Shown: positions 1 through 64,000 of the stretch, piece after piece
How positions within the stretch are numbered: the stretch's first letter is position 1
How the letters are laid out: each line of letters starts with the position of its first letter
From: Streptomyces sp. NBC_00878
GTDB taxonomy: Bacteria > Actinomycetota > Actinomycetes > Streptomycetales > Streptomycetaceae
NCBI RefSeq assembly: GCF_026341515.1
Contig: NZ_JAPEOK010000001.1
Coordinates: forward strand, 186,001-250,000
Direction: 5' to 3'
Length of the DNA: 64,000 nucleotides
The notes under the pieces: generated by a model
Database searches by the model: none
The model's input: only the letters and a program-made list of their open reading frames with translations
Told to the model about the DNA's origin: nothing
Position numbers and translations under genes: made by a program

Positions 1-3000
1 GGCTCGCGGGGCGCAGCAGGAGGGCGTCGGCGGTGGCGACGGGTGCTCCGGTGGCGTCGGCGAGGAGCACGGAGACGGTGCTCGCGCCGGTGCGGGTGAG
101 GCGGACCCTCAGGCGAGTGGCGCCGGTGGCGTGGACTTCGACGCCGCTCCAGGAGAACGGGACCGCCGGGTCGCCGTCGAGGGCCTGGAGGGCGTGCAGG
201 GCGGCTTCGGCGAGCGCCGGGTGGAGGGCGAAGCGGGCGGCTTCGGGGCCCTGGCCCGCCGGCAGGGCGACTTCGGCGTAGGACTCGGTGCCGGTGCGCC
301 ACAGGGCGGTCAGCAGGCGGCGTTCGGGGCCGTAGGAGAAGCCGGCGGCGGCCAGGTCGTCGTAGAGCCCGGTCACGTCGGCGGGTTCGGCGCCGGGCGG
401 GGGCCAGGCGGTGAGGTTCTCGGCGGGGGCGCCGGTCTCGGGGACGAGGGTGCCGGAGGCGTGCAGCAGCCAGGGGCCGTCCTCGTCGGGGGCGGCGGCC
501 GTGGAGTGGACGGTGAAGGAGCGGCGGGCGCCCTCGTCGGCGCCGACCCGGATCTGGAGGGCGACGGTGCTGTCCGGGGGGAGGGTGAGCGGGGTGTGCA
601 GGGTGAGTTCCTCGACGCGGCCGTGGCCGAAGGGGTCTCCGGCCGCGACGGCGAGTTCGACGAACGCGGTGCCGGGCAGGACGGGCCGGTCGCCGAGGGC
701 GTAGCCGTCGAGCCAGGGGTGGTCGGGCGCGGAGATCCGGCCGGTGAGGACGGCGCCGTCGGCGTCGGCGAGCCGGACGAAGGCGCCCAGCAGGGGGTGG
801 CTGAGAGCGCCCATGCCCGCGGTGGTGACGTCGGCGGTGCGGCGGCGGCCCTCGGGCCAGTGCCGGCGCCGCTGGAAGGGGTAGGTGGGCAGTTCGGGGA
901 GGTCGCCGGGGCGGGCGGGGACGTCGGCGAAGACGCGGGCCCAGCGGGGGTCGGCGCCGCCGGTCCAGGCCTGGGCGAGGGCGGTGCGCAGCCGGGCCGG
1001 TCCGCCCTCGCCGCGGCGCAGGGTGCCGGTGACCGCGGCGTCGTGCTCCTCGGCCTCCACGCACTGCTGGACGGAGGTGACGAGGACGGGGTGCGGGCTG
1101 GGCTCGACGAACAGCCGGTGCCCGTCGGCGAGCAGGGCCCGCACGGCGTCGGCGAACCGCACCGGCTCCCGCATGTTGCGGCACCAGTAGGCGGCGTCGA
1201 GGCGGGCCGTGTCGAGGGGGCCGCCAGTGACGGTGGAGTAGAACGGCACCGGGCTGCTGCGCGGAGTCAACTGGGCGAGGTCCGCCATCAGTTGCTCGCG
1301 CAGGGCCTCGACGAACGGAGAGTGTCCCGGGCTGGCGGCGCCGGGGATGCGGCGGGCCTGTACGTCGTCGGCCGCGCAGGCGGTCACGAAGGCGTCGCAG
1401 GCGTCGGGGTCGCCGGTCAGGGCGACGGAGGCGGGTCCGTTGACGGCGGCGATCCACAGCCGGTCGGCCCACGGGGCGAGCCGTTCGCGGACCTGGTCCT
1501 CGGGCAGCAGCACGGAGGCCATGCCGCCGCTGACGGTGAGCGTGCGCAGGGCGCGGCTGCGCAGGACGACGACGCGTACGGCGTCCTCCAGGCCGAGCCC
1601 GCCCGCGAGGTGGGCGGCGGCGATCTCGCCCTGCGAGTGACCGACCACGGCGTCGGGCGTGACGCCGTACGCCTCCCAGGTGCGGGCGAGCGACACCATG
1701 ACGGTGAACAGCACCGGCTGGATGACGTCGATGCGGTCGGGGTCGGCGTCCCGGGGTTCGCCGCGCAGGACGGACAGCACGTCCCAGTCGACGAGTTCCC
1801 GCACGGCAGCCGCGCAGGCGTGGGCGCTTTCCGCGAACACCGGTTCGGTGTCGAGGAGTTCGCGGGCCATGCCGAGCCACTGGGAGCCCTGGCCGGGCAG
1901 CACGAACGCGGTCCGGCCGGTCACCGCCGTGCCCTCGGTCACGGTGTCGTGCGGGCGGCCCTCGGCGAGCGCGGTCAGCCCGACGAGCAGGGTGTCCCGG
2001 TCGGCGGCCAGGACGGCGGCCCGGCGGCCGAGGGGGGTACGGCCGAGCGCGAGGGAGCGGGAGACGGTGTCGGCCGGGAGGGCGGGGTTGGCGGTGAGGT
2101 GGCTCAGCAGGCGGCCGGCCTGTGCGCGCAGGGCGGTGGCGCTCTTGGCGGAGAGGAGGGCGGGCAGCACCCCGGGGGTGCCGTCGGGGGCGTCCGGTGC
2201 GGCCTCCTCGCGCGGCGCCTGTTCCAGGATCACGTGCGCGTTGGTCCCGCTCACTCCGAACGACGAGACGCCCGCCCGGCGCGGTCCGGCCTCGTCGGAC
2301 CAGGGCCGGGCCTCGGCGAGCAGTCGTACGGTGCCGGCGGACCAGTCGACGAACGGGGTCGGCTCGTCGGCGTGGAGCGTGCGGGGCAGGCTGCCCCGGC
2401 GGATGGCCTGGACCATCTTGATGATGCCGCCGACGCCCGCGGCGGCCTGGGTGTGCCCGATGTTGGACTTCAACGAGCCCAGCCACAGCGGCCGTCCGGC
2501 GGGGCGCGCGGTGCCGTAGGCGGCGAGCAGTGCGTCGGCTTCGATGGGGTCGCCCAGCCTGGTACCGGTGCCGTGTGCCTCGACGGCGTCGATGTCGGCG
2601 GGGGTCAGGCCCGCGTCGGCGAGGGCGTCGCGGATGACCCGCTGCTGGGAGGGACCGTTGGGGGCGCTCAGCCCGTTGGAGGCGCCGTCCTGGTTGACGG
2701 CCGTCCCCCGTACGACGGCCAGCACCGGATGCCCGAGGCGCCGGGCGTCGGAGAGCCGCTCGACGACGAGGACACCGACGCCCTCGCTCCAGCCGGCCCC
2801 GTCGGCGGCGGCGCCGAACGCCTTGCACCGGCCGTCGGGCGCCAGGGAGCCCTGCCGGGAGAGCATGACGTGCACGTCGGGCGTCGACATGACGGTGACG
2901 CCGCCGGCCAGCGCGAGATCGCACTCCCCCGCGCGCAGTGAGCGCACGGCCAGGTGCAGGGCGACGAGCGAGGAGGAGCAGGCCGTGTCGACCGTGACGG

Positions 3001-3595
3001 CCGGGCCCTCCAGGCCGAGGACGTAGGAGAGCCGCCCGGACAGCACGCTGTTGGAGACGCCGGTGGAGCCGTGGCCGTCGATGCCGCCCTCGACGGCGGT
3101 CAGCAGGCCGGCGTAGTCCTGCTGGGAGACGCCCGCGAACACGCCGGTACGGCTGCCCTTGAGGGCGCGGGTGTCGAGCCCGGCCCGCTCCAGGGCCTCC
3201 CAGGAGCTTTCGAGCAGCAGCCGCTGCTGGGGGTCCATGGAGTGGGCCTCGCGCGGCGAGATGCCGAAGAACGCGGCGTCGAAGGCGGCGATGTCGTCGA
3301 GGAAGCCGCCCTCGCGGACGTAGCAGGTGCCTTCCTTGGCGGGGTCGGGGTCGTAGAGGGACGCAAGGTCCCAGCCCCGGTCGGTGGGGAAGCCGGCGAT
3401 GGCGTCGCGGCCCTCGTCGACGAGCCGCCACAGGTCGTCGGGGCTCGCCACCCCGCCGGGGTAGCGGCAGGCCATGCCGACGACGGCGATCGGTTCCCGG
3501 GCAGCCGACTCCAGCTCGCCCAGCCGCCCCCGCGTCCGGTGCAGTTCCGCGGCGACCTGCTTGAGGTAGTCGCGGAGTTCGTTGTCCTCAGCCAT
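1..3595 (-). CDS. Type I modular PKS, module 7 (KS-AT-DH..., 3' end outside window)
   Basis: Fourth PKS gene of the collinear series, partial: it starts at ATG 3595 and is still open at base 1. The N-terminus ([16 protein letters not shown]...) is a class 1 docking coiled coil, so it accepts the chain from the upstream gene. KS (about residues 33-460) has the active VDTACSSS motif. The AT has GQGSQW and GHSQGE, but in place of YASH (methylmalonyl) or HAFH (malonyl) it reads [10 protein letters not shown] (His758), the length and form of ethyl/alkylmalonyl ATs (IPGVDTAGHS type). The DH is degenerate: the catalytic His position reads Tyr ([14 protein letters not shown]) and the second catalytic Asp reads Glu ([10 protein letters not shown]), so dehydration is unlikely. 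KR, ACP and anything further lie outside. It starts 9 bp after the stop of the preceding PKS gene, so it is probably co-transcribed. Inference: module 7 adds an alkylmalonyl unit and leaves a hydroxyl if a KR follows. Confidence 0.95.
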
Positions 3596-3604
3596 GCGAA
3601 CCGT

Positions 3605-6600
3605 TCACTCCTTGCCGAGTTCGGTGCGGATGAAGTCCAGGAGCTCGTCGTCCGAGGCGGCGGCGAGCCGGGTGTCGACGTCGGCCTCGACCGGTGCCGG
3701 ACCGGCCGCCCCGGCCTCGGCCAGGGCCCGCAGCCGTGCGGCGAACCGGGGCCGTTCGGGGTCGCCCGCGTCCAGTTCGGCGAACGCCGACTCCAACTGG
3801 CCGAGGAGGACGGGCAGTTCGGGCCGGGTGGCCTCGGTTCCCGTGCCGAGCCGCCGGTCGAGTTCCGCGGCGAGCGCGGTGGGGGTCGGGTGGTCGAAGA
3901 CCAGGGCGGCGGGCAGCGCCAACCCGGTGGCCGCGGCGAGGGTGTTACGCAGCTCCACCGCGGTCAGCGAGTCGAACCCGACCTCGCGAAAGGCGCGATT
4001 CGGGTCGACGCCGTCGGCCGAGGGATGGTCGAGGACGGCGGCGGCGCGGGAGCGCACCAGGTCCAGCAGGGCGCGGAAGCGGTCCGCCGGGGCGAGGGCG
4101 GCGAGCCCGGTGCCGGGGACCGGGTCGACGACCGTACGGGCCGGTGCGGCACCGGCCGGGACCAGGTCGCGCAGGGCCGCGGGCAGTGTGCCGGCCTCGG
4201 CGCGCGCCCGCAGGGCGGTCCGGTCGGTGCGCATCGGCAGCAGGACGGCGTCCCGGGCCGCCCACGCCTGGTCGAACAGGTTCAGGCCCTGTGCGGCGTC
4301 CAGGGGCAGGACACCCGCCTTGGCCATGCGCCTGCGGTCGAGTTCGCCGATCCGGGCGCCCATACCGCCGCCGGTGCCCCACAGGCCCCACGCGAGCGAG
4401 GTGGCGGGCAGTCCGGCACTGCGGCGGGTACGGGCGAGGGCGTCCAGGACGGCGTTGGCCGCCGCGTAGTTGGCCTGGCCCGCGCCGCCCAGGGTGCCGA
4501 CGGCCGAGGAGAACAGGACGAACCGGTCCAGGTCCAGACCCCGGGTCAGCTCGTGCAGGTGGTGGGCCGCGTCCGCCTTGGCGCGCAGCACGGTGTCGAT
4601 CCGCTCGGCGGTGAGCGAGGTGAGGACACCGTCGTCGGTGACCCCGGCCGTGTGGACGACGCCGGTCAGCGGACGGTCGTCCGGGATGCCGTTGATCAGG
4701 GCGGCGAGCGCGTCCCGGTCCCCGGCGTCGCAGGCCGCGAACACCGGCCGGGCTCCAGCCTGTTCGAGGTCGGTGGCGAGTTCGTCGGCGCCCGGCGCGG
4801 TGGCGCCGCTGCGGCTGACCAGCAGCAGGTCCCGTATGCCGTGGACGCTCGCCAGATGCCGGGCGACGAGCGCGCCCAGCTCACCGGTCGCCCCGGTGAT
4901 CAGCACGGTGCCGGACGCGCGCGCCTCGACGGCCGGTTCCGGGTCCGCCACGGTGAGCCGCAGCACGTGCGGCCGGCCCTGGCGGACGGCGAGTTGGGAC
5001 TCGCCGCCCTGGTGGGCGGTGGCGATGGCGGACGCCAGCTCGGGCGCGTCCACGGTGTCGTCGTCGAGGTCGATCAGGAGCAGCCGGTCGGCGTGCTCGG
5101 CCTGCGCGGACAGCGCGAGCCCCCAGGCGGCGGCCCGCGCGGGCCCCCCGGTGGTGGCCCCGCCGGTCACCGTGATGACACGAGCCGCCGAGAGCCGCTC
5201 GTCGGTGAGGACGGCTTGCAGCAGCGCGAGCGCGTCGTGCGCGGAACGCCGTACCGCTTCCGGGCCGTCAGTGCCGGGTGCGGTCTCCAGTGCGAGGACG
5301 ATCAACTCGGCGCCCTCCGCGACGGATTCGGGCCCCGCGTGCGCCGTACCTCCCAGCGCTTCGGCGAGGATCCCGGCCCGCCCTTCGGGCCTCCCGACGA
5401 CCGCCCAGTGCGCGCCGGTCGCGGGCTTCTGCGGCTCGACCGGGCGCCACTCGGGCGCGTACAGCTCGGGGGTGTCGGGGGCGGCGGCGTGGCGGGTGGT
5501 CTCCAGCCAGTACGGCACGTGCTGGAAGGCGTACGTCGGCAGCTGGGCGCGGCGGGCTCCGGGCAGCAGCGCCGCCCAGTCGACGACGACACCGCGCACG
5601 TGCAGCCGCCCGAGCGCGACGGCCAGGCTCCGCGTCTCCTCCCGCCCGGTGCGCAGCGCGCCCAGGGCGAGCACGCCGGGGGCGGTGTCCTCGACGAGGG
5701 TGACGAGGGAACCGTCCGGGCCGAGTTCGAGGACGGTCGTGACGTCCTGGTCCCGCACGGTCCTGACCCCGTCGGCGAAGCGGACGGCGGCGCGGACGTG
5801 GCGTACCCAGTACTCGGGGGTGGCCAGCTCCTCCCCCGCGATCTCGCCGGTGACGTTCGAGACGACCGGGATCACCGGCGCCTCGTACGCCACGTCGCCC
5901 AGTACCTGGGCGAAGTCGTCCAGCATCGGGTCCATCAGTCCCGAGTGGAACGCGTGGCTCACCTTGAGCTGCTTCACCCGGCGGCCCTGAGCCGCGAACC
6001 CGTCCGCGACCTCCTTGACGGCGACCTCCTCACCGGAAAGCACCAACGCACGGGGGCCGTTGACAGCCGCGAGCCAGACACCGGGGGTGTCGGTCAGTTC
6101 GGACTCCTCCGCCTCCACGGCCCACATGGCACCGCCGGACGGCAACTCCTGCATGAGTCGGCCGCGTGCGGCTACGACCCGGCAGGCGTCCTCCAGCGAC
6201 CACACCCCCGCGACGAAAGCGGCCACCAACTCGCCCAGGGAATGCCCGAGTACGACGTCGGGACGCACTCCCCAGGACTCCAGCAGCCGGTACAGCGCGA
6301 CCTCGACCGCGAACAACGCGGGCTGGGCGAGACCGGTCTCCGCCAACTCCTCAGCCGTGCCGTCGAACACCGCCTCCCTCAGCGCCAACCCCTCAAAAGC
6401 GGCGCACACTTCATCGAACGCGGCGGCAAACACCCCGTACGCCTCGTACAACTCCCGCCCCATCCCCACCCGTTGCGACCCCTGACCCGAGAACACCACC
6501 GCGAGCCCCCCGTCCGCCGGGGTGTCGGTGACGGTGGGGCCGTCGGTGGCGAGGGCGGCGAGGGCCTGGTGGAGGCCGTCCCGGTCGGTGGCGGCGAGGA

Positions 6601-9600
6601 CGGTGGCGGTGGGCAGGACGGCGCGGGTGGTGGCGAGGGAGCGGGCCAGGTCGCCGGGGGTCAACTGTGGGTGGACCGTGAGGTGTTCGGCGTGGCGGGC
6701 GGCCTGGGCGCGCAGGGCGGTGTGGTCCCAGGCGGACAGCACGATCGGTACAACACCGGCGGGAGGATGCTCGGTTGGGGCCTCGGCCTCCGGCTCCGTC
6801 TGCTCCCCCTGTTCCGCCTGTTCCGCCTGTTCCGCCTGTTCCAGGATGACGTGGGCGTTCGTCCCGCTGATACCGAAGGAGGAGACGCCCGCGCGGCGGG
6901 GTCGTCCCGTCTCCGGCCAGGGCTGGTTCTCGGTGAGCAGTTCGACGGAGCCGGCGGACCAGTCCACCTCCGGGGTGGGCTCGTCGATGTGCAGGGTCTT
7001 CGGCAGGAGGCCTTCGCGCAGGGCGAGGACGGTTTTGATGATCCCGCCGACGCCCGCGGCGGCCTGGGTGTGGCCGATGTTGGACTTCAACGAGCCGAGC
7101 AGCAAGGGCCGTTCGCGGTTCTGGCCGTAGGTCTCCAGGAGCGCCTGGGCCTCGATGGGGTCGCCGAGCCTGGTTCCGGTGCCGTGCGCCTCGACGGCGT
7201 CGACCTCGTCGGGGGCGAGCCCGGCGCCGGCCAGCGCGTCGTGGATGACACGTTGCTGGGAGGGGCCGTTGGGCGCGGTGAGACCGTTGGAGGCGCCGTC
7301 CTGGTTGATCGCGCTGCCGCGTACGACGGCCAGCACCGCGTGGCCGTTGCGGTGGGCGTCCGAGAGGCGCTCGACGACGAGCATGCCCGCGCCCTCGGCG
7401 AGGGCGAAGCCGTCTGCGGCGGTGGCGAACGCCTTGCTGCGGCCGTCGCGGGCGAGGGCCTGCTGGCGGCTGAAGCCGACGAAGGAGGAGGGTTCGGACA
7501 TGACAGCCGCGCCGCCCGCGAGGGCCAGGTCGCACTCCCCGGCGCGCAGCGCCTGCACGGCGAGGTGCAGCGCGACCAGGGAGGAGGAGCAGGCGGTGTC
7601 GACGGTGACCGCCGGGCCCTGGAGGCCGAGGGTGTAAGAGATGCGGCCGGAAGCGACACTGGCAGCGGCGCCGGTGGCGAAGTAGCCCTCGACGTCGCCG
7701 ACGGCGTCCAACAGACGTGTGGTGTGGCCCTGTTCGCTGATGCCGACGTAGACGCCGGTGCGGGAGCCGCGCAAGGTGGTCGGGACGATCCCGGCGCGCT
7801 CCAGGGCCTCCCAGGAGGTCTCCAGGAGGAGTCGCTGCTGGGGGTCCATGGAGAGGGCCTCGCGCGGCGAGATCCCGAAGAATCCGGCGTCGAAGAGGGC
7901 CGCGTCGTGCAGGAAGCCGCCCTGGTCGACGTAGCTGGAGTCGGCGGTGGCCTCGTCGGGGTCGTACAGCCGGTGCAGGGGCCAGCCCCGGTCGGCGGGG
8001 AAGCCGCTGACGAGGTCGGCGCCCTCGGTGACCGCCCGCCACAGCTCCTCGGGGGAGCCGATGCCGCCGGGGAAGCGGCAGCTCATGGCGACGACGGCGA
8101 TGGGTTCGTCGCGGTCGGCGGCGCGGACCACGACTGGGGCCGCCGGGCGGTCCTGGGCACCGAAGAGCCTCTCGCCGAGGTAGGCGGCGAGGGCGGTCGC
8201 GGTGGGCTGGTCGAAGACGAGCGTGGAGGGCAGCCGGACGCCGGTCGCGGTGGCGAGCCGGTTGCGCAGGTCGACAGCGGTCAGGGAGTCGAAGCCGAGG
8301 TCGCGGAAGGCCCGTTTGGGGTCGACGGCGTCCGCGCCCGCGTGGCCGAGGACTCCGGCGGCGTGTTCGCGGACGAGGTCGCGCAGGGCGCGGGTACGGG
8401 CGCCCTGGTCGAGTCCGGCGAGGGTGCGGGCCAGTTCGGAGGCGGGGGCGGCGGCTCCGGCGGGCTGCTCGTCCTCGGACCGCGGGCGGGCCTCGGGGAG
8501 TTCGTCGAGGAGGTGGCTGGGGCGGCTGGTGGTGAAGACCTCGGCGAAGCGGGGCCAGTCGACGTCGGCGAGGAGCACGGAGACATCACCGTCGGCGAGG
8601 ACGGTGCGCAGTCCGGCGACGGCCGTCTCGGGCTCGATGACGGGCAGGCCGGTCAGCCGCAGCTGGTCGTAGATGGTGTCGGAGACCATGCCGCCACCCG
8701 CCCAGGGACCCCAGGCGACGGAGAGCGTGGGGACGCCGTCGGCGCTGCGACGCTCGGCGCGGGCGTCGAGGACAGCGTTGCCCGCGGCGTAGACGCCGTG
8801 GTCGGCGGCGCCCCAGACGGCGGTGACGGAGGAGAAGTAGACGACGGCGTCCAACTGGGCCGGATCGAGGGCGGCTTCGACGTTGTCGATGCCGGTGACC
8901 TTGGCGGCCAGCACGGCGGTGAGGTCCTCGAACGGCGCCTCGGCGACGGGTCCGCCGACGCCGACTCCGGCCGCGTGGACGACGGCCCGGATCAGGTCGC
9001 CGTCGCGTTGGAGGTCGTCCAGGGTGGCGGCGACGGCGGCCCGGTCGGCGGTGTCGCAGGCGACGAGGGTGACCTTCGTGCCCGACTCCTCCAGTTCGGC
9101 GGCGAGTTCGGTGGCACCCGGCGCCTCGGGCCCCCGGCGGCTGAGCAGGATCAGGTGCTCGGCGCCGTCCTCCGCGAGCCAGCGGGCGATGTGCGTACCG
9201 AGGGCGCCGGTGCCGCCGGTGACCAGGACGGTGCCGTTCGGGCGCCAGCCGGGGTTGGGGTGGGCGGGCGGCCCGGTGTGGACCAGGCGGCGGGCGAGGA
9301 CGCCGGCGGGGCGCAGGGCGACCTGGTCCTCACCGTCGACTCCGGCGAGGACGGTGAGGAGCTGGTCGACGGTGGCCGCGTCGAGGGCGGTCGGCAGGTC
9401 GATCAACCCGCCCCACTGGTGGGGCAGTTCGACGGCGGCGCAGCGGCCGAGCGCCCATACGGCGGCCTGCGCAGGGTCGGCGGGCCCGGCGTCGTCGGCG
9501 GTGCCCTGGGCGCCCTGGGTGAGGCACCACAGGGGCGCGGTGACGCCTGCTCTCACGAGCCCCTGGAAGAGGGCGAGCGTGGTGGCGAGGCCGGTCGGGA

Positions 9601-12600
9601 CGTCGGGGCTCGCCGGGTGCGGGGTCGTGTCGGCGCCGGTCAGCGTGACCACGGCGGTCGGGGCGGCTTCGCGGATCCGGTCGGCGAGGGTGTCGGGAGT
9701 GTCGTACGGCGAGACGCTCAACACGACGGCGTGCTCGGCGCGTTCGCGGACGGCGCCGGCGACCTCGCTGAGCGCGGTCGTCTCCGGCACGGCGATCAGC
9801 CAGGTGCCCGGCAGGGTGGCGGGGGCGGCCGGGGTGGTGAGGGGGCGCCAGTCGACGGCGTAGCGCCAGGCGTCGATGGTGTCGCGCTCGCGTCGGCCCT
9901 GCCGCCAGCCGGCGAGCGCGGGCAGGACGGCCGTCAGGGCGCCGCTGTCGGGCAGGTCGAGCACGGTGGCCAGCGCTCCGGCGTCCTGGGCGTCGACGGC
10001 CCGCCAGAAGTCGTCGTGCGCCGGGTCGGCCGTTCCGGTGCCCGTGGGCAGGGTCTGTGGCCAGATGCGGGTGTGCTGGAAGGCGTAGGTGGGCAGGTCG
10101 ACCGGTCGCGCGGGGCCTTCGGGGTAGGCGGGCGTCCAGTCGACGGGGACGCCGCCGACGCAGAGTTCGGCCAGGGAGGCGAGCATCCGGGCCGGTCCGC
10201 CCTCGTCGCGGCGCAGCGTGCCGGTGACGAGGGGTTCGACGTCGGCGTGCTCGGCGGTCTCGGTGAGCGGGGCGGTCAGCACCGGGTGAGGGCTGATCTC
10301 GACGAAGACGTGGTGTCCCGCCGTGAGAAGCCCGCTGACGGTCGGTTCGAGGCGGACGGTGGAGCGCAGGTTGCGGTACCAGTACTCGGCGTCCAGTCCG
10401 GCCGTGTCGAACAGCCCGGCCTCGACAGTGGAGTGGAACGGCACGGTGGCCGTCGTGGGCGTGATCCCGTGCAGCGCGGAGACGACCGCGTCCCGGATCT
10501 CCTCGACGTGCGCCGAGTGGGAGGCGTAGTCCACGTCCACCCTGCGGGCCCGTCCACCGCACGCGGTGACCTCGGCGAGCAGCTCCTCCGTGTCGGCGGG
10601 GGCACCCGCGACGACCACCGACGAGGGCCCGTTGACGGCGGCGATGTCGACGCGCCCGTCGGCCACGGCCTTCAGGGCCCGCGTCTCGTCGGCGGACATC
10701 TGGACGGAGACCATGGCACCCCGTCCGGAGAGCGCGAGGATGGCCTGCGAGCGCAGGGCGACCACGCGTGCGCCGTCCCGCAGGGTCAGCGCGCCCGCGA
10801 CGACGGCCGCCGCGATCTCCCCCTGCGAGTGCCCGACGACGGCGGCCGGTTCGACCCCGTAGGACCGCCAGACCTCGGCGAGCGACACCATCACGGCCCA
10901 CAACACGGGCTGGACTACGTCGACCCGCTCCAACTCGCCGTGCAGGACGTCCTTCAGCGACCAGTCGACGTACGCCGACAGCGCCCGCTCACACTCGGCC
11001 ATCCGTGCCGCGAACACCGGGGAGGAGTCGAGGAGTTCAAGCGCCATCCCCGTCCACTGCGACCCCTGACCCGGGAACACGAACACCGGTCCGCGCCCGG
11101 TCGGCTGGGCACAACCCGTGGTGACGGCCGGGGCGGTGGCGGTGCCGTCGGCCAAGGCGCGTACGGCGGCGAGGAGTTCGGCGCGGTCGCGGCCGACGGC
11201 GACGGCGCGGTGTTCGAAGAGGGTACGGCTCGACAGCAGGGCCCGGCCGACGTCGGTCGCGGTGCCGGGGCTGGTGTCGAGGTGGTCGGCGAGGCGGGCG
11301 GCCTGGGCGCGCAGGGCCTCGGGGGTGCGGGCGGACAGCAGCCAGGGGCGCGGGGCCGGTTCCTCGTCCGGGGTCTCGGCGGGGGTGTCGGCGGGGATCT
11401 CGGCGGGGGGTGCTTCGGGGGCCTGTTCGAGGATGACGTGGGCGTTGGTGCCGCTCATGCCGAAGGAGGAGACGCCCGCGCGGCGCGGTCGGCCGGTCTC
11501 GGGCCAGGGCTGGTTCTCGGCAAGTAGTTCGACGGAGCCGGTGGTCCAGTCGACCTGCCGGGTGGGCCGGTCGGCGTGGAGTGTGCGGGGCAGGACGCCC
11601 GCGCGCAGGGCGAGGACGGTCTTGATGACGCCGCCGACTCCGGCCGCCGCCATGGTGTGCCCGATGTTGGACTTCAACGAGCCGAGATACAGCGGGTGTT
11701 CGCGCTCCTGCCCGTAGGTCGCGAGCACGGCCTGGGCCTCGATCGGGTCGCCGAGCCGGGTGCCGGTGCCGTGGGCCTCGACGGCGTCGACCTCGTCGGG
11801 CCTGAGGCCGGCGTTGGCGAGGGCCTGGGCGATGACGCGCTGCTGAGCGGGACCGCTGGGGGCGGTGAGCCCGTTGGAGGCGCCGTCCTGGTTGATCGCG
11901 GAGCCCCGGACCACGGCCAGCACCGGGTGCCCGTTGCGGCGGGCGTCGGAGAGGCGTTCGACGACGAGGACGCCGACGCCCTCGCCCCAGCCGGTGCCGT
12001 CGGCGTCGTCGGAGAAGGCCTTGCAGCGGCCGTCGGAGGCGAGGCCGCCCTGGCGGGCGAACTCCAGGAAGCCGCCCATGGTGTTCATGACGGTGACACC
12101 GCCCGCGAGCGCCAGGTCGCACTCCCCCGCGCGCAGTGCCTGCCCGGCGAGGTGCAGGGCGACGAGCGACGACGAGCAGGCGGTGTCGACGGAGAGGGCG
12201 GGGCCCTCCAGGCCGAGGAGGTAGGAGACCCGGCCGGAGACGACGCTGCCGGCCGTGCCGGTCATGACGTGGCCCTCGGTCTCGGGGGACGCGGCCAGCA
12301 CCCCGGCGTAGTCGGAGCCCGCGGTGCCGGAGAAGACACCGGTTCGGGAGCCGCGCAGGGCGGCCGGATCGAGCCCGGCGCTCTCCAGGGCCTCCCAGGT
12401 GGTCTCCAGGAGTTGGCGCTGCTGGGGGTCCATGGCGAGGGCCTCGCGCGGGGAGATTCCGAAGAACCCGGCGTCGAACTCGGCCGCGTCGTGCAGGAAT
12501 CCGCCCACTGTCGGGGCACCCGCGTCGATGCGGCGCAGGGCGGCGGTGTCCCAGCCGCGGTCGCGGGGGAAGGGGGTGATGCCGTCGACGCCGTCGGTGA

Positions 12601-15600
12601 CCAGCCGCCACAGCGACTCGGGTCCGGTGACGCCGCCGGGGAAGCGGCAGGCCATGCCGACGACGGCGAGGGGCTCGTCGAGGAGTGTGGCGCGGGTGAC
12701 GGCGGGCAGTGCGTCCGCGTCGCCGTTGAGGAAGGCGAGGACGGCTTCCGGGGTGGGGTGGTCGAAGACCAGGGTGGCGGGCAGGGCGCGCCCGGTCTCC
12801 TCGGCGAGGAGGTCGCGGAAGCGGACGGCGGACAGGGAGTCGAAGCCCAGCTCGTCGAAGGAGCGGTCGGCCGGTACGGCGTCGGCGCCCGCGTGTCCGA
12901 GGACGGCCGCGGCGGCGCCGCGCACGAGGTCGAGATCGGCTCCTTGGACGCGTGAGGCGGCCGGGCGGGGCGCGTTGAGGAGGGGGGCGGCGGGCAGCAG
13001 GCTCGCGGAGCCCGGGGTGGCGGGCAGCCAGTAGTGCTCGCGCTGGAAGGGATAGGTGGGCAGGGTGGCCCTGAGGTACGGGTCGGTGCCGGTGCCGAGG
13101 ACGGCGACCCAGTCGACGGGGGCGCCCTGGATGTGGAGGCCGGCGAGGGCGGTGAGCAGGGCGGTCGGTTCGGCGTGGTCGCGGGGCAGCGCGGGCACGC
13201 AGACCGGGCCGCCCTCGGGCAGGCAGTCGCGGGCCAGGACGCTGAGCGCGCCGCCGGGCCCGATCTCCAGGCAGGCGGTGACGCCCTCGGCGGCGAGGGC
13301 GCGCACCCCGTCGTGGAAGCGGACGGCCTCCCGGACGTGCCGTACCCAGTACTCGGCGGTCCGCAGCTCCTCCCCCGCCAGTTCTCCGGAGACGTTGGAG
13401 ACGACGGGGATCGCCGGGGCATGGTAGGTGAGCCCCTCGGCGATCCGCCGGAACTCGGCCAGCATCGGTTCCATGAGCGGCGAGTGGAAGGCGTGGCTGA
13501 CCTTGAGGCGGCGGATGCGCAGCCCGCGTTCCGCGCACAGGGCGGCGGTCGCGTCGATGGCGGTCGCGGGGCCCGAAAGGACGGTGGCACGCGGCCCGTT
13601 GACGGCGGCCACGGCGAGCTGTCCGCCGGTCCCGGCCGCCTCCAGCAGCTCGGGCACCTCGTCCTCGGGCATCTCGACGGCGAGCATCGCGCCGCCCTCG
13701 GGCAGCGCCTGCATGAGCGTGGCGCGGGCGGCGACCAGGGTGCAGGAGTCGTCGAGGGAGAGCACCCCGGCGGTGTGCGCGGCGGCGAGTTCGCCGACGG
13801 AGTGGCCGAGCAGCAGATCGGGGGCGATCCCCCAGTGCTCCAGGAGCCGGAAGAGCGCGACCTCCACGGCGAACAGGGCGGTCTGCGTGTGGGCGGTGCG
13901 CCCGAGCAGTTCGTCGGATTCCAGCGCCTCGGCCAGGGGCCGCTCCAGCAGCGGGTCGAGGCGGGCGCGTACGGCGTCGAAGGCCTCGGCGAACACGGTG
14001 TGGGCGGCGTACAACTCGCGGCCCATGCGGGCGCGTTGGGCGCCCTGGCCCGTGAAGAGGAAGGCGAGTTTGCCGTGCGGGCGGGCCGTGCCGCGTACGG
14101 CGTGGGCGTGCGGGCGGCCCTGGGCGAGGGCGTCGAGGCCGGCGTGCAGCTCTTCGGGCGTGGTGGCGGTGACGGCGGCGCGGTGCGGGAAACGGGCGGC
14201 GGCCGGGGCGAGAGCGCGGGCCAGGGCGGGCGTGGCGGGGGCGTGGTCGCGGAGGAGGGCGGCGTGGTCGCGGAGGGCTTCGGGGGTGCGGGCGGACAGC
14301 AGGAGCGCGGTGGGGCGGCCGTCCGTCTCGGGGGCGGGGACCTGTTCGGCGTCCGGGACCTGTTCGGCGTCCGGGGCCTGTTCGAGGATGACGTGAGCGT
14401 TGGTCCCGCTGATGCCGAACGACGACACGCCCGCGCGGCGCGGACGGCCGGTCTCGGGCCAGGGCTGGTTCTCGGCCAGCAGTTCGACGGCACCGGTACT
14501 CCAGTCGACCTCGGTGGTCGGAGTCTCCAGGTGCAGGGTCTTCGCGAGGACACCGGCCCGCAGTGCCATGACGGTCTTGATGACGCCGCCGATGCCCGAC
14601 ACGGCCTGCGTGTGCCCGATGTTGGACTTCAACGAACCGAGATACAGCGGGTGTTCACGGTCCTGCCCGTAGGTCGCGAGCAGCGCCTGCGCCTCCACGG
14701 GGTCGCCGAGCCTCGTGCCCGTCCCGTGCGCCTCGACGGCGTCGATCTGACCGGGGCTGAGCCCCGCGTCGGTGAGGGCGGCGCGGATGACGCGTTCCTG
14801 GGCGGGGCCGTTGGGCGCGGTGAGGCCGTTGGAGGCGCCGTCCTGATTGACGGCGCTGCCCCGGATCACGGCGAGGACGGGCCGACCCTCGCGTACGGCG
14901 TCGGAGAGCCGGACCAGCACCAGCACTCCGGCGCCCTCGCCCCAGCCGGTTCCGTCGGCGGTGTCGGCGAACGACTTGCAACGTCCGTCGCCCGCGAGGC
15001 CGCCCTGGAGAAGGAACTCCTCGTACAGTCCCGGCGCGGCCATCACCGCGGCGCCGCCGACCAGCGCGAAGGAGCACTCGTGGGCGCGCAGCGCGCGGGT
15101 GGCGAGGTGCAGGGCGACCAGGGAGGACGAGCAGGCGGTGTCGACGGTGAGGGCGGGGCCCTCCAGGCCGTAGTGGTAGGAGAGGCGGCCGGAGGCGACG
15201 CTGCTGGTGGTGCCGGTGAGGATATGGCCGCGTACCTCGCCGAGAGCGACCTCGCCGTGCGGACCGTACTTCTGGTCGGTCAGGCCGACGAACACCCCGC
15301 CGTCGGTGCCCTTGAGGTCCGCCGGATCGAGTCCGGCGCGCTCGACGGCCTCCCAGGAGGTCTCCAGGAGCAGCCGCTGCTGGGGGTCCATGGCGAGGGC
15401 CTCGCGCGGGGAGATCCCGAAGAACGAGGCGTCGAACTCGCCGGCGTCGTAGAGGAATCCGCCTTCGAGGCGGACTCCGGCGTCGGCGAGGGCGCGGGTG
15501 TGCCAGCCACGGTCCTCCGGGAACGGGCCGATGGCGTCCCGGCCTTCGCGCACCAGGTCCCACAGAGCCTCGGGGGTGTCGGCCCCGCCGGGGAAGCGGC

Positions 15601-15727
15601 AGGCCATCGCCACGACGGCCACCGGTTCCTGGCGGTCTGACTCCAGTTCGCTCAGCCGGTTGCGGGTGCGCTGGAGGTCGGCGGTCACCCGCTTGAGGTA
15701 GTCAACAACCTTCTCGTCGTTCGCCAC
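3605..15727 (-). CDS. Type I modular PKS, modules 4-6 (KS-AT-ACP, KS-AT-KR-ACP, KS-AT-KR-ACP)
   Basis: 4040 aa, GTG start at 15727 with GGAG 6 bases upstream. An N-terminal docking helix ([16 protein letters not shown]) precedes module 4: KS 33-460 (Cys199), AT 550-850 with HAFH (malonyl), ACP 920-1000 and no reductive domain, so a beta-ketone is left. Module 5: KS 1014-1435, AT 1540-1850 with YASH (methylmalonyl), KR 2160-2345 without LDD and with the Trp of A-type KRs (VTAVWGAADHGVY), ACP 2440-2515. Module 6: KS 2537-2960, AT 3072-3370 with HAFH, KR 3600-3785 with a TDD (B-type) motif and YAAAN, ACP 3880-3960. The protein ends in a docking tail (SDDELLDFIRTELGKE). AT6 is almost the same as AT3 at DNA level. 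Post-KS linkers carry repeats (EQA and DAEQVP). The substrate is the module 3 product; acts as a cytoplasmic homodimer. Confidence 0.97.
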   Translation of the reverse strand: MANDEKVVDYLKRVTADLQRTRNRLSELESDRQEPVAVVAMACRFPGGADTPEALWDLVREGRDAIGPFPEDRGWHTRALADAGVRLEGGFLYDAGEFDASFFGISPREALAMDPQQRLLLETSWEAVERAGLDPADLKGTDGGVFVGLTDQKYGPHGEVALGEVRGHILTGTTSSVASGRLSYHYGLEGPALTVDTACSSSLVALHLATRALRAHECSFALVGGAAVMAAPGLYEEFLLQGGLAGDGRCKSFADTADGTGWGEGAGVLVLVRLSDAVREGRPVLAVIRGSAVNQDGASNGLTAPNGPAQERVIRAALTDAGLSPGQIDAVEAHGTGTRLGDPVEAQALLATYGQDREHPLYLGSLKSNIGHTQAVSGIGGVIKTVMALRAGVLAKTLHLETPTTEVDWSTGAVELLAENQPWPETGRPRRAGVSSFGISGTNAHVILEQAPDAEQVPDAEQVPAPETDGRPTALLLSARTPEALRDHAALLRDHAPATPALARALAPAAARFPHRAAVTATTPEELHAGLDALAQGRPHAHAVRGTARPHGKLAFLFTGQGAQRARMGRELYAAHTVFAEAFDAVRARLDPLLERPLAEALESDELLGRTAHTQTALFAVEVALFRLLEHWGIAPDLLLGHSVGELAAAHTAGVLSLDDSCTLVAARATLMQALPEGGAMLAVEMPEDEVPELLEAAGTGGQLAVAAVNGPRATVLSGPATAIDATAALCAERGLRIRRLKVSHAFHSPLMEPMLAEFRRIAEGLTYHAPAIPVVSNVSGELAGEELRTAEYWVRHVREAVRFHDGVRALAAEGVTACLEIGPGGALSVLARDCLPEGGPVCVPALPRDHAEPTALLTALAGLHIQGAPVDWVAVLGTGTDPYLRATLPTYPFQREHYWLPATPGSASLLPAAPLLNAPRPAASRVQGADLDLVRGAAAAVLGHAGADAVPADRSFDELGFDSLSAVRFRDLLAEETGRALPATLVFDHPTPEAVLAFLNGDADALPAVTRATLLDEPLAVVGMACRFPGGVTGPESLWRLVTDGVDGITPFPRDRGWDTAALRRIDAGAPTVGGFLHDAAEFDAGFFGISPREALAMDPQQRQLLETTWEALESAGLDPAALRGSRTGVFSGTAGSDYAGVLAASPETEGHVMTGTAGSVVSGRVSYLLGLEGPALSVDTACSSSLVALHLAGQALRAGECDLALAGGVTVMNTMGGFLEFARQGGLASDGRCKAFSDDADGTGWGEGVGVLVVERLSDARRNGHPVLAVVRGSAINQDGASNGLTAPSGPAQQRVIAQALANAGLRPDEVDAVEAHGTGTRLGDPIEAQAVLATYGQEREHPLYLGSLKSNIGHTMAAAGVGGVIKTVLALRAGVLPRTLHADRPTRQVDWTTGSVELLAENQPWPETGRPRRAGVSSFGMSGTNAHVILEQAPEAPPAEIPADTPAETPDEEPAPRPWLLSARTPEALRAQAARLADHLDTSPGTATDVGRALLSSRTLFEHRAVAVGRDRAELLAAVRALADGTATAPAVTTGCAQPTGRGPVFVFPGQGSQWTGMALELLDSSPVFAARMAECERALSAYVDWSLKDVLHGELERVDVVQPVLWAVMVSLAEVWRSYGVEPAAVVGHSQGEIAAAVVAGALTLRDGARVVALRSQAILALSGRGAMVSVQMSADETRALKAVADGRVDIAAVNGPSSVVVAGAPADTEELLAEVTACGGRARRVDVDYASHSAHVEEIRDAVVSALHGITPTTATVPFHSTVEAGLFDTAGLDAEYWYRNLRSTVRLEPTVSGLLTAGHHVFVEISPHPVLTAPLTETAEHADVEPLVTGTLRRDEGGPARMLASLAELCVGGVPVDWTPAYPEGPARPVDLPTYAFQHTRIWPQTLPTGTGTADPAHDDFWRAVDAQDAGALATVLDLPDSGALTAVLPALAGWRQGRRERDTIDAWRYAVDWRPLTTPAAPATLPGTWLIAVPETTALSEVAGAVRERAEHAVVLSVSPYDTPDTLADRIREAAPTAVVTLTGADTTPHPASPDVPTGLATTLALFQGLVRAGVTAPLWCLTQGAQGTADDAGPADPAQAAVWALGRCAAVELPHQWGGLIDLPTALDAATVDQLLTVLAGVDGEDQVALRPAGVLARRLVHTGPPAHPNPGWRPNGTVLVTGGTGALGTHIARWLAEDGAEHLILLSRRGPEAPGATELAAELEESGTKVTLVACDTADRAAVAATLDDLQRDGDLIRAVVHAAGVGVGGPVAEAPFEDLTAVLAAKVTGIDNVEAALDPAQLDAVVYFSSVTAVWGAADHGVYAAGNAVLDARAERRSADGVPTLSVAWGPWAGGGMVSDTIYDQLRLTGLPVIEPETAVAGLRTVLADGDVSVLLADVDWPRFAEVFTTSRPSHLLDELPEARPRSEDEQPAGAAAPASELARTLAGLDQGARTRALRDLVREHAAGVLGHAGADAVDPKRAFRDLGFDSLTAVDLRNRLATATGVRLPSTLVFDQPTATALAAYLGERLFGAQDRPAAPVVVRAADRDEPIAVVAMSCRFPGGIGSPEELWRAVTEGADLVSGFPADRGWPLHRLYDPDEATADSSYVDQGGFLHDAALFDAGFFGISPREALSMDPQQRLLLETSWEALERAGIVPTTLRGSRTGVYVGISEQGHTTRLLDAVGDVEGYFATGAAASVASGRISYTLGLQGPAVTVDTACSSSLVALHLAVQALRAGECDLALAGGAAVMSEPSSFVGFSRQQALARDGRSKAFATAADGFALAEGAGMLVVERLSDAHRNGHAVLAVVRGSAINQDGASNGLTAPNGPSQQRVIHDALAGAGLAPDEVDAVEAHGTGTRLGDPIEAQALLETYGQNRERPLLLGSLKSNIGHTQAAAGVGGIIKTVLALREGLLPKTLHIDEPTPEVDWSAGSVELLTENQPWPETGRPRRAGVSSFGISGTNAHVILEQAEQAEQAEQGEQTEPEAEAPTEHPPAGVVPIVLSAWDHTALRAQAARHAEHLTVHPQLTPGDLARSLATTRAVLPTATVLAATDRDGLHQALAALATDGPTVTDTPADGGLAVVFSGQGSQRVGMGRELYEAYGVFAAAFDEVCAAFEGLALREAVFDGTAEELAETGLAQPALFAVEVALYRLLESWGVRPDVVLGHSLGELVAAFVAGVWSLEDACRVVAARGRLMQELPSGGAMWAVEAEESELTDTPGVWLAAVNGPRALVLSGEEVAVKEVADGFAAQGRRVKQLKVSHAFHSGLMDPMLDDFAQVLGDVAYEAPVIPVVSNVTGEIAGEELATPEYWVRHVRAAVRFADGVRTVRDQDVTTVLELGPDGSLVTLVEDTAPGVLALGALRTGREETRSLAVALGRLHVRGVVVDWAALLPGARRAQLPTYAFQHVPYWLETTRHAAAPDTPELYAPEWRPVEPQKPATGAHWAVVGRPEGRAGILAEALGGTAHAGPESVAEGAELIVLALETAPGTDGPEAVRRSAHDALALLQAVLTDERLSAARVITVTGGATTGGPARAAAWGLALSAQAEHADRLLLIDLDDDTVDAPELASAIATAHQGGESQLAVRQGRPHVLRLTVADPEPAVEARASGTVLITGATGELGALVARHLASVHGIRDLLLVSRSGATAPGADELATDLEQAGARPVFAACDAGDRDALAALINGIPDDRPLTGVVHTAGVTDDGVLTSLTAERIDTVLRAKADAAHHLHELTRGLDLDRFVLFSSAVGTLGGAGQANYAAANAVLDALARTRRSAGLPATSLAWGLWGTGGGMGARIGELDRRRMAKAGVLPLDAAQGLNLFDQAWAARDAVLLPMRTDRTALRARAEAGTLPAALRDLVPAGAAPARTVVDPVPGTGLAALAPADRFRALLDLVRSRAAAVLDHPSADGVDPNRAFREVGFDSLTAVELRNTLAAATGLALPAALVFDHPTPTALAAELDRRLGTGTEATRPELPVLLGQLESAFAELDAGDPERPRFAARLRALAEAGAAGPAPVEADVDTRLAAASDDELLDFIRTELGKE

Positions 15728-15830
15728 GGGTTCTCCGATGGGCCGCTTCGGTACAGGGGCAGGGGGTCGGGGCCGGGGGTCGAGGGTCGAGGCCGGGGGT
15801 CGGGGCCGGGGCCGGGGGTCGGGGTGCCGG
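15728..15830. repeat. G-rich low-complexity spacer between PKS genes
   Basis: 103 bp between the stop of the modules 2-3 gene and the GTG of the modules 4-6 gene. On the plus strand bases 15766-15830 are built from runs of 3-5 G (units like GGGGCCGGGGGTC and CGAGGGTCGAGG), so the transcribed PKS mRNA is C-rich here. The plus strand could form G-quadruplexes. The only other element is the ribosome site for the downstream gene (GGAGAACCC before GTG). The other two PKS gene junctions overlap by 4 bp or are 9 bp apart, so this gap is unusual. No promoter motif was seen. Confidence 0.6.
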
Positions 15831-18800
15831 TCAGGTGAGGTCGCCGAACTCGTTGTCGATGAAGGCGAGGAGTTCGTCGGCGCCGGCCTCGTTCAGAGCC
15901 GTCCCGTGCCCGTCCCCGTCCCTGTCGGCGGTGGTCGCGGTGAGCCGGGTGAGGATGCGGCGCAGTCGCTGGGCGGTCTCGGTGTGGGCCGGGTCGTCGG
16001 GGGTGAGCGCCTCGGCGGCCGTCTCCAGCCGGTCGAGGTCGCGGCGCAGTCGCTCGGCCGGGTCGGTCCCGGCGGGCAGCAGCAGCCGCAGCAGATGCTC
16101 GGCGAGTGCCATCGGTGAGGGGTGGTCGAAGACCAGGGTGGCGGGGACGGTGAGTCCGGTGGCCGCCGTGAGCCGGTTGCGCAGCTCGACGGCGGTCAGG
16201 GAGTCGAAGCCCTGGTCCTTGAAGGCCTGTTCGGGGTCGATGTCACCGGCGTGGGCGTGCCCGAGGACCTGGGCGGTGCGGTCGACGACGAGCGCGAGCA
16301 GCCGCGCCGACTGTTCTTCGGCGGGCAGCGCGGCGAGGGTCGTGCGCAGATCGCCGGTGTCGGCGGTACGGCGGGACGCGGCCCGGCGTGGGGGCTGCCC
16401 GAGGAGCGCGGTGAGCAGTGCGGGGGCGGGCTGCTCGCGGTGACGGGCGCGCAGCGCTGGCAGGTCCAACGGGGCGGCGGTGACCGCCGGTTCGGGCCCG
16501 GCGAGCGCGGCGTCGAACAGTGCGAGCCCTTGGGCGGTGGTCAGCGGCCGGGTGCCGGTGCGACGCAGCCGTTCGCGGTCCCGCTCGCCGAGGGCGGCCG
16601 TCATCCCGCTGGCCTCCTCCCACAGGCCCCAGGCGATGGCCGTGGCGGGCCTGCCCTCACCGGCGCGTTCGGCGGCGAGCGCGTCCAGAGCGGCGTTGGC
16701 GGCGCAGTAGTTGGCCTGTCCGGCGGCGCCGAAAGTGGCGGACGCGGAGGAGAACAGGGCGAAGAACGCCAGGTCGAGGTCTGCCGTCAGCTCGTGCAGA
16801 TGGCGGGCGCCGTACGCCTTGGCATGCAGGACGCCGTCGATCCGCTCGGGCGTGAGGGCGGTGAGGACCCCGTCGTCGGTGACGCCCGCGCAGTGGACGA
16901 CGCCGGTGAGCCCGTCGATCCCGTCCAGCAGGGCGGCCACGGCGTCCCGGTCCCCGGTGTCGCAGGCGGCGACGCGGACCTCGGCACCGGCGGCGGTCAG
17001 CTCGGCCAGCAGCTCCGCGGCGCCCCCGGCGGCGGTTCCGGAGCGCGAGGTCAGCACGAGCCGCCGTACTCCGTGCCGTTGGACGAGGTGGCGGGCGACG
17101 TGAGCGCCGAGGGTGCCGGTGCCGCCGGTGACCAGGACGGTGTCCAGGGCGGGGTCGGGGGCGGGGTCCGGGGCGGGGTCCGGGGCGGCTGGCAGGGTGA
17201 GGACGGCCTTGCCGACCAGGCGGGCTTGCGCGACGGCTCGGAAGGCCTCCGGAGCCTGCCGGACGTCCCAGGCGATGACCGGGGGCGGGGTGAGTTCGCC
17301 AGCCGTGAACAGAGGGTGCAGGTGGTCAAGGATCTCGCGGATGCGGTCGGGGCCCGCGTCCCCCAGGTCGAAGGCCCGGTAGACGACGCCCGGGTGCTCG
17401 GTGGCCACTTGGCCGGGGTCGCGCAGATCGGTCTTGCCGATCTCCACGAACTGTCCGCCGTGTGGGAGGAGTCGGAGGGAGGCGTCGGTGAACTCGCCTG
17501 TCAGGCAGTTGAGTACGACGTCCATGCCGGCGCCGTCGGTGGCGGTGAGGAAGGTGTCGTGGAAGTCGAGGGTGCGGGAGTCGGCGATGTGGGCGTCGTC
17601 GAGTCCGGCGGCGCGCAGCGCGTCCCACTTGCCGCGTGAAGCGGTCGCGAATACCTCCGCACCCAGATGCCGGGCCAGCTGGACGGCGGCCGTACCGACC
17701 CCGCCCGCCCCGGCGTGGACCAACACCCGCTGCCCGGACCGCAGTCGGCCCAGATCGACCAGCCCGTAGTACGCGGTGAGGTGGACGACCGGCGCGGCGG
17801 CGGCCTGGGCGAGACTCCAGCCGGCCGGCACCGGGGTCAAGAGCCGCTCTTCGGTGACCGCTTGGGGGGCGAAGGCGCCGTCGAGCATGCCGGTCACCCG
17901 GTCGCCGGGTGCGAAGCGGGTGACGCCGGGGCCGGTCTCCAGAACCACTCCGGCGCCCTCTATGCCGAGGTCGGCCGCGCCCGGGTACAGGTCGAGGGCG
18001 ATGAGAGTGTCCCGGAAGTTGACGCCGGCGGCCCGTACAGCGATCCGCACCTCGCCCGGGGCCAGTTCATGCCCGGTCTGCGGGTCGGGGACGAGCGCGA
18101 GGTCACCGAACGAGCCACGCGGGACACAGTCCAGCCGCCACCGCCCGGCCGGGGTCTCCAGCGCCTCCACGCGGACGACCCGCTCCAACCGGCGTCCGTA
18201 CAGGCTGCCCTGACGAACCGCCAGATCGGGTTCACCGACCGCCAGCAGCGCGTCGACCGGCAGCTCCCCGGCATCCGCGTCCACGAGCACGATCCGGCCC
18301 GGGTGCTCGGCCTGCGCCGCGCGCACCAGCCCGGCGGCAGCGGCGTGCGCGGCGTCCGGCGCGGCGGGGGCGGACTCGGTCAGCAGCCCGGCGGCCGGGA
18401 CGGTGGCGGCCCGCCGGGTCACGAACAGCAGCGGTGCGTCGGTGGCTCGCTCGTCGGCAAGCCACTCCTGGAGCAGTTCCAGGACGCGCCCGGTGACAGT
18501 GCCGAGATCGCCGTCGGGGCACTCGGCGACCACGACATCGGCCGTCTTCTGGGGCACTCCCTCGGGTACGGCCAGCGCGGCCCAGCCCACCCGGTACAAC
18601 ACGTCCTCGTCGGCGCCGGTCGGCGCGGGCAGCCGCTCGGGGCTCGTCTCGCGCAGGACGAGACCGCGCACGGTGACCACCGGCGCGCCCGCCGCGTCCA
18701 CGGCGGTCAGCGCGACCGTCCCGTCGGCGGCCCGGGTGATCCGGGCGTGCACGGCGTCGGCTCCGGCCGCGTGGATACGTACCCCGGTCCAGGCGAACGG

Positions 18801-21800
18801 CAGCCGGGGTGCGCCACCCGGTGGCAGGTCGACGCCGAGGGCGTGCAGGACGGCGTCCAGCAGCGCCGGGTGCAGGGCGAACCGGTTCGCGGCGGGCCGC
18901 TCGTCCTCCGGCAGCTCCGCCTCGGCGTACAGGGTGCCGTCCGGGGCCCGCAGCACCGTTCGCAGCCCCTGGAAGGCGGGCCCGTAGTCGAACCCGGCGT
19001 CGATCAGACCGGGGTAGAAACCGTCGAGCGACACGGACTCGACGCCGCTCTCCGGCCGGTCAAAAACCTCTCCGGCGCTGTCGTCGGCCGGGACGAGTAA
19101 GCCCTCCGCGTACCGGGTCCAGGGCAGGGTGTCGTCGTCGGCGACCGCGCGGGAGTACACGGCGACCGCGCGCCGCCCGTCCTCGTCCGGCTCGGCCACG
19201 GTGAGCCGGAGGTCGGCCGCCGCCTCGGCGGTGAGGGCAAGCGGGGTGGCGAGGGTCAGCTCGGCCAGCTCCGGGCAGCCCAGCCGCTCACCGGCCCAGC
19301 AGACGAGGTCGACGAAGCCGGTGCCGGGCAGCAGGGCGGTGCCCAGCACTCCGTGGTCGGCGATCCAGGGGTGCGTGGCCCGCGAGATCCGCCCGGTGGC
19401 GATCACCGCGCCACCGTCGGGCGAGGTGATCCAGGTGCGCAGCAGCGGGTGGTCGACGGCACCGACCCCGGCCGCCGCCAGCGCCCCGGCCGGTATTTCG
19501 GCGTGGGCGGGCCAGTAGCGGCGGTGCTGAAAGGCATACGTGGGCAGATCGGCCCGGCGGGCGCCCGTACCGGCGAACACCGCGCGCCAGTCCACGGCCA
19601 CGCCCTGGACGTACGCCTCCCCCAGCGCGCCCAGCAGCGCCTCCGGCTCGCTGCGGTCCCGGCGCAGCACGGGCACCGCCGCCAGCCCCGGCTCGGTCTC
19701 CTGCACGAGCGCCAACAGCGAGCCGTCGGGCCCCAGTTCGAGGACGGTCCCGATGTCCTGTGCCCGGACGGCCCGGACCCCGTCGGCGAACCGGACCGCG
19801 GCGCGGACGTGCCGTACCCAGTACTCGGGGGTGGCCAGCTCCTCCCCCGCCACGTCACCCGTGACGTTCGAGACGACCGGGATCAACGGCGCCGCGAAGG
19901 ACACCCCGGCGAGCACTTGGGCGAAGTCGTCCAGTATCGGGTCCATCAGTCCCGAGTGGAACGCGTGGCTCACCTTGAGCTGCTTCACCCGGCGGCCCTG
20001 AGCCGCGAACCCGTCCGCGACCTCCTTGACGGCGACCTCCTCACCGGAAAGCACCAGCGCACGGGGCCCGTTGACAGCCGCGAGCCAGACACCGGGGGTC
20101 TCCGACAACTCGGACTCCTCCGCCTCCACGGCCCACATCACTCCACCGGACGGCAGGGCCTGCATCAGCCGACCGCGCGCCGTCACAACCCGGCAGGCAT
20201 CCGCCAGGGACCAGACGCCGGCGACATGAGCGGCCACCAACTCGCCCAGGGAATGCCCGAGTACGACGTCGGGACGCACTCCCCAGGACTCCAGCAGCCG
20301 GTACAGCGCGACCTCGACCGCGAACAACGCGGGCTGGGCGAGACCGGTCTCCGCCAACTCCTCAGCCGTGCCGTCGAACACCGCCTCCCTCAGCGCCAAC
20401 CCCTCAAAAGCGGCGCACACTTCATCGAACGCGGCGGCGAACACCCCGTACGCCTCGTACAACTCCCGCCCCATCCCCACCCGTTGCGACCCCTGACCCG
20501 AGAACACCACCGCGAGTCCCCCGTCCGTGGCGGTGGTCACGGTGTCCGTGGCAGTGGCCAGGGTGTCGAGGGCGGCGCGCAAGTGCGCGGGGTCGGTGGT
20601 GAGGAGGGCGGCGCGGTGGTCGAGGGCGGCGCGGTGGGCGGCGAGGGTCAGGCCGAGGTCGGGCAGGGCGGGCGCGTCGCGGGCGTCGAGGGCGGCGCGC
20701 AGCCGGGCGGCCTGCGCCCGCAGGGCGGGGGCGCTGCGGGCCGACAGCAGGACCGGTACGGCGGGGAGCGTGCGGGTGGCCTCGGGCTCCGCGTCGGATG
20801 CGGGGGCCTGCTCCAGGATGACGTGGGCGTTGGTGCCGCTGATGCCGAACGCCGAGACGGCCGCACGGCGCGGTCGGCCGGTCTCGGGCCAGGGCTGCCG
20901 CTCGGTCAGGAGCGTGACGGCGCCGGAGGCCCAGTCGACCTGGCTGCTCGGCTCGTCGATGTGCAGGGTCTTCGGCAGGACACCCTCGCGCAGGGCGAGG
21001 ACGGTCTTGATGACCCCGGCGACCCCGGCGGCGGCCTGGGTGTGCCCGATGTTCGACTTCAACGAGCCGAGATACAGCGGGTGTTCACGGTCCTGCCCGT
21101 AGGCGGCCAGGACCGCCTGGGCCTCGATCGGGTCGCCGAGCCGGGTGCCCGTCCCGTGGGCTTCGACCGCGTCGACCTCGTCGGGGGCGAGGCCCGCGTT
21201 GGCGAGGGCCCGGCTGATGACGCGCTGCTGGGCGGGGCCGTTGGGCGCGGTGAGGCCGTTGGAGGCGCCGTCCTGGTTGATCGCGGAGCCTCGTACGACG
21301 GCCAGCACACGGTGTCCGTTACGCCGGGCCGCCGACAGCCGCTCGACGACGAGGACGCCGACGCCCTCGCCCCAGCCGGTGCCGTCGGCGGCGTCGGCGA
21401 AGGACTTGCAGCGGCCGTCGGCGGCGAGGCCGCCCTGGCGGGTGAAGGACTCGAAGGCGGTCGTGGTGGCCATGACGGCGGCGCCGCCCACGAGGGCCAG
21501 ATCGCATTCGCCCTCGCCCAGCGCGCGGACCGCGCTGTGCAGGGCGACCAGGGAGGAGGAGCAGGCGGTGTCGAAGGTGACCGCCGGTCCCTCCAGGCCG
21601 AGGACGTAGGAGATCCGGCCGGAGGCGACGCTGCCGACCGAGCCGGTCAGGGCGTAGTCCTTGCCCTCCTCGGTGGTGAGGGCGAGGGAGGCGTAGTCGA
21701 AGTTGCCCGCGCCGACGTAGACGCCGGTGCGGGAGCCGCGCAGGGCGAGCGGGTCGATGCCGCTGCGTTCGAGGGCCTCCCAGGAGGTCTCCAGGAGCAG

Positions 21801-24800
21801 CCGCTGCTGGGGGTCCATGGCGAGGGCCTCTCGCGGGGAGATGCCGAAGAACGCTGCGTCGAAGTCGGCGAGGCCGGGCAGGAAGCCTCCCCTCGATGTG
21901 GCGACGTCGAGAGCGGCGGGCCAGCCCCGGTCGGTGGGGAAGGCGCCGATTCCGTCGCGGCCTTCGGCGACCAGCCGCCACAGGTCCTCGGGGTTTTCGA
22001 CGCCGCCGGGGAAGCGGCAGGCCATGCCGACGACGGCGACGAGGTCGTCGTCGCCCGGGTCCGGACGGGCGGCACGGGTCTCGGAGGCCGGGGCGGGCGG
22101 AGTGGTGGCGAGCAGGTGGGTGCGGAGGGCGGTGGCGACGGCGGCCGGGGTGGGGTGGTCGAAGGCGAGGGTGCTGGGCAGGGTCAGGCCGGTGGCGGTG
22201 GCGAGCCGGTTGCGCAGGTCGACGGCGGTGACGGAGTCGAGGCCGAGGTCGCGGAAGGCGCCGGTGGCAGTGACCGCGTGGAGGTCGGGGTGGCCGAGGG
22301 CGGCGGCAGCGGCGGTGCGCACGAGGTCGAGGAGGTGCCGGTCACGGTCGCGGTCGGTGAGGGGTGCCAGCTTCTCGGCGAGCGTAGGGCCGTCGGCCGA
22401 GGCCTGGGACGGTGCCGGGGCCGGGACCTGGGCGGTTTCGGGGATGTCGTCGAGGAGGGGGCGTCGGCGGGCCGCCGAGTAACCGGCGGCGAACGTCGGC
22501 CAGTCCATGGCGGTGACGGTGAGGGTGGTCTCGTCGGCGCCGACCGCGTCGAAGAGGGCGGTGAGGGCGGTGTCCGGGTCCATGCTCCGCAGGCCGACCC
22601 GGTCGAAGAGGCGCTGGGCGACGGCGTCGACCATGCCGCCGCCCGCCCAGCTGCCCCAGGCGACGGACGTGGCGGTGAGACCCCGCGCGCGGCGGTCGGC
22701 GGCGAGGGCGTCGAGGTGGGCGTTGGCGGCCGCGTAGGCGGCCTGGCGGGCGCCGCCCCAGACGGCGGCGCCGGAGGAGAACAGGACGAAGGCATCCAGG
22801 TCCAGGTGCGCGGTCAGCTCGTCGAGGTGGCGGGCGCCGTCGGTCTTGCCCGCGGCGGCCTCGGTCAGGCCGTCGGGTGTGGTGTCGTCGAGCCGGGTCA
22901 GGGCGGTGACACCGGCGGTGTGCACGACCGCGTGGGGCGGGTGCTCGGCGATGACGGCGGCGAGGGCGTCCCGGTCGCCCGCGTCGCAGGCGGCGATCGT
23001 CACCTCGGCGCCCAGGGCCCGCAGTTCGGCGGCGAGGTCAGCCGCTCCGGGCGCTTCGGGGCCGCGTCGGCTGGTGAGGACGAGGTGCTGGGCACCGTCG
23101 CTCGCGAGTCTGCGGGCGACGCGGGCGCCGAGGGCTCCGGTGCCGCCGGTGACCAGGACGGTGCCCCGGGGGGACCAGGCGGTGCCGGTGGGGCGAGGGG
23201 TGCGGGTCAGCCGCCGGACCAGCGGGCCGGTGGCGCGCAGGGCCCACTCCTGTTCGTCGCCGGGGGCGGCGAGGACGGCGGCCAGGGCGGCGGCGGTACG
23301 GGCGTCCAGGTCGCGGGGCAGGTCGACGAGCCCGCCCCACCCGTCGGCCCACTCCAGCCCGGCGACCCGGCCAAGGCCCCACACCTGGGCCTGTTCGGGT
23401 ACGGCGCCCTCGGTGTCGGCGGTGGCGACGGCGCCCTGGGTGAGGGTCCACAGGGGGGCGTCCGTGTTCAGGGTACGCAGAGCCTGGACGGCGGTGAGGG
23501 TGGTGACGGTGCCGATGGGGACCGTGGGGTGATCGGGGTGAGGGCGGGTGTCGAGGGCGAGGAGGGAGACGACGCCGGTCGCGTCCGCGAAGAGAGCGGC
23601 GTCGGCGTCCTGGGGCACCGTCGGGCGGCGTACTTCGAGGGCGCCGTGTGCGGTGAGGACCTCGGCGGTCCAGTCGGCGGCGGCGCAGTCCTCGGGTGCG
23701 AGGAGGACCCAGGTGCCGGTGAGCGGACCGGCGGTGAGCGGGGCGGGCTTCCAAGTGACCATGTACCGCAGGGCGTCGGTGGCGGCGCGCTCGCGGGTAC
23801 GGGTGCGCCAGGTCGCGAGGGCGCGGACGGCTCCGTCGAGGCCGTCGTCGTGCGGGACGCCGAGCTGCCGGCCGACGGCTTCGGTGTCGCCGCGGTCCAC
23901 GGTCCGCCAGAGTTCGGCGGTGGCGGGGTCCTCGGCGGGGGCCGGGGCGGGGCGGTCCAGCCAGTGGCGGGTTCGCTGGAAGGCGTGGGTGGGCAGTTCG
24001 GTGCGGCGGGCGCCGGTCCCGGCGAAGAGGGCGGTGAAGTCGACGGGGGCGCCGTGTACGTGGGCTTCGGCGAGCGCCTCGGTGAACCGGCGGGGGCCGT
24101 CGGTGTCCCGGCGCAGGGTGCCGATCACGGCGGCGGGTGCCTCGGCGGTGTCCAGGGTGTCCTGGAGGGCGTGGGTGAGCACCGGGTGGGGGCTGGCCTC
24201 GATGAAGAGGGTGTGGCCGTCGGCGAGGAGGGCGTGGGTGGCCTCTTCGAAGCGGACGGTGTGGCGCAGGTTGCGGTACCAGTAGCCGGCGTCGAGGTGG
24301 GTGGTGTCGGCGCGGCCCGGCGTGACGGTGGAGTAGAAGGCGGTCGTGGCCCGGTGCGGGGTGACCGGGGCGAGGAGGGTGCGCAGTTCGTCCTCTACGG
24401 CGGTGACGTGGGCGGAGTGGGAGGCGTAGTCGACGGCGACTCGGCGGGCGCGGACTCCGTCGCGTTCGCAGGCGGCGAGAAGTGCGTCGAGGGCGTCGTC
24501 GTCCCCGGCGACGACCGTGGCGGCGGGGCCGTTGAGGGCGGCGACGTCGATCCGGCCTGGCCATTCGGCGAGGCGGGCGCGTACGGCGTCGCCCGGTTCG
24601 GCGACGGAGACCATGCCGCCGCGCCCGGACAGCGCGGTCAGGGTCCGTGACCGCAGGGCGGCGACGCGGGCGCCGTCCGCCAAGGACAGTGCCCCGGCGA
24701 CGACGGCCGCCGCGATCTCTCCCTGGGAGTGCCCGACGACGGCGTCGGGGCGGACTCCGCAGGCGGCCCACAGTTCGGCGAGGGAGACCATCACCGCCCA

Positions 24801-26662
24801 CAGGACGGGCTGGACGACGTCGACGCGGGTGAGCAGGCCGGCGGCGTCCTCGGCGCGCAGGACGTCGGTGAGCCGCCAGTCGACGAAGGCCGACAGGGCC
24901 TCCTCGCACTCGGCCATGCGGCGGGCGAAGACCGGGGAGGAGTCGAGGAGGTCGACGGCCATCCCGGCCCACTGCGAGCCCTGGCCGGGGAAGACGAGCA
25001 CGGTGCGGGCAGGTCCGGCCGGGGTGCTGCCGTGGACCGTTCCGGCGGGCGCGGTGCCGTCGGCGAGCTGGTCGAGCAGCGGGGTCAGGGCCGCCAGGTC
25101 GGGGGCGAGGGCGACCGCGCGGTGCGGGAGGTGGGCGCGGGCGGTGGCGAGGGTCCAGGCGAGGTCGGCGGGCGGGGTTGCCTCGGAGAGGTGCCGGTGG
25201 AGGGCGCGGGCCTGGGCGGGGAGCGCGGCCGGAGTGCGGGCGCTCAGCGGGAACGGCAGCAGGGGCGGGGCGGTGAAGACGGGCGTCCCGGGGGCGTCCG
25301 GGGCGCCGGGGACCGTCGTATCGGCCGGGGCCTGTTCGACGATGACGTGGGCGTTCGTACCGCTGATGCCGAACGACGACACACCCGCGCGGCGCGGCCG
25401 GTCCGCCTCCGGCCAGGGCTGTGGCTCGGTGAGCAGCCGGATGCCGCCTGAGGACCAGTCGACCTCGCCGGTGGGCTCGTCGGCGTGCAGGGTCTTCGGC
25501 AGGAGGCCCTCGCGCAGGGCGAGGACGGTCTTGATGACCCCGGCGACTCCGGCGGCGGCCTGGGTGTGCCCGATGTTCGACTTCAACGAGCCGAGGTACA
25601 GCGGGCGTTCACGGTCCTGCCCGTAGACGGCGTGCAGCGCCTCGGCCTCGATGGGGTCGCCGAGCCGGGTGCCGGTGCCGTGCGCCTCGACCACGTCGAC
25701 GTCCGCCGGGCCGATCCCGGCGTCGGCGAGGGCGGCGCGCAGGACGCGTTCCTGGGCGGGGCCGCTGGGGGCGCTCAGCCCGTTGGAGGCGCCGTCCTGG
25801 TTGACGGCCGTGCCACGTACGACGGCCAGCACCGGGTGCCCGTTGCGGCGGGCATCGGAGAGCCGCTCGACGAGTATCAGGGCCGCGCCCTCGGACCAGC
25901 CGGTGCCGTCCGCTCCGGCGCCGAAGGCCTTGCAGCGCCCGTCGGCGGCGAGGCCGCCCTGGCGCTGGAAGCTGAGGAAGGTCCCGGGGGTGGACAGCAC
26001 GCAGACGCCGCCGACGAGGGCGAGGGAGCAGTCGCCCCGGCGCAGGGACTGGGCGGCCAGGTGCAGGGCGACCAGGGAGGAGGAGCAGGCGGTGTCGACC
26101 GTAACGGCCGGTCCGTCGAAGTCAAAGGTGTAGGCGATGCGGCCGGAGGCGACGCTGGCGGTGGTGCCGGTCAGGACGTGTCCGCCGACGTCGCCCTCGG
26201 CCTCGTCGAGGCGGGGGCCGTAGTCCTGGGCGACGAGCCCGGTGAAGACTCCGGTGTGCCGGGCGGCCGGGGAGCGGGGGTCGAGTCCGGCGTGCTCGAA
26301 GGCCTCCCAGGCGGTCTCCAGCAGGAGCCGCTGCTGCGGGTCCATGGCGGCGGCTTCGCGCGGCGAGATGCCGAAGAAGGCGGGGTCGAAGGAGGCGATG
26401 TCCGGGAGGAAGCCGCCGGGGTAGGAGTCGTCCCATCCGCGCCGCTCCGGGACCGGTCCGATGGCGTCGCGGCCCTCGGCGAGCAGTCGCCACAGCTCAC
26501 GCGGCGAGTCGGCGCCGCCGGGCAGCCGACACGCGAGGCCGACGATCGCGAGGCGCTCGCGGGCGTCTTCCTCCAGCCGGTGCAGCCGTCCCCGCGTCTC
26601 GTGCAGCTCCGCGGTGACACGCTTGAGGTAGTCGACCAACCTCTCGGCTTCCGACATGTCCG

Positions 26663-26666
<4 letters not shown>
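15831..26666 (-). CDS. Type I modular PKS, modules 2-3 (KS-AT-KR-ACP, KS-AT-DH-ER-KR-ACP)
   Basis: 3611 aa, ATG at 26666 overlapping the upstream stop (ATGA). An N-terminal coiled-coil docking segment ([20 protein letters not shown]) is present. Module 2: KS 38-460 (Cys194), AT 553-860 with YASH (about residue 745, methylmalonyl), KR 1165-1350 with A-type signature (no LDD in place, [10 protein letters not shown]), ACP 1440-1515 (GLDS). Module 3: KS 1538-1950, AT 2045-2345 with HAFH (malonyl), DH about 2405-2680 with intact [10 protein letters not shown] and DAVLH, ER about 2850-3150 with NADPH motif [17 protein letters not shown] 3170-3360 with TDD (B-type), ACP 3450-3520. Module 3 therefore reduces fully to methylene. 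The C-terminal docking tail is [13 protein letters not shown]. Together the modules add a methyl-branched unit with a hydroxyl, then a two-carbon unit with full reduction, as required on the starter side of a spiroacetal ketone. Confidence 0.97.
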
Positions 26667-35059
<8,393 letters not shown>

Positions 35060-35139
35060 CCGGGGGCCTCCCTGGGACGGGGCCCGGCGGTGGTCCCGGG
35101 TCCGGTGGGCTGTGGGGCGGGTGGGCCGGCGCCGGCGGG

Positions 35140-35667
35140 TCAGCGGCGGAATCGCACGATGTCCCCGGGGACGAGGTCCTCGCCGATGTAGACGTAGCCC
35201 TTCTTGAGGACGGAGCCGTCCTCGTCGATCTCGTAGTCGTCGACGAAGCGGTGGCGCCCGCCGAAGACGGAGCTGTCGCCGGTGATCCGGAAGTGGCCGT
35301 CCTCCCAGCCGGGGCTGGTGAAGGTGCCGTGGTGGCCCCAGTCGTCGTAGTAGAAGGAGACGAAGTGGCCCTCGATGTCACTCCAGCCGATCAGCCAGAC
35401 GGCGGTGATGCCGGGGACGGGGATGTACTGGGTGATCTCGTGGAACCGGCCGTCGGCCAGGGCCTTGCCGGAGGAGGTGGCCCGACCGGTGGTGACCTGC
35501 TCGGTGGTCAGGTTCGTGTATTCCAGCCGGAATTCACCGAGGAGGAAATCGAGCTGCTTCATTTCCTCTGCTATTTCGTTCCGCTCCGGAAAGACGACAT
35601 CTCCGCCGGCGGCGGGAACGGATTCCGGCGCGGTGTGGTCCATGGACTGAACAGACTGGTCGCTCAT
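35140..35667 (-). CDS. Small beta-rich protein, candidate spiroacetal cyclase (OssO/OlmO type)
   Basis: 175 aa, ATG at 35667 ([11 protein letters not shown]) with CGGAG upstream; an in-frame extension to 35769 has no ribosome site and runs into the promoter. There is no signal peptide. The sequence alternates short strands and turns ([48 protein letters not shown]), looking like an all-beta barrel akin to DUF1579-type folds. It is the first gene of the leftward PKS transcript, 80 bp before the loading module. Known: in ossamycin and oligomycin clusters a small beta-barrel protein (OssO/OlmO) catalyses spiroacetal formation on the macrolide. The domain order of the PKS here predicts exactly such a spiroacetal, so this assignment rests on context and fold type, not on an alignment. 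Alternative: a generic SnoaL/DUF1579-like protein of unknown role. Confidence 0.6.
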
Positions 35668-35907
35668 GAGTGAACTCCGAGGAAGTAAAGGGCAGCTGGA
35701 AAAAAGGGGCCGCTCCCGCCGTCCGGGACACGATCCACAAGCTATCGAACCGAGCGGTTGTCCAGGCAAGCCCGGACCGGCCGGTTAGGGGTGCCCGGGG
35801 TGCTTTTCCGGGGCCCCTTTAGGGGTGTCCGGTCCGGTCGGCACGTGGTTAATCTGGCCGCCGACGGGACGGGCTCACCGTCCGGTTCCCCTCCGAGGAG
35901 CAAGACG
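35668..35907. promoter_or_regulatory. Divergent promoter region with paired TTAGGGGTGYCCGG sites
   Basis: 240 bp between the leftward cyclase-PKS transcript and the rightward P450. Two nearly equal 14-bp direct repeats stand at 35785-35798 (TTAGGGGTGCCCGG) and 35819-35832 (TTAGGGGTGTCCGG), 34 bp apart start to start. The second also forms a small palindrome CCCCT-TT-AGGGG (35814-35825). A related copy lies upstream of the CCR gene. This looks like an operator for a cluster-specific activator; which regulator is unknown and none is encoded in the window. The P450 ribosome site is GAGGAG at 35895-35900. Confidence 0.5.
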
Positions 35908-37119
35908 ATGACCATCGAACAGCAGGATTCCGCCGGGCAATCCCAGGACGACTTTCCCTCGCTGCTTGCCTGGCTTTCTCAAAACCGCGCCGAACAACCA
36001 GTGCTCGCCGACGACGTGTTTCCCGGGCTCTGGCATCTGTTCCGCTATGCCGATGTGGAACGGGTGCTGTCCGACCCGGCGACATACTCCAGTGACATGT
36101 CGGCGATCATTCCGACGCATCCGGACACGGCCTGGATGGCGAAGGGGAATGTCGTCGGCATCGACCCGCCGATGCACCGCAGGCTCAAATCCCTGGTCAG
36201 CAAGGCGTTCACGCCGAAGCTGGTGGCCGGTCTCGAGCCGCGTATCACGGAGTTGACGACGGAGCTGCTCGACCAGGTGGCCGGGCGGGACGGCTTCGAC
36301 CTGGTGGAGGCCGTCACGCATCCGCTGCCGGTGTTCGTGATCGCGGAGCTGCTGGGCATCCCGGTGGCGGACCGGTCGCTGTTCGAGAAGTGGGCGCTGA
36401 ACTTCATCGCGGCCAACGGCGGCGCCGAGAGCGCGCTGCCGAGCGAGGAGAACGTGCTGGCGTTCGTGGAGACGGCCCGGGAGATGCGGGCGTACATGCT
36501 GGAGCATGTCCAGGACCGGCGCAGCACACCCCGCGACGATCTGATCGGTCAGCTGGTGAGCGCCCGCACCGAGGACGGGCAGCTCGACGACGACGAGATC
36601 ATCGGCTTCGCCGGCACGCTGCTGATGGCGGGTCACATCACCACGACCGCCGTGCTCGGCAGCACGGTCCTGTGCCTGGACGAGAACCCGGCCGCGTTCG
36701 CCGAGGTGCGCCAGGACCGTTCGCTGATCCCGGCGGCGGTCGAGGAGGCGGTGCGACTGCGGCCGGCGTTCTCCCGGCTGGTGCGGATGACGACGGCCGA
36801 GTCGGAGTTCGCGGGGCGGACGATACCGGCCGGGCAGGTCCTCACCATGTGGACGGTGTCGGCCAACCGCGACCCGGAGCGCTTCGACTCCCCCGACACC
36901 TTCGACCTCCACCGCGACAAGTCCCGCCACCTGGGCTTCGGCCAGGGCCTCCACTTCTGCATGGGCGCCCCGCTGGCCCGCCTGGAGGGCCGCGTCGTCC
37001 TCAACCTCCTCCTGGACCGCTTCCCGAAACTGGCCGTCGCCCAGACCCCGGACGCGGTGGCGTACCACCACCCGAAGAACGTCGTGGGCCCCCGCCGCCT
37101 CCTCGTCACGACCACCTGA
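35908..37119 (+). CDS. Cytochrome P450, probable polyketide hydroxylase
   Basis: 403 aa, ATG at 35908 with GAGGAG 7 bases upstream. Soluble bacterial P450 without membrane anchor. The heme motif is FGQGLHFCMG with the thiolate Cys, the K-helix ExxR is EEAVRL, and the I-helix reads LLMAGHITTT: the Thr is kept but the usual acidic residue is Ile. It would use ferredoxin/ferredoxin reductase partners, which are not in the window. It is transcribed away from the PKS genes across a shared promoter region and ends facing a second P450 with a strong terminator between them. Inference: oxidises the macrolide backbone at a carbon the PKS leaves unfunctionalised; the site cannot be told from sequence. 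Confidence 0.92.
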   Translation: MTIEQQDSAGQSQDDFPSLLAWLSQNRAEQPVLADDVFPGLWHLFRYADVERVLSDPATYSSDMSAIIPTHPDTAWMAKGNVVGIDPPMHRRLKSLVSKAFTPKLVAGLEPRITELTTELLDQVAGRDGFDLVEAVTHPLPVFVIAELLGIPVADRSLFEKWALNFIAANGGAESALPSEENVLAFVETAREMRAYMLEHVQDRRSTPRDDLIGQLVSARTEDGQLDDDEIIGFAGTLLMAGHITTTAVLGSTVLCLDENPAAFAEVRQDRSLIPAAVEEAVRLRPAFSRLVRMTTAESEFAGRTIPAGQVLTMWTVSANRDPERFDSPDTFDLHRDKSRHLGFGQGLHFCMGAPLARLEGRVVLNLLLDRFPKLAVAQTPDAVAYHHPKNVVGPRRLLVTTT

Positions 37120-37218
37120 CACGCGTTCCTCGTACGTACCTGGCGCCAAGCCCGCTTCCTCCGCGGGCCGGCGCCTTCGCGCGCTGTCTGCTTCCCGCAC
37201 GCCCCCTCCCCGCATGAC

Positions 37219-37248
37219 GACGCCCGCCGAAGCGCATCGGCGGGCGTC
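37219..37248. terminator. Bidirectional terminator between convergent P450 genes
   Basis: Perfect 12-bp stem, GACGCCCGCCGA and its complement, closed by a 6-base loop AGCGCA. It sits between the stop of the rightward P450 (37119) and the stop of the leftward P450 (37263). No long U tract follows, as is common in Streptomyces. Confidence 0.8.
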
Positions 37249-37262
37249 GGTGTCGGGGTCGG

Positions 37263-38486
37263 CTACCAGGCGGCGGGCATGCGGCCGATCTCCGGGTGCC
37301 AGGAGGGGTGCGGGTAGATGTCCTGGGAGGACTCGGTGAGGCGGAGGCCGGGGAGGCGGGTCAGGAGGGTGGCGTAGGCGACCTGGAGGCCGACCTTGGT
37401 GAGGTTGGCGCCGAGGCAGTGGTGGACTCCGGAGCCGAAGGCCAGGTGGCTGCGGCCCTCGCGCGTGAGGTCGAGGCGGTCGGGATCGGGGTATTCGGCG
37501 GGGTCACGGTTGGCGGCGGCACCGGCGACGACGACGCCCTCTCCCGCGCGGATCAGGCGCCCGCCGATCTCGACGTCCTCCAGTGCGACCCGCGGCATCA
37601 GGTCCAGCGGGCTCACCAGCCGGGTCAGCTCCTCCACGGCGGCGGGCAGAAGTCGCGGAGCGTCCCGTACGGCAGCGAGTTCGGCGGGCTGTTCCAGCAG
37701 CCTCAGCAACCCGATGGTGATCATCGCCTTCACGGGTGACTGCCCGGCGACGAAGATGACGAAGCAGAGTTTGACCAGCTCGTCCTTACTGAGTTTGCCG
37801 GTCTTCACATACTTCTCGACGACCCGGCTGACGGGATCGTCACCGGGCTGCGCCAGCTTGTCGTCGACGAACTTCTGAAAGTACTGCTGGAGCGCGACGA
37901 TCTGATGGGCGATCTCCTGCCCGACGTCGCCGGTGTCGGTGGCCGAGCCGGAGGCCTTCTCCCGGACCTCGCGGCTGCTGACGAGCCATGCCTGGAGGTC
38001 GGCGTAGTCCATGCCGAGCGCCCAGCAGGTGATGGTGCCCGCGAACGGCTCGGCGAAGTCGGCCACCAGATCGGCGGTGTTCCCGCCGGCGGTCATGGCG
38101 TCGAGGAGTTCATCGGCGTGCTTCTGCATCGCCGGCCGCAGGTCCTCCGCCCGGCGCAGGGTGAACTCGCTGACGATCGCCCTGCGCTGCGCGGTGTGCA
38201 GCGGCGGGTCCAGGGTGTTCAGCAGCGGGAAGGCACGGAACCCTTCGAGGACTTCTGCGTAGATGGGGTATCCGGCGTGGGTGATGTCGGAGCTGAACCG
38301 GCTGTCGTGCAGGACGGCGCGGGCCTGCTCGTACTCGGTGATCACCCAGACACGTCCGCCGTGGTAGAGGCGGGCCGCCGCGGGGCCGTCGGCGGCCCGC
38401 AGGTCGTCGTACTCCTCGGGCGGCCGATAGGGGCACTTCCTCAGCCGGGGAAAGGACTCGTCCACGGTGGTCTCGGCAGGGGGCAT
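37263..38486 (-). CDS. Cytochrome P450 with atypical I-helix (CYP105/CYP55-like N-terminus)
   Basis: 407 aa, ATG at 38486 with GAAGGA upstream. The heme motif FGSGVHHCLG and ExxR (EELTRL) are intact, and the N-terminus (CPYRPPEEYDDLR) resembles CYP105/CYP55-type proteins. The I-helix reads FVAGQSPVKAM where AGxET or AGxDT is expected: both the acidic residue and the Thr of the proton-relay pair are replaced (Ser, Pro). Known examples with such changes depend on a substrate hydroxyl for proton delivery, do not hydroxylate normally, or act as NO-reductase-like or structural partners. It is the last gene of the leftward CCR-KAS III-P450 group, 40 bp after the KAS III stop, so it is probably in the same transcript. 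Substrate unknown; a tailoring role in the same cluster is inferred. Confidence 0.9.
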   Translation of the reverse strand: MPPAETTVDESFPRLRKCPYRPPEEYDDLRAADGPAAARLYHGGRVWVITEYEQARAVLHDSRFSSDITHAGYPIYAEVLEGFRAFPLLNTLDPPLHTAQRRAIVSEFTLRRAEDLRPAMQKHADELLDAMTAGGNTADLVADFAEPFAGTITCWALGMDYADLQAWLVSSREVREKASGSATDTGDVGQEIAHQIVALQQYFQKFVDDKLAQPGDDPVSRVVEKYVKTGKLSKDELVKLCFVIFVAGQSPVKAMITIGLLRLLEQPAELAAVRDAPRLLPAAVEELTRLVSPLDLMPRVALEDVEIGGRLIRAGEGVVVAGAAANRDPAEYPDPDRLDLTREGRSHLAFGSGVHHCLGANLTKVGLQVAYATLLTRLPGLRLTESSQDIYPHPSWHPEIGRMPAAW

Positions 38487-38526
38487 AGGGGTTCCTTCAG
38501 GTGCGGAGAAACGAGGAGAGGCGGCG

Positions 38527-39516
38527 TCAGGCCGCCCAGCGCAGCAGACAGAGCCCGGCCGCCATGCCCGCTCCGAACCCGGCGAGCAGCAGCAGTTCGC
38601 CGTCGGCGATCAGGCCGTCGCGGGCCGCCTCGTCGAGGGCGACGGGCACCGAGGCGGCGCCCATGTTGCCGTACTTGACCAGCGGGGTGTGGGTACGGGC
38701 GCCGGTCAGGCCGCAGCGTTCGACGAGTTCCCCGAGGAGGACTCCGTTGGCCTGGTGGGGGACGAAGTGGTCGACCTGGGAGATCGTGGTGCCGGTGCGC
38801 TCCAGCAGCGGGGCGATCATGGGCGGCACATTGGTCATGACGAAGTCGGCGACGCCCCGGCCGGCCATGCGCAGGGAGTGGCCGCCGCCGTCGACGGTGT
38901 CGTGGGAGGCGGGGACCCGGCTGCCGCCGCCCTCGATCCAGATCAGCTCGTGGGCGTCGCCGCGCCCGGCGAGTTCGGTGCCGAGGATGCCGTAGGGCTC
39001 GGGGACCTCGCCGATGACGGCGGCTCCGGCGGCGTCGCCGAGGAGGACGGCGGTGCCGCGGTCGTCGTAGTCGAGGAAGCGGGAGTAGAGGTCGGCGCCG
39101 ATGACCAGGGCGAGGGTGCCGGGGCGCTGGGCGACGAGGGCGCGGGCGATGTCGAGGGCGTAGACGAAGCCGGCGCAGGCGATGTTGATGTCGAAGCAGA
39201 CCGCGCGGGTCGCGCCGAGGGAGTTCTGCACCAGGGAGGAGGTCGGGGGCAGCGGGGCGTCGCCGGTGGAGGTGGCCACGATCAGGTGGTCGACGCGGTC
39301 GGCGCTGACGCCCGCTCGCTCCAGGGCGGCGGTGGCGGCGTTGCGGGCGAGGTCGGAGGTGGCCTCGTGGGGGGCGGCGTAGCGGCGGCCGCGGATGAGG
39401 GTGCGGCGGCCGATCCACTCGGCGGTGATGTTCGGGACGCGGCGCGCGATCTCCTCGTTGGTGATCTCCTCCTTGGGCAGGTAGGAGCCGGTGCCGAGGA
39501 TGCCGATGGCGGTCAT
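38527..39516 (-). CDS. 3-oxoacyl-ACP synthase III (KAS III, FabH-like), extender-unit supply
   Basis: 329 aa, usual KAS III length. The catalytic triad is visible: Cys in DINIACAGF, His in FVPHQAN and Asn in KYGNMGAAS. The start ATG at 39516 overlaps the CCR stop (ATGA), so the two are translationally coupled. KAS III enzymes condense an acyl-CoA with malonyl-ACP or malonyl-CoA to a 3-ketoacyl product. Next to a CCR it would provide the carbon skeleton (acetoacetyl, or a longer 3-ketoacyl) that, after reduction and dehydration to the 2-enoyl-CoA, is carboxylated to ethyl- or alkylmalonyl-CoA. The same gene pairing is known from clusters using larger alkylmalonyl units, such as reveromycin. 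Chain length cannot be read from the sequence alone. Confidence 0.92.
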   Translation of the reverse strand: MTAIGILGTGSYLPKEEITNEEIARRVPNITAEWIGRRTLIRGRRYAAPHEATSDLARNAATAALERAGVSADRVDHLIVATSTGDAPLPPTSSLVQNSLGATRAVCFDINIACAGFVYALDIARALVAQRPGTLALVIGADLYSRFLDYDDRGTAVLLGDAAGAAVIGEVPEPYGILGTELAGRGDAHELIWIEGGGSRVPASHDTVDGGGHSLRMAGRGVADFVMTNVPPMIAPLLERTGTTISQVDHFVPHQANGVLLGELVERCGLTGARTHTPLVKYGNMGAASVPVALDEAARDGLIADGELLLLAGFGAGMAAGLCLLRWAA

Positions 39517-40889
39517 GCGGTCACCGCCAGGGCGCCGGGCCCGGGGGTGGCGAAGGGGCGCAGCGGGTTGAGCCGCTCCTCGCCGATGCGGGCGCGCAGT
39601 TCGGGGTCGGTGACGCCGAGTCCGGGTTCGGGGGCCAGGCAGAGTACGCCGACCTTGCCGATGTGCTCGTTGAGCTGGACGAGCCGGGTGGCCTCGCCGA
39701 CCTCGTCGAGGGGATAGAGGGTGGAGAGGGCGGGCATGACGCGGCCCTGGCCGAACAGGCGGGCGCACTCCCACTGTTCGTGGAGGTTGGCGACGTGGCT
39801 GCCGAGGATGCGTTTGAGTTTCATCCACAGGTACCGGTTGTCGTAGCGGTGCCGGTAACCGGTGCTGGAGCCGCAGGTGATGACGGTGCCGCCGCGCCGG
39901 ACGGCGAGGACGGACATGCCGAAGGTGGCCTGGCCGACGTGGTCGACGACGATGTGCGGGTCCTCGCCTGTGGCGTCGCGGATGGCGCGGCCGAGCCTCT
40001 TGCCGTCGGTGATGGCCTGGGCGACCTCGTCGTCGCTGTCGCCGTCCCACTCGCCGAGTCCGAGTTCGCTGCGGTCGATGACGACGTCGCAGCCGAGGGC
40101 CCGCAGGGCCTCGGCCTTGCGGGCGGAGCCGACGACACCGACCGGTGTGCCGCCGCCGTTCTTGACGAACTGCACGGCGTAGGCGCCGGTACCGCCGGTG
40201 GCACCCCAGATGAGGACGATGTCGCCCTGCTTCATCCGGGCGCCCCGGTCGGAGACGAGCATCCGGTAGGAGGTGCCGGCGCAGGCGGGCACGGAGGCGG
40301 CTTCTTCCCACGTCAGATGGGCGGGCTTGGGGATGAGCTGGCTCGCGCGGGCGAGGCAGTAGTGGGCGATGCCGCCGTAGTTGGTCTCGTAGCCCCAGGC
40401 GAGCTGGTGCTCGCCGAGCATGCCGTCGCTCTGGGTGATGGCTTCCTGTTCATCGATGACGGCCGCGTTGACGAGGACGTGGTCGCCGGTCTTCCAGTGG
40501 CGTACGGCGGAGCCGGTGCGGACGACGACACCGGCCGCGTCGGAGCCGAGCACGTGGAAGGGCTGGTCGTGGCGTTCGGCCCAGCCGCCCTGTCTGCCGT
40601 ACGAGCCGAGGAAGCGGAAGGTGGACAGGGGTTCGAAGGTGGCGGACCACACGGTGTTGTAGTTGATCGAGCTGGCCATGACGGCGACGAGAACCTCGTC
40701 GGGCGCGAGCTCGGGCATGGGGACGGGGCCGACCCGGAGGGTCTTGCGTACGTCCTTGTCCGCCACACCCTGGAAGACATCCACGTCCTCGACGCGCAGA
40801 TGCGCTGCCGTGAACTCCTCCGGCAGAGCCGCGCGTTCGAGGTCCTGCGGGCTCGCACCCGCGAGGACCGCATCGGTGACAGAGGCCAT
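39513..40889 (-). CDS. ccr: Crotonyl-CoA carboxylase/reductase (CCR family)
   Basis: 458 aa, ATG at 40889 with AAGGAAGG upstream. Zinc-independent MDR-type reductase with the CCR-specific length and motifs: SSINYNTVWSA (residues 73-83), LAWGYETNYGG, the NADPH site IWGATGGTGAYAVQF, and RILGSHVAN. The Asn, Glu and His positions known to bind CO2 in CCR enzymes are present; the aromatic residue before Glu is Tyr (Phe in some homologues). It reductively carboxylates a 2-enoyl-CoA to ethylmalonyl-CoA or a longer alkylmalonyl-CoA using NADPH and CO2. It is the first gene of a leftward group CCR-KAS III-P450. The obvious consumer is AT7, whose specificity motif is of the alkylmalonyl kind. A primary-metabolism ethylmalonyl-CoA pathway role is less likely, since no mutase or thiolase genes are next to it. 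Confidence 0.95.
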   Translation of the reverse strand: MASVTDAVLAGASPQDLERAALPEEFTAAHLRVEDVDVFQGVADKDVRKTLRVGPVPMPELAPDEVLVAVMASSINYNTVWSATFEPLSTFRFLGSYGRQGGWAERHDQPFHVLGSDAAGVVVRTGSAVRHWKTGDHVLVNAAVIDEQEAITQSDGMLGEHQLAWGYETNYGGIAHYCLARASQLIPKPAHLTWEEAASVPACAGTSYRMLVSDRGARMKQGDIVLIWGATGGTGAYAVQFVKNGGGTPVGVVGSARKAEALRALGCDVVIDRSELGLGEWDGDSDDEVAQAITDGKRLGRAIRDATGEDPHIVVDHVGQATFGMSVLAVRRGGTVITCGSSTGYRHRYDNRYLWMKLKRILGSHVANLHEQWECARLFGQGRVMPALSTLYPLDEVGEATRLVQLNEHIGKVGVLCLAPEPGLGVTDPELRARIGEERLNPLRPFATPGPGALAVTA

Positions 40890-40952
40890 GAATCCCTTCC
40901 TTCGGACAGGGGTTGATCGGTCACGGCTTTGGTTGATGCCCGTCCGCGGATT

Positions 40953-41090
40953 TCACTGTGCGATGGCCGTGCGGTTTTCCCCGCGATATACGACGACTTC
41001 TTCGCCGTCGATGTCGGCGAACTCACCGCCGTGCACGAGGTGTTCGCACACGCCGTGCACGAGGCGTTCACACCCCGCTCCCCTTTGCAT
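40953..41090 (-). CDS. Possible 45-aa protein upstream of CCR
   Basis: Start ATG at 41090 has a good ribosome site (ACAGGAG, 5 bases before ATG) and the frame ends with TGA at 40953, 63 bp before the CCR start. An internal repeat RLVHGVCEHLVHG is visible, from a repeated CTCGTGCACGGC. Third-position GC is high in the downstream half. No family was recognised; an upstream in-frame ATG at 41201 exists without a clear ribosome site. It could also be only leader sequence of the CCR transcript. Confidence 0.3.
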   Translation of the reverse strand: MQRGAGCERLVHGVCEHLVHGGEFADIDGEEVVVYRGENRTAIAQ

Positions 41091-41193
41091 CAATGCTCCT
41101 GTCCCCAAGGCGGAATCTAGGACAGGGAAATCCGCGAATTCATTTCCGAGGGAGACATATTTCCTACCGATGAGGTTTGCAGGGCCACCCGCG

Positions 41194-41237
41194 CCGGACA
41201 ACCCCTATTCACGGGAGTGCCTCCAACAGGGGTGCCC
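41194..41237. promoter_or_regulatory. Candidate operator upstream of CCR group, AGGGGT inverted pair
   Basis: On the minus strand bases 41207-41194 read TAGGGGTTGTCCGG, one base longer than the repeats at 35785-35832. On the plus strand AGGGGTGCCC lies at 41228-41237, so the two AGGGGT elements face each other 21 bp apart. The site is about 300 bp upstream of the CCR start. Shared sequence between the two promoter regions suggests one regulator for both. Confidence 0.4.
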
Positions 41238-41289
41238 TGCCCTCGACCCCAGACATGACGCGTACCGACTGCGCGAGTTCCCGCCGAAC

Positions 41290-41862
41290 TCACGCCGCCG
41301 GTCGGATGCGGATGATGGCGGCCCCGTCAGCGACGCCGACAGTCTGCAGGCTCATTTTGTTGATGACTGCCTTGTCGCCCGGGTGACAGGTCCAAGACGC
41401 GTAGGCGGAGGAGTTCGCCGCCGGGCCGGTGAAACTGGACTCGCACCCACCGTCGCTGGAGAACTCCGGCTGGAGCAGCGGGGCGGCCATCGTGACCGTC
41501 TTGGCGTTGATCCCGGTCACCGCCAACGGGCCGAGGCCGAATCGGGCCGGCAGCGGCACCGTGGCCGAGACGGTCACTCGGATCTCGCAGGTGCCGTCCG
41601 CGCACGCCCGGGAATTGTCACCATCCGCCGGTGGCGCCGGTGGAGGTGTGGGTGACGCGGTGGGGCTCGTGGGAGTGCTGGAGACCGAGGGAGTGGCGGG
41701 GGCCTTGGGCGGGGCCGAAGTCGGCGTGGCGGTGCGGTCGGTGGCCGGCTCGATCGATGAGCACGACGCGACGGCCGCCGTCACGGCCACGGAGAGGAGG
41801 ACGCGGGTGAGCAGGATGCGGGTGAGCAGGCGGGGACGGGTAACTGACGGCGCGTGGGTCAT
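41290..41862 (-). CDS. Putative secreted lipoprotein
   Basis: About 190 aa. Start taken as ATG 41862 (MTHAPSVTRP); a TTG at 41874 is also possible. A basic N-region (RPRLLTRILLTRVLL), a hydrophobic stretch and a lipobox-like AVASC give a lipoprotein signal. A Pro/Thr/Ser-rich linker (residues about 40-85) follows, then a folded domain with Cys pairs (CADGTCEIRV, CESSF, SWTC). No domain family was recognised. Lies just downstream of the membrane-anchored gene ending at 41984, same strand; the role is unknown. It begins the region with no visible link to the polyketide cluster. Confidence 0.65.
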   Translation of the reverse strand: MTHAPSVTRPRLLTRILLTRVLLSVAVTAAVASCSSIEPATDRTATPTSAPPKAPATPSVSSTPTSPTASPTPPPAPPADGDNSRACADGTCEIRVTVSATVPLPARFGLGPLAVTGINAKTVTMAAPLLQPEFSSDGGCESSFTGPAANSSAYASWTCHPGDKAVINKMSLQTVGVADGAAIIRIRPAA

Positions 41863-41983
41863 GCGGGTATTCAACGGGGAGTGTGCAGGGACCGGTCCCG
41901 GCTCCGGATGACCCGGCGGGTTCCCGGGCCGTTGGCGGCAGTGGATCGGTCCTGGTTACCGTGTATGAACGGGGAGTTGAGGC

Positions 41984-42697
41984 TTACTCGATCTCCCGGA
42001 AAGAGGGACCGCCCTGCGCGAGGAAGACCTTTTCGTTCACCCAGCGAGGCGCATCACCGCCGGTATCGAGATACTGGCATTCGTACCCGGTGTCATCGTC
42101 GACCGTGACGGTCTTGAGGGACGGGATCCGGTCGCAGCGCATTTCCTTCGCGCTCTTGTGACGCAGCTCCCAGTACCGGCCGTAGACCGTTTTGGCGAGC
42201 AGCACGCCCGAGTCAGGAGGATAGATCTGGTAGTGGATGAGCTGGACGGGCCCTCCGCCGGCAACGTCTTCGACCCAGACGTCCCACGGCAGTTTCACAC
42301 CCCGGTAGGTGACCGTGCACACCGTCTTCTGCCCGGTCTTCACCATGACCTGGCCGCCCTCGCATCCAGCGCTGACCTTGGCGCGGATTCCCGCCATGAG
42401 GAGAGTCTTCTCCTGCACCTCACCCAGCACCCTCTCGGTGAACGGCGCATCGGAGCCCGGCTTCGGCGGCAGGCCCATCTCCGAACGGCTGGTGTCGGTG
42501 TCCATGAGCTCCGGTTCGGCCGCGCCGACTTCGACCGGCAGCCTTTCGGCCGTCGCGGTGGTGCCGGGAGCGGGGCCGTTGTCCTCGTCGGCTTCCGGCC
42601 AGAACGCCCTCCCAATTCCCAGTACCGCCAGGCACGCGACGACCACCACGAATGCCCGCTCGAAGCGGTTGAGACCATCGAAGTAGCGCGGAATCAC
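41984..42697 (-). CDS. Membrane-anchored extracytoplasmic protein, DUF4333-like
   Basis: 237 aa from GTG 42697 (MIPRYFDGLNRF). One N-terminal transmembrane helix (about residues 14-32) is followed by an outside domain. The segment CEGGQVMVKTGQKTVCTVTYRG with two Cys resembles the DUF4333 fold seen in actinobacterial surface proteins. No catalytic motif is visible. Same strand and neighbourhood as the lipoprotein 121 bp downstream. Confidence 0.65.
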   Translation of the reverse strand: MIPRYFDGLNRFERAFVVVVACLAVLGIGRAFWPEADEDNGPAPGTTATAERLPVEVGAAEPELMDTDTSRSEMGLPPKPGSDAPFTERVLGEVQEKTLLMAGIRAKVSAGCEGGQVMVKTGQKTVCTVTYRGVKLPWDVWVEDVAGGGPVQLIHYQIYPPDSGVLLAKTVYGRYWELRHKSAKEMRCDRIPSLKTVTVDDDTGYECQYLDTGGDAPRWVNEKVFLAQGGPSFREIE

Positions 42698-42751
42698 CGG
42701 CCCAGCCTATGAGTCCGGCCGGGGACCGGTCCCAGCGGCGTTCGGGGACAC

Positions 42752-43831
42752 TCAGTTGTCACGCGACTCGAAGATCTGGTGGATCGCCGCCAGCGGGTAC
42801 GCAGTCTCTCGACTCCCGTTCTGCAGCTTCAAGTAGAAGTCCGTCACGACTGCGGCGAGCGGTGCGTGACGGGCAAGGGCGCTCGTAGCCTCCGGCGGAC
42901 CCACAGAAGGCCCCACCCCTTCGGCGCATGCGCGAATGGCCGCCATCCGTTCCGTCCGCTCGTACCCGTACAGGTCCGTGATCAGCCAGTTCACCAAGTA
43001 GCTGAGCGTGTACGCGCGATCGTACGTTCGATGCCTCTCGTAGAAGTCGACCTCAGCGGGGGTCAAGTCGAAGCTGGACGACAGAGACAGGCCGTAGTCG
43101 GCGAAGTAGAGGCGGCGGCCGTCAGTCAGGATGTTCTGGAAGTGGGCGTCGAAGTGCAGAAGGCCGCGGGCGTTCATGAACGAGGTGCCCGCCTCCAGTT
43201 CCTTCTCCACCAGGGCACAGGCCCGGCCGACCGCCTCGTCACCGGTCCGTACCTGTTCGGTGAGCCACTCGTGCAGGGTCTGCGGGATGTACTCCAGGAA
43301 CAGGACGAGGCTTGCCGGGGACTTACCGATGGCCTCGATACGACGACGTACCTCCGGCGCGCCTCCCCACTTGGCTACGACCCGATCCACGTCTGCCAGC
43401 TCCTCCGGAAGAGCCGGTGCCGGGTCCGGCAGAACCCGCGAGTGATACGTCAGCGGAAACCCCTGGTACTGCCCTGAGAGCACCCAGTTGGTGGTCATGG
43501 TGTGGACGGCGGCCTCCCGCCACGCCCCGAAACCGGGCCCGTCGACTCCGTATTGACAGAAGACAGGCAGTCCGAACACGTTGGCCGTGGACCGGACGTG
43601 TTCAGGTCGAAGCTCCACCTCAGTCACCGGGACCCGCTTCACGAAGACCGGCGTACCTCCGACCTCCAGCAGCGCCGACCTCCCACCGATACCGGAACCG
43701 AGCGGTGCGGCAGAGTCCACGAGCTCGCCCAATTCTCGATCACTGCGCAGGGCCAGGGATGTGGAAACGGCGCTGTAGGCAGCCAACCGCTCGTCGGGCA
43801 GCATCCCAGCACCGTCGGTCATGGCCTGCAT
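42752..43831 (-). CDS. Kinase-fold protein (aminoglycoside phosphotransferase-like)
   Basis: 359 aa. A lone small kinase fold: putative ATP-binding Lys in PVFVKRVPV (about residue 65), catalytic loop LLHFDAHFQNIL with Asp and Asn, and a metal-binding loop FADYGLS in place of DFG. The catalytic residues are therefore all present, unlike in the neighbouring divergent gene. No transmembrane helix. The protein could phosphorylate a small molecule or a protein. It is divergent from the pseudokinase gene across 243 bp, which may mean joint regulation. Confidence 0.75.
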   Translation of the reverse strand: MQAMTDGAGMLPDERLAAYSAVSTSLALRSDRELGELVDSAAPLGSGIGGRSALLEVGGTPVFVKRVPVTEVELRPEHVRSTANVFGLPVFCQYGVDGPGFGAWREAAVHTMTTNWVLSGQYQGFPLTYHSRVLPDPAPALPEELADVDRVVAKWGGAPEVRRRIEAIGKSPASLVLFLEYIPQTLHEWLTEQVRTGDEAVGRACALVEKELEAGTSFMNARGLLHFDAHFQNILTDGRRLYFADYGLSLSSSFDLTPAEVDFYERHRTYDRAYTLSYLVNWLITDLYGYERTERMAAIRACAEGVGPSVGPPEATSALARHAPLAAVVTDFYLKLQNGSRETAYPLAAIHQIFESRDN

Positions 43832-44074
43832 CCGGATGTCTACCTCGCTTCTCGTGGCCGACCACTCGCGCGTCCCGGCGTCCTCAAGTCAACAGCCGCT
43901 GCCGAAGGGCAGCTTGACCGCACCGTACGCGAACGTCGACGCCAAGAAACGACCCGGCCTCGCAGCATCGACACCGCACAACCGAACAGTGCGATCGCGC
44001 ATGATTGAACACTCACCGGCATCGCCTTCGTACTGATGGTCAAGGTGCAAGCCACGTGTCAGTGAAGGATCAGC

Positions 44075-45730
44075 ATGGCAGAAGCGCAGACCTCCACAAC
44101 CGAGTTGATCGCCGGGAGATATCGACCGCTCCAGATCGTGCACCGAGAGGAATTCCGGGTCGGCTGGCACGGTCAGGACATGGCATCCGGCCGATTGGTG
44201 TTCCTGGCGGAAGCCCGGCTTCCCGCGATCCTCCGTGAGGAGACGTCGGGGCAGACCACGGCCCGGGTACTGCGGGAGACCGCGAACTTGGAAGCCTCCG
44301 CGCCTGGCCGGGTGGCCACCGTCCTTGACGTCACCGAGCAGGACGGTCGGCTGTGGACCGTCATGGAACCGATCGATGGCCAGTCCCTGAGTGAACTCCT
44401 CGACCTCAGCGGACCGTTCAACCAGCCCCGGGTGGTCCGTATCGGCCTGGAGATCCTCGATGTGCTCGCGGCCGCGCACCGGTTGGGTGTTATACACGGC
44501 GACCTCGGTCCCGACCAGGTCTTCGTCAAGACGGATGGCAGCGTGGTGGTCACGGGGTTCGGGCTGAGCGGAGCGGACAGGTCCTTGAGGGCGAACGCAC
44601 CCTCGTACGCCTCTCCGGAACAGATCCGCGGTGAGGCGATCGATCCCTCGACGGATCTGTGGGCCCTGGGAGCGCTCCTGCACACCATGGTCGAGGGTCG
44701 TCCGCCCGCTTCGAACCCGGGTTACGTCGAAGGCGTTTCGTTCTCCCCGGAAGGCATCGTGGGAGACCGGACACGGGGAGAAGCGGACAGATCCTGGACG
44801 GGCGAGCTGTCCACCGGTCGACTGCGCCAGACCATTCACGGCCTGCTCCGCGAAGACCCGAGGGAACGGCTCACCGAACCGGTACTGCGCAGGGCGCTGG
44901 CCCGGATGGTCAGCGAGGACTCGGCCGAACCGCCGCACGTGTTCGGGCTGCGCGGCATTTACGGGACCGTGCCGGGGGCGGAACGGATGTGGCGCAGGAA
45001 GCGGCCCATCATCCTCGCGATTGCCTGTTCGGTACTGGCCGTCGTAGCCGTCCCGGTCGTACTCACCGTGAACAGCGGATCGGCCTCGGACGCGTCCGAC
45101 GCAGCCGGCCCGGCAGCCACCGCGTCCGGCTCCGCTGCCGCGCCGGTTCCTGCGCCTCCCACCCAGGTTCGCCCCTCCGCGGACCCGACCGGCGGCGCTT
45201 CGTCCGGAACCTCGGACCCCGCCGTGCCCGCCGTCCCCTCCTCCAGCGTCTCCGCAGAAGCGACGGCGCCGCCCGCCACCAAGCGTTACGTCGCGCCGGA
45301 AGGGTTCTCGGTCGAACTGCCCTCGGGATGGCGGCGCCTCAAGGACACCGGGCGGCCGGACAACGCGTTCAGCGTCACGTTCGGTGCCTCGGGCGACCCA
45401 CGCACACTGAGGATCACCTTCGGCAGCGTCGCCTCATCCGACCCCGTCACCGTCTGGCGCATCGCCGAACCCCAACTGCGGCGCCTCAACCCCGGCTTCG
45501 ACCGCATCGGCGACATCCAGCGAGTGGACCAACCCGGTGGGCGGGCAGCCGACCTGGAATGGTTCGCCAAGGGTGACACCGCCCGCACGCGTACGCTGGC
45601 CCGCGCCCTCCTCGTCGACACCAACCTCGGCTACTCGATCAGGTGGACAACCCCGGCCGCCGACTGGAACGCTCCCGCCAACCAACAAACCCTCGACACC
45701 ATTCTGAACTCCTTTCGCGCTACGCGATGA
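44075..45730 (+). CDS. Membrane Ser/Thr pseudokinase with extracellular sensor-like domain
   Basis: 551 aa, ATG at 44075 with GAAGGA upstream. An N-terminal protein-kinase fold (about 12-300) with HGDLGPDQVFV in place of HRDLKPxN and TGFG in place of DFG; the VAIK Lys position is not a Lys (LVFLAEA). The metal-binding Asp and ATP Lys are thus lost, and the protein is best seen as a pseudokinase. A transmembrane helix (about 310-332, PIILAIACSVLAVVAVPVV) is followed by a long Pro/Ala/Ser/Thr linker and a C-terminal domain outside the cell (FSVELPSGWRRL... typical of PknB-type outer modules). It may act as a scaffold or receptor. Compare the intact kinase-fold neighbour. Confidence 0.8.
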   Translation: MAEAQTSTTELIAGRYRPLQIVHREEFRVGWHGQDMASGRLVFLAEARLPAILREETSGQTTARVLRETANLEASAPGRVATVLDVTEQDGRLWTVMEPIDGQSLSELLDLSGPFNQPRVVRIGLEILDVLAAAHRLGVIHGDLGPDQVFVKTDGSVVVTGFGLSGADRSLRANAPSYASPEQIRGEAIDPSTDLWALGALLHTMVEGRPPASNPGYVEGVSFSPEGIVGDRTRGEADRSWTGELSTGRLRQTIHGLLREDPRERLTEPVLRRALARMVSEDSAEPPHVFGLRGIYGTVPGAERMWRRKRPIILAIACSVLAVVAVPVVLTVNSGSASDASDAAGPAATASGSAAAPVPAPPTQVRPSADPTGGASSGTSDPAVPAVPSSSVSAEATAPPATKRYVAPEGFSVELPSGWRRLKDTGRPDNAFSVTFGASGDPRTLRITFGSVASSDPVTVWRIAEPQLRRLNPGFDRIGDIQRVDQPGGRAADLEWFAKGDTARTRTLARALLVDTNLGYSIRWTTPAADWNAPANQQTLDTILNSFRATR

Positions 45731-45769
45731 ACGGTCAGAAAGCGCCGACTCATGGTCGCGGTACTCGCA

Positions 45770-46465
45770 TCAAGGCGCAGTGAACGCCTCACCCGTCACG
45801 TCGCGTTCCAGGCTTGTGCCCTGGAAGCCGTACGTGCCGATGTCCGCGATTTTGACCAGGACGCAGTAGCGGTCGACCGATTCGAGGGTGTCGGTCAGTT
45901 GGCGATGGTTCCTTTTGAGGAAGTGGATCGCGGCCTGGTTGGCCAGGGAGCTCTGACCGCAGATCAGCACGACGGGGCGGCTCGCCTGGGGTGGTACGAA
46001 CTTGGCCACCAGCGCGTACTCCACCTCGTTCCGACGGAAGGGGTAGCGTCGGCCGCCCACGACGAAGGCCACCGAATCGGGGCCCGGACCGTGCGGCAGG
46101 ATGCTGACACCTGGCAGGTGGGCTGCGAGATGGCCGCCCGTGCGGAGGTTGGCATCACCGAGCGGGCCGCCGACGCAGAACTCGGTGCGGTCGTCGTTAC
46201 TGCCGCGGAAGTCGTCGCTGGACTCTGTGTCGACGTCACAGCCGAGCTGCCCGGCCAGGGTCGCGATCTCGATCATGGCGCGGATCTCCTGGTGCGGCGC
46301 GACCCCCCGTGCGTTGTGCTTGTTGCCGATGACGATGAAACAGCTCTCCCCCGGAACAAGGCCGAAGAAGTCCGCCTTGCCCCGCAGTCGGCGGGCGCGC
46401 TTGCCACGCTCCCAGAGCCAGACGAACCCACCACCGATGAGGCTGGTCACGAGACCGACCAGCAC
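45770..46465 (-). CDS. Membrane-anchored protein of unknown function
   Basis: About 231 aa if it starts at GTG 46465 (MLVGLVTSLIGGGFVWLWERG). The frame stays open to 46672, but the upstream part overlaps the start of a rightward gene and looks noncoding. One N-terminal transmembrane helix, then a soluble domain with motifs GESCFIVIGNKHN, EFCVGGPLGD, RTGGHLAAHLPG and VLICGQSSLANQAA that recur, as I recall, in Streptomyces proteins of unknown role. No catalytic motif recognised. Converges with the pseudokinase gene (39 bp apart). Confidence 0.65.
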   Translation of the reverse strand: MLVGLVTSLIGGGFVWLWERGKRARRLRGKADFFGLVPGESCFIVIGNKHNARGVAPHQEIRAMIEIATLAGQLGCDVDTESSDDFRGSNDDRTEFCVGGPLGDANLRTGGHLAAHLPGVSILPHGPGPDSVAFVVGGRRYPFRRNEVEYALVAKFVPPQASRPVVLICGQSSLANQAAIHFLKRNHRQLTDTLESVDRYCVLVKIADIGTYGFQGTSLERDVTGEAFTAP

Positions 46466-46670
46466 ATTGACGACTACGGAAAAGATCGCCGCCCCCTCGC
46501 GCCCCCACCGCGCACAGTAGCTCTGTGCGCCTCGAACGCTTGATCCTCCACGACGGACCCGGCAGGTGACAACCGGATCCGGCCCGACCGCATGCACACC
46601 CGTCGGCACACCCACCGGCACATGGTCCTCGAACACTGTTCTCAGGCGCCCGATGGTGAAGAGTGTGGGC

Positions 46671-47219
46671 ATGGAGTTCTTCTGCTACCACCGCGATCGG
46701 CCCGGTTCCGTGGCGCTGCGTCACGAGTTGCTGGAGGAGCACTGGTCCTACATGGACCGCTTCGGGAAGGAGATGATCGCCCGCGGTCCCACCCTCACCG
46801 AGGGCGGCGTGCCCACCGGCAGCGTGCACATCGTGGACTTGCCGGACCTTGCCGCCGCCCGCGCGTTCGCCTTCGACGAGCCCGGCTACCAGGCCGGCGT
46901 ATACCGGGACGTGCTGCTGCGCCGGTGGCGCAACATGCTGGGGCGCACCATGTGGGACTTCCCCGGTGGCGCCTCCGATGGCAACCGGTACCTCGTCATC
47001 GGCCTTGGCTCGGGGCAGGGCGCCGACCTCGCCGTGCCGCCCGACCGGGACGAGTTGATCGCGTACGGGCCGCTGCTGTCCGACGACGGCACCACCTGGC
47101 TCGGTACGGCGGTGCTGCTCCGGGCACCGGACCCGGACACGGCACGCGCCGTACTGACCACAGGTGCGTACGCCGACATCGAGGTCCACAACTGGCAGTT
47201 CGGCGGACGGTCGTCCTGA
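46671..47219 (+). CDS. YCII-related domain protein
   Basis: 182 aa from ATG 46671 (MEFFCYHRD); a slightly earlier ATG at 46654 is possible. Two YCII-like halves: the first has RHELLEEHWSYMDRF and GPTLTEGGVPTGSVHIVD with AFAFDEPG, the second RDELIAYGPLLSDDGTTWLGTAVLL. The His/Asp pair of the YCII family can be seen in the first half. These are small ferredoxin-fold proteins, mostly of unknown reaction. No link to the neighbours is visible. Confidence 0.75.
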   Translation: MEFFCYHRDRPGSVALRHELLEEHWSYMDRFGKEMIARGPTLTEGGVPTGSVHIVDLPDLAAARAFAFDEPGYQAGVYRDVLLRRWRNMLGRTMWDFPGGASDGNRYLVIGLGSGQGADLAVPPDRDELIAYGPLLSDDGTTWLGTAVLLRAPDPDTARAVLTTGAYADIEVHNWQFGGRSS

Positions 47220-47365
47220 GTCGTCACGAGTCCTCATGGTGCCGAAGATCGCGAGGCCCCCCGGTAATGCCGTCGCGTCACAAGGGGCCCTCGACACAAG
47301 GGAGTTGGGGCCTCACCATGGTGCCCCATCGTGGTGCCGACGCGTGAGGCACGCCGAATTGGGGG

Positions 47366-48088
47366 GTGGCTGTGGGGTACGAAGGACTGCCGCGCGAGTA
47401 CCGGATGAGACGGGCGCGGATGCACATGTTTCTCTGGGTGATCATCCTGGGCACGCTGAGCCTGTTCCTGCCCATGTGGGCCGCCGACGACTTACCCGCC
47501 TCGTTCCGATACCCCTTCCTCGCGGCGTGGGTGGCTCTCATGGGCTGGCTCTTCTACGCCACCCTGCGCTGCTCCACCACCGTGGACATCAAAGCGATCC
47601 ACGCACGGGGCATGGGCAAGCGCCGACGGCTGGCCTGGGAGGACATTCAGGACATCAAGGCTGAGGCCAACCCGGCCTCTGCGATGCAGAGCGGTGCGGC
47701 CAACGTGCTCGTGCACGCCTACGGCCGGGACGGCTCCAAGGTGCTGCTCCCCTTCGTCGACGATCTTCACGTGAACGTCGAGCGCGAACTCGGGCTGCTG
47801 CTCGAGGCATGGGAGGAACTGCGCGGCGAGGACTGGGCACCCGACCCGCGGGCCGCCGTGCTCATCGACCGGCGCGACGCGCGCCAGGCGGCCCTCATGA
47901 TGGGATTCGCCGCGGTGATGATGGCGTTCATCCCGCTGACCGTACTGATGCTGCTGCCCCTCTTCGTCGACCTGCCGAAGTGGCTGGAGTCGGTCCTGCA
48001 TCCGCTCCTGGTCATGGGCGTCGGAGCACCATTGATCTTCGTGCTGACCGCGATCTCCTCGTACCGCAACCGTCGCCCCAGCGGCTGA
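47366..48088 (+). CDS. Membrane protein with PH-like domain
   Basis: 240 aa, GTG start at 47366 (MAVGYEGLPREYR). Two helices near the N-terminus (about 20-40, 50-68), a PH-like cytoplasmic domain (STTVDIKAIHARGMGKRRRLAWEDIQDIKAE, the usual bacterial PH pattern), then two C-terminal helices (about 175-200, 212-232). No enzyme motif. Function unknown. Confidence 0.7.
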   Translation: MAVGYEGLPREYRMRRARMHMFLWVIILGTLSLFLPMWAADDLPASFRYPFLAAWVALMGWLFYATLRCSTTVDIKAIHARGMGKRRRLAWEDIQDIKAEANPASAMQSGAANVLVHAYGRDGSKVLLPFVDDLHVNVERELGLLLEAWEELRGEDWAPDPRAAVLIDRRDARQAALMMGFAAVMMAFIPLTVLMLLPLFVDLPKWLESVLHPLLVMGVGAPLIFVLTAISSYRNRRPSG

Positions 48089-48121
48089 CGGGACACAGCC
48101 GGAAGCCAGGGGTCGAGCGAC

Positions 48122-48688
48122 TCAGTAGGGGTGCCGGTCCGGCTTGTGTGCCCAGGTTTCGTAGGCCTGGGCGCCGAGTTCGGGGTGGATCTGCTCGACG
48201 TGGATCCGGCGCTGGTCGAGGGGCTTTTGGAAGTCCTCGTACTGGAAGGCGTCGTCGAAGCCGATCTCGCGGGTGGCCTTCAGATCGCAGCTGTAGTAGA
48301 CGTTGTCGATCCGCGACCAGTAGATGGCACTCATGCACATGGGGCAGGGGGCACCGCTGATATAGATCGAACAACCCTGGAGCATCCGGGCCCGCTCCGC
48401 CACCGGGTCGGGAGACCCTTCGGGGCGCGGCACATATTCGAGCGTGCTCTCGTTCTGGTGTTCCGGCGATATCGAGGGAGCCTCGGGATTCAGTCGCTGC
48501 ACGGCCTTGCGTATGGTCTCCACTTCGGCGTGCGCGGTGGGGTCGCCGGTGAGCAGAACACGGTTCTGACCCCGGGCCACTATTTCGTCGTCCCGAGTGA
48601 TCACGGCACCGAACGGACCGCCCCAGCCTTCTTCGACGGATTCAGTGGCGAGCCGTACGGCCTCGGCCAGGAACTCCTTGTGACTCAT
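48122..48688 (-). CDS. CMP/dCMP-type zinc deaminase (guanine deaminase-like)
   Basis: 188 aa, ATG at 48688 with GGAGG 6 bases upstream. Zinc site motifs TAHAEVETIRKA (HAE) and APCPMCMSAI (PCxxC) are intact, with the proton-shuttle Glu in HAE. The N-terminus KEFLAEAVRLATESVEEGWGGPFGAVI and the C-terminal part resemble bacterial guanine/nucleoside deaminases (GuaD type). It would deaminate a purine or pyrimidine base in the cytoplasm. Divergent from the ABM-domain gene; 94 bp between the starts. Confidence 0.85.
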   Translation of the reverse strand: MSHKEFLAEAVRLATESVEEGWGGPFGAVITRDDEIVARGQNRVLLTGDPTAHAEVETIRKAVQRLNPEAPSISPEHQNESTLEYVPRPEGSPDPVAERARMLQGCSIYISGAPCPMCMSAIYWSRIDNVYYSCDLKATREIGFDDAFQYEDFQKPLDQRRIHVEQIHPELGAQAYETWAHKPDRHPY

Positions 48689-48745
48689 GTCGGGCCTCCA
48701 CTCGTCGGGCCTCCACTCGGCACCGCCGAGGAAAATTAAGCCCGT

Positions 48746-48775
48746 TTGTCCGATAAGTCCTCTCTGAACTAGACT
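48746..48775 (+). promoter_or_regulatory. Probable promoter for a leaderless transcript
   Basis: A -35-like TTGTCC (48746-48751), an 18-bp spacer and a -10-like TAGACT (48770-48775) match the HrdB consensus of Streptomyces. The -10 ends 7 bases before the ATG at 48783, and no ribosome site precedes that ATG, so transcription and translation likely start at the same base. Confidence 0.55.
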
Positions 48776-48782
48776 ACTCCGC

Positions 48783-49760
48783 ATGGGTGCCCGTGCAATC
48801 CGCGCCCCGGCCGGCGACGGTGCGACCGTCGTGACCTCCCAGAAAGTACGGGAAGGCCGCGATGACGAGTACCAGCGCTGGCAGCAGCGGACCAACCAGA
48901 CCGTGCGCGCATTCGCCGGATTCGAGGGGACCGAAATGTATCCCCCGGGCGTCGGTGACGAGCGCGAATGGGTGGTGGTCTTCCGGTTTTCCCGTATCGA
49001 CCTGCTGACCGACTGGCTGGAGTCCGGCGAGCGCCGGGAACTGCTTGCCCAGGGCCGTCCGCTGTTCGACGGGACGCCGACCCAGGAGGTCCTTGTCGGC
49101 GGTGCGCCGCCACCCGCCAAGGAGGAAGCCGTCACCGCAGTCATCTCCCACAATGTACGGCCCGGCCGGGAGGAGGACTTCATACGGTGGCAGGACAAGG
49201 CCCTCAGGGCTCAGGAGAGGTACGCGGGTTTCATGGGGACGGAGTTGTTCAAGCCGGTCGAAGGAATTCAGGATAACTGGGTCGTTGTCTTCCGCTTCGA
49301 CACCCATGAACACCTCGACGATTGGCTCGCGTCCGGTGCCCGCGAAAAGCTCCTTGAGGAGGGCCAGGATTACTTCTCCTCCTACGATGTGCGCAAGGTG
49401 GGGTCGGCGTTCAGCGGTTGGTTCCGCTTCGGGGAAGGGGCCGATGAGGCGGCCCCGCCCAACTGGAAACAGGCCATGACCGTGGTGCTGGCGCTATATC
49501 CCACCGTGATGGTCCTGAATCTGACGGTGGGTTATGAGCTGGACAACATCGGATGGCCCGGATATATCGGCCTGTTCATCGGAAATGTGCTGAGCGTTTC
49601 CATCCTGACCTGGCTGCTGATGCCCCTGGTGAACCGTGCCCTCGCCTTCTGGCTGGTGCCCGGACGGGCGCGTACCGCGCGGATCCATGTGGCCGGGGCG
49701 GTCCTCGTGATGTTGTGCTGGGCCCTGTGCATCCTGGTTTTCGGGCTGACCACCGGCTGA
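48783..49760 (+). CDS. Tandem ABM-domain protein fused to a membrane domain
   Basis: 325 aa. Two ABM (antibiotic biosynthesis monooxygenase) ferredoxin-like domains in tandem: about 14-105 (TVVTSQKVREGRDDEYQRW...) and 116-212 (TAVISHNVRPGREEDFIRW...), clearly duplicates of each other (both with WVVVFRF and DWLxSG). The C-terminal third has three or four transmembrane helices (about 230-250, 258-280, 300-322). The fusion anchors the ABM pair to the membrane. Probable leaderless start. The following FAD oxidase begins 8 bp after the stop, so they form an operon. Cofactor-free oxygenase activity is possible but not shown. Confidence 0.8.
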   Translation: MGARAIRAPAGDGATVVTSQKVREGRDDEYQRWQQRTNQTVRAFAGFEGTEMYPPGVGDEREWVVVFRFSRIDLLTDWLESGERRELLAQGRPLFDGTPTQEVLVGGAPPPAKEEAVTAVISHNVRPGREEDFIRWQDKALRAQERYAGFMGTELFKPVEGIQDNWVVVFRFDTHEHLDDWLASGAREKLLEEGQDYFSSYDVRKVGSAFSGWFRFGEGADEAAPPNWKQAMTVVLALYPTVMVLNLTVGYELDNIGWPGYIGLFIGNVLSVSILTWLLMPLVNRALAFWLVPGRARTARIHVAGAVLVMLCWALCILVFGLTTG

Positions 49761-49767
49761 GGAGCCC

Positions 49768-51153
49768 GTGGTGACGGAGAGGTCGAGGATGATCGGAGAA
49801 ATCGAGGGGGAAATCGTCCGGCGGGGCGACGCCGCCTATGACAGCACCTGGTCGGCCATGCTGTGGAACAACCTCAAGCCGCAGCGTTTTCCCGACCTGA
49901 TCGTCCGGGTCGCCTCGGACCGCGATGTTCCGGCGGCCATCCGTCTGGCCCGCTCGGAGGGTCTCCGCGTCGCCATTCGCTCCCATGGGCACAGCTGGTG
50001 CGGCTCACCGTTGCGCGACGGTGGCATGCTCATCGACCTCTCCGCGCTCAGCGGGTGCGAGATCGACCCGGCCTCGCGCACCGCGAGCGTGCAACCCGCG
50101 CTCACCGGGCGCGAGTTCGTCGCCGCGCTCGCTCCGTACGGCCTCGCCTTCCCTGCCGGGCACTGTGGCCCCGTCGCCCTGGGCGGCTACCTCCTCAGCG
50201 GTGGCCTCGGCTGGAACTCCGGCCTCCTCGGCCCGGCTGCCGCCGGCGTGCGGGCGGTCGAGGTGGTCACGGCGGACGGCGACCACGTCAGCTGCAGCCT
50301 GCGAGAGAACCCCGACCTCTTCTGGGCCGCGCGCGGTGCGGGACCCGGCTTCTTCGCGGTCGCCACCCGCTTCCATGTGACGCTGCACGACCTTCCCACG
50401 GCGGTCGCCGAGACCACGTACACCTTTCCCCTCGCCGAGGTCGAACCGGTGACCCGCTGGGCCACCGAAGCAGCCCGGCGGCTTCCGGCGAATGTCGAGG
50501 CGTCCTTCATGCTCGCGACCGCCTCCCCGGACATCACGGCGGCATCACCGCGGCCCAAGGTGATCAGCTTCACCGGCACCGCCTTCGCCCGTACGCGTGA
50601 CGAGGCCGTGCGCTGCCTGGAGCCGCTGCGGGCCTGTCCGTTCGCCGAACGCGCCCTGTTCCGGCGGGTGGACGAGCCGAAGACCTTCGAGGATCTGTAC
50701 GGCACGTCATCCGGCTTCTGGCCCCAAGAGCACCGCAACGGGGTGGACACTCTGTGGTCGGACACCGGGTACGAGACCCTGCTGCCCGTGCTCGCCGCCT
50801 CGCTCGCCCAGGCTCCGTCCGAGCAGTCGCTCGTCCTCGCTGCCTTGTGGCCCGCCTCGCGGGACCGCTCCCTCTCGCGCGACATGGCCTTCTCGGTGCT
50901 GGGCGAGACCTATGTCGCCCCCTTCGCGATCTGGGACGACCCGGCGGCGGACGCCGCCAACACCCGTTGGCTCCGGGACACCATGCGTGCCGTCGAGCCG
51001 TACGGAACCGGCCATTACATCGCCGAAGCCGACCTCACCGCCGACGCCTCCCGGGCGCGGAGGTCGTACGCCCCGGAGGACTGGGAGCGGCTACGGGCGC
51101 TGAAGGCGGCGTACGACCCGCAGAACGTCTTTCACACCTACCTCACGCCATGA
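49768..51153 (+). CDS. FAD-linked oxidase, BBE-like, bicovalent flavin
   Basis: 461 aa with GTG 49768 (GTG 49771 or ATG 49789 also possible; GGAG at 49761-49764 favours the GTGs). PCMH-type FAD domain: His of RSHGHSWCG (8-alpha attachment) and Cys of AGHCGPVALGG (6-S attachment), so the flavin is probably held twice. The berberine-bridge-like C-terminus ends AYDPQNVFHTY. No signal peptide, cytoplasmic. It would oxidise an alcohol, sugar or phenolic substrate with O2. Downstream partner of the ABM protein. Its 3' end overlaps by 16 bp the convergent second oxidase. Confidence 0.88.
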   Translation: MVTERSRMIGEIEGEIVRRGDAAYDSTWSAMLWNNLKPQRFPDLIVRVASDRDVPAAIRLARSEGLRVAIRSHGHSWCGSPLRDGGMLIDLSALSGCEIDPASRTASVQPALTGREFVAALAPYGLAFPAGHCGPVALGGYLLSGGLGWNSGLLGPAAAGVRAVEVVTADGDHVSCSLRENPDLFWAARGAGPGFFAVATRFHVTLHDLPTAVAETTYTFPLAEVEPVTRWATEAARRLPANVEASFMLATASPDITAASPRPKVISFTGTAFARTRDEAVRCLEPLRACPFAERALFRRVDEPKTFEDLYGTSSGFWPQEHRNGVDTLWSDTGYETLLPVLAASLAQAPSEQSLVLAALWPASRDRSLSRDMAFSVLGETYVAPFAIWDDPAADAANTRWLRDTMRAVEPYGTGHYIAEADLTADASRARRSYAPEDWERLRALKAAYDPQNVFHTYLTP

Positions 51154-52664
51154 TGGGCCGGACGGCCAACAGCCTGCCCGTACCGGAACAGGCCTGCGGG
51201 GTCGATCCGGCGCTTGACGTCGACCAGGCGGTCGTAGTTGGCGCCGTAGTAGGCGTGCCGCCAGTCGTGCAGGTCCGGGTCGGGGAAGTTGACGTACGCG
51301 GCGTCGGTGTCGAGGCGGCGGCGCAGCATGTGGTGGGCGGCGCGGGTCTGCTCCAGCAGGCCGAGCACTTCGGCGGGGCGGGTGGCCGGCTTCCAGTGGG
51401 TGCCGATGTCGATGACGAAGGTGGCTTCCCGGTGGGGGTAGGCCGTTTCGTCCGGCCGTCGTGTCGCGGTGTCGCCGCCCATGGCGAACAGGGTCACGTA
51501 GCCGGTGCCGCGGCTCGGTCCCGGACGCCAGTTGCGCGTCCAGTCGGCGACGGCCGCCACGGTGTCCGGACTCGGCCACCGGGTGGGGACGAGGGACTTG
51601 GAGGCGTAGGCCTCTTTCGGGCCGGGGGTTTCCATCAGGAAGTCCTGCGCGGACCAGAAGCCGCGTTCCTCGATGACCGCGTGGGCGGGCCGCAGGCGCA
51701 GCAGGGCGGCGAACCGGCGGGACAGTGCGTCCCGGCCGCCGAGCCGCTGTCCGAGCAGGGCGAGGGTGGCGGTGCCGTCGCCGGTGTGCTTGAAGCCGAT
51801 GCGTACGTCGAAGTCGTTGTCGCGGTCGGCGTCGAGGATGTGCCGCAACTCCTCCAGCACGTCGACGGCCGTGTGCAGGGGGTAGGTGAGCTGGAAGACG
51901 GTGGCGCGCAGTCGGTCCACGGGTACGGCGGCGAAGGTGAACGCGGTGTTGATGCCGAAGTTGCCGCCCGCTCCGCCGCGGCAGGCCCAGAACAGGTCCG
52001 GGTTCTCGTCGTCGGCCGCCCGGACGAGGGCGCCGTCGGCCAGTACGAGGCGGGTCTCGGTGAGCCGGTCACAGGTCAGGCCCCATTTACGGTCGTTGAA
52101 ACCGAGGCCGCCGCCGAGGGTCAGGCCCGCCACGCCCACCTCGGGGCAACGCCCGCCGGGGAAGTACAGGTTCGCGGCGCGGGCGGCATACACGTCGGAG
52201 TTGGTGGCGCCCCCGCCGAGCCGCAGCTGTTGCTCCCGCGGCACGACCTGATTCATCGCGCGCAGGCTGATCACCAGGCCCGGGGTGGTGGAGTAGCCGG
52301 CGTAGTTGTGGCCGCCGGAGCGGGGAGCGAACGGCACTCGGTGTTTCGCGCACCACCGCACCGCCGCCTGCACGTCGCTCTCCGTCGCGCAGGCGAGGAT
52401 CCCTGCCGGACGCACGGATGCGTAGCGCTGGTTGTCGACCGTCGCGCGGGCCGCGTACTCCGGCTGCCCCGGTCGGTACAACCGGGCGGCCGGGCTCAGG
52501 CTCCTGGCCAGCTCGCGCCACGCGGCGGGCTCCGCTCCCCCGGCGACGGGCGCCCGGCCGGCAGCGGCGGCGGCCGACCCGTTTCCGCCGCTCAGCGCGA
52601 TCGCGGCCCCGGCGGCCACGAAAGCCGCTCCGGTACGCAGGACATGTCGTCGGCCGGTCTGCAC
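51138..52664 (-). CDS. Secreted (Tat) FAD-linked oxidase, BBE-like
   Basis: 508 aa. Twin-arginine signal peptide (TGRRHVLRTGAAFVAAGAA, then an AxA-type site about residue 33-36), so it is exported folded with its flavin. His of RSGGHNYAGYS and Cys of GGRCPEVGVAG give bicovalent FAD attachment. The C-terminal BBE segment is VNFPDPDLHDWRHAYYGANYDRLVDVKRRIDP with the usual Y..N motif. Oxidises a secreted substrate (sugar or phenolic); acceptor O2. Converges with the cytoplasmic homologue. Confidence 0.9.
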   Translation of the reverse strand: MQTGRRHVLRTGAAFVAAGAAIALSGGNGSAAAAAGRAPVAGGAEPAAWRELARSLSPAARLYRPGQPEYAARATVDNQRYASVRPAGILACATESDVQAAVRWCAKHRVPFAPRSGGHNYAGYSTTPGLVISLRAMNQVVPREQQLRLGGGATNSDVYAARAANLYFPGGRCPEVGVAGLTLGGGLGFNDRKWGLTCDRLTETRLVLADGALVRAADDENPDLFWACRGGAGGNFGINTAFTFAAVPVDRLRATVFQLTYPLHTAVDVLEELRHILDADRDNDFDVRIGFKHTGDGTATLALLGQRLGGRDALSRRFAALLRLRPAHAVIEERGFWSAQDFLMETPGPKEAYASKSLVPTRWPSPDTVAAVADWTRNWRPGPSRGTGYVTLFAMGGDTATRRPDETAYPHREATFVIDIGTHWKPATRPAEVLGLLEQTRAAHHMLRRRLDTDAAYVNFPDPDLHDWRHAYYGANYDRLVDVKRRIDPAGLFRYGQAVGRPAHHGVR

Positions 52665-53049
52665 AGGTACGCCCCTTCACACTTGGTGTCCGGATGCCGG
52701 AGCCCCGGGAGCCGCACGCACGCGATGCGCGAGATTCCCGGCCCAGCAGGGCTCACGATGGAGAAAGGCGGGGGTGGGAAGGGGGCCTGACACCCCGGGA
52801 CGATCAACCTTCATGCGAACGGGCGACTGGCGGTCGGGTCCCTGGAGTTGTGATCAACTCCTGGGTTTCGTTCCCGTCCGGGGGCGGGATCCGGTAGAAC
52901 GCTTGAGCGTGACTCGCGGCCGGTATGGCGTGCGCTGTCGGTGTGCGCTGTTCAGCGTGCGCACACCGACAGGGCGAACACCCAGGAGGGTGTGCACTCG
53001 GCCGCGGCACCGTGCCAGGTCTGTACGCACCGGCCAACGGAGGGTCGTC
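52665..53049. other. Intergenic region with two hairpins
   Basis: 385 bp without a convincing gene. A perfect 14-bp inverted repeat (52935-52948 and 52959-52972, loop 10) and a shorter ACACCC-AGGA-GGGTGT hairpin follow each other ahead of the PH-like gene, whose ribosome site (GGAGGG) is close to ATG 53050. They could form a transcription attenuator or an operator. Nothing else seen. Confidence 0.5.
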
Positions 53050-53436
53050 ATGAGCGAGTCCGAGCTGAAGCGCGTCCTGCACCCCCATCTGCGCAAGGAG
53101 ACACTGAAGGTGGCCCTGTCGGGGTACCTCGGTGCCGGTTTCCGGCGTGCCGTCCTCGGAGTGACCGATCGCCGGGTACTCCTGGTCAAGAGCGCCTATT
53201 GGTCGGTCCGCGACAAAGGCCTCCTGTGGGCGGACCCGCTCGACGAGGTGTCGCTGGCCGACAGACCGCTCGAGTTCTACGTGAACGGTGCCTACACCGG
53301 CAACACGTACGTTCGCATACGTCGCGCGGACGGCAGCACCTTCCGTCTCAACCCCCGTACGAACTTCATCGGCGGGAGTGACGGCACCCGGCGCAGCGTG
53401 GAAACCCTGTACTCATCGGTCAAGGGTCGTTTCTGA
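53050..53436 (+). CDS. PH-like (bPH/YokE-type) domain protein
   Basis: 128 aa, ATG at 53050 with CGGAGGG upstream. The pattern LGVTDRRVLLVKSAYWSVRDKGLLWADPLDEVSLADRP... is that of bacterial PH domains: a beta-rich fold with the switch VTDRRVLL. No helix crossing the membrane. Function unknown. Its end overlaps the convergent membrane-protein gene by 17 bp. Confidence 0.7.
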   Translation: MSESELKRVLHPHLRKETLKVALSGYLGAGFRRAVLGVTDRRVLLVKSAYWSVRDKGLLWADPLDEVSLADRPLEFYVNGAYTGNTYVRIRRADGSTFRLNPRTNFIGGSDGTRRSVETLYSSVKGRF

Positions 53437-53881
53437 TCACGTCTGCCCCGTCGTTCGCCGCGGTGCCGACGCCCGCGGTGCCGACGCCCGCGGTGACGCG
53501 GCGGTAGGCGGCGCGGGCATGGGCGAGGCGGGCGGCCGCGGTGCCGATGAGGGCCGCGGCGAGCAGGCAGGTGAGCCAGAACGTGTCGCGGTGCCCGGCC
53601 CAACTGAGGGTGCCCGCGGGCGGGATGGCAAAGCCGTTGAGGAACAGCCAGCACAGCGCGGCCGTTCCGGGGGCCGCGGTGAAGCGTGCGCGCCCGCCCA
53701 GCAGAGCCGCAAGCAGGGACAGCGCCGTCAGTGCGAATGCGGGCCGGTCGGTGCCGACGAGCGCGTTGAGGAGTGCCACGAGCAACAGGGCGCCGCCGAA
53801 GGCCGCGGCCCACACCAGCGGGGTGGCGACCGGCCGAGGGACGGGCCTTGCCCCGGCGCTCAGTGACACCCACTCGATCAC
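53420..53881 (-). CDS. Small four-helix membrane protein
   Basis: 153 aa from GTG 53881 (MIEWVSLSAGARPVPRP) with GGAAGGAA upstream. Four hydrophobic segments (about 24-42, 48-66, 72-92, 100-122). The codons upstream of this GTG are not coding-like. No family recognised; a bacterial integral membrane protein of unknown role. A short repeat GVGTAGVGTA lies near the end, from a 12-bp tandem repeat at about 53461-53490. Confidence 0.55.
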   Translation of the reverse strand: MIEWVSLSAGARPVPRPVATPLVWAAAFGGALLLVALLNALVGTDRPAFALTALSLLAALLGGRARFTAAPGTAALCWLFLNGFAIPPAGTLSWAGHRDTFWLTCLLAAALIGTAAARLAHARAAYRRVTAGVGTAGVGTAANDGADVIRNDP

Positions 53882-54293
53882 GCTGACGGTTCCTTCCAGT
53901 CCTCCGGGGTACCGGCGGAGAGGTGTGCCGGCCCTTCCGGTGGCCGAGCGCGCGGCCCCGGGACGCGGATTCTCCCATGCGGCCCTCGACGGCGGTCCCG
54001 TTCGCCGAGTCCGGTCACTCGCTCTCGCCGAGTCCGGGCGCTGGCCAGGTTGCCACCAACGGCCACGCGAAGACATACCCGAACCGGACAGGAGTGGCGC
54101 CTCCCGTCGGCAGAACAGAGGTCGATGGATGGAGCATTGGTCTACGCCAACCGTCCCTGTCCCAGTACTCTCATGAGTGCCAGTGGCACACAAACCCCCC
54201 ACCCCGGTTGCGTGCTGGCGCGGGCGATGCCCATGGAACCCTGCCCCGAGCAGCCGGGTGACCTCACTATTCGCCGCCTCTAGGAGGGTCACG
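53882..54293. other. Intergenic region, no gene seen
   Basis: 412 bp between divergent genes, the membrane protein and the sugar dehydrogenase. It contains several short open frames without coding signs. AGGAGGG at 54282-54288 is the ribosome site of the rightward gene. No clear promoter consensus found. Confidence 0.5.
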
Positions 54294-55430
54294 GTGAAAG
54301 TTCGCACCCGAAGCTCGGCCATCATCGGCACCATCTGCCTCGTTGCTTCCCTCGTCTTGACCACGGCGTCCGCGGACGAGCCGGCCGCCCCACGTCAGGC
54401 GGCGAAGGTCACGCTCAAGGAAGTGGCCAAAGCCCAGAATCCGATCGCCGGCGCCGCCGGGCCCGGTGACACGGTCTGGATAGCCGAACGCGCGGGCACC
54501 GTACGGGTCCTGGACCACCGGGGACTCAGCAAACCCGTCCTCGACATCTCCGCCGACACCACCACCGACGGCGAACGCGGCCTGCTGGGCATCGCGTTCG
54601 ACAAGAAGTTCAGGCACTTCTACATCTCGTTCACGAACCTCGAAGGCACCAGCACCGTGGACGAGTTCACCGTGCGGCACGGCAGGATCCAGCCGGCCAC
54701 CCGGCGCACCGTCCTCGCCCAGACGCAGCCGTACTCGAACCACAACGGCGGCGACATCAGGTTCGGCCCCGACGGCTACCTCTACATCGCGCTCGGCGAC
54801 GGCGGCGCGGGCGGCGACCCGCACGGCAACGGGCAGAACCTCGACACGCTCCTCGGCAAGCTGCTGCGGATCGACCCACTCGGCGGCAAGCCGTACGCGA
54901 TCCCGCCGGACAACCCGTTCGTGAACGACCCGAACGCGAGGGACGAGATCTGGGCGTACGGGCTGCGCAATCCGTGGCGGTTCTCCTTCGACGCGGGCAC
55001 GGGCGACCTGCTGATCGGCGACGTCGGCCAGAGCGACTGGGAGGAGATCGACTGGGCGTCGGCAGACAGCAAGGGCGGTGAGAACTACGGCTGGTCCTCG
55101 ATGGAGGGCAGCCATCCCTTCCGGGGCGGCACGGAGCCCGCGAACCACGTGCCGCCGATCCACGAGTACGACCGCAGCGGGCTGGGCTGCTCGGTGACCG
55201 GCGGATACGTCTACCGCGGCAAGGCGATCCCGGCCCTCAAGGGACAGTACGTGTTCAGCGACTACTGCGACGGCACCCTCCGCGCTCTGCGGATCAAGAA
55301 CGGGAAGGTGACCGGCGAGAGCGACCTCGGAGTCAACGGCGGCGAGGTCGTCTCGTTCGTACAGGACGGCGACGGCGAGCTGTACGCGCTCAACATCGGC
55401 GGCAGCATCTCCCGCATCGACCCGGCGTAG
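54294..55430 (+). CDS. Secreted glucose/sorbosone dehydrogenase family protein (PQQ type)
   Basis: 378 aa, GTG at 54294 with AGGAGGG upstream. Signal peptide (KVRTRSSAIIGTICLVASLVLTTASA-like hydrophobic core). Six-bladed propeller repeats of the GSDH family follow, with motifs WIAERAGTVRVLD, ERGLLGIAFD, YSNHNGGDIRFGPDGYLYIALGDGG, GKLLRID, AYGLRNPWRFSFD, IGDVGQ and NYGWSSMEG. The His and Arg positions of soluble PQQ dehydrogenases (HNGG, GLRNPWR) are present. Oxidises a sugar or polyol outside the cell. A perfect-stem terminator follows. Confidence 0.88.
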   Translation: MKVRTRSSAIIGTICLVASLVLTTASADEPAAPRQAAKVTLKEVAKAQNPIAGAAGPGDTVWIAERAGTVRVLDHRGLSKPVLDISADTTTDGERGLLGIAFDKKFRHFYISFTNLEGTSTVDEFTVRHGRIQPATRRTVLAQTQPYSNHNGGDIRFGPDGYLYIALGDGGAGGDPHGNGQNLDTLLGKLLRIDPLGGKPYAIPPDNPFVNDPNARDEIWAYGLRNPWRFSFDAGTGDLLIGDVGQSDWEEIDWASADSKGGENYGWSSMEGSHPFRGGTEPANHVPPIHEYDRSGLGCSVTGGYVYRGKAIPALKGQYVFSDYCDGTLRALRIKNGKVTGESDLGVNGGEVVSFVQDGDGELYALNIGGSISRIDPA

Positions 55431-55454
55431 CCGCTACTGCCGGCAGTTCGCGAC

Positions 55455-55490
55455 TGACGTCGGGCTCCGCGCAGGCGGAGCCCGACGTCA
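55455..55490. terminator. Bidirectional terminator, 16-bp perfect stem
   Basis: Arms TGACGTCGGGCTCCGC (55455-55470) and its exact complement (55475-55490), with 4-base loop GCAG. Lies between the convergent sugar dehydrogenase and the small minus-strand gene and includes the stop codon of the latter. Confidence 0.9.
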
Positions 55491-55856
55491 CTCGCGCCAG
55501 TCGAGCTGCTGCTCAGGGACTCCGACGGAGCGCCCGTAGTCCCGGGCTTCGCGACGGCCTTCGGCCTCCCCTCGTGGATAGCGGAAGACCTTGTCGGCAA
55601 AGATCACGAACGTGTCGTGCGAGGTGTGGAAGTCGGCATACCAACCTCCCGTTGACGAGAGGCAGGACGCCAGCTGATCCGCGAGTCGCTGGGCTTCGAG
55701 CTCCTCGGCGGCGAAGTCCAGCAGCGTCCAGAGCCGTGGCTGCTCCTCCCCTCGGTTGGTCATCTCGACCCGTGTCAGCCTGGTGATCCGCAGTGGGATC
55801 CCGGTCAGCTGAGCCCCCACCCGCAGGCTTTCGGCGATCAGCACACCCTCGAGCAT
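55488..55856 (-). CDS. Hypothetical protein
   Basis: 122 aa, ATG at 55856 with AAGGAGG upstream (an open extension to 55919 has no ribosome site). Starts MLEGVLIAESLRVGAQLTG. Predicted alpha/beta, no membrane helix. The pattern WYADFHTSHDTFVIFADKVFRYPRGEAEGRREARDYGRSVGVPEQQLDW is found, as far as I recall, in actinobacterial small proteins of unknown function. No catalytic motif identified. Confidence 0.65.
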   Translation of the reverse strand: MLEGVLIAESLRVGAQLTGIPLRITRLTRVEMTNRGEEQPRLWTLLDFAAEELEAQRLADQLASCLSSTGGWYADFHTSHDTFVIFADKVFRYPRGEAEGRREARDYGRSVGVPEQQLDWRE

Positions 55857-56124
55857 CTGAACCTCCTTGGTGTCGGTGTGGTGAGACCAACTGCCTTTCT
55901 TTGGGTGCTTGTTGGGCACCCGCAGGGCCCCGGCGGCACAGAATCACCACAGCCACGACAGATTGATTGACGCGCACCGTGCGGCGCTCTACCTTCTGAT
56001 CGACTTTCCGAACCTTGTTCGAAATGTCGGCCAACTCGCTTGCGTGGCTGCGTAGTTCACGTCCCCGGCATCACACACGCCCGCAGCCGCTCACTCCATT
56101 CCCGCACGCCGCCTGGAGACCACG

Positions 56125-57513
56125 ATGAGCGCCAGACCCCAGCCGTCCCGCCGTCTCTTCCTCGGTATGGCCGCGACCACTCCCCTCGCCATGTCCGGTG
56201 TACTGACCCTCGGTGCAGGTACCGCCCACGCGGCCGACTCGGCCTATGTGATGTGCTACTTCACCGAGTCGACCAGTCTCGGCGAGGGCACCGACTACGG
56301 CCTCCACCTCGCCGTCAGCACCGACTCACTCAACTGGACACCGCTCAACCAGAACAACCCCGTGGCCACCCCCACCGCGGGCGCCCTCGGCCTGCGCGAT
56401 CCGTTCCTCATGCGCAAGCAGGACGGTACCTTCGTCGTCATCGCGACCGACCTCAAGGGAACCGACTGGGCCTACAACAGCCAGTACATCCACGTCTGGG
56501 ACTCCGCCGACCTGCGCACCCTCACCGGCTACCGCCGCCTCAAGCTCCACGACATGACCACCCACAGCTGGGCGCCCGAGGCGTTCTGGGACGCCGGCCG
56601 GGGCCAGTACGCGGTCATCTACTCCTCGGTCAACTCCAGCGGCCACAACGTGATCATGGTGAACTACACCAGCGACTTCGTCACCGCCTCCGCCCCGCAG
56701 GTCTTCTTCGACCCCGGCTACGACGTCATCGACGGCAACATGGCGGTCGGCGTCAACGGCGTCAACTACCTCTACTTCAAGAAGAACCAGACACTCGTGG
56801 CGGCGCGCTCCACCTCCCTCACACCGGGCAGCTTCACCGAGTTCAGCGCCGGCGTCGCGCACGGCGGCACCGAGGCCCCGACCGTGTTCAAGTCGCTGAC
56901 CTCGAACACCTGGTACCTGTGGGGAGATACGTACACGCCGAACGGCGTCTTCTACGCCTGGCAGTCCACCAACCTGGCCGCGGGCACCTGGACCGCGCTC
57001 GACCAGAAGACCTACACCCAGCCGGTCAACTCCAAGCACTGCGGCATCGCGACGATCACCACGGCCGAGTACAACAACCTGCTCGCCAAGTGGGGCGCCC
57101 CCGCCTGGAACCGGCTCAAGTCGTACAACTACCCGGCCCGTTACGTGCGCCACGCCAACTACGCCGCCCGCATCGACGAGTACCCCTTCGACCTGTACAC
57201 CGACTCGCAGTGGAAGCTGGTCCCGGGCCTGGCCGACAGCTCCGCGGTCTCGTTCCAGTCGGTGAACTACCCGACCCGCTACCTGCGGCACTACAACTAC
57301 GCGCTCCAACTCGACGTCAACGACGGCACGTCGACGTTCGCGGGCGACGCCACCTTCTACCGCATGGCAGGCCTCGCGGACGCCTCCTGGTCGTCGTTCC
57401 GCTCGTACAACAACCCCACCCGCTACATCCGCCACGCCAACTACGTGCTGCGCATCGACCCGATCTCCACGTCCACCGAACAGCAGGACGCGACATTCCG
57501 CGTCGGCTATTGA
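56125..57513 (+). CDS. Secreted GH43-like arabinofuranosidase with AbfB domain
   Basis: 462 aa, ATG at 56125. Tat signal (SRRLFLGMAATTP, AHA cleavage). The five-bladed propeller of the GH43/GH117 clan is visible in residues 38-310: GLRDPFLMRKQDGTFVVIATD with the Asp, THSWAPEAFWDAGRGQYAVIYSS with the Glu. A C-terminal AbfB (CBM42-like) domain follows (about 330-462) with three repeats of the RYVRHANY, RYLRHYNY and RYIRHANY type, which bind arabinose side chains. The enzyme would remove arabinose from plant hemicellulose. It is a carbon-use gene, not obviously linked to the cluster. Confidence 0.85.
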   Translation: MSARPQPSRRLFLGMAATTPLAMSGVLTLGAGTAHAADSAYVMCYFTESTSLGEGTDYGLHLAVSTDSLNWTPLNQNNPVATPTAGALGLRDPFLMRKQDGTFVVIATDLKGTDWAYNSQYIHVWDSADLRTLTGYRRLKLHDMTTHSWAPEAFWDAGRGQYAVIYSSVNSSGHNVIMVNYTSDFVTASAPQVFFDPGYDVIDGNMAVGVNGVNYLYFKKNQTLVAARSTSLTPGSFTEFSAGVAHGGTEAPTVFKSLTSNTWYLWGDTYTPNGVFYAWQSTNLAAGTWTALDQKTYTQPVNSKHCGIATITTAEYNNLLAKWGAPAWNRLKSYNYPARYVRHANYAARIDEYPFDLYTDSQWKLVPGLADSSAVSFQSVNYPTRYLRHYNYALQLDVNDGTSTFAGDATFYRMAGLADASWSSFRSYNNPTRYIRHANYVLRIDPISTSTEQQDATFRVGY

Positions 57514-57644
57514 CCCCGGGAGACCGGACACCGAGCCGCCCCAAAGACAGCGGTCCGTCAGCGGCAGAAAGTGGTCCGTGAGCGACGGACGGAGAAGGGA
57601 AAGAGGAGTACCCACTCCTTTCCACTCTCAACGTATAGCGCACG

Positions 57645-57667
57645 GGGGGCCTTGCGGCAAGGCCCCC
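57645..57667. promoter_or_regulatory. Inverted repeat resembling the rifamycin-associated element (RAE)
   Basis: Perfect 11-bp arms GGGGGCCTTGC and GCAAGGCCCCC around a single G. A -10-like TATAGC lies just upstream (57634-57639). In other actinomycetes a highly similar repeat, GGGGCTTGC/GCAAGGCCCC type, marks genes induced by rifamycins (rifampin-inactivating enzymes, helR). Here it stands 58 bp before a broken glycosyltransferase and about 890 bp before helR. It could also be read as a hairpin terminator of the GH43 gene, but no gene of that strand ends close by except 130 bp upstream. Confidence 0.7.
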
Positions 57668-57724
57668 TTCGTGCCGCAGAATCACCGGCCGAGGCCAGAA
57701 TCTGCGGAAAACGGGAGTCGCGAA

Positions 57725-58430
57725 GTGCGTGTGTTGTTGTCTACGTATGGGTCGCGCGGGGATGTCCAACCGCTGGCGGGACTCGCGGCGCAGTTGCGAG
57801 CTCTCGACGCTGAGGTGCGGGTGTGCGCACCGCCGGACGAGGAGTTCGCGAAGCTGCTGGCCGGTGTCGGCGCGGAGTTCGTTCCGTTCGGCCGGCCTGA
57901 CGGACAAACGGGGGCTGGTGTTCCTGGAGGCAGGCGCACCACCGCTGTACGTGGGCTTCGGCAGCATGCCCATGCGGGCCGCCACGGACGCCGCCCGGGT
58001 GGCCGTCGAGGCGATCCGGGCGCAGGGCCGCCGCGTACTCGTCGGGCGCGGCTGGGCCGACCTGACGATCGACGAGGGCGACGACTGCTTCGCCGTCGGC
58101 GAGGTCAACCACCAGGCGCTGTTCCGCCGGGTGGCCGCCGTCGTGCACCACGGTGGCGCGGGCACCACGACGGCGGCCGCCGTGGCCGGCCCGCCCCAGG
58201 TGGTCGTACCGCAGATGGTGGACCAGCCGTACTGGGCCGCGCGGGTCGCCGAGTTGGGCATCGGCGCGGCACACGACGGTCCGACTCCGACCTTCGAGTC
58301 CCTGTCGGCCGCCCTCAAGACAGCCCTGGCCCCCGAGATCCACGCACGGGCGGCCACCGTGGCCGGCATGGTCCGCACCGACGGGGCGACGGTGGCCGCG
58401 GAGCTGCTGCTCGACGAGGTCAGCCGGTAA
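57725..58430 (+). pseudogene. Glycosyltransferase (GT1, rifamycin-glycosyltransferase-like) broken by deletion and frameshift
   Basis: GTG at 57725 opens a frame starting [20 protein letters not shown], the N-terminus of erythromycin/vancomycin-type GT1 enzymes, running to about 57905 (PFGRPD). The C-terminal half is in another frame from about 57925 ([16 protein letters not shown]) through the sugar-nucleotide motif [13 protein letters not shown] to a stop at 58430. Between FGRPD and FLEAG roughly 150-170 residues of a normal GT are absent and the frame shifts. The acceptor-binding domain is therefore lost and the gene is dead. Its place behind the RAE-like repeat and before helR suggests a former rifampin glycosyltransferase (Rgt). 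A single-base sequencing error alone would not restore it because of the deletion. Confidence 0.8.
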
Positions 58431-58552
58431 AGGCCGCCCGTATCCGCGTGAACCACGCCGGATCGAGTCCCGGGCCACCGGATTCGTCACGCCGGTCCAG
58501 ACCTCTTGCCGCACGCCATGGTCGCAAGCGACCTCACATCGGAGCTGCTTAC

Positions 58553-60754
58553 GTGAATCCTCTGACCACCAGCGCGTTCGACCTTCCCGACCGTCTCTCC
58601 CCCAAGGCCGACCCGACACTGATCGCGGGCGATGAGCGGCACTTCGCCGCCATCGCGGAGTGCCTGGAACAGTCGATCGCCGAGCTGACCGACCGCCTTG
58701 ACGCCGCGCGCAAAGGGCCCGGCGGCATCGGCCGGCAGGCGATGGACCGGGACATGGAGATCCACCGGCTGACCGCTCGCCTGCGCACGCTGCGCCGCTT
58801 CGGCCTGGACCTGTGCCTCGGGCACATGGTCGGCCAGGCCGACGCGGACACCCCCGACAGCCTCGATGGTCCCGACAACTCCGACAATCCCGAGCCCGTG
58901 TACGTCGGACGGCTCGGCCTCACCGACAGCACCGGTCGTCGGCTGCTGCTCGACTGGCGCTCCCCCGCCGCCGAGCCGTTCTTCGGAGCCACCCACGGCA
59001 ACCCGATGGGTCTGGCGAGCCGCCGCAGGTACCGCTGGACCGACGGTCGGATCAGCGACTACTGGGACGAGGTGTTCACCTCGGACGGGTTCGCCGGGCA
59101 TGCCGCGCTCGACGACCAGTCCGCCTTCATCGCCAGCCTGGGCAGCAACCGGTCGCCACGGATGCGTGACGTCCTCGGCACCATCCAGGCCGACCAGGAC
59201 GCCATCATCCGCGCGGGATCCCGCGGCGCCCTCGTCGTCGACGGCGGTCCCGGTACGGGGAAGACGGTCGTCGCCCTGCACCGCTCCGCCTACCTCCTGT
59301 ACTCCGACCCGCGCTTGGGTCACCGCCGGGGCGGCGTGCTGTTCGTCGGCCCGCACCAGCCCTACCTGGCCTACGTCGCCGATGTCCTCCCCAGCCTCGG
59401 GGAAGAGGGCGTGCAGACCTGCACCCTGCGCAATCTCGTCGCCGAGGGAGCTGCGGCAGCGGTCGAGGCCGACGCGGACGTGGCCCGCCTGAAGTCGTCC
59501 GCGGACCTGGTGAAGGCGATCGAGACGGCCGTCAGGTTCTACGAGGAGCCGCCCACCAAGGGGATGACGGTCACGACCCACTGGTCCGACATCTGGCTGA
59601 GCGCCGACGACTGGGCCGTGGCGTTCGAAGCGGCACCCGGTGCTCCGCACAACGAGGCGCGCGACCAGATCTGGGAAGAACTGGTCACGATCCTGATCGA
59701 CAAGCACGACGACGACGGCGAGGCCTCGCCCGCACTGCTCCGCAGGTCACTGCTGCAGAACAGGGAACTGCTCACGGCCTTCAACCGCGCGTGGCCACTG
59801 CTCGAAGCGGCCGACCTCGTCGGAGACCTGTGGTCGGTACCCGCCTACCTGCGGAAGTGCGCTCCCTGGCTCGGCACCGATGACGTACGGAAGCTGCAAC
59901 GCGAGGATGCCCAGGCCTGGACGGTGTCCGATCTGCCGCTCCTGGACGCGGCACGGCAGCGGCTCGGCGACCCGGAGGCGTCACGGCGCAAGCGTCGGCA
60001 CGAAGCCGCCGTCGCCGCCGAACGGGCGGGCAGGGCCGACGTCATCGACATTCTGCTGCGGGACTCCGAGATCGACGAGAGCCAAGGCGCGATGGGGATG
60101 CTGCGCGGACGGGATCTACAGGACAGCTTGATCGATGACACCGCAATGCCCACCGCCGAACCCGACCTCCTCGCCGGCCCGTTCGCGCACATCGTCGTCG
60201 ACGAGGCTCAGGAACTGACCGACGCGGAGTGGCAGATGCTGCTGCTCCGGTGCCCGTCCCGGAGCTTCACCATCGTCGGGGATCGTGCCCAGGCCAGGCA
60301 CGGGTTCACGGAGTCGTGGCGGGAACGGCTGGAGCGGGTCGGGTTCGACCGGATCAGCCTGGCCTCCCTGAGCATCAACTACCGGACGCCGGAAGAAATC
60401 ATGGCGGAAGCCGAGCCCGTCATCCGGGCCGTGCTCCCGGACGCCAACGTGCCGACCTCCATCCGCAGCAGCGACGTCCCCGTCGTCCATGGACCTGTCT
60501 CGGATCTGGACTCGATCCTCGACGCCTGGCTCACCGCACATGCCGACGGGATCGCCTGCGTCATCGGCGACCCCTCGTTCCGGACGACGTCCCGTGTCCG
60601 GTCGCTGGCCCCGGAACTGTCGAAGGGCCTCGAGTTCGACCTCGTCGTCCTCATCGACCCGGAGACCTTCGGCACGGGCATCGAAGGAGCGGTCGACCGC
60701 TATGTCGCGATGACCCGAGCGACGCAGCAACTCGTCATCCTCACGAGCTCCTGA
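58553..60754 (+). CDS. helR: HelR-type SF1 ATPase, RNA polymerase rescue / rifamycin tolerance
   Basis: 733 aa, GTG at 58553 with GGAG 8 bases upstream; the frame is open far upstream but that part belongs to the broken GT. UvrD/HelD-like: Walker A GGPGTGKT (about 227), Walker B VVDEAQEL, helicase motifs VGDRAQARHG, LSINYRTPEE, KGLEFDLVVL and YVAMTRATQQL. The N-terminal coiled coil (HRLTARLRTLRRFGL) and the LDWRSPAAEPFFGATH segment are typical of the HelR group. HelR binds RNA polymerase and displaces rifamycin. It forms the 3' part of the RAE-led locus. Confidence 0.9.
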   Translation: MNPLTTSAFDLPDRLSPKADPTLIAGDERHFAAIAECLEQSIAELTDRLDAARKGPGGIGRQAMDRDMEIHRLTARLRTLRRFGLDLCLGHMVGQADADTPDSLDGPDNSDNPEPVYVGRLGLTDSTGRRLLLDWRSPAAEPFFGATHGNPMGLASRRRYRWTDGRISDYWDEVFTSDGFAGHAALDDQSAFIASLGSNRSPRMRDVLGTIQADQDAIIRAGSRGALVVDGGPGTGKTVVALHRSAYLLYSDPRLGHRRGGVLFVGPHQPYLAYVADVLPSLGEEGVQTCTLRNLVAEGAAAAVEADADVARLKSSADLVKAIETAVRFYEEPPTKGMTVTTHWSDIWLSADDWAVAFEAAPGAPHNEARDQIWEELVTILIDKHDDDGEASPALLRRSLLQNRELLTAFNRAWPLLEAADLVGDLWSVPAYLRKCAPWLGTDDVRKLQREDAQAWTVSDLPLLDAARQRLGDPEASRRKRRHEAAVAAERAGRADVIDILLRDSEIDESQGAMGMLRGRDLQDSLIDDTAMPTAEPDLLAGPFAHIVVDEAQELTDAEWQMLLLRCPSRSFTIVGDRAQARHGFTESWRERLERVGFDRISLASLSINYRTPEEIMAEAEPVIRAVLPDANVPTSIRSSDVPVVHGPVSDLDSILDAWLTAHADGIACVIGDPSFRTTSRVRSLAPELSKGLEFDLVVLIDPETFGTGIEGAVDRYVAMTRATQQLVILTSS

Positions 60755-60772
60755 CGCCCGCCCGTTGACACC

Positions 60773-60847
60773 GTGCCCGTGCGCGCCTCGATGGACATGG
60801 CCCGGGTGGCCATCGGGGTGATCCGCACACACCCTGAGCATGTTCGG
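60773..60847 (+). pseudogene. Short remnant similar to the glycosyltransferase core
   Basis: About 25 codons reading VPVRASMDMARVAIGVIR. They resemble the GT stretch [18 protein letters not shown] at 57966-58019 (about 40 of 54 bases match by eye). It starts 18 bp after the helR stop. Probably a leftover of a second GT gene or of a duplication; too short to prove. Confidence 0.3.
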
Positions 60848-60878
60848 GTGGGCCATGTGTACGGCTCCGGTGTACGGC

Positions 60879-61304
60879 TCAGAGGACAGGCTGGCCGATG
60901 CCCAGCAGGTTCCCCTCGCTGTCACGGAACCAGGCACCGCGTTCGCCCCGTGCGCCCTTGCTCGGGTAGTTCCCCTCCACCTCGGCGATCCCGTCCCTGG
61001 TGCGGAATCCAGGAACGTCGACCTCCTCGAACACCACGCCGCGCCGCTTGAGTTCCGGCACGAGTGTCTCGATGTCGTCGACCTCCCACGCCATCTGAGT
61101 GAAGGTGCCGGACGAAGCTCCTGTCGACGCGAACACGACGAAGTCCACGCCCCCGCACCGATACAGCAGCCCGCCGGGTCGCTCGTCCACGGGCTCCAGT
61201 CCGAGCTGCTCGGAGTAGAAACGCCGCGCCCGCTCCAGGTCCTGGGCGGGAAGCCTGGTGGCCGCGCGTGCCCGAGCCAAAGTGTTCGTGTCGTGTGCGT
61301 TCAT
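60879..61304 (-). CDS. VOC-family (glyoxalase/bleomycin resistance-like) protein
   Basis: 141 aa, ATG at 61304. One vicinal-oxygen-chelate domain: RLPAQDLERARRFYSEQLGLEP at the start, then RCGGVDFVVFAS, QMAWEVDDIETLVPELKRRGV and GERGAWFRDSEGNLLGI at the end. The Glu of the last motif (FRDSEGN) is a metal ligand position of the family. Could bind or modify a small molecule; function unproven. Stop at 60879, 125 bp from helR stop (convergent). Confidence 0.8.
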   Translation of the reverse strand: MNAHDTNTLARARAATRLPAQDLERARRFYSEQLGLEPVDERPGGLLYRCGGVDFVVFASTGASSGTFTQMAWEVDDIETLVPELKRRGVVFEEVDVPGFRTRDGIAEVEGNYPSKGARGERGAWFRDSEGNLLGIGQPVL

Positions 61305-61551
61305 ATCTCCACTGTGCCGTGCCCAGTGGCCGGACGGCCGGAGGCAACAGCCGCGAGCCGGAGACGGCCGCTGGCTGGAGACGGCCGCCGGCCGGGGACG
61401 GTGGCGGCAAGCCCGCCATGGCTCGCAGTCAGCGGCACGCGCCGGGTGCGGGTCTCCGCTCGCGGTGCCCGCCTGGCGCTTACTCCACGGCAACGGGGTA
61501 TACGGACTGTGCACGCGTCCGCGTCACCGACCTCGCCGTAGGAGGAGAGCT

Positions 61552-61698
61552 GTGCCCGGGATGCTCGAAAAGATCAAACGGTTCGCCAGGAGCCCTCAGG
61601 GCCGGCGCACCATCGAACAGGTTCGTCGCGCCTCCGCCGATCCACGGCGACGGGCCCAGGCCCAGCGGTGGCTGGGCAAGTTGCGTCGGCGAGGCTGA
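61552..61698 (+). CDS. 48-aa basic protein
   Basis: GTG at 61552 with GGAGGAG 5 bases upstream, stop at 61698. Sequence begins MPGMLEKIKRFARSPQGRR and is Arg/Lys-rich and helical throughout. Similar short proteins are, to my recollection, common in Streptomyces; no role known. Confidence 0.6.
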   Translation: MPGMLEKIKRFARSPQGRRTIEQVRRASADPRRRAQAQRWLGKLRRRG

Positions 61699-61737
61699 CG
61701 TTGGAGAGGTCGCTCGGACGGTCGTCATGTCGGGTGC

Positions 61738-62748
61738 TCAGGTTGCCACCACGCCGAGAGCCAGCCCAAGCAGGCCGAGCGCCAGACAGATACCCAGGTT
61801 GATCACCTTGTGGGACAGGAAGACCGCGATGAACTCGCGGATCGTCGCGCCGGGCCAGAAGTACGCGGCGGTGGGCGCGCCGGCCACATGGCCTCTGACA
61901 CCGGTGCGGCGGGCCAGGAGCGCGGCCCGGAAGACATGGAAGTTGCTGGTGACGACGAGGCAGCGGTAGTCCGGCTTGAGTTCCTCCATGATCGCCTTGC
62001 TGAACCGCAGGTTCTCCTCGGTGGTGCGGGAGCGGTCCTCACGTTGGATCCGGTCCGTGGGGACACCGCGTTCGACGAGGTAGTTCGCCATCGCGTGGGC
62101 CTCGGGCAGAGCCTCGTCGGGACCCTGGCCGCCGGAGGTGACCAGCACCGGGGCGTTGCCGCGCGCTGTCTGCGCCTCATACACCCCGTGTCCCCGGTCC
62201 AGCCTGTTCGCCAACAGACGTGGCACCCGGGAGCCGCCGATGAGACCGGAGCCGAGGACGATCACGAAGTCCACGTTCCGCCGGACCGGCAGCCGCCCGT
62301 AGAGGAACGCGTAGCCGAGGAAACAGAGGAAGAGGAAGGAGACGTAACCGACCATCGGTATCACGGCGCCCGAAATGCGGACGAGGATCGGCGAGGTGGT
62401 GAGGACGGTCACGACGAGCAGCGCGATAAGGCCGAGGATCGCCAGCCCGGTCAGGAACGAGAGCAGGTTGGCTGGGCGCCTGCCCTCTTTGCGGATCATC
62501 TGCACACCGTTCGCGAGCAGGAAGAACGCCAACGCACAGGCCCCCAGGCCGAGGAGCGCGCAGGCGCCCACCACCGTGATCGCCAAGGAAATCGGCGAAT
62601 TCTCCGGGTCTACCGACGTCACGACCGCGTAGATCGGCAGGAGGGTGACGGCGATGCCGAGAAGGATGGCGTTGCTGAAGCGGCGGGGGTCGTACAGGAC
62701 GCTGACGCAGAAGATCACAAAGAACAGTGCCGCGGTGCTGGCGAGCAT
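61738..62748 (-). CDS. YdcF/DUF218-like membrane protein
   Basis: 336 aa from ATG 62748 (MLASTAALFF, GGGAG upstream); GTG at 62787 is also possible. Four to five N-terminal transmembrane helices, then a soluble DUF218 domain: FVIVLGSGLIGG, VLVTSGGQGPDEALPEAHAM, EDRSRTTEENLRFS and CLVVTSNFHVFRAALLARRTG, the signature of the YdcF/SanA/ElyC fold. A final helix closes the chain. Linked in other bacteria to the cell envelope. Same strand as the permease downstream on the map. Confidence 0.85.
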   Translation of the reverse strand: MLASTAALFFVIFCVSVLYDPRRFSNAILLGIAVTLLPIYAVVTSVDPENSPISLAITVVGACALLGLGACALAFFLLANGVQMIRKEGRRPANLLSFLTGLAILGLIALLVVTVLTTSPILVRISGAVIPMVGYVSFLFLCFLGYAFLYGRLPVRRNVDFVIVLGSGLIGGSRVPRLLANRLDRGHGVYEAQTARGNAPVLVTSGGQGPDEALPEAHAMANYLVERGVPTDRIQREDRSRTTEENLRFSKAIMEELKPDYRCLVVTSNFHVFRAALLARRTGVRGHVAGAPTAAYFWPGATIREFIAVFLSHKVINLGICLALGLLGLALGVVAT

Positions 62749-63019
62749 CGCTCGGACTCCCTGGGAAACTCGACGAGGCTTCGCCACCTCGGCATCGGAA
62801 CTGCGCTGGAATGCCTGCGAACCTACGTGTACGCGGCGGCCCGGCTGGAGGGTCGAGCGTGTACGAGGGGCAGGGCTTCGGTACCCGGATTTCCGGGCGT
62901 TCGCTCCCCGGATCGTGGGTGATGTGTCTCCGGCACCCTCGGTCCGGCCCGGGTTGCCAGGCGAGTACGCGCGGGTGATGGGCCGACTGGGGCGCGCCGG
63001 GGTGACCGGCGCGTGGGGA
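62749..63019. other. Intergenic region, no gene seen
   Basis: 271 bp between the YdcF-like gene and the 3' end of the permease gene. No coding frame with support, no clear repeat. The permease reading frame continues into it only after the frameshift. Confidence 0.4.
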
Positions 63020-64000
63020 TCAGACGATGCGCTTGCGGGCTCGGATGAGGACGAAGACCGCCACGGCCGCGGTCAGGGCGAAGAGGATCGAGGCCCCGAA
63101 CCACTGCATGCTGCTCATCTGCGGCATGGGCAGGTACTCCAACCGACCAGCCCACGAGGTCGTACTTCTGAACGCAGGCCTTCTCCGACAACTCGAGCTT
63201 CGCGCACGTGCCCCAGCCGTGGGTCTGCCCGGAGGCCGAGAGGAACCACCGGTCGACCTCGTAGGCGCCTTCAGGCAGCGCCACGGCCGCGTCATCGGCT
63301 ATTCCCTTGCGGGTGTTGATCGTGATGATCTGGCCGAGGTTCAGCCGCTCGTAGGCCCAGACCACCTGGACGACGACGGCGAAGCCGAACGTGACGACCA
63401 TGGAGATCAGGGTGCGGCGCAGGAGCATGCCGATCGCCACGCCGCCCACAACGGTGAAGAGTGCCAGCGCGACAGGCACGGGTCCGGTGTTGTTGAACGC
63501 GTAGACCTCGGTCCAGCCCAGAATCGTGTTCTGCTCCTTGACCGGTTCCCACCACCAGCCGAACGCGGCGGACAGCGCCGCCGTGCACACGATCACCACC
63601 AGGGCAGTGATCCCCAGCTTGGTGGCCAGCCAGCGACTGGGCCGGACGGACTGGGAGCCGACGAGTTTGGCGGTGCCGCTCTCCAGGTCGCCGGCGAGCA
63701 GCGGGGCCCCCAGGAAGACGCCGAGCAGGATGGGGATGAAGCCGAGGCCGTAGGACACCATTTGGAACCGGGTGGCGTACGCCTGCGCGGCCAGTGCCCA
63801 CTTGTCGGGCGACCCGTCGGGCCAGCCGGTGGCGGTGAGGCTGTCCACCAGGCCGGAGCGCTCATAGGTGATCAACGCCACGGTGAAGACGGTGGCGGCG
63901 ATGATGGTCCAGTAGCCGGCCCGGTGCTGGCGCCAGATGAGCCAGGTCAGGCCCCTGAGCCGGAGACCGCGGGCGGCCGTGGAGGGCGCCGGGGGCGTGG
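63020..64000 (-). pseudogene. ABC-2 type transporter permease, 5' end outside window, apparent frameshift
   Basis: The reading frame enters at base 64000 (RGLRLRGLTWLIWRQHRAGYW) and shows six predicted helices, e.g. FIPILLGVFLGAPLLAGDLESGTAKL, typical of ABC-2 permeases. Near 63139-63143 the frame breaks: after KYDLVGWS the expected continuation EYLPMPQMSSMQWFGASILFALTAAVAVFVLI is found in another frame, up to a stop at 63020. One extra base (GGTTGGAG where GGTGGAG is expected) explains it. Either a real mutation or a sequencing/assembly error. The frame without the correction runs on to 62823 with noncoding-like residues. ATPase partner not in the window. Confidence 0.75.

Follow-up and report, generated by a model that had tools for sequence, protein, structure and literature searches.

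The locus that spans the window in Streptomyces sp. NBC_00878 is, judged by its genes and domain order, a cluster of the ossamycin/phthoramycin type in which the two last PKS genes appear to have become one. The middle module of the fused gene reads as a chimera of two modules that are separate in the nearest relatives. The full explanation that we favour, and consider probable, is that recombination within an AT domain reduced an ossamycin/phthoramycin-type assembly line to 13 extension modules, which would build a 20-membered aglycone. The spiroacetal part of this system is of a known kind; what was unexpected is the shortened end of the assembly line, to the left of the window.

The PKS and its surrounding genes

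The genome is 11.1 Mb in size and lies in 6 contigs. The window, i.e. the whole stretch of 64,000 nucleotides that was analysed, corresponds to C1:186001-250000, where C1 denotes the contig. Module calls were re-derived using Pfam together with a domain-by-domain BLAST search with the window's own domains. PKS A1 (26663..35059, minus strand) comprises a loading module KSQ-AT-ACP, with SGQSSS in the KSQ and YASH in the AT, and module 1 (M1), KS-AT-DH-KR-ACP, with a HAFH AT and an inactive DH. A2 (15831..26666, minus strand) carries M2 (AT YASH, KR) and M3 (AT HAFH, DH-ER-KR). A3 (3605..15727, minus strand) carries M4 (AT HAFH, no reduction), M5 (AT YASH, KR) and M6 (AT HAFH, KR). M4 (KS-AT-ACP, 12740..15631, minus strand, with domain limits from BLAST) gave no KR, DH or ER match between AT and ACP in the Pfam and BLAST domain search, and is predicted to leave a ketone at the future spiro carbon. 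The KRs of M2 and M6, which would make both of the spiroacetal hydroxyls, have motifs that are intact by eye.

All the module and AT calls of the initial annotation were thus recovered by Pfam and BLAST. What it had overlooked is the DH of M1 (28886..29476, minus strand; PF21089, E 1e-17). The catalytic His of this domain is changed to Arg (motif [13 protein letters not shown]), and therefore the outcome of M1 is that of the KR only and the predicted chain is unchanged. The identical His-to-Arg change is stated for DH1 of ossamycin (PMC6490886).

The methyl group at C24, which M2 would introduce, is uncertain because AT2 is lax in this family. AT2 of ossamycin is of methylmalonyl type, yet malonyl is inserted (PMC6490886). 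AT2 of Streptomyces sp. HM190 reads YASH, as in the present cluster, and the C-26 methyl is present in some of the HM190 compounds and absent from others (PMC7333363). The YASH call for M2 stands, while the methyl drawn from it may be missing from all or part of the product. Two proposals of the initial annotation, a 6,6-spiroacetal topology and a 2-hydroxybutyl side chain, fit the published ossamycin logic (PMC6490886) and the HM190 macrolides (PMC7333363); the spiroacetal itself is still a prediction.

Leftward extension of the contig, which had been suggested with the initial annotation, reveals an ossamycin-type gene set. The N-terminal part of A4 (1..3595, minus strand) runs left out of the window to C1:180191. 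It encodes M7, with an SPGH AT, a DH in which His is changed to Tyr and no KR, and M8, with a HAFH AT, a DH and a KR. Beyond it are a P450 gene (C1:178947-180146, minus strand), the fused last PKS of 5003 aa (C1:163887-178898, minus strand) and a LuxR-family regulator (C1:160840-163539, minus strand). These are followed by two monomodular PKSs, one A6-like (C1:154278-160760, plus strand; methylmalonyl, DH-ER-KR) and one A5-like (C1:147547-154221, plus strand; malonyl, DH-ER-KR; start codon unsure).

On the other side lie two cytochrome P450 genes, in the positions of OssK (35758..37119, plus strand; PF00067, E 8.8e-32) and OssL (37263..38486, minus strand; PF00067, E 2.9e-25); HM190 has an ORF of similar length that matches the first in place and strand. 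Next are genes for an OssD-like FabH-type ketoacyl-ACP synthase III (38527..39516, minus strand; PF08541, E 4.8e-26) and an OssC-like crotonyl-CoA carboxylase/reductase (CCR; 39513..40889, minus strand; TIGR01751, E 4.6e-160, above the cut-off), both candidates for branched extender supply. The best copies of the CCR are 85-86% identical in all four of the ossO-bearing genomes tested. No deoxysugar genes, those for L-ossamine included, were found among the 26 flanking ORFs scanned. The same ORFs include a GT2/GtrA-type glycosyltransferase and a C-terminal EryCIII-like fragment. An ORF in the place of OssA9, L003:125-886(+), was considered as a type II thioesterase. It has no Pfam match, and by eye there is a sigma-factor-like gene in another frame of this region, on the minus strand, so we claim no counterpart of OssA9.

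Compared with the ossamycin cluster of S. hygroscopicus var. ossamyceticus (OssA1-A8, OssO; PMC6490886), the domain order of modules 1-8 is alike, including a dead DH1 (Arg), a dead DH7 (Tyr) and SPGH in AT7. The two clusters also share KSQ/propionate loading, monomodular A5 and A6, genes for a LuxR regulator, CCR, FabH and P450s, and ossO beside A1. They differ in that there are 13 modules here and 14 in ossamycin, A7 and A8 being fused and one methylmalonyl-KR module gone; three P450s were found here against four; and the L-ossamine genes of ossamycin have no counterpart in the flanks here (PMC6490886). The cluster for the 22-membered, phthoramycin/kaimonolide-like macrolides of HM190 (PMC7333363) has an equal gene set, with no sugar genes and three P450s, and its module order is alike up to module 12. 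In contrast to the cluster described here, HM190 keeps A7 apart from A8 and has 14 modules, and the ring predicted here is smaller by two atoms. The A5-A6-R block lies at the opposite end of the cluster from that in both ossamycin and HM190. A further genome, G228, shares with HM190 and with this locus the gene set, the module order, SPGH in AT7 and the dead DH1 and DH7. The authors of the HM190 study regard the A5-like S1 as a free-standing module that makes an extender and does not extend the chain (PMC7333363); we have counted the A5-like module as extending, following the ossamycin authors (PMC6490886).

Assignment as an oligomycin-type locus was rejected on the clade of the cyclase (below), AT7 and the gene set. 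The initial annotation had placed the product in the oligomycin/ossamycin kind; the ossamycin side of this holds, as ossamycin/phthoramycin type, and the oligomycin side does not, given a branched extender at module 7. With these amendments, the interpretation offered in the initial annotation is supported.

The OssO-type spirocyclase

The gene at 35140..35667 (minus strand) encodes a protein of 175 aa. Along residues 1-175 this matches PDB entry 7sfp, named 'Spirocyclase' (E 1.7e-78), and along residues 31-173 it matches 7sfn, 'OlmO - oligomycin spirocyclase' (E 5.7e-29). The first 30 letters of the 7sfp chain are equal to those of the ossO product of S. ossamyceticus NRRL B-3822 (L038), and for this reason OssO is the most likely identity of 7sfp. 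Entries 7sfn and 7sfp reportedly go with a 2022 paper on the enzymatic formation of spiroacetals.

The small ORF is real: a search of the protein collection gave 16 homologues, its own product included, at E<=1e-3. A profile search gave no Pfam or NCBIfam family assignment for the 175-aa protein. The most distant of the homologues at that threshold (P0016, 41%) is named DUF1579 and carries PF07617. A 17-row tree, which lacks S. avermitilis OlmO and carries a long-branch warning, places the protein in the OssO clade (100/99), apart from the OlmO-like proteins, where it forms a subclade (100/100) with P0001 (a cyclase of 87% identity), P0003 and NlmOI of S. roseirectus. Identity is 59-66% to six OssO-like proteins and 33-36% to six more distant ones. 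Matches at E<=1e-3 were found in 26 of 392 genomes of the genus, five of them (its own included) below 1e-50. Besides its own, no relative closer than 65% identity was found in three genome draws.

We therefore class the product of 35140..35667, by homology, as an OssO-type spirocyclase. The initial annotation had named it as a candidate spiroacetal cyclase and had set out beforehand a profile or fold comparison with OssO and OlmO; the matches to 7sfp and 7sfn and the place in the OssO clade bear out that proposal at the level of sequence. The gene lies 80 bp from A1, beside a PKS whose M4 has no KR, and ossO of the ossamycin cluster likewise adjoins the gene for the loading-module PKS. Closure of the spiroacetal would fall to the 175-aa protein.

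The chimeric module of the fused A7/A8 gene

HM190 and G228 served for comparison, and their clusters were followed from end to end. In each, the last genes are A7 (malonyl-KR; methylmalonyl-KR) and A8 (methylmalonyl-KR; malonyl-DH-KR; TE), and we count 14 modules in all; one of these in G228, A6, is split over two ORFs (KS / rest). For HM190, the 31-carbon backbone implied by its authors' numbering (PMC7333363) would need 14 extensions. At the corresponding place the present cluster has one ORF of 5003 aa, with the order malonyl-KR; methylmalonyl-KR; malonyl-DH-KR; TE. The 14-module ending of ossamycin type, i.e. A7 with two modules and A8 with two and the TE, is absent, and there are 13 extension modules. 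The TEs of HM190 and G228 A8 are 78-79% identical to that of the fused PKS. Relatives of this TE number 217 at E<=1e-20, and the 20 best were examined. Thirteen of these proteins have two KS domains, six (with an incomplete N-terminus) have one, and three are present only in the fused PKS. The lower matches among the 120 listed, some of them longer proteins, have a TE identity of <=42%.

The middle module was aligned with two M13 modules (from A7 of HM190 and G228) and eight M14 modules (from A8). A site was taken as diagnostic if both M13 letters are equal, the M14 letters are equal in at least 7 of 8, and the M13 letter is absent from M14. Of the 90 diagnostic sites, the middle module agrees with M13 at 43, with M14 at 40 and with neither parent at 7. 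Up to residue 523, the last M13-like site, the ratio is 43:4 in favour of A7 (4/47 M14-like); from residue 737 it is 0:36, so that all sites matching either parent are M14-like. A single breakpoint, in the AT of this module (C1:172178-172820), fits 79 of the 83 sites, and none of 20000 shuffles reaches that figure.

Phylogeny of the two parts agrees with this division. The KS part of the middle module groups with A7-M13 (100/99). Its KR-ACP part groups with A8-M14 (95/98), where A8-M14 of S. roseirectus is its sister (100/99), in a tree with three long outgroup rows. The A7 reference set consists of the two sequences from HM190 and G228. A7 of S. roseirectus is not in this set; it was not among the 120 matches listed in a protein search with the module-12 AT-KR, in which giant multi-module PKSs dominate the score. 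From this pattern the middle module is a chimera, A7-like from the KS to the start of the AT and A8-like in the KR-ACP. Its polarity can also be read from the tree: the deletion is derived, because the KR-ACP part is sister to that of an intact A8, in S. roseirectus.

In HM190 the DNA of M13 and M14 has five exact runs of 74-203 nt in common at module nt 1587-2177, the AT interval. Long exact shared runs occur also in the KS and KR, so that the AT is not the sole possible site of recombination. KS14 of the 7 relatives checked is 88-94% identical to that of HM190. No KS14 was found on any contig of the present genome, in which the best KS is 75% identical and is the cluster's own KS13.

Predicted product and its alternatives

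The PKS would start with propionate, and the ketone left by M4 would be flanked by a delta-hydroxyl on each side, around which the OssO-type cyclase would close two six-membered rings. FabH and CCR would supply the branched extender for module 7. Homologous recombination between the methylmalonyl ATs of modules 13 and 14 would have fused A7 with A8 and removed the unit from AT13 to AT14, with loss of one module. KS13 would still be fed the chain from M12, and KS15 that made by KR14-ACP14. This favours a working line.

Assuming colinearity and no module iteration, 13 extensions would give a 20-membered lactone on a backbone of 3 + 2x13 = 29 carbons. The predicted aglycone has C2=C3, C4-Me, C5-OH, C7-OH, C8-Me, C12=C13, a branched side chain at C14 and a ketone at C15. 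In the spiro part C17-O and C25-O would close on the spiro C21, with the lactone at C19-O and a hydroxyl at C27. Up to three P450s may hydroxylate the aglycone, and no glycosylation by this locus is expected. In a limited check of the literature we met no report of a 20-membered ring in this class.

An assembly artefact would give the same picture: collapse of near-identical ATs would leave an identical chimera, the breakpoint falls where M13 and M14 of HM190 are nearly identical, and the fused protein is represented by one sequence on one contig, its own. The true cluster would then have A7 and A8, 14 modules and a 22-membered spiroacetal macrolide (24 if there is iteration). We consider this unlikely, since the contig is 10.2 Mb long and a genome in 6 contigs suggests long reads, which normally span a module of 4-5 kb; moreover the missing KS14 was found on no contig, the best KS of the genome being 75% identical against 88-94% for the orthologues. 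It is also improbable that the cluster is dead or dying, the fused PKS stalling with little product. Engineered fusions often lose titre. Yet DTACSSS is present in 13 of 13 extender KS domains and the GHSxG motif in all ATs, and the motifs of the KRs and of the DHs expected to be active are intact by eye. Moreover, most of the new PKSs in the rapalog strains were functional, and in-AT junctions there joined ATs of equal specificity, as here (PMC5663706).

The remaining readings concern the history of the modules and their use. If 13 modules were the ancestral state, the 14-module relatives would have arisen by duplication of a methylmalonyl-KR module, and their M13 and M14 are indeed very similar in places. 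A simple ancestor would fall outside both clades, whereas the KR-ACP part is nested in that of A8-M14 and the KS in that of A7-M13, making this origin very improbable. Alternatively, the module loss is real but a second round on the A5-like module 9 would bring the macrolide back to 22 members, with another pattern of methyl and hydroxyl groups; we know of no mark in the sequence by which module iteration could be recognized. Double use of module 9 is the published proposal for ossamycin (PMC6490886), but HM190, with 14 modules counted, arrives at 22-membered macrolides and so does not iterate (PMC7333363), and we regard iteration here as unlikely.

Recombination in the AT with loss of one module, our preferred explanation, resembles what was found in the rapalog strains obtained by accelerated evolution, where modules are deleted by recombination with contraction of the ring, and in-AT junctions join ATs of equal specificity; the majority of the new PKSs are functional (PMC5663706). 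The difference is that those events were induced in the laboratory, while here the genome is a natural one and what were two genes are joined into one at the junction. On balance we lean towards a natural counterpart of accelerated evolution, in which recombination between ATs of the same specificity fused A7 with A8, deleted an AT-to-KS unit and left a line that makes a working 20-membered 6,6-spiroacetal skeleton.

The locus offers a clean natural example of the shrinkage of a modular synthase: one can name not only the two parent modules and the interval of the crossover but also the closest intact relative encountered and the ring-contracted product that is predicted. It allows a test of whether nature, too, relies on the AT-to-AT junctions known to function in engineered synthases, and of whether a shorter chain is accepted by OssO, the TE and the P450s. 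A 20-membered member of the class, if true, would provide a probe of ring size against inhibition of ATP synthase, an activity expected from the relatives.

Architecture and arrangement of the cluster

The last PKS gene of the ossamycin/phthoramycin-type cluster is fused, and lies outside the window at positions −22113 to −7102 (C1:163887-178898 in this genome, G000). Its middle module is a chimera of modules 13 and 14, which in the relatives belong to the separate genes A7 and A8 respectively. The block comprising the monomodular A5-like and A6-like genes and the LuxR regulator gene (G000:C1:147547-163539) occupies one end here but the other end in both the ossamycin cluster and the 22-membered macrolide cluster of Streptomyces sp. 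HM190, and therefore the cluster has also been rearranged. In the comparator genome G228 (stretch L056) the A6-like gene is divided into two overlapping ORFs, encoding KS and AT-DH-ER-KR-ACP; this is a frameshift or sequencing error.

Neighboring genes and other PKS loci

Approximately 17 kb from the cluster edge a short ORF (57729-58430, + strand) resembles macrolide-type glycosyltransferases in their C-terminal domain alone (PF06722, E = 2.1e-15) and may represent a glycosyltransferase gene that has been truncated. Two convergent FAD-binding oxidase genes (48783-52664), one with a berberine-bridge domain, adjoin a gene for an antibiotic-biosynthesis-monooxygenase-domain protein. Elsewhere in the genome many further type I PKS ketosynthases (G000:C2:233910-369617 and C3:97072-119211) constitute additional large modular PKS clusters.

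Acyltransferase specificity of module 2

The acyltransferase of module 2 (AT2, in gene A2; 24051-25001) carries the methylmalonyl motif YASH. By contrast, the ossamycin and HM190 orthologues of AT2 insert malonyl, wholly or partly. This mismatch between motif and extender unit among orthologues provides a convenient case for the study of acyltransferase specificity.
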